From Lepidostoma basale (taxonomy: Eukaryota; Arthropoda; Insecta; Trichoptera; Lepidostomatidae), in NCBI GenBank assembly GCA_022606425.2, contig JAHDVF020000135.1, positions 124,001 through 188,000 of the forward strand: 64,000 bases of DNA, in the 5' to 3' direction. This document shows positions 1-64,000 of this stretch, one piece after another (position 1 is the first letter of the stretch; every line of letters begins with the position of its first letter). The position numbers and the translations under genes were made by a program. The notes under the pieces were generated by a model that made no database searches, was not told where the DNA came from, and was given only the letters and a program-made list of their open reading frames with translations.

Positions 1-159
1 GCCAGGGTCATTTAATTGAATTAATATTTACAAAAACAATTATTTAATTACTTTCGTATGATGCACTTACTTTGTAATATAAAATATAATTATAAAACAT
101 TTTTTTATCGAACTACCCGGTTTTGCACCCGTAGGAGCTTCGAAAGAAATATAGTTATT

Positions 160-655
160 TTTTTAAAGGTTTGGTTTTTAAACTAGCAACATTGTTTCTA
201 CAGACTGTCAATTTGACAGTTGACAGTTGATTTGTAGTCAGTACGTTTTACCATTTTATCATGACTAGACTGACGGCAGAACAGCGCTTGCAAATTGTGC
301 AAATTAATTTTGAAAATCATGGTTCGGTTCGCCAAACTAATCGTGCACTACGACCATTTTACGACATACTCGTCCACCCGAGCAAGTTATTCGGAAGACC
401 ATGGATCTTTTTCGCACCATTTATACTCTAGTGGATAATACGCATCCACAAAGACAACAATTGTCGAAAATTGGATTTCACGATTGCGCTTCATTCGAGC
501 TAGCCGTGGCGCTCATATGTTTGAAATCATATTTAAACAATAATAGCATAAAATTATCTTTTTGATAAAGCCAATATCATAGACATTCACATTATTTTAA
601 TATGTTTTTTTTTTTTCATTTTGAATATGTACATATTGTATACCTCTGAAAAATC
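160..655 (+). mobile_element. Mariner-derived MITE, copy 1 (broken transposase ends)
   Basis: The segment starts near a T-rich end and finishes at a CCTCTGAAAAATC end, and is about 90% alike by eye to the copy at 49.5 kb. From 260 it reads as the N-terminal helix-turn-helix region of a mariner-like transposase (TAEQRLQIVQINFENHG, then RQTNRALRPFY), with frame breaks. Near 500 it reads as the family's C-terminal end (IRASRG, then an EI-F-like motif). The catalytic middle is absent, so this is an internally deleted, non-autonomous copy. It abuts the tail of the J-family LINE that follows. Confidence 0.7.
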
Positions 656-1300
656 AATCAAATCAAATCAGTTTATTTTCTCAAAAGATATTACGAACCA
701 CAATTATAGTTTAAGGCACATATTGAGAACAGGTAAAATATAAATATATAAAAAATATATAATACCAGGAACGCATGAGAGATGGTTCGACATTAGGAAT
801 ACAATATACTCTCCAAAGTCAAGGGTATTTGTCTTCTGAACGTACTTTCACGAATATGAAAGACGTCGATCTCCGAAGCGATCATGTTCAGCAGTTTGAG
901 TGCTCTCCCCACCGGCATCACCAGAGGCAGGTTGGTTCTGCATGCTGGAAGATAAAACAATCTGTTCTGACGCTGTCGAAGATAACCATTTGGAACATAA
1001 AGATGGATAGGCTCCAAGATAACGGAGTTCTCAAAGAATCCCCTGATAAGTCTGAAGAAATGAGTTTTTGTGAACCCATATATTCTTAATTGCAAACTAT
1101 TGGTCCCCAGCATGCCCAAGAGGAATGCAGTGGGATAAAGCCACGGATAGCTACCCAACTCTTTCATGTAGAGATATCTCAGAAATCTTTTCTGAACCCT
1201 CTCTAACATGAGCGAGTATCTCGCCTCGTGGGGACTCCATATCACCTAACCACACTCGAGCCGGCTCCGGACCAATGAGTTATATAAAATTCGCAGTTAT
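650..1300 (-). mobile_element. J-family non-LTR retrotransposon, 3' fragment
   Basis: The (TCAAA)n tail and 3' UTR start the copy on the + strand side, and a 150-codon open stretch on the minus strand (793-1245) matches the C-terminal part of the reverse-transcriptase protein at 9.4-11.0 kb ([32 protein letters not shown]). It is 5'-truncated near 1300. The reading frame breaks where the upstream residues should continue (about 1246), so it is not functional. Confidence 0.85.
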
Positions 1301-2128
1301 ACAAAACACCCTATACAAACTGGAAATACTTATTTTTTTCAATTATTATACTATGCTGTCACAGTTTAAAATATTTTTTGACAAGTTTGTGTAAGATTAT
1401 TATTTTTAAAATCGTTTCGACAGGTACAATTTTTTTGTTTAATTTTGAATCGTTGGGTTCGTAAGGCCAGCTAGCCATTTTTAATTTTTCCTCATTAACC
1501 TTAGTTAATCTAGTCAGCGGAGCCCATTATATAAAGGCAGTTATGAAGTTGCGTGGTATTAGAGCTTGGCAAAATATTTCATTACCTGCCTTAAATTCCG
1601 CTTTTCCCGACTTTAAATTTCACTTAGAGCTCCGTGAAAATTGTGGAAATTGTATTTTTCCGCAATACCTACTCGGTTCCGCCTGTCATCTCTCCTTGGG
1701 GGAAATCTTTCTAGCAGAAATGTGAAAATTTCCACAAGTTTTCAGGATTTGTTTCCAAAGCATAAAGTACACAGTTTTCTAATTCATGGCGGGAAATTCG
1801 CCATGAAAAAAAGAATTTATTCATTGAAACGTGCATAAATATTGAAAGATTTGTGATCTTTGGTCAACACTTGCGATGTACAGTACGCGGCATAAAATAA
1901 CAACAGAAATATTTTCACATTAGAATATTAATCTATCCTAATTTTAAGATTTACTTAACCAAATGACTGCATATGTATCACAAACTGCTATCAAATCAAT
2001 TTAGTTTTCATTTATGAAAAATCAGTGTCTATTTTAAGATACATATTAATGCGAGATAATTAATCGTTTCTTGAACAACGATATAAAAATCAAACTAACT
2101 ATTATTTGTTTGAAATTAAAAAAAATTG
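1301..2128. other. No recognised feature
   Basis: AT-rich sequence. Two short open frames at 1543-1838 (60 and 65 codons) overlap each other and show no family motif, so I do not call them genes. Confidence 0.4.
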
Positions 2129-2262
2129 ATATAAATATCACAATTGATTATATTTTGCCGCGACAGCTGTTTCGCTAACCGATGTTAGCATAGTCAGGTC
2201 TTACAATCAACTAGAGTTCGCGAGAATGTCGCGAGAAAATATAATCAATTGTGATATTTATA
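2129..2262 (-). mobile_element. Short inverted-repeat element with degenerate hammerhead-like core
   Basis: Arms of about 34 bp (2129-2164 against 2229-2262) pair almost perfectly and start with ATATAAATATCAC. Between them, on the minus strand, is CUGACUA, a GCUAAC/GUUAGC hairpin, then GAAACAGCUGUC. This is the same layout as the intact core at 54.86 kb, but G8 of the hammerhead core is U, so it is probably inactive. Confidence 0.6.
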
Positions 2263-2354
2263 ATAAAGTTTTTTATTTAAACAGTTAATAGTGTGGAAAT
2301 TTGTAATATGGCGGAAAAGTGTTTCCGCCAAAACAAAGGATTATCTAATCAAAC

Positions 2355-2555
2355 AAACTAACTAAGCATCACGCCGTCTCTCCTAAGGGGTAGGCAGAAT
2401 GAATAGACGGTCACACTATTATTTCCTGACAAACTTCTGTCGATTCCTCAACATTCATACAGTGTGTCATGTACCTATGTAGATTTCTCCGACTCCTCGC
2501 GTGATAGACATTTAATATTTTAATGATTTTATTGTGCCACCTTTTCCTCTACTTT
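2355..2555 (-). mobile_element. B-family LINE, 3' end fragment
   Basis: It begins with a (TAAC)n tail, the conserved CATCACGCCGTCTC segment and the GGGGTAGGCAGA motif. It continues into the minus-strand coding end also seen at 12.1, 21.2, 46.0 and 48.3 kb. It stops abruptly where the P-family fragment begins. Confidence 0.75.
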
Positions 2556-2950
2556 CTTCTTCTTAAAGTGCCCTGTCAGGTCTCCCCGACGTTGGCGATC
2601 ACTCTGGTAAACTCTTCCTTATCCTGCGCTGTCCGGAATAGCTCCTCCACAGTTCCAATTCCCGTCCATTCCCTCACATTGCGCAGCCAAGAGATTTGCC
2701 TTCTCCCTGCCCCCCTACGGCCGTCTATTTTTCCATTCAATATTAGATGCAGCAGGCGATACTTCTCTTCTCGCAGAACGTGACCCAGATATGAAATCTT
2801 GCGGACTTTGATTAATGTCAGCAGCTCTCTATTTACCCCTGCACGATTCAGGACTTCTGTGTTCGTCACTCTGTCTATCCATGGGATCCTGAACATTCTT
2901 CGGTGAAGTCACATTTCAAATGCCTCTAACCGGTTCATTGTATTTGCTTT
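2556..2950 (-). mobile_element. P-family LINE, reverse-transcriptase C-terminal fragment
   Basis: The minus strand reads MFRIPWIDRVTNTEVL, YLGHVLREEKY, GRRGAGRRQISWLRNVREW, VIANVGE. These are the post-polymerase C-terminal motifs of many insect LINEs. The same family recurs at 26.6, 27.3, 31.3 and 36.3 kb. The 5' part is missing. Confidence 0.8.
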
Positions 2951-3562
2951 AATATTATTTATTCGTTCATAATTTCCACGTATCCAAATCAACTAAATGA
3001 TCCTTTCAATATTTTTTTTATAACTCTTTCATTTGCTGATTCATTGCTATCATAAAGAGTAGCCAAGATTTGAAAGTATTAATTTGCGTGGGTTTTTTTT
3101 AATGTATTATTTGGTGCGATATAAATAGAGCAGTAAAATGAAATCGAATAACATAAAAAGCTAGGTATTGTATTAATATTCCGCCGCCATCCCAGTTATA
3201 AAAGTATCCACGCAGTGCTCCCAGCTTACGTGAAGAATTTCATTAAGCATTACTCTGGCAGAGGGATTTGTGCCCATCGTAAGCCACACACTCAAGCTAT
3301 TCGGACCCAAATTAAAGCCCTGTTTATTTTTTATTTATCTGCCGGTGTTTGCTATTTCCTTATAATTAAATAACATTCATGGAATGACCTCTTCAAAGCG
3401 TTCGATGAGAAAATCGTTATATTCTCATCTATAGATCAGTGAAAATAAGCTTATCTCTTTGCCATATATGCCGCACGCTTAATAGAACACTGGCTTAACT
3501 AAAAAAACAAGTTTTGCTCAATCTGACACGAGTCGGTGTTTTAACAAAACAGTCGAAAAACA
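2951..3562. other. No recognised feature
   Basis: AT-rich intergenic sequence. No open frame, tail or inverted repeat that I can assign. Confidence 0.4.
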
Positions 3563-4025
3563 CGTACGAATGAATAGCATTAACATTGTGAACGATTATC
3601 GTACGTACGAATGGATAGCATTAGCATTGTGAACGATTATCGTACGTACGAATGGATAGCATTAACATTGTGAACGATTATCGTACGTACGAATGAATAG
3701 CGTTAACATTGTGAACGATTATCGTACGTACGAATGAATAGCGTTAACATTGTGAACGATTATCGTACGTAGGAATGGATAGCATTAACATTGTGAACGA
3801 TTATCGTACGTACGAATGAATAGCGTTAACATTGTGAACGATGATCGTACGTACGAATGAATAGCGTTAACATTGTTAACGATTATCGTACATACGAATA
3901 GATAGCATTAACATTGCGAACGATTATCGTACGTACGAATGGATAGCATTAACATTGTGAACGATTATCGTACGTAGGAATGGATAGCGTTAACATTGTG
4001 AAAAATAGATGGATAGCGTTAACAC
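3563..4025. repeat. Minisatellite, 41-bp unit, about 11 copies
   Basis: Direct tandem units begin CGTACGAATG and end in GATTATCGTA, with period 41 bp (unit starts at 3563 and 3604). Units differ by scattered substitutions (AGCATTAAC/AGCGTTAAC, GAATGG/GAATGA). Each junction makes the palindrome CGTACGTACG. The last units decay near 3990-4025. There are no spacers, so this is not a CRISPR array. Confidence 0.95.
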
Positions 4026-4149
4026 AAGCCTCTGTCTAATGTTAACTCAATTATTACCTAAACCGTAATCGGTCATTTTACTATTAAGCGTGCGATGTTT
4101 TCTCTTGAATTCTTAATTGACCTGTATTTTATTATATATTGTATTTTTT

Positions 4150-4640
4150 TCTAACTAACTAACTAACTATCAAGCCATTTCCCCGGAGGGGTAGGCAGAG
4201 AGGATGGATCGCCATTCTGTTCTATCCTGGCACACATCGTGACATGCACGCTCGTCAATTGTTCCTACTTCGAACATGGCCGCCTTTCAGTAAATGATTA
4301 TTTTGGTCATGCCATGTCTTCCTTGGCCATTCACACTACTTGTATATATCTTTTTAACCATTCTTCCCTCATCCATTCGTTCCATATGTCCAAACCATAT
4401 TAGTGACACTTTCTTGTTTTTATTTATTACGCATTCATCCGCTTTACATTCCTTTCTTACTTCATCATTAGATATTCTATTATACATTGTTTTTCCGCAC
4501 ATCCTTCTTAGTGACCTCATTTCTACGACATTTATCATTTTTCTGCCAATTCCATGCTTCACTTCCATACATAAGGGTCGGCACTAAAACTCCATTGTGC
4601 ACTGCCAGTCAATATGTTTCTATTTGCGGAAACGAATTTT
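4150..4640 (-). mobile_element. E-family LINE, 3' end fragment
   Basis: (TAAC)n tail, CCCCGGAGGGG hairpin and GGTAGGCAGAG open the copy. The minus strand then reads the LINE C-terminal motifs (RSLRRMCGKTMYNRISNDE, LIWFGHMERMDEGRMVKK) in a 93-codon frame at 4287-4568. It is 5'-truncated at about 4640. Confidence 0.85.
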
Positions 4641-4799
4641 TTTTCTTATTTATTAATTCTACTCTTGATATAGCAATTCTAAACAAAAAGGGATGTTTTG
4701 CTGCAACTGAACCAAACTCGAAAGATTTTTAACCAGGACTTACTTCTTCTCCCGACACTTCATTTTGCGATAATTTTACCTTGAACAATCAGTTGCAAT

Positions 4800-5045
4800 A
4801 TTTAATTCAATAAAGATTGATTGATTGATTGACAATATTGAATATTTTATTCAATAAAGTACAGCGGAGCATAGAAGTGAGTTTGAGTAGATTAAATGTG
4901 GTCTGGCACCCCCTTGTTGTTGCCGTATTTAAATGTAAGTCCCGGATGGACCGGGGACAGGCCCAGGGAGTGTACGAGCGAGGCTGATAAAAGGGCGCCG
5001 CTACGTCCTATAACAGCCTCGGGTATGTGGCGGGAACTTCTATGT
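4800..5045 (-). repeat. S-family SINE-like repeat, copy 1
   Basis: A GC-rich stretch inside AT-rich DNA. It shares TACAGCGGAGCATAGAAG, TCTGGCACCCCCTTGTTG, CCCGGATGGACCGGGG and AAAGGGCGCCGCTACG with the inverted copies at 42.7 and 24.8 kb and a diverged copy at 56.9 kb. A (TTGA)n tail lies at about 4811-4835. No coding frame. It is SINE-like in size and tail, but I see no clear tRNA head. Confidence 0.7.
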
Positions 5046-5459
5046 TCCTTTAAAAAAAAATCAGTTGCAATACTTTGGATTTATCGTTACTCATAATGTG
5101 GCCGAAGGATTCTAGTATTCTGTGCTTAATGTTCTTGACATTATTTTTTTTCCTCATTTACAGCAGTATTTCATTGTTTCTTACTCTCTTTGTTCATGAA
5201 ATATTAAATATTCTGCCATTATCACCACCCCATCGTTGTAATTGAGAATTTTCTAGTTCATGATTACTAAATTTGGAATTCGAATATTCGACCATCAGTC
5301 TCGTTTCCTTGCCATAAGCGAATCGCTAGTTCGATGGGTTTTTTTTTTTTTTCAAATATAGCGAGGGTTTGCCGATGTTGTTTAATATAATGTAGCAATT
5401 AGATAAAAAAAATATTATCATTTTGTTTTTATCTGTAGTCAAGTAACACGATTGCTTAC

Positions 5460-5770
5460 AACAACAAAAACAAATCATCACGTCGTAGGCAGAGAGAATA
5501 GACCGCCACACTACTTTATCCTGACATACCTCTCTAGATTCTTCCACATTCATACAGCGAGTCGTACACGCACGTCGATTCTTCCGGCTTCTGACATGAC
5601 CAAACTTTAAAATTTGATTAATTTGGTCATGAATTTGGTCGGTCTCGACTCCGTACTCCATTTACATTGTTAACGTATACTTTTTTAACCATTATTTCTT
5701 CACCCATGCGCTCCATATGTCCGAACCAACGCAACGCAGCGATCCTTTCATAATTTTCTTCATAATACCT
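5460..5770 (-). mobile_element. C-family LINE, 3' end fragment
   Basis: The tail is ACAACAACAAAAAC rather than (TAAC)n. It is followed by the shared CATCACGTCGTAGGCAGAGAG and a decayed minus-strand C-terminus (SRKNRRACTTRCMNVEESREVC). It matches the copies at 29.5 and 47.5 kb. It lacks part of the hairpin segment (CCCCGAAGGGG), so it is a decayed copy. Confidence 0.75.
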
Positions 5771-6244
5771 TATTCTTTCTTCTTCTTTCACGATTGCTTA
5801 TGAATATTTAATTTTAATTATCTTGTTATAAAATGTGTAGTAATTACACAACACCGTAGCACGTGGACTTTTTAAGCACATAAGGTAAATATTACAATAA
5901 AATCACAGGCATACTCAGATTTGAACACAGTAATGTATATAGTTTAACATAATTGCTGAATCCGTCATAATCTGCAGGCTGATGTAAACATTTGGTGGAC
6001 ATTTACCCTCCGCGTACTATGGAACGACACCCTAAGTAACAAACATCATATTAAAATTACTTTGAAATCATATAACCATACGTAATTGTACCGTCCCATT
6101 TCCGTACTTCAGCTGAAACGAGAACATTTCAAATGTATTTAGCTTTTTCTGTGTTGTCTTATTTATTTGGGTTTTTAATGGTTGACTATTTTTTTTACTA
6201 ACTACAAGAAGAGTTTTTAGAGATGGTGTCATTACAAAATATTG
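5771..6244. other. No recognised feature
   Basis: AT-rich sequence without a supportable open frame or repeat match in this window. Confidence 0.35.
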
Positions 6245-6555
6245 TTTTACCTACCGGCCACCAGAACCAATCTGCCTCTGGTGACACCGGTGGAAAGAGC
6301 AATTAGTTTGCTGAACGCGGTCTTCTCGGAGATCGACGTCTTTCATATTAGTGAAGGTACATTCAGGAGACAAATACTCTTGACTTAAGAAAGTATCTTG
6401 TCTTCCTGATGTCGAACTATCTCTAATGCGTTGCTGGTACTAGGTTATTTTTATAATATTTTACCTGTACTCAATAGATGCCTTAAACATGTTCCTGTTT
6501 GTAATGTCTTTTTAGTTATTAAACTGATTTGTTTTGATTTAATTTGATTTGAATA
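6245..6555 (+). mobile_element. J-family LINE, terminal 3' fragment
   Basis: About 165 nt encode the last residues of the J protein (ARTNLPLVTPV-like, LNAVFSEIDVFHISEGTF), followed by the J 3' UTR and a decayed (TTTGA)n tail ending near 6555. The reading frame has an early TAA. It is heavily 5'-truncated. Confidence 0.8.
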
Positions 6556-7270
6556 GGGAAGAGACCCCTACAGAAAATCCCTTTAGAAGGTTACGGAAAA
6601 CCATTCCAGTAACACTTCCCAGGAAATCACCATCGCGAAAAAGTATTCCCCACAATGGTCTGCAAATTCGGGGGTTTCTGACATGGCACTATTATAAGAA
6701 GAAGAAGAAGAAGAATTATTTATAATTTTTGCATTCTCGTGTAGTTTTGCTTTTTTTATTTCTCAACATTAATGCGCTCGGTGAAAATAATTCCATTACT
6801 CAACAAAGACACGTACACATAGAAAAAAATAAGCGGACCTCGTAGGGTCAGAGGCTAAATTAAATTCCGAGCGGTGCCATATTTCAGTGCATGCATATTA
6901 TTTATGGACAAACCATCTCATAAATATGTGCGTGATGTTCGATCAAATATTCAGGATTTAATTAAAAATACCAGCCTCATGGATATCGTCGATCCGGGAA
7001 CCAACTACGGACAATTCATTCCGAATGGACATTAACTACTTCTATATCTCACCCTTCAAGTAATTTATTTTATTGTTTTAACCTTGTGTTTTCTTCTTGT
7101 TTAGACAAAATAATTATTCGGCCTAAATTATATAATGAAAAATTCTGATTTCAATTGGATGACTTTGCGCTGTTTAATTAAATTCTTATTTTAACAGCAC
7201 TAAGATTATTGCTTCTGTAGATAATGTTTTGTTACGATAAATTGTAATTTAATCCCACCACCCACAGTCT
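6556..7270. other. AT-rich spacer with a short (GAA)n run
   Basis: A GAAGAAGAAG microsatellite lies near 6699-6715. Otherwise I see nothing assignable. Confidence 0.4.
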
Positions 7271-7715
7271 TCATCTTCTTCTTCTTCCTCAGCCTATTCC
7301 CATCCACTCCTGGACAAAGGCCTCCTCCATTTGCTTCCATGTCATTCTGTCCTGTGCAGACTGCATCCAGGTTATTCCGACGTGTCTGTTTAGATCATCC
7401 TTCCACCGTAGTTGCGGTCACCCGGCACTTTTCTTTGCCGTCCACGGTCTCCAAGTCAGCAGTCTTTTTGTCCACTTTTCATCTGAGCTTCTGGCTACGT
7501 GACCCGCCCATTGCCATTTTAGAGTCGCCACCCGTTGGAAGATGTCAGTGACCTTTGTTTTTTCTCTCGCCGTATCGTTTCTGACTCTGCCTATTAGGCT
7601 TATTCCTAACATGGCTCTTTCCATGGCTCTTTGGGTTAATCGTAGTTTCTCGGCACTTTATTTGGACAATCTAACAGTTTCAAGACCATACGTACCACCC
7701 ACAGTATTCAGGCGC
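7271..7715 (-). mobile_element. Q-family LINE, C-terminal fragment
   Basis: The minus strand reads MERAMLGISLIGRVRND, VATLKWQWAGHVARSSDEKWTKRLLTWRPW. These are the same motifs as the better copy at 34.6-35.0 kb and a decayed one at 20.6 kb. The W-W-GH-AR signature is typical of the region after the polymerase domain in insect LINEs. (TTC)n marks the 3' side. Confidence 0.8.
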
Positions 7716-7959
7716 AATGTTCCAAAATAAAATTAAATGCATTTATTTAAATATGCATTTTGTACAAAATACTGTCAGCCAAGCGTCTAACTTTCTTAGA
7801 CCTAGACCGATCGCACTAATTACGCTCAAAGCGCAGCGATGTACCTTATATGTGACGGTTACAAAAAGTATTAACAAATATTTTTTTCAACTTAATACAG
7901 AACATTTCTTCAATATTCGCCTTCGCTTTGGAATCTGTGGAATCATATTTGAATAAATA

Positions 7960-8050
7960 CAACTGCACTTGGTATTATTACACTTTTTACAGACATGTTT
8001 CGGTTATGGCACAACCTTTTTCAATTAATAATTAAATAAAACAGAGCGGT
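7960..8050 (-). mobile_element. Degenerate hammerhead-like repeat fragment
   Basis: The minus strand has GGUUGUGCCAUAACC (stem II) followed by GAAACAUGUC, where ACAUGU is a minimal palindromic stem III. The CUGANGA strand is decayed to UUGAAAA, so no activity is expected. Confidence 0.4.
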
Positions 8051-8570
8051 CACTTATTTATTAAAAAGGGTGGAGTTATGTATAAAAGTGGAGGGGTATA
8101 ATTAGAATTGATAAAATAAAATAGTTCTCTCTCATCACGCAATTTTCATAAATATTGTTACAATTTTTTTGCGACTCTACTGTCCGAGCCTTAATAAGTA
8201 AGGGTTAAAAATTGAAATGTTCGCTTTCCTTATCGCGAACAGTAATTTATGGTCACGTAGATTGCACAGTATTGACATCACACGAGAATTGTGTCACCGG
8301 AACTGGTCAAACCTCGCCACTGTCCCTGCGGCCACTTCCGGCCCAACACGGGCGCAATTAGCACTATTTCCCACCGGAAGTAATTAGCCTGATCGGTGGG
8401 ATGTGCACCACTGCATCAGAAATGGCATCCATTCCACTGGGCTTACGCGAATTCAATTGGGTTTGTGAATTGTTCTAAATTCGAAAAATAATTTTTATTT
8501 TTAACTTATTCAAATAAAATTACATATTCATAAATTGTTAAGGGGCGTAACACCTGAAACGCGATATCTA
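8051..8570. other. No recognised feature
   Basis: No coding frame. A moderately GC-rich stretch at 8290-8410 has no match elsewhere in the window. Confidence 0.35.
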
Positions 8571-9230
8571 ACTAATTAACCATCACGCCATTTCCCCGGA
8601 GAGGTAGGCAGAGAGGATGGATCGCCACACTGGCCTGTCCTGGCACACCTCTCGGGCTTCCTCCACATTCATACATCGTACCATGCACGCACGTCGATTA
8701 TTCCGACTTCGAATGTGGCCGTCTTTTAGTAATTGGTTAATTTGGTCATGCCATGTTTTCCTCGGTCGTCCTCGGCTTCTTTTCCCACTCACACTGCTTG
8801 TGTACAACTTTTAAATCATTCTACTCTCATCCATTCGTTCTCTCATCTCATCCATATGTCCGAACCATCTCAGGGATCCTTTTTTAATTTTATTCATGAT
8901 GCAGTCATCTGTCTTACATTTCTTTCTTATTTCATCGTTCGGTATTCTATCATACAACGTTTTCCCGCACATTCTTCTTAGTGATCTCATTTCTACGGCG
9001 TTTATCCTGCTTTCATCCTTCTTTTGCCAGCTCCAAGCTTCACTTCCATACATGAGGGTTGGCACTAGAACTCCATTGTGTACTGCCATCTTCGCTTTTG
9101 TGGATATATTTCTATTTGCAGTAATGACTTTGAGTGCGCCATTTATTTTATTCCCAGCACCAACCCTCCTTTTGATGTCTTTCTCCATTTTTCCGTCTCT
9201 TGTAAACATGCTTCCCAGATACGTAAATTT
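8571..9230 (-). mobile_element. E-family LINE, 3' part (split by a J insertion)
   Basis: It opens with CATCACGCCATTTCCCC and GGTAGGCAGAG. The minus strand then reads, from C- to N-terminus, CMNVEEAREVCQDRPVWRSILSAY, GRPRKTWHDQINQLL, LRWFGHM, RSLRRMCGKTLYDRIPNDE, LMYGSEAW and MEKDIKRRVGAGNKINGAL. At GATACGTAAATT the match stops, because a J-family LINE was inserted there. It resumes at about 10985. Confidence 0.9.
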
Positions 9231-10984
9231 TATTTATTTATTTATTTTTATCAAATCAAATCAGTTTATTTCATCAACTGACATGACAAATTTTATTTTT
9301 AAGGCATCTATTGAGAACAGGTAAAATAATATATTATATATAGTATACTACCAGAAACGCACAAGAGATGGTTCAACATTAGGAAGACAGGATACTCTCC
9401 AGAATTAAGAGTATTTGCCTTCTGAACGTACTTTCACTAACATGAAAGACGTCGATCTCCGAGGAGACCGCGTTCAGCAGACTAATTGCTCTTCCCACCG
9501 GTGTCACCAGAGGCAGATTGGTTCTGGCGGCCGGTAGGTAAAACAATCTGTGCTGTCGCTGTCGGAGATATCTATCGGGGACAAAAAGCCGAACACCCTC
9601 CAGTACGGCCGAGTTCTCGAAGTATCCCCTAATTAATCTAAAGAAATGGATAATTAGATGTCCATCTCTTCGAAGCTGTAGAGAATTGGTTCCGAGCATT
9701 CCCAAAAGAAATGCCGTGGGATAGAGCCAAGGATAGCTACCATACTCCCTCATGTAGAGATACCTCAGAAATTTTTTCTGAACCCTCTCCAGCATAATGG
9801 AATATCTCGCCTCGTGGGGACTCCATATCACAGAACCACTTTCGAGTCTGCTCCGAACCAATGCGTTGTATAAGACTCTGAGCACATTGGGATCCCTGAA
9901 AACTCTGCCGGTCCGGACGATGAAGCCCAACATCTTCAGTGCAGTGTCACAAATCATCTCAACATGCGCACGAAAAGTCAGCCTACTCTCATAGTTGATC
10001 CCGAGATCTCTCATCGTAAATACATGTGCTAGTTGCTGGTTGTTTATTGTGTATCTATAATACACAGTTCTCAATGCTCTAGTAAAAGATAGCATAACGC
10101 ATTTAGAGACATTGAATTGCATTTGATTATTGTGACTCCAGTTGACAATATTATTGATGTCCGACTGGAGGCGAAGACAGTCTTCAGGATTTTTAATTTC
10201 CAGGAATAATTTCAGATCATCGGCAAATAAAAGAAATCGCGAGAAGTTTATCACCTTCGCAATATCAATTATGAAGATGGTGAAGAGGAGTGGCCCTAAG
10301 TTTGAACCTTGTGGCACCCCTGAATTCCCTTCCGATTGAAAAATTCCGTATGAGACGTATTGTTTTCTCCCCTTGAGGTAACTAATGAAAAACATAATCA
10401 TCTGAGAAGAGAATCCAATTTGAGATAGCTTTGCTATCAGAATGTCGAGGTTCACAGTGTCAAAGGCCTTTGAGAAATCATTATATGAACAGTCAACTTG
10501 GTGACCATCATCCAAGGCCCTTGCAATGTAATCTGTGAATACCATGAGATTAGTTTCAGTCGAGCGCCCCTTCCTGAATCCATGTTGTTCTGTTATAATA
10601 TAGGGGTCGACTTTGGGAAATATCAATTTGTGTAAAATTGATTCAAATAGCTTGGCTGGAGCCGACAGTATCGCTACAGGTCTGTAGTTTTCGACCGACT
10701 CTTTTGCGCCGCTCTTGAAAATAGGACTGATTCTGGAAAGTTTCCAGAGATCAGGTAAAGTATTTGTACTTAACGATAGGTAAAATAAAAAATACAGCGG
10801 AGATATTAGGAGCTCAGAGCAGCCTTTTAAGAAGTAAATGGGAAGAAAATCAGGACCAACCGAGTGCGAATTCTTCATAGCTTTAATGGAGGATATAATA
10901 TCATTCGCTTCTATCTGCGATATGACAAAGCCATGACCACAACAATTGGCACTTAAATCAGTCGCTGAATTGAAATTAAGCCGC
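9231..10984 (-). mobile_element. J-family LINE, 5'-truncated, nested in E-family LINE
   Basis: The 3' end lies at the left: AAATAAATAAATA then the (TCAAA)n tail. The body contains the longest reverse-transcriptase reading frame in the window. It is flanked by a near-duplicate of host sequence (GTAAATTT on the left, GTAAAATT on the right), consistent with a target-site duplication. The host E-family sequence continues on both sides. It is truncated before the endonuclease. Confidence 0.9.
9379..10977 (-). CDS. Reverse transcriptase of J-family LINE (partial, N-terminus missing)
   Basis: This encodes the RNA-dependent DNA polymerase that copies the LINE RNA at the nicked target. An uninterrupted frame runs about 532 codons. 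The internal Met at 10878 gives 499 aa, but in-frame RT-like residues extend upstream to 10977, so that Met is not the natural start. Visible motifs in order: NYRPVAILS (finger), EQHGFRKGRST, motif A YNDFSKAFD, motif B GVPQGSNLGPLLF, motif C LLFADDLKLF (both catalytic Asp kept), then the C-terminal extension with WSPHEARYS and [17 protein letters not shown]. The endonuclease domain is absent because the copy is 5'-truncated. Tail and layout fit the Jockey/CR1-like group; the exact clade is uncertain. It is the best-preserved of about eight J copies here, so it is probably a recent insertion. Confidence 0.9.
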   Translation of the reverse strand, partial: NFNSATDLSANCCGHGFVISQIEANDIISSIKAMKNSHSVGPDFLPIYFLKGCSELLISPLYFLFYLSLSTNTLPDLWKLSRISPIFKSGAKESVENYRPVAILSAPAKLFESILHKLIFPKVDPYIITEQHGFRKGRSTETNLMVFTDYIARALDDGHQVDCSYNDFSKAFDTVNLDILIAKLSQIGFSSQMIMFFISYLKGRKQYVSYGIFQSEGNSGVPQGSNLGPLLFTIFIIDIAKVINFSRFLLFADDLKLFLEIKNPEDCLRLQSDINNIVNWSHNNQMQFNVSKCVMLSFTRALRTVYYRYTINNQQLAHVFTMRDLGINYESRLTFRAHVEMICDTALKMLGFIVRTGRVFRDPNVLRVLYNALVRSRLESGSVIWSPHEARYSIMLERVQKKFLRYLYMREYGSYPWLYPTAFLLGMLGTNSLQLRRDGHLIIHFFRLIRGYFENSAVLEGVRLFVPDRYLRQRQHRLFYLPAARTNLPLVTPVGRAISLLNAVSSEIDVFHVSESTFRRQILLILESILSS

Positions 10985-11385
10985 GGTAAAATTCAGTAAC
11001 TTGCTCCAATTTCTCGCCCATCGCACTTATATCACAAATCGTCATACATTCTTCTTTCTCGAAAACCATCACTTTAGATTTAGACACATTCATCACCAAG
11101 TCACTCTTTTGCAAAAACAATAAAATTGATATAAATGGTTTATTATTTATGGATTTATGATAATAAAAAAATATCATTTTTTTAATAAAGTGTGTGTTGT
11201 ATTCGAAGTATGCATAAAAAAACATATAAAAAAATATTATTATTTTATTAATTTTTTGTTTCTTGATTATTGACGTAAAACTCCATATTAAATCATTAAT
11301 ATAAATTAAAATAGCGTCGTCTGCATGTAGCAAACAGCTGATGGACATGTCGTTCATTTTCGCACCAGCGTTTATGCCATCTAAT
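10985..11385 (-). pseudogene. E-family LINE, polymerase-core remnant (continuation of 8571-9230)
   Basis: The minus strand resumes exactly where the copy at 9.2 kb stopped (GEKLEQVTEF, EECMTICDIS, NVSKSKVMVFE). Farther on, at about 11290-11372, it reads MNDMSISCLLHADDAILI, motif C of the polymerase with HADD in place of YADD. About 160 bp of unrelated AT-rich DNA (about 11115-11280) interrupts the two parts. Confidence 0.8.
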
Positions 11386-11639
11386 TCTTTTCATTTATAT
11401 TAAATTGTGGGGTTAACAAACCATGCAGGACTTTGAGACCACACGAGTGGAGGCAAAAGACTCAGACTGCTGTACCGGCATATTACAATGACGAAATACA
11501 TTGCATGGACAATCAAAACATCTGACACAATAGATTCTCAGCCTAGCGAATCCGATGACCGAGTGCCAAAAATGATGAATCAGGGCCCAGGTTCATACAC
11601 AAAGATTACTGTCTGGAAGAGTATCATGTGCAAAGGAAG

Positions 11640-11925
11640 AAAAACATGTAAGTACAGCCCACCACTCTACACATCAGTCATTATTGCGACTTCTAACCGA
11701 CAGGAGTCTAAGTTAGTCTCGAACTCCCTCCCGCCGATCTACGAAACCTCTCGACTACGTCACGTTGCTTTTGGCGAGTCTTCGCTTCAGCTGACCGACA
11801 CTACTCAGCTGCTCGCCATCCTGACTCCGCCCCGCTGTTATCTACACCCTGCGCCGTTACGCCGCTGACCACCCAAAGTGGTGACCCCGACGTGATCCCC
11901 AAAATGTAATTGTGTTTTTACTACT
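11640..11925 (+). mobile_element. Possible LTR-retrotransposon LTR end and leader
   Basis: An isolated GC-rich stretch (11690-11890) ends CCAAAGTGGTGACCCCGACG, followed by a short spacer. This resembles the LTR/primer-binding-site/leader junction of insect Gypsy-like elements. A 126-codon frame (11488-11868) crosses it but has no motif. No gag or pol follows, so it would be a solo or fragmentary LTR. Low certainty. Confidence 0.35.
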
Positions 11926-12127
11926 TAGGTGCCTAGAGACATTTATTTTTTGCTAACGGTTCAAAAATTTAAATTAGTTAAACGCATAGCCACCTCCTTA
12001 TTAGGGTGATGTTTCTGAATGAACGATGCACTCGTTATGCGAAATGTATGTTAAGAGAGGTACTCATTATGAAAGGTTCCACTGTTAGTTATTATTAATT
12101 GAAAACTCTAAACCTTCTAAAGATTAC

Positions 12128-12640
12128 ATTACTAACTAACTAACCAACCATCACGCCGTCTCCCCGAAGGGGTAGGCAGAAAGAATGGACTGCCACACTT
12201 CTTTCCTGACATATTTCTCTCGATTCCTCGACATTCATACATCATGTCATGCACGCGCGTCGATTTGTCTGACTCCTCACATGGCCGACATTCAATATAT
12301 AATATGATTTATTTGATCGTGTCACATTTTCCTCGGTCTTCCTTTATTTCTGGTTCCATTTACATCGTTAACATATAATTTTTTTACCATTCTTTCTTCA
12401 TTCATTCTTTCCATATGTCCAAACCATCTTAATGATCCTTTCATTATTTTGTTTATGACACCATCATTTGCACCGCATTCCCTTCTTTTATTTTCATTCG
12501 ACACTCTATCATACACAGAGTATCGCACATTCGTCTTAGAGATCTCATTTCTACTGCATTTATTCTATATTCATCCTTATTTTGCCAGTTCCATGCTTTG
12601 CTTCCATTCATAAGGGTCGGTAGAAGAACACCATTGTAAA
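12128..12640 (-). mobile_element. B-family LINE, 3' fragment
   Basis: (TAAC)n tail, CCCCGAAGGGG hairpin and GGTAGGCAGAAAG. The minus strand reads YDRVSNENKRRECGANDGVINKIMKGSLRWFG and HMERMNEERMVKKLYVNDVNGTR, then decays upstream. It is 5'-truncated at about 12640. Confidence 0.85.
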
Positions 12641-13114
12641 GATTACATTGTAAATTAAATTATAAATTAATTATATTTAAATTTCCCAGCAAACAAAAAA
12701 TGAGAAAAAGAGAAATTTTTATATACAATATATAAATAAAGTTTCGCTTTTATCTGAAAACTCACAAGAATAAAGAATGTTTCCCGGCAAACAAAAGTAC
12801 GGCTTTGCAAAGTAAAACCTTTTGATTAAACGCAAGCTTCTACTGGGGTTTCGGGGAAAGGCCAACGAGTTTCCTCTCAATTAGACTGGACTTGACTTAA
12901 GTACACTGGGCTGCTATACGACACCACTGGGAATGGCACAAGTGCACTAGACTGAGAGAATTATAGTGGGTGGAGTATCGGGCTGGTTACGTGAAACGTC
13001 TGCTGAATTAATCTGATCTTTCGGAGATGCTGCGTGCTGTCGAATATAACTAATAATCTGTGTATACTCCAAATTGAATACAAAGGACCAAGAGATAAAG
13101 CACTATTTTTTTTA
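12641..13114. other. No recognised feature
   Basis: AT-rich. No supportable coding frame; a 106-codon minus-strand frame at 12961-13281 runs into the next repeat and has no motif. Confidence 0.35.
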
Positions 13115-13350
13115 ATATCAATTAAATAAAACGATGTTTTTTTATGAACTACTTCTACTTTTGTCTTTATTTCGACAGCAACCAGTTTCGCCAAACTCCC
13201 TGGCATCGACAAATATCCAGTCTGACCAAGAAAAAATCCTTTATTTTTAAAAATAATAATTACGAAGGTGGAAATAGTCATTTAAAAATATCGTTTTATT
13301 TAATTACTGTTTAAAATAAACTTTCATCGAGAGATTTCAGTAAAATTATT
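13115..13350 (-). mobile_element. G-family hammerhead-like repeat, copy 1
   Basis: Starts AATTAAATAAAACGATG and contains CTACTTTTGTCTTTATTTCGACAGC. On the minus strand it has GAUGCCAG, a loop, UUGGC and then GAAACUGG, a decayed hammerhead core. The right part (AGAGATTTCAGTAAAAT) is shared with 41.66-41.72 kb. Related copies: 30.77, 39.18 and 41.59 kb. Confidence 0.5.
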
Positions 13351-14042
13351 TAAATTTCGGTAAAAAATTAACGTCTGCTTTTTGGAAGTGAAATTCTGGA
13401 GAGGAAGATAACAGGAAAAATGCGGTGTATTGATGTAAGCTCTTAGTAATAAAAACGTCTGTTTTCCAAAAGTTTTTTTATATACGAGTATTATGATTGT
13501 GACATGTTTCGCTTGATAAGGACATTTGTTAATGGCTTTATTAGGCAAGAAAGGCAATCCCATTAAACATTTAATTGTGTAGTTTTTATCGTTCTGCCGA
13601 TGATAAAGGTCGTAGACCTTCCAAATGTGTCGAAAAAACGGAAAAAGCAGTTTTCTAAACAAAAATATGTGATTGACATATTACCCCTTACAAGCCTTGC
13701 TAAGGCATAAAATTAAGTAAAATTCCTAGTAAGCAGACAATTTCATTCGTATAATTTCAATTCTTAGTCCCTAAAACACCTAGTAATTGCCCAGAAATGT
13801 AGGTTGATACGATTGACTGCCAAACATCTATATTATTTCATACCTCTGTATCTCTTTCTTTATTCATCTTGTCAATTACACTCTTTTTTGTAACTTTTAA
13901 CATGGCTGTCAAGTTTTTCTCGGCCTTCTTCAATACCTTTTTCTATTCATTCTGCTTGTATACACTTTGAAATCATTTTCGACTTTTCTAATCGTTATAA
14001 GTTATATATCCAATTTATCTTGAAGACTACTAATTATTTTTA
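13351..14042. other. No recognised feature
   Basis: AT-rich. The 112-codon minus-strand frame at 13324-13662 has no recognisable domain or codon signature and overlaps repeat sequence, so it is not called. Confidence 0.35.
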
Positions 14043-14466
14043 AAGATTAATTGTATCTCAAAAGAGACGAAGATGTAATTTTTTTTGGAAACAGAATATG
14101 GTATTCAAGGCGTTTACAGGACTTATGACCTGTCATTGGTTGGGTTAAGCGATCAAATTATCTTAATAGATGGCGCTAGAGTAGATTGACCTACAAACAG
14201 TGAAATTATCAAAAAAATAGTAGCATATACCTATACGTGTTCCAAAAATTTGTCAGACGTGGTGTGTCGTAAGGAGGGCGGAATGGGGAATGTTGTTAAC
14301 ATAAAGTGATCGCTTAACCTAACAGGTCATAAGTCCTGTAAACGCCTCGACTACCATATTCTGCTTCCAAAAAAATTTAAATCTTCGTCTCTATTGAGAT
14401 ACAATTAATCCTTAAAAATGATTAACCCGCAGTGGGTAAAAATCCAGTATTTGTATGCATTCAAAA
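14043..14466. mobile_element. F-family foldback element, inverted pair
   Basis: The left arm begins GATTAATTGTATCTCA and carries GAGACGAAGATG and AGGACTTATGACCTGTC. The right arm is its reverse complement, ending GATACAATTAATCC, followed by ATTAACCCGCAGTGGG. The arms are about 130-160 bp. The short centre has its own sequence (ATGGCGCTAGAG). It has no coding capacity. Confidence 0.75.
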
Positions 14467-14579
14467 ACTATTAATTATGCTTCTTTTTTGTATACTTTAT
14501 TTACAAAACTAGCTATTATTTAAAAAAAAATGAAATATCAAACAAGTTTTGATTTATTTCCTTTGTTGTAAGTTAATAC

Positions 14580-14885
14580 GTGAACACCAATAAGAACATT
14601 AAATTATTATTTTAAATTTTATATTTATTCATAATATTTGTTATAACAAAAGCATAAACGTTCCAAAATAAATCATTATAACATCTGTCAAAATTGATCA
14701 TATTTGTAAACAATTTTATAATATTTTAAACATTTATATAATATCACTGAAGAAGGGCTGGTTAGTCCGAAACATGTTTGATTTTTTTTTCTCAATAAAT
14801 GTGAGTGTTGTATACAAAGTACTCGTATATAAAAAAGAAACATTAAACATCTACAACACAAAGTTATGGTGAACATAGAAAAAAC
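14580..14885 (+). mobile_element. Hammerhead-bearing short repeat (ACAUGU type)
   Basis: This shares AACAAAAGCATAAA, TTCCAAAATAAATC and TAAACAATTTTATAATATTTT with 31.05-31.29 kb, and both end with a similar ACAACACAAA-ATGG tail. It carries an intact hammerhead-like core (next entry). The length of a few hundred bp and lack of coding capacity fit a non-autonomous retrozyme or Penelope terminal-repeat remnant. Confidence 0.6.
14741..14785 (+). ncRNA. Hammerhead ribozyme-like motif, intact core
   Basis: CUGAAGA at 14747-14753, one extra A, then stem II GGGCU/AGUCC with a GGUU loop, then GAAA at 14769. This is followed by ACAUGU (a self-complementary minimal stem III) and U at the cleavage site. 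Stem I is supported: AUCA before the core pairs with UGAU after the cleavage position. All conserved core positions are present apart from the one-base insertion before stem II, which all the families here share. Confidence 0.7.
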
Positions 14886-15650
14886 TATTAATTATCTTTA
14901 ATACAACTTTTAATTTCAATTGTATTAATAATCTGCCTTACATTCGTTCCCTATTTATTTGTTCGGTTCTCTTTCATATAAGAATATCGTATATCTATTT
15001 AACAGTAACATAATCATCTTTATTTTGTCAAGTCTATGCTTTAAACACACGTATTTTTTCAATGATATGACTGAGTACGGGGATTGATACCCAGAAATAT
15101 AGACCTTTGTACTTTTATTTACAAGAATTCGCATTTACTTACACAAAATATTATGCCGAGGTTTTCATTTTATCTTGGAGGAATTTTTAACTCAATTGCG
15201 GTAGGTACCTGGTCCTACAGCAAGCAGTAGCTCAGCCAATATTAGCTTGCGAGGGGTATATTATATAAGATCCGAATATAAAATTTGCTTCAGTTTCTCC
15301 CATCACTGAGAATGATTTCATTATTTTAAATCTTCTGAATACTCATATTTTTAGTTGAGGAAAGGTCGGTGTGATGACGCTGCCGATAAAACTGATCGAA
15401 AATAATAAACATTCATTATGAAGTATTAAATTAATGTTCATTTACAAAACACTGCTACAATACCTGTACATGTGTATCAATTTTTTTTTTTTATACGATA
15501 CAAAATAAAGATTCTTCTTTTTCCGTGAGTGGTGGACAATAATTAAGAGATACGAGAAAAATATTTAAATACTAAATAGAGTTGAAGTACAATGTCATAT
15601 GTGTAAATGATTAGACAAAGCGTTAACACTGTGAAATCTCATAATGACGA
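14886..15650. other. No recognised feature
   Basis: AT-rich. Nothing assignable apart from a poly-T run at about 15481-15492. Confidence 0.35.
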
Positions 15651-15654
15651 TTTT

Positions 15655-15840
15655 TTAATAAATTAAAACACTGTTTTTTCCACTTTAGGGTTTATTTATC
15701 TCAACATGTTTCGAAGGCTTACACCTTCATCATCGGGAGAACGATATATCGTTCTCCCAATGATGAAGGTGTGAGCCTTCGAAACATGCCGAGAAAAATA
15801 AACTCTAACGTAGAAAAAACAGTGTTTTATTTTATAAAAA
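15655..15840. mobile_element. Palindromic element with paired hammerhead-like cores
   Basis: Two arms of about 75-80 bp pair with each other around the centre ACGATATATCGT (about 15741-15752). The minus-strand core at 15703-15742 reads CCGAUGA, U, GAAGG/CCUUC stem, GAAA, ACAUGU, U. Stem I UCUC/GAGA pairs. U4 of the core is C here and the + arm has CCAAUGA, so both are probably inactive. A decayed relative is at 29.0-29.1 kb. Confidence 0.6.
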
Positions 15841-15896
15841 AATGTTATAACGATAAGGGTGTATGTAGCTAACACATTGAGAAAATTAATGCAAGC

Positions 15897-16210
15897 GTGG
15901 AGATGAGACATAGAGATAAGATAAGAAATGAGACATAGAGATGAGATCAGAAATGAGACGTAGAATTGAGGCATACAGATGAGACATATAGATGAAACAT
16001 ATGGGTGAGGCATAGATATGACACATATATTTGAGACAGAGATGAGACATATTGATAAGACATATGTATGAAACTAAGACGTGGGACATAGATATGGAAC
16101 ATTACGATGAGACATTCAGATGATACATAAAGATGTGACATAGAGTTGATACATACTCGTATAGCTGGGATAGAAATATGAGATATTAAGTTGAGATATT
16201 AAGTTGAGAC
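15897..16210. repeat. Degenerate 12-13-bp minisatellite, left part
   Basis: Imperfect tandem units of the type GAGACATAGAGAT (variants GATGAGACATA, TTGAGACAG). The minus-strand frames rich in MSHLYVSS are the translation of this repeat, not genes. The array is split by the element at 16211-16807 and resumes at 16808. Confidence 0.85.
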
Positions 16211-16807
16211 TGATTTTGAAAATTTGGTTTGGTTCATATGGTGCTCCCGTCAATTTGGAGATATTTCGTGTGTAAGTGAATTGTTTTGGTCAATTTGATT
16301 ATCGCCGCTCTTTATGAAAGTTATTTGTGACAAAAAATACGTTTTTACTGTTTTGGTGTTAAAATTATATGAGTTTTTTCGTTTATAAAAAGAATTTTGA
16401 CAGGTGTAAAAATGAATTTTTCATTTGTTCCAAAGACAATTTGAAGAAATTCTTCAATGATATTTTTAAGTTCTTGCTGGTTTTAGATTGTTTTAAGTGC
16501 CTAATTACAGTAAATTAAAAAAATCAGTGGATAACGTGGAATAAAAATTAAATAAACACAAATGTCCGGATCATCCAGCTGACGACAAGTGTTATTTTTA
16601 TTTGTTATTTTATTTTGTATCATTGTATTTCAGATAATTTGTTTTAGATTTATTATGTAGACGTTGAGGTTCGCAACCCATCACACCGCGTCTCTCGCGA
16701 TGGCGAAAAGAGAAGGATGGAGTGCCGCATCGATTAAAGTGTGGCAGTCCATTCTTTCTGCCTAACCTTTCGGGGAGACGGCGTGATGGTTAGTCAGTCA
16801 GTTAGTC
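16211..16807 (+). mobile_element. SINE-like element with LINE-type 3' end, full copy (597 bp)
   Basis: Flanked by a perfect 10-bp direct repeat AAGTTGAGAC (16201-16210 and 16808-16817), the target-site duplication. The body has no open frame. Near the 3' end are GAGGTTCGCAACCCATCAC and GCGTCTCTCGCG. Then comes a terminal segment (GTGTGGCAGTCCATTCTTTC, CCTAACC-TTTCGGGGAGACGG, GTGATGGTTAG) matching the 3' ends of the E/B LINEs, and a (GTTAGTCA)n tail. Copies at 17.66, 38.35 and 59.95 kb. Confidence 0.8.
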
Positions 16808-17005
16808 AAGTTGAGACATAAAAATGAGACATCGAGACGAAACTTTTAATAGAGATATGAAAATGATACATAAATATAAGACATAGAGATTATATTGTAC
16901 ATTAATATGTGACGTAGAGATGACACATAGAGTTGGGATTAAAAATAAAATATCAATTTGAGACTTTGAAATGAGACTTTAAGATGAGATATGGAAATGA
17001 GATGA
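16808..17005. repeat. Degenerate 12-13-bp minisatellite, right part
   Basis: Continuation of the GAGACATAGAGAT-type array interrupted by the SINE-like insertion. Units decay toward 17000. Confidence 0.8.
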
Positions 17006-17654
17006 CTACAAACTATTTACAACTTATTAAGGTTTGCTTTCACTATTTAGTTACACCACAGCTCAAAATAAACTAAAAGGAGAATTTCCAAAGAAAATGG
17101 ATTTAAGCCTTTATATTTTCCATTAAAACGTAATGAGCCCTATACCCCTTTCTCACAAAAACCACCCCACGAATACAGCGTCCCTCGCATTTCTTTATCT
17201 TAATGATTCTAAATTCAAAACTAAGCTTATCATCCTACGAAAATAAAAATTCTCATTGAAAATTTTCCATAGAAACATGCGCTTTTATTATAAGAGCATT
17301 ACAAATTGCCGCTAAATACTTGGTTTCTTCCATGGATAATTTCTTAAATGTTCTAATTCACAAGATAATTTTCTTGCTACCTTGAAAACTCGATATCAAA
17401 AGGGATATATTCAATTTTATGTTAATAATTGAATAATTTCTTTTTTATGGCACGAATAATTTCTATCTGACTTTGTGTATTGCGTGTTTATGAAATCAAT
17501 ACAATCAAAATACTCTACATTTGATGATGCTTCCATTGGGTGAAACATTTTAAACTGAAATTCACTGTTTTAAAAGGCGAATTAAGTTGAGCCAGATAAC
17601 AGATAACAATTTGAATGTTACCGTATCTATTTAAAAAATATAAACATATTTTTG
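17006..17654. other. No recognised feature
   Basis: AT-rich. No coding frame or clear repeat apart from scattered poly-T. Confidence 0.35.
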
Positions 17655-18057
17655 ATAAGATTTTGAAGTTCTTGCTGGAGTTGGATTGTTTTAAGTGCTT
17701 AGTTACAGTTATTTTAAAAAAACTGTGGATACGTGGAATACAAATGAAATAAACACAAAAGTCCGGATCGTCAAGCTGACAACTTGTGCACCATGTAAAA
17801 GAAAATTATGTGTTATGTTATATTATTTTTATTTTGCTAACTTATTTTATAATATTTGTTTAAGATTTATTTTGTAGACGTTGGACAATCGAAGCGGGAG
17901 ATGCCTATTGGTGGCGGTGAGGTTCGCAACCCATCACACTGCGTCTCCCGCGCGGGCGAAGAGAGAAGGATGGAGAGCCGCATCTGTTAAAGTGTGGCAG
18001 TCCATTATTTCTGCCTACCCCTTCGGGGAGACGGAGTGATGGCTAGTTAGTTAGTTA
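17655..18057 (+). mobile_element. SINE-like element with LINE-type 3' end, 5'-truncated copy
   Basis: Matches the 3' two-thirds of the 16.2-16.8 kb element from GAAGTTCTTGCTGG onward. It keeps a strong hairpin: GCGGGAGATGC at 17894 pairs with GCGTCTCCCGC ending at 17951, and inside it GGTT pairs with AACC. The 3' terminus has CCCCTTCGGGG and a (TTAG)n tail. Truncation at the 5' end fits LINE-type retrotransposition. Confidence 0.8.
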
Positions 18058-18064
18058 TACATAT

Positions 18065-18240
18065 TAATTAATACTAATAAATACGTCTGTTTTATACCAG
18101 TTTTATTATAATTTACGATAATGGCTTGTTTCGCCATTCTATAGTAAGTTATGACATTTGATAATATTTTAGAAAGATGAAACATGCCATTCCCATTAAT
18201 TATGATAAAACTAGAATAAAACGTACGTTCTCATTATTAT
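18065..18240 (+). mobile_element. Short inverted-terminal element, hammerhead-like remnant
   Basis: ACGTCTGTTTTATACCAGTT at the left is mirrored by AACTAGAATAAAACGTACGT at the right. The middle carries GAUGAAACAUGCC, a decayed version of the GAAACAUGUC motif found at 55.14 kb. Confidence 0.45.
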
Positions 18241-18543
18241 ATATTTTTTAATAAGGAATTTTTAATTATTGTTAAAAAATCAATAAATAAAATATGTGTT
18301 CTTTAATAATGTTGCCCAATTTATAATTAACTTCTTCTTCTTTCACTTTGCTCCTTTCCACATTATGTGGGATCGGCCCTCATAACATCATTTCTCCAGG
18401 ACGTTCTGTCATGGGTAAGTATTCTGTTGAGTGCACATTTCTTGAAAATGGCCTCGATTGATTACCCCCATGTCGCCAAAGACCGTCCTGAATCCTTCTA
18501 GATCGTTGGAATTTAAAGGGCAGACTTTATGTTATTAGTAATA

Positions 18544-18915
18544 ATATGGTTACATTTAAAGCGCCGTTTTTGTGAAGTAATCACCTCAAGGGCGCATTAC
18601 GACGTGTTTTAAATCTAAAAATCTAGTTATGAAAACTGCATCTGATATTCGCGATCGGTTAGAAAGAATAATAAAACAAAATATACAAGTTGGGTTTTAA
18701 TTTGGGTAAGAAATATGAAAAATATGGGTTTTCAGCTTAGATCTAAAATCTGTTAAGATATGAAGACAGATTGTTCCAAGCTAATGGGCCAACTACTACA
18801 AAGCCTCGATCCCCCGAAATTTATTTTAGGACAATACTTCGGCTCAACTAATCTTCCTATTGCAGAGGAGTTCGCTGAACGAAGTGTGGATTTCCTTGGA
18901 TTTAGGCTGTCCATT
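18544..18915 (+). repeat. U-family repeat of unknown type, copy 1
   Basis: Shares AAAGCGCCGTTTTTGTGA, CACCTCAAGGGCGCATTA, TGATATTCGCGATCGGTT, ATGGGTTTTCAGCTTAGA and TTCGGCTCAACTAATCTTCC with 50.60-51.13 kb. Both carry short open frames reading FGSTNLPIA-EFAE-VDF, but no domain is recognised. It could be part of a longer transposon not otherwise present here. Confidence 0.6.
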
Positions 18916-18919
18916 ATAC

Positions 18920-19290
18920 ATAGTTCAGATATATTACTGGAAGTAAACTTTTTGAGTTTCTTCTTGAGAAGAGAAGAGAAGGCTCTTAGGTCGCAAAGGC
19001 TTGTTTGTGCAAGTTTGCCGCCTCTTGTGATGTGGACTCCCAGCTGTCTTTCTATAATTTAGGGGTCTTCCAGGTAACCTTTTTCCCTCTGGTTTCTCCT
19101 GTAAAACAAGGTGTGGTAGTCTTTGATATTCCATTTTTTCCACAAAGTCTCTCCAATGTCTTCTTCTTCGTCTCTCCCATCTGATAATATCCTGGATATC
19201 ACTCATTTCTATCATCGGGGTGTTTCTTATTCTGTCGCGTAGAGTCCTGTCTGTTATTTTTATATTTAACGAGAAAATGGTCTTCACAAT
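18920..19290 (-). mobile_element. LINE C-terminal fragment
   Basis: The minus strand reads ITDRTLRDRIRNTPMIEMSDIQDIIRWERRRRRHWRDFV. TLRDRIRN followed by a basic tract is the region after the polymerase in insect LINEs. A related frame is at 55.8-56.25 kb (TLRDRVRNTIIKEI). No 3' tail is identified. Confidence 0.65.
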
Positions 19291-20049
19291 AACACACTTT
19301 GGCTTTTATTTATATAGATTTAATGGAAAGCAACGGGAAACTACCACATCAAAAAGGCCCAAGCGGCATCCCAAGAACCAGCATAGATATCAATAAACTT
19401 TGCTGCAAACCAATCCCAGGATTGAAACTGAAGAAGAAGAATTTAAAAATTAATATTGTGAATAAGGAAAACATTTTATTTTTTGCAAAAATATTTAACT
19501 CGAAGAAATTGATATTTGGAAATAGGGAGAGGAAATGATAACTAAGAAAGGTATAAAGTAAGCTTCTTGGAAAGAAAAATTCGGAAAAACAAACATCTTG
19601 AATGTTAAAATGACTTTCTCCTATCTTATTCTCTACATATTTATAACTCGATTCACATCATAAAAGTGAAGAAGTTGCTTTGAAAAGGTTAAGAAAAAAG
19701 TATGAGGCTGTATAAACCCGATCCATTTACCTAGGGTGAACGTGAATAATACTAAAAATGATATTTTACGGCTTAATTCTGCAACGTATCATATACAGGA
19801 GGCTCTAAAATATCGCGGTAAAAACGTGCTTCAAATCCGTCATAAAAAACATGTTTGTAATAAAATGTATTCTGTATTAAATTATGCTCTTCTAAAAGGT
19901 GTGAAGTTTGTTCTATTCTTATCAAAGTATTTTTTTTTTACAATTATATCATCTTACTCGTATTCTCGCCAAAATAGACAATGAGAATGGTTAACCATAC
20001 ATCCCTATTCATATAGATCTCTCTAGAATCTCATAAAATCTCTCATCTC
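19291..20049. other. No recognised feature
   Basis: Two short frames (19299-19538, 79 aa; 19736-19984, 82 aa) have no motif. The rest is AT-rich. Confidence 0.35.
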
Positions 20050-20485
20050 CATATTAAAAAATCAATACGAATGGAAACGTCTGTTTTATACAAGTTGTAT
20101 TATATTTTATTGCAATGAGACAATTATATACATTTGATAATACCTTAGCAGGATGAAATATTTGAAGGCTGGACATTACAATGTTGGCATGTACCAAAAG
20201 AGTCAAAAATGAGTTTTTGATCCCGATTAATGTTAAATATAAAGGCCAATAACTGTGCAAAGAAGCAAAGCGATTGAATAATATAGAGAATCCAAACGTC
20301 ACCCTAAAGATGTCATCCGTAATACATGTCATATGCAACAATAATCAGTTTTTTTTTCTCTTTTTCTTTGTTTTATGTTTAAACATCTTAACACCTGTAA
20401 TGGCCAACTTTCGTTTCATTCCAATAAAATATAATAAAACTTCTAGAAAACAGACGTTTTCATTCGGTTTAATCACAATAATTAA
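20050..20485. mobile_element. Inverted-terminal element related to 18.07 and 55.1 kb
   Basis: The left end GAATGGAAACGTCTGTTTTA is mirrored at the right by TAGAAAACAGACGTTTTCATT (about 20441-20461). The left half contains TTTGATAATACC and GATGAAATATTTG, a decayed hammerhead-like strand. It has no coding capacity. Confidence 0.5.
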
Positions 20486-20564
20486 AGTGATTTATAAAGG
20501 TTTTTTGTGGGTCGTCTCGAAGGTACTGTATAAAATTATATATAACAACCTAATAATACATTTT

Positions 20565-20875
20565 TCTTCTTCTTCTTCTTCATCAGCCTATTCCCGTCCA
20601 CTCCATTTGCTTTCATGTCACTCTGTCTTGTGCAGACTGTAGATCCTTCCACCGTAGTAGCGGTCGCCCTGCACTTCTCTGTGCAGTCCACGGTCTCCAA
20701 GTCAGCAGTCTTCTTGTCCATTTTAGTCCACTACCATTTTAGAGTCGCCACCCGGTGGATGATGTCAGTGACCTTTGTTTTTTCTCTCACCGTATTGTTT
20801 CTGACTGTCTTTCAGGCTTGTTCCTATACTGGTTCTTTCCATGCCTCTTTGGGTACTACGAGTAATATATTATAC
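20565..20875 (-). mobile_element. Q-family LINE fragment, decayed
   Basis: (TTC)n then sequence matching the 7.3 and 34.6 kb copies (TGTCACTCTGTC, TGCACTTCTCTGT, GTCCACGGTCTCCAAGTCAG), with internal deletions that destroy the frame. Confidence 0.7.
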
Positions 20876-21149
20876 AATACATATTTAGAATGAGGGCTGC
20901 ACCTGACGCAGTCGATCTACATTTACACCAGGATAAGATAATTATATAAAGTGTGTTTGGAGTCTTGTATTAATGGCCGAGTTCTCAATGAAATGGAGGT
21001 CTGCAGGAAGATTGTTCAAGGCTGAAGACTTAGATACCAAAGTTTGTGCGAGGATAGCGATTCGGGTTAGACAAGATGATTACAGTGGTAGACATTGCTT
21101 ATCGCAATGTAGCCTGCCTCACAAACTCTTGGTCTCAAAATCCAATTTG

Positions 21150-21785
21150 TCCTAAGGTTATGTTTACAAGAAATGGGCAAGTGGAGAGGGATATTAAAAG
21201 AAGGGTTGGGGCAGTCAACAAAGTGAATGGTGTACTTAAAGTTGTCATCGCAAACAAAAACCTATCCAAAAAAGCTAGAATGGCAGTGCACAATGGTGTT
21301 CTTCTACCAAACCTTATGTATGGGAGCGAAGCATGGAACTGGCAAAAGAAGCATGAAATTAGAATAAATGCAGTAGAAATAAGATCTCTTAGACGAATGT
21401 GTCGAAACTCTGTGTATGATAGAGTGTCGAATGAAAATATAAGAAGTGAATGTGGTGCGAATGATGGTGTTATGATCAAAATAATGAAAGGAACATTAAG
21501 ATGGTTTGGACCTATGGAAAGAATGAATGAAGAAAGGATGGTAAAAAAAAATTTTGTTGACGATGTAAATAGAACTAGAAATAGAGGAAGACCGAGGAAA
21601 ACGTGGCACGATCAAATAAATCAAATACTGAATGTCGGCCACGTGAGGAGTCAGAGAAATCGACGCGCGTGAATTACACGATGTATGAATGTTGAGGAAG
21701 CGAGGGAAATATGTCAGGAAATAAAAGTGTGGCAGTCCATTACTTCTGCCTACTATATAATAATGATGGTTAGTTGATTGGTTAA
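21150..21785 (+). mobile_element. B-family LINE, 3' fragment with 171-codon frame
   Basis: From 21158 the + strand reads MFTRNGQVERDIKRRVGAVNK, MAVHNGVLLPNLMYGSEAWNWQ, RSLRRMCRNSVYDRVSNENIRSECGANDG, GRPRKTWHDQINQILNVGHVRSQRNRRA. A stop (TGA) then replaces Cys of the usual RACMTRCMNVEE. It is 5'-truncated. The upstream 80 codons are unrelated sequence read through. Among the better-preserved B copies. Confidence 0.85.
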
Positions 21786-22081
21786 TTTTTATTGCCATTA
21801 AAACAAAAATAGCACCATGTATAGTAATGCAAATACAGAAATCATCAAAGTAGATGATTCCGATAGCGGGGGATTGGTAGTGAAGGGTTACCCTTATCCG
21901 TCGGTGGTTATATGCCGTGCGGTTTACCATAAAACTCTACGTGCCCTCGCATGTATTATTCCACCTGGAAGGATTTTTAACACCCCCGTAAAGAACGCGC
22001 TATCAAAAGATTGACTCACTTAAGAACCTACTGATTTTAACCTATACGCCATCGATTCCCAAAGTGCGTGATACCGCCCTT
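21786..22081. other. No recognised feature
   Basis: A 65-codon frame at 21817-22014 has no motif. AGTGCGTGATACCGCCC near 22060 may be a transposon end but cannot be paired here. Confidence 0.3.
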
Positions 22082-22852
22082 TTTAATCGAATCAATCCAA
22101 ATCATTTTTTTTTCAAAGGATATCACAAACAGGGGCGGTTTTTCCATAAAAGGCGAAGAGCCGGGCTTGCCTTAAAAAAATATTATATAATAAAACGATG
22201 TTTTGCGCGTTTGGGTTTCATATTGGGCTTGCGAAATGTAAAAGTCTTTGTCGCACTTATGTATTTTTGGCTTGTAATCATATAGCTAGGTGCATATATA
22301 CCAGAAGAGATCTACAAATTTTCGTATGGATTTGAAGCCGGGCTTTATCACTCTGAAGTATGTTACTATTCAATGTGTCACGAACTTCATTTCTATTGTC
22401 AGAATTTTTTCTGTCATTTACGTTATGTGCAGAAATGTTATGAAAAGAAAGATTATATAATTTCTTTACGAACATTTGTTTATAATTCGTATTTCGATGT
22501 TAACAAATTTATTTTTATTGACTATTACAGCTGATTTATTATTAATTATATTTCTTCTTGTATTTGTAAATTACATTATTATATTATATTATAGAAGAAC
22601 ATGAGTATCAATTAAGAAATATAAAACTCTTTTTATCCAGAAAAATTCATTGTCGCAACCCTCTACTAATATTATAATGCAAAAAAAGTCGGACGGGCTT
22701 GCCTTCCTGGTTGACCCTAGGCACGCCACTTATCACAAACAACAATTATTATAATGCAAGGCTCCTATTGAGAACAGGAAAAAACATAATGTATAATACC
22801 AGGAACACATGAGAGATGGTTCGACTTTAAGAATACAATATACTCTCTAATC
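22082..22852 (-). mobile_element. J-family LINE 3' UTR, split by a hAT-like MITE
   Basis: The left piece (22082-22129) is the J tail and start of the 3' UTR. The right piece (22731-22852) continues with CTATTGAGAACAGG and the GAGAGATGGTTCGAC motif found in the other J copies. The two pieces join in the intact J order once the 600-bp insert is ignored. Confidence 0.8.
22130..22730. mobile_element. hAT-like MITE inserted in J-family LINE
   Basis: Starts CAGGGGCGG and ends GGCACGCCACT. Inside each end is GGGCTTGCCTT (left about 22168, right about 22686, same orientation in the text). It is flanked by identical TATCACAAAC on both sides (22121-22130 and 22731-22740), matching the 8-bp-class duplications of hAT elements. 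No transposase remains. Confidence 0.7.
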
Positions 22853-23120
22853 ACTGTCAGAATCAAACATCTTCTAAAAGTAGCAGAAATGAAAACATTG
22901 AGACCTTCCGTGGGTAGAACCCTTACATACAGGATACCCAACGAAGATATTCGCAGATTATGCAAAATTGATGACATATTGAGATGGAGTAGAGAGAAGA
23001 TGATTCTGGAGGGACCACATTGAGAGGATGGATCCTGTGAGGATCCATAAAATCATTATGGACAAAACTCCAGAGGTGGAGGGAAGCCTGGACGTCTTTA
23101 TCACAGAAATATATTTGATA
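22853..23120 (+). mobile_element. LINE C-terminal fragment, decayed
   Basis: The + strand reads LKVAEMKTLRPSVGRTLTYRIPNEDIRRLCKIDDIL and then breaks frame. AEMKTLR-GRTL-RI-NEDIR is the same region as in the E/B LINEs but of another family. Confidence 0.6.
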
Positions 23121-23672
23121 TCCTGTATAAATGGACCGCATGATCTACAGTAATGGAAGAAGAGATATAATTTTTAATTGTGTTTTTAACCTTCCCTTGC
23201 CTATGATGGGTATCTTCTACACGTTGCTTCTAATAACCATCAATATCTCTATAAATATAATAAATACAAGGTTAAGATTTAAATATAATAAATACAAGGT
23301 GAACATCGGAAACAAATTCGCGTATAAACAGCACTGTGAGTGCTCGACACTATATTCGCATCTCACTCTTGCATTCCTCGCTGAGGAAGCGCGAGGAGCT
23401 CAATGTTTTCACTGCCGCCGGACGTAGCTCTCGGGTTTGCAAACCAGAGCGGACCTATACCCGTTCCGTGAGCGTTGCTAGATGGCTTTTTAATGTTTTC
23501 AGTAAATAAATTTGAATTATTATAATTTTTTACTTTAATCATAATTAATTAAGGGGACTAGCTATTGATGGCTAATTTTTTATCGTGTACTGGCTATCCA
23601 ACACCAGAATGCGCGTTTTTATTTTAGCACTGTAAGGAAAATGTTAAAATAGGCAGAAATGCATTTTCAAAT
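23121..23672. other. No recognised feature
   Basis: A GC-richer patch at 23330-23480 (GAGGAAGCGCGAGGAGCTC, CCGGACGTAGCTC) looks like part of a repeat but has no second copy in the window. Confidence 0.3.
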
Positions 23673-24345
23673 CTAATCAAATCAGTTTATTAACTCAAAA
23701 GACATTACAAACAGGAAAATGTTTAAGGCATCTATTGAGTACAGGTAAAATATTATAAAAATACAACAAAGTACCAGGAACGCATTAGAGATGGTTAGAC
23801 ATTAGGAAGACAACATACTTTCTAAAGTCAAGAGTATTTGTCCCCTGAACGTACCTTCACTAATATAAAAGACGTCGATCTCCGAGGAGACCGCGTTCAG
23901 CAGACTAATTGCTCTTCCCACCGGTGTCACCAGAGGCAGATTAGTTCTGGTGGCCGGTTGGTAAAACAATCTGTGCTGTCGCTGTCGGAGAAATCTATCA
24001 GGGACAAAAAGACCAACACCCTCTAGCACGGCCGAATTCTCGAAATATCCCCTGATTAATTTAAAGAAATGGGTTATGAGATGCCCATCTCTTTGAAGCT
24101 GTAAATAATTGGTTCCGAGCTTTCCTAGAAGAAATGCCGTGGGATAGAGCCACGGATAACTACCATACTCCCTCATGTAGAGATACCTCCGAATTTGTTT
24201 CTGAACTCTCTCCAGCATAACGGAATATCTCGCCTCGTGAGGACTCCATATCACAGAACCACTTTCGAGTCTGCTCCGAACCAACGCGTTGTATAGGACT
24301 CTGAGCACATTGGGATTTCTGAAAACTCTTCCTTGAATTTTCATA
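23673..24345 (-). mobile_element. J-family LINE, 3' fragment
   Basis: (TCAAA)n tail, 3' UTR, then a minus-strand frame matching the J C-terminus (RNPNVLRVLYNALVRSRLESGSVIWSPHEARYS, YPWLYPTAFLLGKLGTN). The frame runs on to 24512, but the match ends at about 24345, where GRVF is joined to unrelated sequence. The added N-terminal residues are chance. Confidence 0.85.
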
Positions 24346-24764
24346 TATTGATCTAAAAAATTAATGGCTCTTCTTGTTTGAACATTAAAAGTAAAATTTC
24401 CAGGAAGGCGGGGGTAGATTTTTTCTGAAAAGGGAATCAAAGGCTTAAAAAGTTTGAAAACCTTTGATGTCCATGAAAGAGAAACGCTTCCTAGGGTTGA
24501 ATTACGCAACATTCTTATTTTCTTGTAATTCTTGAGTGTTGAGTGCTAAGAGTACAAGGCGTTAACTCGAGTAAGGTTGAACGACATCATCAAACAAGAC
24601 CAAGGCCCTAGAAGAGCTGTATTTTATATAAGAAACATATAAGTATTAAGTTATATATTTAGCCATCAGCAGTTAAAAAATAACGTAAGAGAGAAGTGTT
24701 GTGTTGTTTATATAATTTGATAGATTCACGGTTCGCTGTTATATTTTTTAGGAATAACAGTTTC

Positions 24765-25215
<451 letters not shown>

Positions 25216-25399
25216 AGCAATACAACAGCAAAAGAAAATACACAATTGATACATAAATAACATATGTTAGAGAAAGAATAAAAAAGAAATGATGCACAGT
25301 AGGAGGCACAGGAGGGAGGGAGGAGGCAAAATGCAGGATGGGAGAAATAATGAAATTTATTTAATGTTAGGACTAAGGAAGGTAACATAGGAATTTTTC

Positions 25400-25605
25400 C
25401 TGAGGGAAGAAAATGCCGTGAGATAAAGCCACGGATAACTACCATACTCCCTCATGTAGAGATACCTCAGAATTTTTTTCAATCCCTCTCCGGCATAACG
25501 AAATATCTCGCCTCGTGAGGTTTCCATATCACAGAACCACTTTCGACTCTGCTCTGAACCAACGCGTTGTATAGAGGACTCTGAGCACATTGGAATCTCT
25601 GAAAT
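25400..25605 (-). mobile_element. J-family LINE fragment, decayed
   Basis: The minus strand keeps LRYLYMREYGSYPWLY and the preceding region with frame shifts. It lacks both the tail and the 5' part. Confidence 0.75.
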
Positions 25606-26002
25606 GGGTATGTATGGTGGTGGTAAATCATATTTTATGAAGAATTTTATTATTCTCAAATCTGTTTTAACTAAGAAGAGGCTTCTCCATACTATTATAG
25701 TTTTATAATTAATGTTTTATAGTTTAGTTTTCAAGTTTGGCGGCCATCTGGCCACAGATTGGAAATGTTGGGGCGAGTTTAATTAGTCTCGAGTTCCAAT
25801 GATAACACGAGGAACCAAGCGAGCGCAAAATTAGCATAATTTGTGTTGTACAATATTCAATTAAAACTATAAATACGTCGATTTCATTATATAAACCCGG
25901 CATAACTCAATATTTTACATTGAAAAATTCGTCAGAATTTTTTAATGATAAACCAAACTAAACAGGCAACACCCTTCGGTGACTAACTTGTCATACACAC
26001 AA
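25606..26002. other. No recognised feature
   Basis: TTTGGCGGCCATCTGGCCAC at 25737 is partly palindromic. No family recognised. Confidence 0.3.
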
Positions 26003-26105
26003 GCATCAAAAACATTATACTTTCGCTAATCTTGTGGACGAGGTACAACTTGAAAGAGCTTCTACATCTAGAGATCTCGGTGTTATGTTCGATGCTCGGT
26101 TATCC
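26003..26105 (+). mobile_element. LINE reverse-transcriptase scrap
   Basis: The + strand reads VQLERASTSRDLGVMFDARLS, the segment just after polymerase motif C in Jockey-like elements (compare MRDLGINYESRLTF in the J protein). About 100 bp only, of a different family. Confidence 0.65.
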
Positions 26106-26540
26106 GACCTACCGGGGCAATGCCCCTTTACTTTACCCGACTGCACGCATTATATTCGCGCGCCAGGCGACAGTCCTCAGTGCTTACGTAGCTCTTTCGC
26201 TGAGAGTTCGCTTAATTTCCTTGTTTCGTTTCTGCCGTTTTGTTTGACTGTTAATTGTGTTTTGATTTAGTCGTCTTTATAAGTTGTGGCAGTGGCTTCA
26301 AAACGTAAAAAGGTAGTTGTGTCAATGGAATAAAAACTGAAAGCCTTGAAGAGATTAGACAATAGTGAAACTTTATTAAAAGTGGCGCAAGATAGAAAAA
26401 ACATAGAAAGAAAAAACAACATAGAAAAAACAACGGTAGGAGACTGGGAAGAGGAATCGCAATGAAATTGAAAAATGGTGTTCTCAGCGAGTCACGGCAA
26501 CTGCTTTAGAAGATCGGAAGACCATGAAAAAATGTTTAAG
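26095..26540 (+). pseudogene. Tigger/pogo-like transposase, N-terminal remnant
   Basis: After a GC-rich end (CTCGGTTATCCGACC) the + strand reads, from 26296, ASKRKKVVVSME, KLKALKRLDNSETLLKVAQD. This is the N-terminal CENP-B-type DNA-binding helix-turn-helix of Tigger/jerky transposases. Stops and a rearranged insert follow, then a KWCSQRV-like segment to about 26535. The catalytic domain is missing. Confidence 0.7.
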
Positions 26541-26564
26541 TAATTGTAAAAAGTTTTCGATTTG

Positions 26565-26956
26565 CAAATAAAATTAACACATTTTCAATGTCGTTTATAT
26601 CATTTACGGACATATTGGGTCTTCCCACATCTTGCCTACCCTCGATCTTCCCTTTTATGATGAGGTGCAGCATATCGTATTTCTCATAGCAGAGAATGTG
26701 TCCCAAATATGTCATCTTTTTAGACTTTACATCACCATATGATCCGCAACATTCTGCGATGGAGCCACATTTCAAGTGCTTCTAAACGGTTTATTGTGTT
26801 CACTTTGAGGGTCCAGGTCTCCACTCCATATAGTAATATGGACCAAATATAGCACTTGACCATCCTCTGTCTCAATTTGAAGTTGATGTTGTCATTGCAG
26901 AAGAATGGTCTCATAATATTAAATGCGGAATTCGCAATCTCTATTCTGCACCTCAC
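26565..26956 (-). mobile_element. P-family LINE fragment, decayed
   Basis: The minus strand reads MRCRIEIANSAFNIMRPFFCNDNINFKLRQRMVKCYIWSILLYGVETWTL, LEALEMWLHRRMLRI, then after a break MTYLGHILCYEKYDMLHLIIKGKIEGRQ. It is the same family as the + copy at 27.3 kb, which it faces head to head. Frame broken. Confidence 0.8.
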
Positions 26957-27167
26957 TTATTTTAACTAACTAATTAAAAATTATGGGTCTTTCCGAAGAG
27001 TATGCAGATATAATGGACCGCCACACTGTTCTTTTCATACAATTCTCCACATTCATACATCGTGTCATGCTCGTAGGTTGATTTCTTCGACTCCTCTCAT
27101 AGCCGACATTTAACATTTGATTCCGTAGTTTTCCTATATTTCTAGTTCCGTTTACCTCGTTTGCATA
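26957..27167 (-). mobile_element. B-family LINE 3' end, decayed
   Basis: TAACTAACTAATTA tail, then TTTCCGAAGAGTATGCAGA and ATGGACCGCCACACTG, a diverged form of the shared 3' segment. It is cut at 27167 by a DNA-transposon end. Confidence 0.7.
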
Positions 27168-27275
27168 TACAGTCGAACCTTACGAGGAAGATGGGACCAA
27201 CAAAATTTGCGCATTATATTAGTCGTTATAACAGAGAATTTGCTCATTATATTACTCGTTATATCAGAGATTTAA
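27168..27275. mobile_element. Pogo/Tigger-like transposon terminus
   Basis: TA then CAGTCGAACCTTACGAGG, followed by two diverged repeats of GCTCATTATATTACTCGTTATA. CAGTNGAACC next to TA is the usual terminus of this group. It may belong to the same family as the transposase remnant at 26.3 kb; no transposase is attached here. Confidence 0.5.
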
Positions 27276-27276
27276 T

Positions 27277-27975
27277 ATGCCACCTTTCAATGTCAATGTC
27301 AGTAAAACCAAATGGATGACATTCGGACGGCTTGACTACAGTAGGTCAGTATTGCATTTGAACGGCCGTAACGTTGAAAGTGTGGAAAATTTTAAATACC
27401 TCGGCAGCATACTAACGCAATCTCTTGACCCAGATATAGAGATAAAATGCAGAATTGAGGTAGCAAGATCTACGATTCATTAAATGAAATCACTATTCTG
27501 CAATGATAACATAAACTTGAAACTCCGCCAGAGAAGGATCAAATGCTATGTGTGGTCTGTTTTATTGTATGGATGTGAAACGTGGACCTTGAAAGTCATG
27601 ATCAGACTGGAAGCATTTGAAATGTAGCTTTATCGCCGAATGCTCATAATTTCTTGGACAGACATGGTTACCAATACCGAAGTCCTGAGGCGAGCTAGAG
27701 TTGACAGAGAGCTGTTATCATTTATCAAGGTTCGGAAGTTTTCTTATCTAGGTCATGTACTGTGTGGGAAATAGTACCACCTTCTTCAACTCATATTGGA
27801 GGGGAAAATTGAGAGACGCCGAGGACCCGGTAGGAGACATCTGTCCTGTCTGCGGAACGTGAGAGAGTGGACCGGCATCCGAAGTGTGGAGGAGCTGTTC
27901 TGAGCGGCGCAGGACAGGGACAGGTTTGCCGGGGTGATCGCCAACGTTGGGGGGACCCGACAGGGCACTTAAAAA
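27277..27975 (+). pseudogene. P-family LINE, C-terminal region with several stops
   Basis: The + strand reads VNVSKTKWMTFGR, VENFKYLGSILTQS, then LFCNDNINLKLRQRRIKCYVWSVLLYGCETWTL, RRMLIISWTDMVTNTEVLRRARVDRELL and RRRGPGRRHLSCLRNVREWTG, interrupted by at least four in-frame stops (about 27481, 27627, 27773, 27901). It ends at CAGGGCACTT. It is the most complete P copy and serves as reference for the others. Confidence 0.85.
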
Positions 27976-28384
27976 ATAAGGGGAAATCAGAGAATACGTA
28001 TTTATAAATGTTTGCACAAATACCCATCCCGTAAAGATATGAAGCATCTGTCTCATATTTAATTTATTTGATCCGGTTAGTTAGTAAGTTTTACATATTT
28101 TTTATTATAGTATTTCTCAAAGTTTGCAAACTCACTCTTGTGGACTGGGGCATGAGTAGCAGTTCATGTCATTACAATAAATTTTCCGCTCGAACAACTT
28201 TTGAATTATTCAAAAATCATCGATCGCCGACATAATGATAATTTACTAGTCATTTTAAATCACAATCAAGTTTTATATCCATCAGAGTGTAATCATTTCA
28301 CGACATTCCTTTAAATATAATCAGGACTACGTTAAATTGAGTTAAAAATATCATTATTAATTTATCTTTGTAAATTATAAAAAG
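27976..28384. other. No recognised feature
   Basis: AT-rich, no supportable frame. Confidence 0.35.
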
Positions 28385-28660
28385 ATTAACATATGTAATC
28401 AAAATCTTCATAGATGGCACATTGAAACTGACATGTGAAACCTGGCATAGATTTGTAACATATATAACTATATATAACACTCAAAAATTTGTCATACATG
28501 GTCATAAAGAAAAGGTGGAATGGGAAATGTTGTAATTACATAAAGCGTGCGCTTAACCCAACAAATGACAGGTCATAAGTCATGTAAACACCTTGATCAA
28601 CTATATTCAGTTTCCAATTTGCATCTTCGTCTCTATTGAGATACAATTAAATCATGAAAA
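28385..28660 (-). mobile_element. F-family element, single copy
   Basis: Reverse orientation: ends CGTCTCTATTGAGATACAATT, with GACAGGTCATAAGTC, TAATTACATAAAGCG and CTTCATAGATGGC inside, as in the copy at 62.7-63.2 kb. Confidence 0.7.
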
Positions 28661-28734
28661 ATATCATCTTTATTTAAAAAGTAAAATTATCATGATAACC
28701 TTACCTCACTTTATTCTTTGGCTAATTAATGTTT

Positions 28735-28960
28735 TTAATTGAAATTTCTTGGGAGAAGTTCATTTTAAATAATGAAAACAAAAAATATATATAAAAAATT
28801 TATTTATTATTATGTATATAATGTGCTTCCACTTGTATTTACATTCGACCGGTTTCGACAGCTTACTGCAATCTTCTGAACCAGAAGATAGCAGTAAGCT
28901 GCCGAAACCTGTCGAACAAAAAATTTGTATATTTTTTTTTTCATTATTTATCCTTTGGCA
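28735..28960. mobile_element. G2-family palindromic element, hammerhead-like, copy 1
   Basis: TGTGCTTCCACTTG then GACCGGTTTCGACAGC, inverted at once into a CAGAAGA, AGCAGTAAGCUGC, GAAACCUGUC arrangement. The layout is that of a hammerhead, but the CUGANGA strand reads CAGAAGA on both arms (U4 to A). Flanks match 41.85-42.09 kb. Confidence 0.55.
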
Positions 28961-29479
28961 ATATATTGTATAATAATATTTTTAATGAATAAGAACACTG
29001 TAATTTTCTACTCCTGAGTTTATTTCGGTGTTATTTTACCTTCATCATCGTGAGAACGATATAAACTCGTCTCAAAGTGTCGAGAAAAATATACTGAAAA
29101 GTGGAAAAAAGTATTTTAATTCACAAAGAATTCTTTATTATAGAATGCCATAATGTTAACTCCTTAATTTTATCAAAAATCAATATAAAATATACAAAAA
29201 AAATGTTTTCTACATTTTCACATCAAATACAAGCCTTAAATTTTTGTCATGACATTTTATTTGTCTGTTTCCAGACACATTAACGGTGATACTGATGCTT
29301 CATCAATGCTAAAATTTCAACAGTAATATAAAATTGTTTATTATGTACTAAGAGAAAGAGAGTCTGGTGGGGGTAAATATCATTTAATTAGGATCGTGTA
29401 TATAATGGGAACATAACGAAAATTGAGTTTGTAGCTATATTGAGCTTGCAAATAAATAAAGAAATATTTATATGTATGA
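28961..29479. other. AT-rich; decayed relative of the 15.7 kb palindrome at about 28990-29110
   Basis: AACACTGTAATTTTCTAC, ACCTTCATCATCGTGAGAACG and GAGAAAAATATACTG match the 15.66-15.84 kb element in order but are decayed. The rest is unassigned. Confidence 0.4.
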
Positions 29480-30003
29480 TATTTACAACAACAACAAAAA
29501 CAAACCATCACGCCGTTTCACCGAAGGGGTAGGCAGAGAGAATGGACCGCCACACTACTCTATCCTGACATACCTCCCTAGCTTCCTCCACATTCATACA
29601 CGCATGTCGATTCTTCCGGCTTCTGACATGACCAACCTAAAAAATTTGATTAATTTGGTCATGCCATGTTTAACATTGGTCTACCTTGCTCCGTACATTT
29701 ACATCGTTAACGTATACTTTTTTAACCATTCTTTCTTCACCCATGCGCTCCATATGCTCGAACCAACGCAGCGATCCTTTCATAATACCTTATTTCGCTC
29801 TACATACATTCCTTTCTAATATCAGCATTTTAGATTCTGTCGTACATCGTTATACCACACATTCGTCAAAGGGAGCTTATCTCTACCGCATTTATTCTGC
29901 TCTCATCTTTCTTCTATCAGTTCCATACTTCGCTTCCATACATAAGGGTTTGGACCAGAAATCTACTCTATTTACTATCCTCAAATTACTTACCCTCTTT
30001 GTT
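29480..30003 (-). mobile_element. C-family LINE, 3' fragment
   Basis: ACAACAACAAAAACAAACC tail, then ACCGAAGGGGTAGGCAGAGAG and the minus-strand LINE C-terminal region with frame breaks (TTCTTCCGGCTTCTGACATG, TATGCTCGAACCAACGC). Best-preserved of three C copies. Confidence 0.75.
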
Positions 30004-30764
30004 CGAGGGTAAATAAAATATTTGATGATACCTTATTAAGGCCTACTCATGTCATTTCCGAATTTCACATGATTGTTCAAGACACAGTAAATAAGTAAAA
30101 CTTCTTATGAGATCATAGGCGTCCACTTGGGATAATAACATCTCTTTCATCATTTTCTAAATCACCGTATTTTACTTTTCTACGTCTATATGGGTTGCTT
30201 CAAGTATCACCTTGCCATCTGTCCTTGGATCAACCCAAATTTTATGTCGATATATACATGTAACTATTTCTAAAACATTTTCACACACTTGACCAGTTAG
30301 AAAAACATTTCCACTTTAAAATGTATCCACACCTCCTGTGTTATTCTTGGGACGTTTTCCTCTCACTCGGGGCATTTAGTGTACACATGTAACGCTGTGA
30401 CAATACTCTCAAAAAACCCTTTAGATTGTTCAAAGGGAATAAAACGTTATTTATCAATTGAAGAAGCATCATCCGCTTAAACATATACACGATACAGAAT
30501 CGTATAAAAGCTTTTTAATGGAAACACATTCTCATGCAAAATATAAAAGATATTTTACGTTTCGGATGGTGTATGTTTGATGAAGAACTTGAGTAGATTA
30601 GATTCTTATTACAGTATCGCATCGTGGCAAAAACTCTGCGTTTTAAATTTCATGTTTTTAAGAAATTTATCAAATACAGTTTTCTAGTCTTCTAGAAAAG
30701 GTGTTAGCTATACTGCTGTACAATAGATATATATTTCGCCTTCCCAGAGCAACATCAAATAGAT
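30004..30764. other. No recognised feature
   Basis: AT-rich sequence, no frames or tails identified. Confidence 0.35.
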
Positions 30765-30855
30765 AGTAAAAAACGATGTTTTTTACTACTTCCACTTTTG
30801 TCTTTATTTCGACAACGACCGGTTTCACCAGGCTCGCTGGCATCTACAGATTAGT
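30765..30855 (-). mobile_element. G-family hammerhead-like repeat, copy 2
   Basis: AAAAACGATGTTTTTTAC, CTTCCACTTTTGTCTTTATT, then on the minus strand CUGUAGA, U, GCCAG/CUGGU stem and GAAACCGGUC. Stem II and the palindromic ACCGGU are kept; the core strand is CUGUAGA instead of CUGANGA. Confidence 0.5.
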
Positions 30856-30879
30856 GACACTGTTATAAATTCTCTTTTT

Positions 30880-31285
30880 CTTTTTAATATACTTTGTATA
30901 TACCTACAACACTTATATTTAAAAATATATATAATTACATAGACATGTTTCAGACAACCAGTCCTTCTTCAGTGATACATATTATAAAGTTACATATTTA
31001 AAATTATTTACATGTTCTGACAGATTTTATAAATATAATGATAGTTTTTATAACAAAAGCATAAAAGTTCCAAAATAAATCTTTGTAACGTCAGATCATG
31101 TAAACAATTTTATAATATTTTGAATATGTATCTTTATAATATGATTCAGTAAAGAAGGACTGGTTGTCCGAAACATGTCTATGTAATTTAATATGTTGTT
31201 AATATACAAAATATATAAATAGAAAAAGAGAAGAAAAAAAAAGCATCATAACAACACAAAATATGGCGAATATAGAAAAATAAAT
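30880..31285. mobile_element. Hammerhead-bearing element, inverted pair (ACAUGU type)
   Basis: Two outward hammerhead-like units, minus at 30938-30980 and plus at 31147-31187, lie about 170 bp apart with mirrored flanks (ATTACATAGACATGTTTC, CATGTCTATGTAATTT). The right half matches 14.6-14.88 kb. Confidence 0.6.
30938..30980 (-). ncRNA. Hammerhead ribozyme-like motif, intact core
   Basis: On the minus strand CUGAAGA, one A, stem II GGAC/GUCU around UGGUU, GAAA, ACAUGU and C. All conserved positions are kept and the triplet GUC is canonical. Stem I pairing is poor in this copy. The + partner at 31.15 kb has a damaged core (UCAGUAAAGA). Confidence 0.6.
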
Positions 31286-31304
31286 ATTTTAATAAATCCT
31301 TTAT

Positions 31305-31738
31305 GTCGATTATTCTTCTTCTTCAAGTGCCCTGTTGGGTCCTCCCAACGTTGGCGATCACCTCGGCGAACCTGTCCATGTCCTGCGCCGCTCGGAGCAG
31401 CTCCTCCACACTTCGGCTGCCGGTCTACTCCCTCACGTTCCGCAGAGAGGACAGCTGTCTCCCAGCGGTCCCTCGGCGTCCCTCAATTTTCCCCTCCAAT
31501 ATCAGTTGAAGAAGGTGCTACTTTTCCCCACGCAGTACATGATCTAGATAAGAAATCTTCCGAACCTTAATAATTGATAACAGCTCCCTATCAACTCTAG
31601 CTCGCCTCGTGACTTCGGTATTGGTAACCGTGTCTGTCCAGGGAATTCTGAGCATTTGGCGATAGAGCCACATTTTAAATGCTTCTAGTCTGTTCATTGA
31701 GTTGACATTTAAGGTCCACGTTTCACATCCACACAATA
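31305..31738 (-). mobile_element. P-family LINE fragment (continues at 32579-32640)
   Basis: The minus strand reads MCGCETWTLNVNSMNRLEAFKMWLYRQMLRIPWTDTVTNTEV and RVDRELLSIIKVRKISYLDHVLRGE. The match to the 27.3 kb copy breaks at ACACAATAA, where another LINE is inserted, and continues after it (AAAACAGACCACACATAGC, TTTCTGGCGGAGTTTC). Confidence 0.85.
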
Positions 31739-32578
31739 ATCAATTACAAGTTTTACAAAATAGAGCAATCAGAAATTTACTTAAACTACCACTTGATACC
31801 CATACTAAAGATATATATAAAAGGACAAATATGTTACCAATAAATATACTTCCTTTATATGAAATAACCTGTACAATAAAACAAATCGTTGATAAATCCT
31901 ACCATTATAATACAACCTTTAAACTTAATAATGATATTCATAACCACAACAACAAGCAAAAAATATAAATATCCCTAAAGTTAACACCACTAAATACGGA
32001 ATCAAATCCTTACAATATATAGCCTTCAATGCCTTAAATAACTTACCAGAACATTTAAAACTAGCTCCCAATATGAAAATAAAAAAATATTACTCTCAAC
32101 TATATTCCAATAATCCCTCCTAAGTTTCGTTTCACTGACAATAATTTATGTAATTATTTTACTTTAGTGTCCTCATTTTCCTAGTGTATATTATTATTAT
32201 TATTGTTTATTTACCTTTATGATGTGTTTTTTTTCCTTAAGTTCCAATGTGTTAGTTTTTCCTTTTCTTTTATACTATGTGTCTGCTATGTTACTTAAGA
32301 TATAATATGTTTGTTATTCTCTCATAATGCTGTTTATTTACATTAATGATGTGTTTTTCCCTTAGGTGATAATGTGTTTGTCTCTCTTTTATACTACTGT
32401 TTACATACCTTTATAATGTGCTCTTTCCCTTAAGCTATAATATGTTTGTATTATTTTTATAAATTCAATGTAATACATTTTATTAATCCAATGTAACAAT
32501 TTTTGGGATCTCAAAAATGAGTGTTCACAACACTCACGAGACTCCTATACAAAATAAAGAAAAATAAATAAAAATAAA
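31739..32578 (+). mobile_element. LINE 3' part nested in P-family LINE, with tandem 3' UTR repeats
   Basis: The + strand reads LQVLQNRAIRNLLKLPLDTHTKDIYKRTNMLPINILPLYEI, the C-terminal signature of a third polymerase-type LINE, then GIKSLQYIAFNALNNLPEHLKL after a frame break. About 90-bp units (GTTTATTTACCTTTATGATGTG, CCTTAAG) repeat three to four times at 32195-32450. The tail is (AAATA)n. The AATAA host sequence occurs at both junctions. Confidence 0.8.
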
Positions 32579-32650
32579 AATAAAACAGACCACACATAGC
32601 ATTTGATCATTTTCTGGCGGAGTTTCAATGTTTAAGTCGACAAAAAGTGA
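32579..32650 (-). mobile_element. P-family LINE, remaining upstream piece
   Basis: Resumes the interrupted P copy at the exact next bases, then decays by about 32640. Confidence 0.7.
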
Positions 32651-32708
32651 TTTATTTGTACAGATACAGCGATGAAAGCTCTATTCAAAGTTAATATTCT
32701 CTCCACAG

Positions 32709-32805
32709 GTTTGGCGTCCAGTGGTTGATCGGGAGCAGTGATGGTACGGATGTTACTAGCAAATCAAAGCGAAGTGATAGAAGGTGACAGAGGAATCCTC
32801 GCAGC
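32709..32805 (+). other. dpr-like gene, 5' UTR part of first coding exon
   Basis: A pyrimidine-rich acceptor (TCTCTCCACAG) ends at 32708, so this exon is probably spliced to an upstream noncoding exon that I cannot locate. The stretch holds stops in all frames before the ATG at 32806. A nearby upstream ATG (about 32742) is followed by an early stop, so 32806 is the best start. Confidence 0.55.
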
Positions 32806-51413
<18,608 letters not shown>

Positions 51414-51964
51414 TAGCGATTAAACAAAACCGTATCTCATATGTGTTTCATGTTTACTTAAATAATACATAATATATTCTCACATATATTAATATAAATT
51501 CTGTAAAAGCAGAATAGGGAATCAACAGTAATACAACTATATTAAATACATATTTTTTCAAGATGGACTTCCTCTAACACATTTCTAGTGAAAAGGATAA
51601 AATGTTTTTTTTTTTTTAATATTTTTATTACCATTTACATTGTATATGGATAATATCGTTTCCATTACCCCAGAGATCTATTAAAGAACTTTTTATTACC
51701 AAATCAATAAATAATAATGATGAATAATTTTAACGATGATTTCCAAATACGAGTATGCAGTAAAAAAAATATTAACTTTTTATTTTTATTTTTTTATATT
51801 AATTGTGTGGTCTCCCTATTAAAAATAACATATCAGCCTGACAATGTATTTTAAAGTAAAAATATTCGTATTGAGTCAATAATTAAATTGCAGAAAATCG
51901 GATTAATTAATTTCTAGTAATATACTTCTGGCATTTTGTATAGATTCTTAAAACTTTTCCTTCT

Positions 51965-52080
51965 CACCAAACGTTTCGGAGATCGTTGCATATACAGGGT
52001 AGTAATAATAACTTGATGAGACTACCCTGAAGATGGAGCCTGCGACGATCTCCGAAACGTCAGTGGAGAAAGAAAAGTTT
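51965..52080. mobile_element. Hammerhead-bearing inverted repeat (ACGU type)
   Basis: Arms of about 45 bp (TCACCAAACGTTTCGGAGATCG on the left; CGATCTCCGAAACGTCAG on the right) around TAATAATAACTTGATGAG. The right arm has an intact core; the left has CUGUAUA and is damaged. Confidence 0.65.
52022..52070 (+). ncRNA. Hammerhead ribozyme-like motif, intact core
   Basis: CUGAAGA at 52027-52033, one U, stem II GGAG/CUCC with an 11-nt loop, GAAA at 52054, ACGU (minimal palindromic stem III) and C (GUC site). Stem I CUAC/GUGG pairs after one mismatch. Lies on the dpr sense strand, 0.6 kb after the stop codon. Confidence 0.65.
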
Positions 52081-52489
52081 CACAAATCTACCCAAAATCC
52101 TAATAAACATATTGCTACCAACTTTGAAAATCCATACAATTGTTTAAATTAAAGTACTTAATATTTTTTTAATTAATAAATAATTGCAAATACGTTTCTT
52201 AAATGAAATAAAATTCATTTTTCCGTCAACTACCGAATTCTTTATTTTTTTACACTAATTGTTTAGACTGTGTTAAATATATCGATTACGATAATGAAAT
52301 ATAAACATGTCGTGTTGTTATTACATTTTTTTGTATGTACAATGTATTCATATATTAATCATTTCTTTTTATATTTCGTTTGATGAGTTGTGTAAATTAT
52401 AAAAATATCAATTTTACAATGAATAAAATATAAGATAAAATGTTGTTTTATTTCATATCGCTCTGTTGAAGTCAAGGATTCTGATCTGT

Positions 52490-52600
52490 TCTTCACACGG
52501 TCCAAGGTACGCTCAGCATTTGTCCCCAGTACCACATCTCGAAAGCATCGTTTTTGGACCTCTCAAATGCTCGCAATATGGTGAATATATAGACGCCACA
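52490..52600 (-). mobile_element. LINE C-terminal scrap
   Basis: The minus strand reads NDAFEMWYWGQMLSVPWTV, the AFEMW-W-RML-PWT signature of P-like LINEs. Confidence 0.65.
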
Positions 52601-52601
52601 C

Positions 52602-53040
52602 CAAGTCCCTGGAAAAACTTCTGCAACGTCATCTTCGCCAACTACGTAGGATACGCTTGTTCCATAAGGTCTCCAATGCCGAGGTGCTAAGAAGATCCAA
52701 ATGCTCCAACATAGAGACACTGCAAACTCGCGCTCTCTTGCGCTAGTCTGGTCTTGTGCTACGCATGAACGATAACAGGCTTCCCGAAAACATATTATAT
52801 AGTGAAGTGCATACTGCAGTAAAGAGTGTAGACAGACAAACGGACTAGAAGCAGTTGGCAACCCATAGGGCGGAGTGGAGAAGAGTCGTCGCTATGTGCC
52901 AGGGGCCGGAGAGACGGAGAGGACGGGGTCCAGCCGTAGGGGCAGAATATCCCTGTCCGGAGTATGACAAAGTCTGTCGTTCTAGGATAGGACTATTTAC
53001 CCACATCAGGTGGCACAGAAGACGGACCTAGATATTTTTG
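52602..53040 (+). mobile_element. LINE C-terminal fragment with zinc-finger-like end
   Basis: The + strand reads LEKLLQRHLRQLRRIRLFHK, VSNAEVLRRSKCSNIETLQT, then after a stop the region that in this LINE group holds RMNDNRLP, and at the end (52950-53030) a C-x-C SRIGLFTHIRWHRR zinc-finger-like motif. Several frameshifts. It lies head to head with the minus fragment at 52.5 kb. Confidence 0.65.
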
Positions 53041-53099
53041 TGTTCTTTATGCTCGTACTCGCGGGCAATGGGCATTATTATTATAATATGGTGAATAAA

Positions 53100-53560
53100 A
53101 GAGTTTGAACCAGTCTTATCTTGGTCTTTGTATGGGACAGATTGCTCCCCCCGTACTATTAATATTTATTTAGGCCGCTAATTGCTGCTCGTCTACAGAT
53201 GTAGTGTAGATGGTGAAAGCGGAGAATACGGCGTGATGATCTTGGATTTAGTAATAAATAAAAAGTTTTATTTTATATGCGGCGATCGGTGCAGGAGTTG
53301 TAGCGAAGAGAGTGGTGGCAGTAGCTCAAAGCCCTTACAAGGACTGGTAGAATTTTTCATGTAGGTAGGAAGCCTCAAGCCTCAAGACGCAAAGCGAGTG
53401 AGTGTCGATTTCAAAAATACGACCGGCTTATATAAGCTTCGCGGCCCCGTGTTGCAGCGGCGTCTAGCGCCTGTGATTGGCCGCTGAGGGATGGCGTGAC
53501 AATTGACTACCGTTTCCGAGAATTTGATCGGTTTTATTTTGTCAGAGCTACTGCACACAT
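53100..53560 (+). other. Unassigned, possible promoter-like or LTR segment
   Basis: A GC-richer patch has GGCTTATATAAGCTTCGCGG at 53426 (a TATA-like box within a palindrome) followed by GCGCCTGTGATTGGCCGCTG. No gene starts behind it. It could be a solo LTR. Confidence 0.25.
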
Positions 53561-54717
53561 CTCGTCACTCTATGCGCTTTACTCCTTTCCGACTACCTTA
53601 TTTATTTTAATAAATGACAGAAACAAGTTAATATAATACAATCAATAAAACTTAAATTAACATGAAATTACTAACATTAATTTTGACAATGTAAATAAAA
53701 CGAACATATTTGTAAATAATGAACTAAACAAGAAAATAAAATAAGAATCTATTTGTACACGTCCGATACAGTCTTACTAGACATAATATAATGTAATTAT
53801 AATATTATCTTGATTAACTTATAAAAAATCCTGGTTTTGTATTTTCGAGAACGGTTTGGTTGCAACATTGCGCCCCTGTTTAGAGCTGCTGTATCAATCG
53901 CTGTATCAGTTGCTGTCCAACCTCCGATAGGAGAGGAACAAAAAGAAGAATAATTCATATTAAAAGTCACGAAAGTTTGCACATTTGCCTACACGAGTAA
54001 ATCCAATACAAATAAAAAATAAATTAATAACTTCAATAACTTAGATTCTACTAAAATTTTACACTGAAATGCTAATTTATGGTATTCTTACTTCTACTAC
54101 GAAAATAATTACCTAAAACTTTCAAATGAGAACATACAATGTTCTGTGTGAACAATTAATAAAACACATAAATTTCAATTCACCCACAATCTATTAGGTT
54201 AACAAACAGATCTAATTTACTAACTTATATAATTACATATTTTACTGTGGGAGCATTCAAAAACTATAAGCTCCAGAAAGCTGCGATGGGTATACCGTGT
54301 AAGCTCGGATTTATGGAGCTTTCGCCTGTTTGAATAAACTTTGAATTCAGGCAACAAGACAAGGGATAAAGATTATTGCCAGAACTATTATTTTGTTGAT
54401 GGTGGCTTGTTATAGTTATGGGCTCAAAGTAAGCAAAGAGATATGATTGATAGTGTACAAGGAAATCGTAGGATTAAAAAGAGCATTTTATTATTATACA
54501 TATAATGTAATGAGAATCTATAAGGTGAAAAAAACATATGTGTAAGCAGATCGAGTATGCCTTTCTTGGAGATTCACGGCAATTGACAGAAGAAAAATAT
54601 AAAAAAGTTCTTCTATCGTTGCCATTATATTGTGTATTCTGATTCATTTTTATTATAACAATGCAATTAAATATTGATTGGACCACTTTAACATATACCT
54701 TGGAGACCTGAAACCTT
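53561..54717. other. No recognised feature
   Basis: AT-rich. TTGCAACATTGCGCCCC near 53861 might be a primer-binding-like segment of an LTR element, but no partner is seen. Confidence 0.3.
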
Positions 54718-54800
54718 ACGATAAAATGAGGAAGAAATGTAAGGCAGATGATTGCATAATAAGTAAAATTAAAAAATAGTCGATTGTTTTGGACGAAACA
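54718..54800 (+). mobile_element. E-family LINE scrap
   Basis: The + strand reads DKMRKKCKADDCIISKIKK, matching NDEIRKKCKTDDCIMNKIKKG of the E copies, and stops after about 60 bp. It abuts a hammerhead-like element. Confidence 0.65.
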
Positions 54801-54857
54801 CTATGATACTTCAACATTGTTACTGTTATAATATCACAATTTCTTTTCGCGAGATTG

Positions 54858-54900
54858 TCGCGACAGCTGTTTCGCCAACCGATGTTGGCATCATCAGGTG
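54858..54900 (-). ncRNA. Hammerhead ribozyme-like motif, intact core
   Basis: The minus strand reads CUGAUGA, one U, stem II GCCAAC/GUUGGC with AUCG loop, GAAA, ACAGCUGU (minimal stem III, palindromic) and C. All catalytic-core positions are consensus and the site triplet is GUC. Stem I is weak. Confidence 0.7.
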
Positions 54901-54930
54901 TTACAATAAACTATTATTTATTTTATTATA

Positions 54931-54966
54931 ACACCTGATGATGCCAACATCGGCTGGCGAAACAGC
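54931..54966 (+). ncRNA. Hammerhead ribozyme-like motif, core intact, cleavage side damaged
   Basis: CUGAUGA at 54935-54941, one U, GCCAAC/GCUGGC stem and GAAA at 54959, then ACAGCUUUUU instead of ACAGCUGUC. The cleavage strand is lost. Confidence 0.55.
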
Positions 54967-55104
54967 TTTTTCAGCAACAATTTCTCAAGAAATACTTTCC
55001 AATATTTCTGGATCTACCCAAATAATTATTTGTTATAAAGTCACATCAATTTCGTTAATTACCATATTCTGCTCCATTTACTTATGTACATAAACTGCAA
55101 CGAG

Positions 55105-55215
55105 TTGAATTTTCTTCACATTTGATAATGCCTTAAAAGGGCGAAACATGTCATTCCCATAAAATACTCGTATAATAAAACTTCTATAAAACTGACGTTT
55201 TCATTAGTATTAATT
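55105..55215 (+). mobile_element. Hammerhead-like remnant (ACAUGU type), relative of 18.07 kb
   Basis: UUGAUAA, U, GCCUU/AGGGC stem, GAAACAUGUC at about 55141-55150, followed by CATTCCCATAAAATACTCG and AAACTGACGTTTTCATT. The core strand has two changes from CUGAUGA. Confidence 0.5.
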
Positions 55216-55269
55216 ATTAAAAACCATAACCATCAAAAAAATGAAAAAATATTTACTGTAACTGTACTT

Positions 55270-55375
55270 TTTAAAATATATTGTATATATTTAGTTTAAG
55301 TCTACTTATGTTTATGGCTTCGACTAATTTCGCCCTATCGCTGCCTTCTTCTGGTCAACAACCGCCAGTACTACG
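55270..55375 (-). mobile_element. G2-family hammerhead-like repeat, half copy
   Basis: TTTAAGTCTACTTATGTTTATGG then CTTCGACTAATTTCGCCC. The minus strand gives CAGAAGA, AGGCAGCGAUAGGGC, GAAAUUAGUC, with the palindromic ACCGGU lost. Confidence 0.45.
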
Positions 55376-55794
55376 ACATAACCTGGATGCAGTTTACACA
55401 AGACAGAGATTGACCGAAGAAGATTATTTTAATAAATCCAGATGATTTTCGACTACAGATAAAAGCGAACTATGTTTAAAACGTTTCCCTAAAACTCTTT
55501 GGAAAAGATTATGCACCCATTTCCCTGGCAATGATTTATCACCCTTTGGTATGAATTTGTTGAGTACATTTAACCTTCCCTTATCCTCGCCACCCTCCAC
55601 AGTTGGTGAGGCATCGATTACTCTGAGAGCCACCTGGGCCAGGAGACAGCCGTCGGAACAAATTGTTCCTTCAAGGACACGACACGGTGATCAAACAATT
55701 ATTTCATACTTTTGTATGAAATAATTGTTTGATCACCGTGTGGTGTTGCGCTATTTAAAATAATTTATAATTGAGTAAGATGAAAATCTATAAA
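55376..55794. other. Unassigned, with a 30-bp inverted repeat
   Basis: CACGGTGATCAAACAATTAT at 55684 is mirrored by ATAATTGTTTGATCACCGTG at 55721, a perfect hairpin with a short centre. A 69-codon minus frame (55424-55633) has no motif. Confidence 0.5.
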
Positions 55795-56440
55795 GCATGC
55801 GTAAGAAATACAACACGACGATCTCCATCGAAAAAACAAAATGTATGACCTTTTCCAAAACACCCAAAACATGTAACCTGGTTATAGAAAATCAACCCAT
55901 AGAACAGGTCAAGACCTTCAAGTATCTAGGCATAGACCTGGTGGGGGGAGCTGATCTGCGGGAAGAAATACAAGCCCAAGCAAACAAGGCAGCTGCAATC
56001 TCTGGGGCCCTAAAATCCACAATATGGAAAAACAAAGTAATGGCCATTAAGAGTGAAGTGAGAATCTATAAAGCATGCGTAAGACCAATAATAACATATG
56101 GCGTCGAAGCAAGGGCAGACACAGTAAGGACCAAACAAGTTTTGAGGACTTCCGAAATGAAGACACTGAGGACGATACCAGGCAAGACACTGAGGGATCG
56201 CGTGAGGAACACCATAATAAAAGAGATATGTGAGGTTGAGGATATTATAAAATGAAGCAGACAGCGAAAAGGGGACTGGTACGGTCATGTTCAAAGACAC
56301 CACCAGACTCGTGGGACTCGTCCTCGTGGAAGACCTTCTAAAAGATGAAAGGACAGCTGGGAATCTACTTCACAGGAGCAGTAACACTCTGGAGAACAGA
56401 CCACATAGGTCTACAATAAGGAAGAAAAAGAAGAAGAAAA
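55795..56440 (+). mobile_element. LINE C-terminal fragment, 152-codon frame
   Basis: The + frame 55797-56255 reads ISIEKTKCMTFSKTP, VKTFKYLGIDLVGGADLREEI, ISGALKSTIWKNKVM, RIYKACVRPIITYGVEA, EMKTLRTIPGKTLRDRVRN. After TGA it continues as RQRKGDWYGHVQRHH and RGRPSKR-type basic end. The frame may be read from an upstream start, but no polymerase core is present. Confidence 0.8.
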
Positions 56441-56454
56441 ATAATTAATAAATA

Positions 56455-56560
56455 AACACTCTTTTGATATCACAATTTTTATTATTCACCTTTTGAGTGT
56501 CGCGACAGCTGTTTCGCCAACCGATGTTGGCATCATCGGGTTTTACAAACAACTAAAGAT
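56455..56560 (-). mobile_element. Hammerhead-like repeat (ACAGCUGU type), near-intact
   Basis: The minus strand has CCGAUGA (U4 to C), U, GCCAAC/GUUGGC stem, GAAA, ACAGCUGUC, then CGCGACACUC. The stem II and cleavage side equal the 54.86 kb copy. The right flank (AATAATAAAAATTGTGATATC on the minus strand) is the same end as in the 2.13 kb element. Confidence 0.6.
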
Positions 56561-56939
56561 ACAAATGAAAGACGTACTATTATTACGGCAAAACACTCAT
56601 TACTATGACCATTACAGTCATTGTTAAAATAAATTATTCGAAATCTATTGACAATTTTACAAACAAAAATAACAAAGGTTGAAAAAACTGTGATAAGAAA
56701 GAACCATTATACATAATAGAAATTCAAAAAGTGAATAGCAAAAATTGTAATATCATCAATGTTATAAATTTTAACAATTAATAATGTGAAAGTATCATTG
56801 TTAATAATAGACTTACAAAACCAAAACAATGGACTATTTAAAAACACTTATCTATTTGTTTTGTTCAGCATTTTATTTTTGATACTTATACAATATTATT
56901 ATATAAGTATGCAATGTGAGTTAAAAACAGGATAGAAGG
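56561..56939. other. No recognised feature
   Basis: AT-rich. Confidence 0.35.
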
Positions 56940-57140
56940 TTACCCGCCACTTACCCGAAGCTGTTGTAGAACGCAGCGGCGCCCCTTTGCCAGCTTCGCT
57001 CAAACAATTCTTAGGCCCGCCCCCTATCTACGCAGGACTTACATTATCTGTAGAATGCACCATTCCAGAAAAAAATCAAAAGGGTATCTAGGCCGCATTT
57101 CATCCAGTTTAATTTCAATCCACTTCTATGTCCCAATCTA
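56940..57140 (+). repeat. S-family repeat, diverged copy
   Basis: CCCGAAGCTGTTGTAGAACGC, GCGGCGCCCCTTTGCCAGC and AGGCCGCATTTCATCC match the 42.7 kb copy with many changes. Confidence 0.55.
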
Positions 57141-57224
57141 ACAAAACAAAGCAAAATATGGTACATGATTTTATAGCCTATTATAAAATTGTGGAATGGG
57201 AGAGAAAACTTAAAAACAGGATAT

Positions 57225-57335
57225 ATGATTATTGTGAAGGGGGAACCGGGTCGTGTCTAGAATTGAACGCAAATCTTCTACATCAGCAGCCTAACGTTCT
57301 GCCCCCCGGCCACCACCTAGAAATTTAAACGGAAA
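57225..57335 (-). mobile_element. tRNA-like SINE fragment
   Basis: The minus strand reads GGTGGCCGGGGGGCAGAACG, GGCTGCTGATGTAGAAGATT and GCGTTCAATTC. A-box-like and B-box-like parts are about 40 bp apart, in a tRNA-like order, but the acceptor stem does not close. Not a functional tRNA. Confidence 0.45.
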
Positions 57336-57349
57336 TCTTTATTAATATG

Positions 57350-57592
57350 GTTTGGAAACATGGAAATGATGAATGAAGAAAGTACATGTTTACAATGTAA
57401 ATGGAACTATTATAGATAAAGAAGAAGACAGAATAAAACGTGGGACGATCAAATAAATCAAATATTTAATGTCGGTCACACGATGTATGAATGTTAAGGA
57501 TTCGAGAGAAGTATGTATTCAAGAATGAAAAGTGTGGCAGTCCATTCTTTCTTCCCACCCCTTCGGAGAGACATCGTGATGGTAAGTTAGTT
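57350..57592 (+). mobile_element. B-family LINE 3' end, decayed
   Basis: Frame-broken B coding end, then AAAGTGTGGCAGTCCATTC, CCCCTTCGGAGAGACATCG and TGATGGTAAGTTAG. Confidence 0.75.
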
Positions 57593-57596
57593 TTTT

Positions 57597-58025
57597 AGGA
57601 TTAATTTTATCTCAATAGAGACGAAGATGTAAATTGTTTTTTTGGAAACAGAATATGGTAGTCGAGGCGTTTACAAGACTTATGACCTGTCATTGGTTGG
57701 ATTAAGCGATCGCTTTATGTTAACAACATTCCCCATTCCGCCCTTCTTACGACCACCACGTCTGACAAATTTTTGAAAGATATGTCAAAAATTTGACAGA
57801 CGTGGTGTTGGTAAGAAGGGCAGAATGGGGAAAATTGTTAACATAAAGCGATCGTTTAACCCAACCAATGGCAGGTCATAAGTTCTGTAAGCACCTCGAC
57901 TACCATATTGTTACCAAAAAAACAATTTACAACTTCATCTCTATTGAGATACAATGAATCCTTAAAAATGATTAACCCGCAATGGGTAATATCCAATATT
58001 TGTCTACAAGTATTTGTATACATTA
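57597..58025. mobile_element. F-family foldback, complete inverted pair
   Basis: The left arm from GGATTAATTTTATCTCAATAG to TTTTTGAAAGATATG and the right arm from TCAAAAATTTGACAGACG to GAGATACAATGAATCC are about 180 bp each and nearly perfect reverse complements, with almost no loop. A B-end block (ATTAACCCGCAATGGGTAAT, CAATATTTGTCTACAAG) follows. Confidence 0.8.
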
Positions 58026-58639
58026 AAAAAAATGTTTTTTAGATATAAAAATGGGTTTGTATAAAGTAGGCAGATATAAAAACCGAATGATTATATTTAA
58101 ATATTGAATTTACGATATACAATATAATGTCTGAATTCTACGTTTTATTAATCAGCAAAAGATTCCGTAGAATCGTGTTTGTATTTTTTTAACATAGCCT
58201 TGTTTTTTTTTGGGTCATATTTATGTTTATCTTAGAATTCGATATTTGTATATAAGATAACATCAAAGAATGGATATATTTCCCAGAAAACGTGGAGGTG
58301 AGCATCTCGAAAGGAAAGTCGAACAATACATAAAGAAATAATCCAACCCCAACATTAACTTCGGATTTGGAAACACCTTGTATAAGCCAAACAAATTTCT
58401 TCTGGGGTCTAAAATTGCCCGATATCTTCTGGAGGTTAAAATAAGACGAATTCTGCTTTCGTACCCTTTCACAGCATCTCCGCAAACATTTTTCACTGAA
58501 AGAATACAGTGGATGTCCGACAACTTTTCGAACGTGTCTTTTAAAGTATCGAAAAGTTTTTAGTAAATTGTTTTACTAGTTATACTTTCTATGGCACCGC
58601 ATGTTATTCTTAGATTTGCATTTGACACTCTAAAATAGA
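58026..58639. other. No recognised feature
   Basis: Overlapping frames on both strands (58189-58563) have no motif. Confidence 0.3.
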
Positions 58640-59082
58640 TATGGATAAACGCCGTAGAAATGAGATCACTAAGAAGAATGTGCGGGAAAACGTTGTATGA
58701 TAGAATACCGAACGATGAAATAAGAAAGAAATGTAAGTCAGATGACTGCATCATGGATAAAATTAAAAAAGGATCCCTGAGATGGTTTGGACATATGGAA
58801 CGAATGGGTGAGAGTAGAATGGTTAAAAAGTTGTACACAACCAGCGTGAGTGGAAAAAGAAGCCGAGGACTACCGAGGAAAACATGGCATGACCAAATAA
58901 ATCAATCACTAAAAGGCGATCACATTCGAAGTCGGAATAATCGACGAGCGTGCATGGTACGATGTATGAATGTAGAGGAAGTTCGAAAGGTATGCCAGGA
59001 CAGAGCATTGTGGCGATCCATCTTCTCTACCTACCCCCCCGGGGAAATGGCGTGTTGGTTAGTTAGTTAGTTAGATAAAAAG
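58640..59082 (+). mobile_element. E-family LINE, 3' fragment with intact C-terminal frame
   Basis: The + frame 58660-59070: MRSLRRMCGKTLYDRIPNDEI, CKSDDCIMDKIKKGSLRWFG, HMERMGESRMVKKLYTTSVSG, RKTWHDQINQSL, RACMVRCMNVEEVRKVCQDR, FSTYPPGEMACW. Then GGTTAGTTAGTTAGTTAG. This shows the normal C-terminus and (GTTA)n tail of the family. The polymerase part is truncated away. Confidence 0.88.
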
Positions 59083-59324
59083 ATATGTTTATTCCACATA
59101 CATCTAAGAGTTCATAATACCTACATATCCTATAGGATACTTATAAAGTACTGGCGATAGAGGGCATCTATATGTCTTCTTTTCTCACCCCTTGCCTCAT
59201 TTTGGCCTATTAGAAAAGTGTGTCAAAATAGAAGCAAACGATTTTGCATGAATTTCTATGAAAACAGGTCAATTATTTTTTATATTTTATTTATAAAATG
59301 TAAAATTTACGACACTATTATAAT

Positions 59325-59610
59325 AAGACAGTCAGATAATAGACTGAGATGGACAGGTCACGTGCAGAGGATGCCGTCATCGCGAACCACAAAAAGATTG
59401 CTGGAGTGGCAACCAGGTGGTAGAAGACCAATTGGACGACCAAGGCTGCGATGGGAGGATGAAGTTGGGAGAGATGGGGCGAAATTGTTACGTTTGTCAG
59501 ATTGGAGGGTCGAAGCGGAGGACAGGAGGAGTTGGAGACGAAGAATACTGGAGGCTAAGGCTCGATATGGGCTGAAAGACCATCGAAGAAGAAGAATATT
59601 ATAATATCGC
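59325..59610 (+). mobile_element. LINE C-terminal fragment
   Basis: The + strand reads RQSDNRLRWTGHVQRMPSSRTTKRLLEWQPGGRRPIGRPRLRWEDEV, then DWRVEAEDRRSWRRRILEAKARYGL, with GAAGAAGAAGAAT at the end. A family not seen elsewhere in the window. The residues before RQSDNR are unrelated. Confidence 0.8.
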
Positions 59611-59946
59611 ATTTTTTTACTGTACACTTTTTGAGCGTATTATTGTTGGGGAACAGCTGTCATTCTCAGAAAGAGTGTAATAAAAAAATGTGTTTTTTTA
59701 TTTATTTATTTTAAAAACATACAGTGGTTATACTGTATTCCCGTTCCGGGACAAAAGGACAATTTATATACTTAATAATTACATATAAACATGTGGTACA
59801 ACAATCATAAACCATTCAGGAAATATCATAACACTGACTTAGAAACTAGAACATCCTACAAAATAATAAAGCGTTCAGGAAATATCAAAGACATTGAAAC
59901 TAAAACATATTACAAAGTTCACACAATTCCAAAAACATTCAGCATA
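59611..59946. other. No recognised feature
   Basis: AT-rich, with an imprecise repeat of AGGAAATATCA-CAT at 59817-59940 (continuing past the SINE at 60180-60260). Confidence 0.4.
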
Positions 59947-60097
59947 AACTAACTAACTAACTAACCATCACGCCGTCTCCCCGAAAGGGTAGGCAGAAAG
60001 AATGGACTGCCACGCTTTAATCGATGCGGCACTCCATCCTTCTCTTTTCGCCATCGCGAGAGACGCGGTGTGATGGGTTGCGAACCGCATCGCCAAA
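59947..60097 (-). mobile_element. SINE-like element with LINE-type 3' end, short copy
   Basis: (AACT)n tail, CATCACGCCGTCTCCCCG, AAAGGGTAGGCAGAAAG, then the SINE-specific CGATGCGGCACTCCATCC and CGCGAGAGACGCGGTGTGATG, ending after GAACCGCATCGCC. It is the closest match to the 16.8 kb 3' end. AAATATCA flanks may be the target duplication. Confidence 0.8.
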
Positions 60098-60274
60098 TAA
60101 ATATCAAAATACAGACTTAGAAACTAAAACATCGTATAAAATTACAAAAACATTTTTAGGAAATATAAAGTTAGGTTAAATATAACACAGACATAGAAAT
60201 TAAAACATGTGACAAAGTTTACAAAAAACAAAAGAATTCAGGAAATATCAGAGCACAGATAAAGACATATTACA

Positions 60275-60790
60275 AAGTTAACAAAATTATTTTTCTCCTG
60301 TCCCAATCTAAAGATAGCAGCAAGGCGATGTATCTCCTCTTCCACTCCACTCGGTCCTCGGCAACTCTCTTCAACTCCGTATAAGAGGTGCAGCCCATAT
60401 CTCGCCAAATCTGGTCTAGGTACTCCTGGCGAGGTCGTCCTCTGCCAATCGATCCCTCGACCATTCCCTCCAATACATCATACATGACCAATCCATCTCG
60501 CGCGCCTCTCCGCTTTGGTGTTCAACATGTGCCTGTTCTCTTCAACTCTGCTGAGAACCTCCTCATTTGTAACGTGGTCCCTCCATGAAACATGGACAAT
60601 TCGTCGGTAGGTCCACATTTCAAACGCCTCCAGCCTTTTGCGCTCTCTTTCGTCCAGGCACCAAGTCTCGCAGCCGTATAGTAAAGCCCTCCACACCAAT
60701 GTTTTTATTACTTGTTTTCGGAGGTTTAGGTCTATGTTATTGGATTCGAATATTTTAGCTTTCTTGTTGAAGGCATGTTAGTCTGGTGGA
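60275..60790 (-). mobile_element. LINE C-terminal fragment
   Basis: The minus strand reads ALLYGCETWCLDERERKRLEAFEMWTYRRIVHVSWRDHVTNEEVLSRVEE, then after a frame break GSIGRGRPRQEYLDQIWRDMGCTSYTELKRVAEDRVEWKRR. A separate family related to P. Confidence 0.8.
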
Positions 60791-61359
60791 AACGACTTTC
60801 GGTGTCTTTCTTTATTTCTTTTATTTATTCGTCTTTAATTATAAAAACATTTTATAACATTACATAACATTTAATAATACTGAAATATCAGTGTTTCGGC
60901 CAAAAAAATAGACTATATTTTATTTCTGTAATCTTCTTCATCTTCTTCTTCCTGGTCCTATTCCAACTCATTGTCTGTGTTGACTGTTGGGGTTGGCCCT
61001 TCTTGATCTCGGGCTGTACTTCTTCCAGTTCTGTATATCGCCTTCACTCAAGCCATTTCTCTGCAAGACTCTATTGCACTGAAACATCCAAGATTTAATT
61101 TCTGTAATGTTCGTGGTTATTATTTTATTCTTAATATTCATGTCCAAAGGCTCAAAGAGTTCGAGCCGCCCCTGAATTGGAAAGGATTTATATCGCCCTG
61201 AGGCAAATGAGATAAGAGAAGCAATATTTCCAGGCGATCAAAAATGATATCGCAAGTAAAGAATACGGACGGCGGCGCTGGGTACATTCTGTGTACATAA
61301 CATAAAATGGCGGTCAATACATAATCGGAAGGAAATTTTTTTTCAAATAAAATAATAAT
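60791..61359. other. Mostly unassigned; possible LINE-tail relic at 60930-61090
   Basis: CTTCTTCATCTTCTTCTTCC followed by a GC-richer stretch resembles the 3' ends of the Q/P fragments, but no motif is readable. Confidence 0.3.
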
Positions 61360-61555
61360 ACATTTTTAGTAATTTGTATTAACACCACTTTATTTGGTAA
61401 CACCAACCGGTTTCACTCCCGCCAGGGCTTCGTCAGGGTGAGAGAGTAAACTGTTTATTCTCTCGCCCTGGATAAGCTCCGGCGGGAGCGAAACCGGTTG
61501 GTGTTTCCAAATAAAGTGGTGTTAATACAGATTACTAAAAGTGTATTATTATTTT
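61360..61555. mobile_element. Hammerhead-bearing palindrome (ACCGGU type)
   Basis: Arms of about 90 bp (AGTAATTTGTATTAACACCAC on the left; the reverse complement on the right) with units at 61401-61440 (minus) and about 61465-61505 (plus), separated by AGAGAGTAAACTG. The arms extend well past the ribozyme cores and are nearly identical. Confidence 0.7.
61401..61440 (-). ncRNA. Hammerhead ribozyme-like motif, intact core
   Basis: The minus strand has CUGACGA, one A, a five-pair stem II with one mismatch around GGCG, GAAA, ACCGGU, U. Stem I CACC/GGUG pairs perfectly. The + partner has a perfect stem II (GCUCC/GGAGC) but CUGGAUA in the core, so the pair complement each other's damage. Confidence 0.65.
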
Positions 61556-61679
61556 ATTTAATAATGTCACACCACAAATTAAGTGCTTCATACGAAAGAA
61601 ATTATTTTCAAATATTTGTGAAATGTATACTTACATCTGTATACGAATCCTGGATTTTCACCTGTGGGTGGTTAATTTA

Positions 61680-62690
61680 AATTTTTAATTGTATCTCAAT
61701 AGAGACGAAGAAACAAACTGGAAACTGAATATGGATGATCAAGGTGGTTACAGGACTTATGACCTGTCATTGGTTGGGTTAAGCGCACGCTTTATGTAAT
61801 TACAACATTCCCCATTCCACCATTGTTATTGTGATCATGTATGATACATTTTTTTGGAAGTTGTATATATACTCCAAATTCATACTTATCTTCACGTGGC
61901 AGTTCCAGTTAGCCATCTATGTAGATTTGATTGAACTAATTATTTTTTTTTGCTAAATGCTAAACAATCATTCTTCATAGATGGCGTTAGTGGATGGATT
62001 GTATAGATTAATCTTAAAAAAAATTAATTAGTTCAATCAAATCTACATAAGCTAAACTGCACGATAACTGGGGCCCAGGTACAACTTCCAAAAATATCGC
62101 CATAATAACAATGAATGAAGTATTGTATTATAAACGTAACAACAATTACTATGATCTGTTCAATTCCTAATTGAATACTAAATTACAGTAATCAAAAAGT
62201 TCTATACGGAAATAACAGTACTTCACAAATATTTAATAAATATTCTGGTCAGGTATTTGGCGTATAAAATAGGAGTGGATACTCCAGGCGACTTCTAACA
62301 GTACGATAGGAGGCGGTAGCCTCTTCGCATTGTGTTAATAAAGTAGTTTGCTAAATGCTAAACAATCATTCTTCATAGATGGCGTTAGTGGATGGATTGT
62401 ATAGATTAATCTTAAAAAATTAATTAGTTCAATCAAATCTACATAAATGGCTAACTGGAACTGCCACGTGAAGATAAGTATGAATTTGGAGTATATATAC
62501 AACTTCCAAAAAAATGTATCATACATGATCATAATAACAATGGTGGAATGGGGAATGTTGTAATTACATAAAGCGTGCGCTTAACCCAACCAATGACAGG
62601 TCATAAGTCCTGTAAACACCTTGATCATCCATATTCAGTTTCCAGTTTGTTTCTTCGTCTCTATTGAGATACAATTAAAAATTGAAATTA
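61680..62690. mobile_element. F-family large foldback (about 1 kb) with duplicated interior
   Basis: Arms from AATTGTATCTCAATAG (61686) and CTATTGAGATACAATT (about 62662) pair over more than 200 bp, including CTTCACGTGGCAGTTCC/GGAACTGCCACGTGAAG. CTAAACAATCATTCTTCATAG and ATGGCGTTAGTGGATGG occur twice in the same orientation (61950 and 62350). The ends TTTTTAATTGTATC/GATACAATTAAAAA show it sits in or carries AT-rich target. Confidence 0.75.
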
Positions 62691-62731
62691 TTTTCATTTA
62701 CAAACTGTAATATAATTAAAGATACTTTCAA

Positions 62732-63200
62732 GGATTAATTGAATCTCAATAGAGACGAAGATGCAAATTGGAAACAGAATATGGTGATCGAGATTTTTAC
62801 AGGACTTATGACCTGTCATTGGTTGGGTTAAGCGCACGCTTTATGTAATACAACATTCCCCATTCCACCTTTTCTTATGACCACCATGTCTGACAAATTT
62901 TTGGAAGTTGTATATATGTTAATCTGTAACACCACACTTCATATGGTAGTTTCAATCTACACACTAGCGCCATCTATGAAGATTGGATTCTAAGCATTAA
63001 GCAAAAGATCTTTTTAACGCAATGTGAAAGGCTACCGCCATTATCGTATTGCTAGATAACGCCTGGAGATGTCACTCCAATTTATATGCTATAACTTGGA
63101 CCAGTTTTTTTGTTTTTACAACATTTTGAATGTATGCAAATACTTGTAGACGAATACTGGATATTATCCATTGCGGGTTATCAATTCAAGTTTTCTTCAA
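62732..63200 (+). mobile_element. F-family element, single complete unit
   Basis: Runs from AAGGATTAATTGAATCTC through AGGACTTATGACCTGTC, GCGCCATCTATGAAGATTGG, TAGATAACGCCTGGAGATG and TTTTGAATGTATGCAAATAC to CATTGCGGGTTATCAATTC. Used here as the reference for the family. No coding frame; ACAGGACTTATGACCTGT is an internal near-palindrome. Confidence 0.75.
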
Positions 63201-63359
63201 GGTACAAAGATACTTTCGTAATAAATATCACAATATTTATAATAAATATCATCAATATTTATTTGAATTTAATTAAATGTATTTAACGTATTATTTTAAG
63301 ACATGATAAATAAATAAAACCTTAATTATAAAATAAAACGATATTTTTTAATAACCACT

Positions 63360-63645
63360 TAAGGATAAATTGTATCTCAATAGAGACGAAGATGTAAATT
63401 GTTTTCTGGGAACAGAATATGGTGGTCGAGGCGCTTACAGGACTTATGACCTGTCATTGGTTGGGTTAAGCGATCGCTTTATGTTAAAAACATTCCCCAT
63501 TTTTCCCTTCTTACGGACACCACGTCTGACAAATTTTTGGAAGATGTATAAGTATATATGCTAAAATGTTGCAGAAAACATTACATTTTTTAGTTCAATC
63601 TACAATAGCGCCATCCATTAAGATTGGGTGTAAGCTCTATGTTAT
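63360..63645 (+). mobile_element. F-family element, partial
   Basis: AAGGATAAATTGTATCTCAATAG, AGGACTTATGACCTGTC, TTAAGCGATCGC, then GCGCCATCCATTAAGATTGG. It stops before the far end. Belongs to the GCGATCGC subfamily (like 14.0 and 57.6 kb), as opposed to the GCGCACGC subfamily (44.8, 61.7, 62.7 kb). Confidence 0.7.
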
Positions 63646-64000
63646 TTTGACAAATTACACATACTCGTATATATTTATTTTTTAATCCTTGTTATTGTAG
63701 ACGTAACTAGTTAAAATGTGTAAATCTAAGTTCTAATTCGGTGATCTCTCGATTCAAATTAGCAATTTCCGAAGTGTCACTGGGATTATGCTAACTCCCA
63801 GTTGGGGCGTGCCTCTCGGGAAATATTAGTACAGGTTCGTCAATGTTATGGTACATAAAGTTGATGCTTTGGAACTAGTGTCCAATTCATAACTTTCCTA
63901 TTAATAATATTTTCTTATTCAAATGAATAATATTTTCTTATTTAATGTGTACCGCTAACTAAAACTTTTGTAGAAATTATAAATTATATCGAGAACCGGG
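63646..64000. other. No recognised feature
   Basis: AT-rich end of the window. Confidence 0.35.

Follow-up and report, generated by a model that had tools for sequence, protein, structure and literature searches.

Hammerhead-like motifs in the window

What are the short repeats with hammerhead-like cores that recur in this 64-kb stretch of DNA (the whole stretch analysed, hereafter the window), and does their spread depend on ribozyme cleavage? Six exact cores are present, at 14747 (+), 30972 (-), 52027 (+), 54897 (-), 54935 (+) and 61436 (-), all at the places given in an earlier note on this DNA. The pattern CTGANGAN{1,30}GAAAC occurs 6 times in the window against 0.67 ± 0.82 times in shuffled sequence, and 0 of 100 shuffles reach 6. 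Judged from their sequences, the families seem to have a common anatomy with a stem I of ~4 bp, CUGANGA, one A or U, stem II, GAAA and a short palindrome predicted to act as stem III. The palindromes lie where the note had put them, the one of 54935 (+) being damaged, and the stem I pairing described at 14.7 and 61.4 kb, partial at 52.0 kb, is seen.

Families F1-F4 and F8 feature the CUGANGA...GAAA core, the A15.1-U16.1 pair and the H cleavage base of type I hammerheads; F5, F6 and F12 depart from the CUGANGA...GAAA core. In 6/6 window motifs a single additional A or T stands before stem II, and among the 100 GG-stem motifs listed the insert is missing in 0 and is A/T in nearly all. The extra base claimed for every family is thus confirmed for the sample examined, but not its proposed meaning as the mark of a distinct class, since published hammerheads are already permitted one or two bases at this position. 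Compensatory changes are present in the stems. In 18 hand-picked motifs, selected on stem II and not on stem I, both stems covary as in type I hammerheads, and stem I pairing reaches 75.0% of cells, where shuffles give 41.7 ± 4.7 (0/500 as high). The Y/R pair of F3 is C-G in 54, U-A in 43, U-G in 2 and unpaired in 1 of the 100 matches listed.

Some matches to a loose core are accidental, an example being 39416 (-), a candidate F6 relative with A6 that was dropped as by eye it aligns better to the 3' side of F6 stem II. Chance as the origin of the motifs in general is refuted by the genomic matches to five patterns (25,299; 17,221; 5,366; 1,092; 203), with 0 in each reversed control, and is opposed by the stem I covariation; its probability is negligible. 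The hammerhead-like motifs are real.

At the gathering score Rfam yields 0 matches in the window, where no hammerhead family appears even at E 10, and an Rfam search of the genome gives 1 match, with 73 of 94,533 candidates scored. Because these models register no window motif, such folds may be undercounted. Model R1, built for this analysis, finds motifs and relatives. Matches at 2.1, 15.7, 33.3 and 56.5 kb have E values of 8.6e-7 to 2.1e-10, the 2.1 and 15.7 kb copies being members of the model's own alignment. The relatives reported as damaged at 2.1, 33.3 and 56.5 kb are upheld, the one at 55.1 kb is a weak R1 match (E 0.16), and to call the one at 15.7 kb damaged is too simple, CCGATGA being the commoner core form in F5 (82/100 among the matches listed, 203 in total). 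Further copies lie near 13.2, 28.8, 30.8, 31.2, 35.4 and 41.9 kb.

The F1 copy at 14717..14890 (+) has its core at 14747-14772, followed by the 3' region and a LONG tail, scores 49.1 bits and belongs to the R1 alignment. Its 3' region and LONG tail match the start of the PLE ORF of locus L062. An F1 head-to-head pair comprises a SHORT-ended arm at 30932..30980 (-; core pattern and R1) and a mirror arm with LONG tail and damaged core at 31144..31280 (+; R1, 33.5 bits), each with its end placed by eye. The F2 pair at 51967..52073 has an intact core at 52027-52057 (+); its left arm lacks part of stem II and is missed by R1. In F3, the left arm at 54852..54905 (-) has an intact core, stem II GCCAAC/GUUGGC and the palindrome ACAGCTGT, and the right arm at 54927..54977 (+; core pattern and R1) has a damaged palindrome. 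Other F3 members are a copy with a CCGATGA core at 56494..56547 (-; R1) and relics at 2152..2205 (-; core CTGACTA, compensated stem II GCUAAC/GUUAGC) and 33269..33322 (-; GCAA in place of GAAA).

The F4 arm at 61395..61444 (-), the 61.4 kb copy, combines an intact core with a damaged stem II, and its mirror arm at 61460..61509 (+; 61.48 kb) has kept the stem (GCUCC/GGAGC) and lost the core (CTGGATA). F5 is represented by a head-to-head pair at 15693..15800, with CCGATGA on the minus and CCAATGA on the plus strand. F12 forms head-to-head pairs at 28837..28923 (core CAGAAGA, U4A) and 41947..42048 (CAGACGA and CAGAAGA; R1 E values of 0.72 and 3.4 only), with a single copy at 35354..35403 (-; R1). 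An F6 relative with a CTGTAGA core (A6U) lies at 30807..30857 (-), and an old F6-like relic with TTGTCGA, assigned to this family by eye, at 13170..13220 (-; E 0.0042).

Relation to Penelope-like elements

The ORF adjacent to F6 (758 aa) has matches to RVT_1 (1.4e-13) and GIY-YIG (6.6e-5), the combination of reverse transcriptase (RT) and GIY-YIG that characterizes Penelope-like elements (PLEs); against solved structures it gives no match at E 0.001. A GIY-YIG search has 62 matches, of which 59 were fetched, the others being those on C750, C148 and C636. At 16/30 loci of the series L002-L031 and 7/8 of L032-L039, the GIY-YIG match has the F6 motif downstream of it. L002 was tested for UvrC, and L004 was taken as UvrC by sight of its reading frame. 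GIY-YIG, and of the two domains only this one, is also found in both L062 arms and in the F8 locus L019. The alignment of the window F1 copy to L062 extends across both core and tail and scores 70, the highest of 200 shuffles being 34. F6, F1 and L062 show the PLE arrangement of a pLTR with a hammerhead and an optional 3' tail (30-45 nt in PLEs), and F6 has the head-to-head inverted copies with target duplications typical of PLEs. Querying the genome at the DNA level for the F6 3' end gave 0 matches, which carries no weight because very common words are skipped in such a search.

The families termed unrelated in the earlier note have one anatomy and, where this is testable (F1 and F6 in the window, F8 and L062 beyond it), PLE membership; its proposal of several minimal PLE-like hammerhead families in one window is supported. 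The tie comes from F1, F6, F8 and L062. For F2, F3, F4, F5 and F12 no link to an ORF was established, which weighs against extending the same explanation to them. L006 was rejected as an ORF-linked F3, the F3 copy near its PLE ORF being a separate insertion.

Retrozyme-type repeats, non-autonomous hammerhead elements that spread as circular RNAs, would likewise have minimal type I hammerheads, small size and low G+C. The head-to-head copies and the PLE tails of F1 and F6 argue against them, no tandem array bearing the motifs (repeats of about 150-450 bp) is found in the window, and such an origin is very improbable. The short repeats of the window are probably for the most part tiny mirror-image insertions of PLEs.

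Head-to-head pairs

Many motifs form head-to-head inverted pairs, a feature overlooked in the earlier description. Neighbouring motifs are oriented (-,+) in 20 cases and (+,-) in 1 for F6, and in 11 and 1 for the GG-stem families. The outer ends of F6 pairs are one LONG and one SHORT in 43/45 pairs (26/27 and 17/18 in two sets) and differ by ~44 nt in these 43; none is LONG/LONG, the exceptions L055a and L081 are SHORT/SHORT, and the inner ends are not the same in all copies. Before counting, L032 (a duplicate of L033), L020 (no 3' end) and F6 pieces that are short or diverged in L008, L010, L013, L021, L043, L045, L053, L055 and L056 were dropped. The final arm table leaves out L040 (internal deletion), L018, L052, L055a and L057.

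A repeat of at least 9 nt, mostly 10-14 nt, is common to both flanks of 29/44 F6 pairs (17/26 and 12/18), L033 being set aside for its AT repeat flanks; 9/26 and 6/18 pairs are without it. Mismatched flanks, the control for the 17/26 set, have one in 4/650 cases. Private variants common to both arms number 13, against a mean of 0.55 and a highest value of 2 in 20 re-pairings. F6 head-to-head pairs are single insertions.

Inverted arms within common flanking repeats of this length could also come from MITEs or foldback DNA transposons with terminal inverted repeats (TIRs) that resemble hammerheads by accident. Such elements do not account for outer ends ~44 nt different, for variable inner ends, for F6 arms with RT or GIY-YIG coding sequence or for 5'-truncated single-arm copies. 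The same TIR at both ends is lacking in 43/45 pairs and this origin is rejected for F6; for the repeats as a whole it is scarcely credible.

The LONG/SHORT pairs and their common flanks fit priming on both target strands and provide genomic support for it. An alternative is self-priming, put forward for head-to-head rotifer Penelope copies with palindromic junctions in the part of that report considered here (PMC3846280): a single antisense PLE molecule, RNA or cDNA, primes its own extension by folding back at the end, which makes each arm a copy of the other. The common private variants agree with this, as do F3 and F5, whose centres are palindromic and whose inner ends are not sharp (by eye, about 9-22 nt upstream), features that count against two-strand priming to the extent that self-priming gives the same. 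Self-priming alone does not predict a LONG and a SHORT end in 43/45 pairs, nor the filler of up to 43 nt (272 nt at L008) between unlike inner ends, and single F6 arms with a flanking repeat at the inner end exist (3/8, no control run). It is an unlikely explanation. Two-strand priming has its own difficulties in the SHORT/SHORT pairs L055a and L081, in the pairs without a 9-nt repeat and in the arms of L009, L022 and L054, which are less similar to each other than most cross-locus comparisons.

Template end, substituted cores and cleavage

Among 36 F6 arms, from pairs picked for close spacing, 19 have their end at one position, exactly 6 nt ahead of C3 and 30 nt beyond where TATATAAA begins. 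No pile-up of F6 arm ends is found at the hammerhead cleavage site, and the short arms L031, L043 and L057 end at reference positions 3892-3894, the 3' foot of stem II.

The following course is proposed. Each PLE family would carry a minimal type I hammerhead fold slightly upstream of the tail sites where copies end. The PLE protein would cut both target strands; cDNA would be primed on each strand, with two start sites in use, and would extend toward the 5' end of the RNA. As derived from the insertions, the F6 RNA would begin 6 nt ahead of its hammerhead core. Short filler would join the two cDNAs. In F6 the outcome is often one event that leaves a LONG- and a SHORT-ended copy facing each other, 5' ends inward, within common flanking repeats. 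Starts near the mRNA 5' end would give tiny palindromes like those first noticed in the window; the tiny copies probably each derive from the start of the element RNA, the site of the hammerhead-like fold. The templates would be uncut by the hammerhead.

In F6, A6 is replaced by U and kept in only 20/5,366 exact copies; F12 mostly has U4 changed to A, and F5 mostly U4 to C (82/100 among the matches listed). A core substituted at U4 or A6 would be unable to cut, going by published work. With three families mostly core-substituted, cutting is not to be expected of all such folds, and F6, F12 and most listed F5 copies have been amplified in this state. Uncut templates together with substituted cores imply that cleavage by a normal core would not be needed for the spread of these families. 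The whole reading, namely PLE insertions with two-strand priming, copying to the RNA 5' end and dispensable cleavage by the normal core, is given a probability of about three in four.

A doubtful but conceivable extension is that the fold persists for a structural role and not as a ribozyme: through its palindromic loop III two element RNAs would pair, or the protein would dock, for two-strand copying. A protein dimer could then serve both target strands in a single insertion, copying from two start sites. Without U4 or A6 only cutting would be lost, so that three substituted lineages could still be amplified, and the role would survive core loss, so that F6 could still insert as LONG/SHORT mirror pairs. 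The in vivo activity and role of PLE hammerheads are termed a mystery in the part of a review considered here (PMC7761336). A genome with more than 5,000 exact copies of a PLE motif without A6 is a natural experiment on the need for cleavage.

Comparison with known systems

The motifs appear to be further instances of the minimal PLE hammerheads reportedly described by Cervera and de la Pena in 2014 and by Lunse, Weinberg and Breaker in 2017. As far as partial descriptions go, they agree with these in core order, an almost absent stem III whose palindrome suits dimers, a site in the PLE pLTR and thousands of copies per genome; the A/T insert and the three core-substituted families set them apart from what reviews describe. 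Animal retrozymes, in the sections of their report considered (PMC7229834), also have type I hammerheads in small repeats, but as tandem repeats yielding circular RNAs, in contrast to the head-to-head PLE fragments found here.

Penelope of Adineta vaga (PMC3846280) has, in the sections considered, head-to-head inverted pLTRs with an optional tail on one, palindromic junctions and target duplications of 8-10 bp. In that main text hammerheads have 0 mentions, and the question of both-strand priming is left open. Here, LONG and SHORT ends are counted (43/45 F6 pairs) and close F6 pairs have a sharp inner end.

The PAc protein of Poseidon from Anolis carolinensis (PMC11167929) differs in two respects. 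In vitro its start sites show no difference between the strands, in contrast to LONG/SHORT here, which counts against the preferred reading, and its hammerhead cuts with help of the protein, whereas the cores of F6, F12 and most listed F5 copies are substituted. As proposed here, PAc has a hammerhead upstream of two internal start sites for RT, which delimit the tail, and in vitro it extends both strands from internal starts, mainly with unprocessed RNA as substrate, in favour of the preferred reading (PMC11167929).

Hammerhead-like motifs and their fold

The six hammerhead-like motifs that the earlier note had read in the window (14741 (+), 30938 (-), 52022 (+), 54858 (-), 54931 (+) and 61401 (-)) are present at these positions, and CTGANGAN{1,30}GAAAC has 6 exact matches in the window against 0.67 +- 0.82 after shuffling. 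The Rfam hammerhead families gave no match to the window at the gathering score and none at E 10. Our own covariance model (R1), which had 16 motifs as input, gave 24 window matches at E 10 and 17 below E 0.001, 7 of the latter being sequences from its own alignment. Three R1 matches have no family assignment: 7982-8032 (-) (E 5e-5), 13491-13552 (-) (E 0.008) and 40986-41040 (+) (E 0.07). In the genome, a single Rfam type I hammerhead was above cut-off among 73 candidates scored (L001:1501-1617). By eye, it sits in a further head-to-head pair with a ACACGTGT palindrome.

The extra base before stem II, which the earlier note had seen in every family, proved to be general in the sample examined. 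A GG-stem pattern permitting 0, 1 or 2 inserted bases had 17,221 genomic matches; the base was absent in none of the first 100 listed, which carry one insertion in 96 cases (A 69, T 25, C 2) and two in 4.

Compensatory stem changes, which the earlier note had set as a check for stem II, were found. The alignment used comprised 18 hand-picked motifs, at most four per family, with loops removed. Standard pairing in stem I accounts for 75.0% of cells versus 41.7% when shuffled, and the covariation score is 0.716 versus 0.202, a value reached by 0 of 500 shuffles; kinship among sequences can beat shuffles in such a test, and the helix changes here lie mostly between families. Stem II covaries as well, but it had served in motif selection. 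In family F3 a stem II C-G pair is swapped for U-A in three of four aligned rows, and the first 100 listed of 25,299 genomic F3 motifs have C-G (54), U-A (43), U-G (2) or no pair (1) there, counts that come from related copies and not from independent events.

Carrier elements

A GIY-YIG profile search of the 769 Mb genome gave at least 62 matches (150 of 542 candidates scored). Family F6 has a single ORF with both RT and GIY-YIG, as expected of a Penelope-like element (PLE). Its motif lies 0.39 kb beyond this ORF at locus L033, and downstream of the GIY-YIG match at 16 of the 30 loci L002-L031 (two locus pairs overlap) and 7 of the 8 loci L032-L039. Motifs of F8, a family from outside the window, sit past GIY-YIG stretches. 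The pair L062 has GIY-YIG in both arms, an arm being one copy of the pair, and window family F1 aligns to it across the core, the 3' region and the ORF-start tail. Families F2, F3, F4, F5 and F12 may be placed with PLEs by shared anatomy only.

An F3 copy in L006, considered as an ORF-linked F3, was rejected as a separate insertion. The GIY-YIG match of L002 was rejected as a PLE, being a bacterial UvrC gene (contig C102). That of L004 (contig C729) resembles UvrC too, and bacterial contigs therefore seem present in the assembly. Two contigs, at L032 and L033, apparently carry one head-to-head PLE insertion; they agree at 99.7% across 2.76 kb and could reflect a pair of haplotypes or a duplication.

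Head-to-head pairs

Many of the motifs occur as head-to-head pairs with their 5' ends facing inward. Among the first 100 listed of each, F6 neighbours within 5 kb are (-,+) in 20 cases and (+,-) in 1, while GG-stem neighbours within 1.5 kb are (-,+) in 11, (+,-) in 1 and in the same direction in 3. The best explanation overall, with a probability of roughly three in four, is PLE insertion with priming on both target strands, in which two priming events would take place, one on each strand. The two-strand evidence is limited to F6 plus a small number of other pairs, which leaves some room for an origin of the pairs by self-priming, an unlikely alternative, and very little for a MITE or foldback DNA transposon, which is highly improbable.

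F6 arms have two alternative outer ends about 44 nt apart, and the LONG end includes the ORF start, as does the known PLE tail. With end classes set by hand from BLAST ends (SHORT 3958-3976, LONG 4002-4020), 26 of 27 F6 pairs at GIY-YIG loci are LONG/SHORT and one (L055a) is SHORT/SHORT. A further 18 F6 pairs from the motif search, classed by script and including 7 left unclassed in an earlier ungapped pass, gave 17 LONG/SHORT and one SHORT/SHORT (L081). LONG/LONG was found in none of these 27 and 18 pairs. The two arms of three other PLE pairs (L062-L064) end unequally by eye, one later, and in the F1 pair of the window the 31.2 kb arm is LONG and the 30.9 kb arm SHORT.

Flanking repeats of at least 9 nt, common to both sides, border 17 of 26 pairs versus 4 of 650 mismatched left/right flanks, and 12 of the 18 further F6 pairs, the mismatched-flank control applying to the first set. 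Both arms have 13 private variants in common, against a mean of 0.55 and a highest value of 2 in 20 random re-pairings, which suggests a single RNA, or sister RNAs, as the source of both; L009, L022 and L054 are exceptions to this likeness. Eight single arms were seen, and three of them (L014, L024 and L041) carry inner-end repeats, scored without a control, that resemble those of ordinary truncated insertions.

Inner ends were compared in 18 F6 pairs out of 20 close neighbours, a sample tilted to short arms since 15 have less than 125 nt between motifs. Nineteen of the 36 arms end exactly 6 nt upstream of core position C3. This shared stop, 30 nt past the start of TATATAAA, suggests a putative mRNA start, in which case stem I would take in the first mRNA nucleotides. 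In the few F3 and F5 copies inspected by eye, inner ends are spread over roughly 9-22 nt upstream, the centres are palindromic, and a sharp stop point was not seen. By eye, the filler between F6 arms at L066-L083 often resembles a jumble of CCAGTCTG and its complement, the sequence of the RNA 5' end, as though the enzyme had slipped, or had jumped, on reaching the end of its template. Self-priming accounts less well than two priming events for the LONG/SHORT rule, the shared flanking repeats, the differing inner ends and the filler.

Substituted cores

Changes at U4 of the hammerhead core are counted under core loss. The search patterns for F5, F6 and F12 kept stem II and a portion of the palindrome constant, and their counts are blind to loss of these. 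F6 with positions 6 and 7 open has 5,366 exact genomic matches with A6 in 20; by eye, the first 100 listed have U6 in 99 and C6 in 1. The first 100 of 1,092 F12 matches read CAGA (95), CGGA (4) or CTGA (1) by eye, and those of 203 F5 matches CCGA (82), CTGA (16) or CAGA (2). For a natural A6C hammerhead, one study reports low activity, agreeing with earlier mutational work at position 6 (PMC3088659).

Other features of the window

A tandem array at 3562-4002 has a 41-nt unit in 10.8 copies with 93% matches. An open frame of 537 aa at 9379-10992 (-) is, by eye, non-LTR reverse transcriptase-like and has relatives at 0.8, 23.8 and 35.5 kb. A repeat at 57713-57848, which includes a long inverted hairpin, is present in six copies, the others near 39319, 44880, 61804, 62853 and 63489; its match to a plant microRNA family (E 2.9e-9, below gathering score) is probably due to the hairpin shape. 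At 55681-55742, outside the hammerhead pairs, lies an almost perfect palindrome some 60 nt long.

Comparison with known systems

The literature searched, covered in part and without the 2014 and 2017 PLE hammerhead papers, yielded neither a counted LONG/SHORT rule nor PLE families with substituted hammerhead cores. A rotifer PLE study, which favoured self-priming, describes head-to-head copies in which one of the arms carries a tail, together with duplications of the target (PMC3846280). PAc, the Poseidon PLE protein of Anolis carolinensis, can cut both strands and extend each of them; its synthesis begins at two neighbouring internal sites, and its substrate is mostly RNA that has not been processed (PMC11167929).
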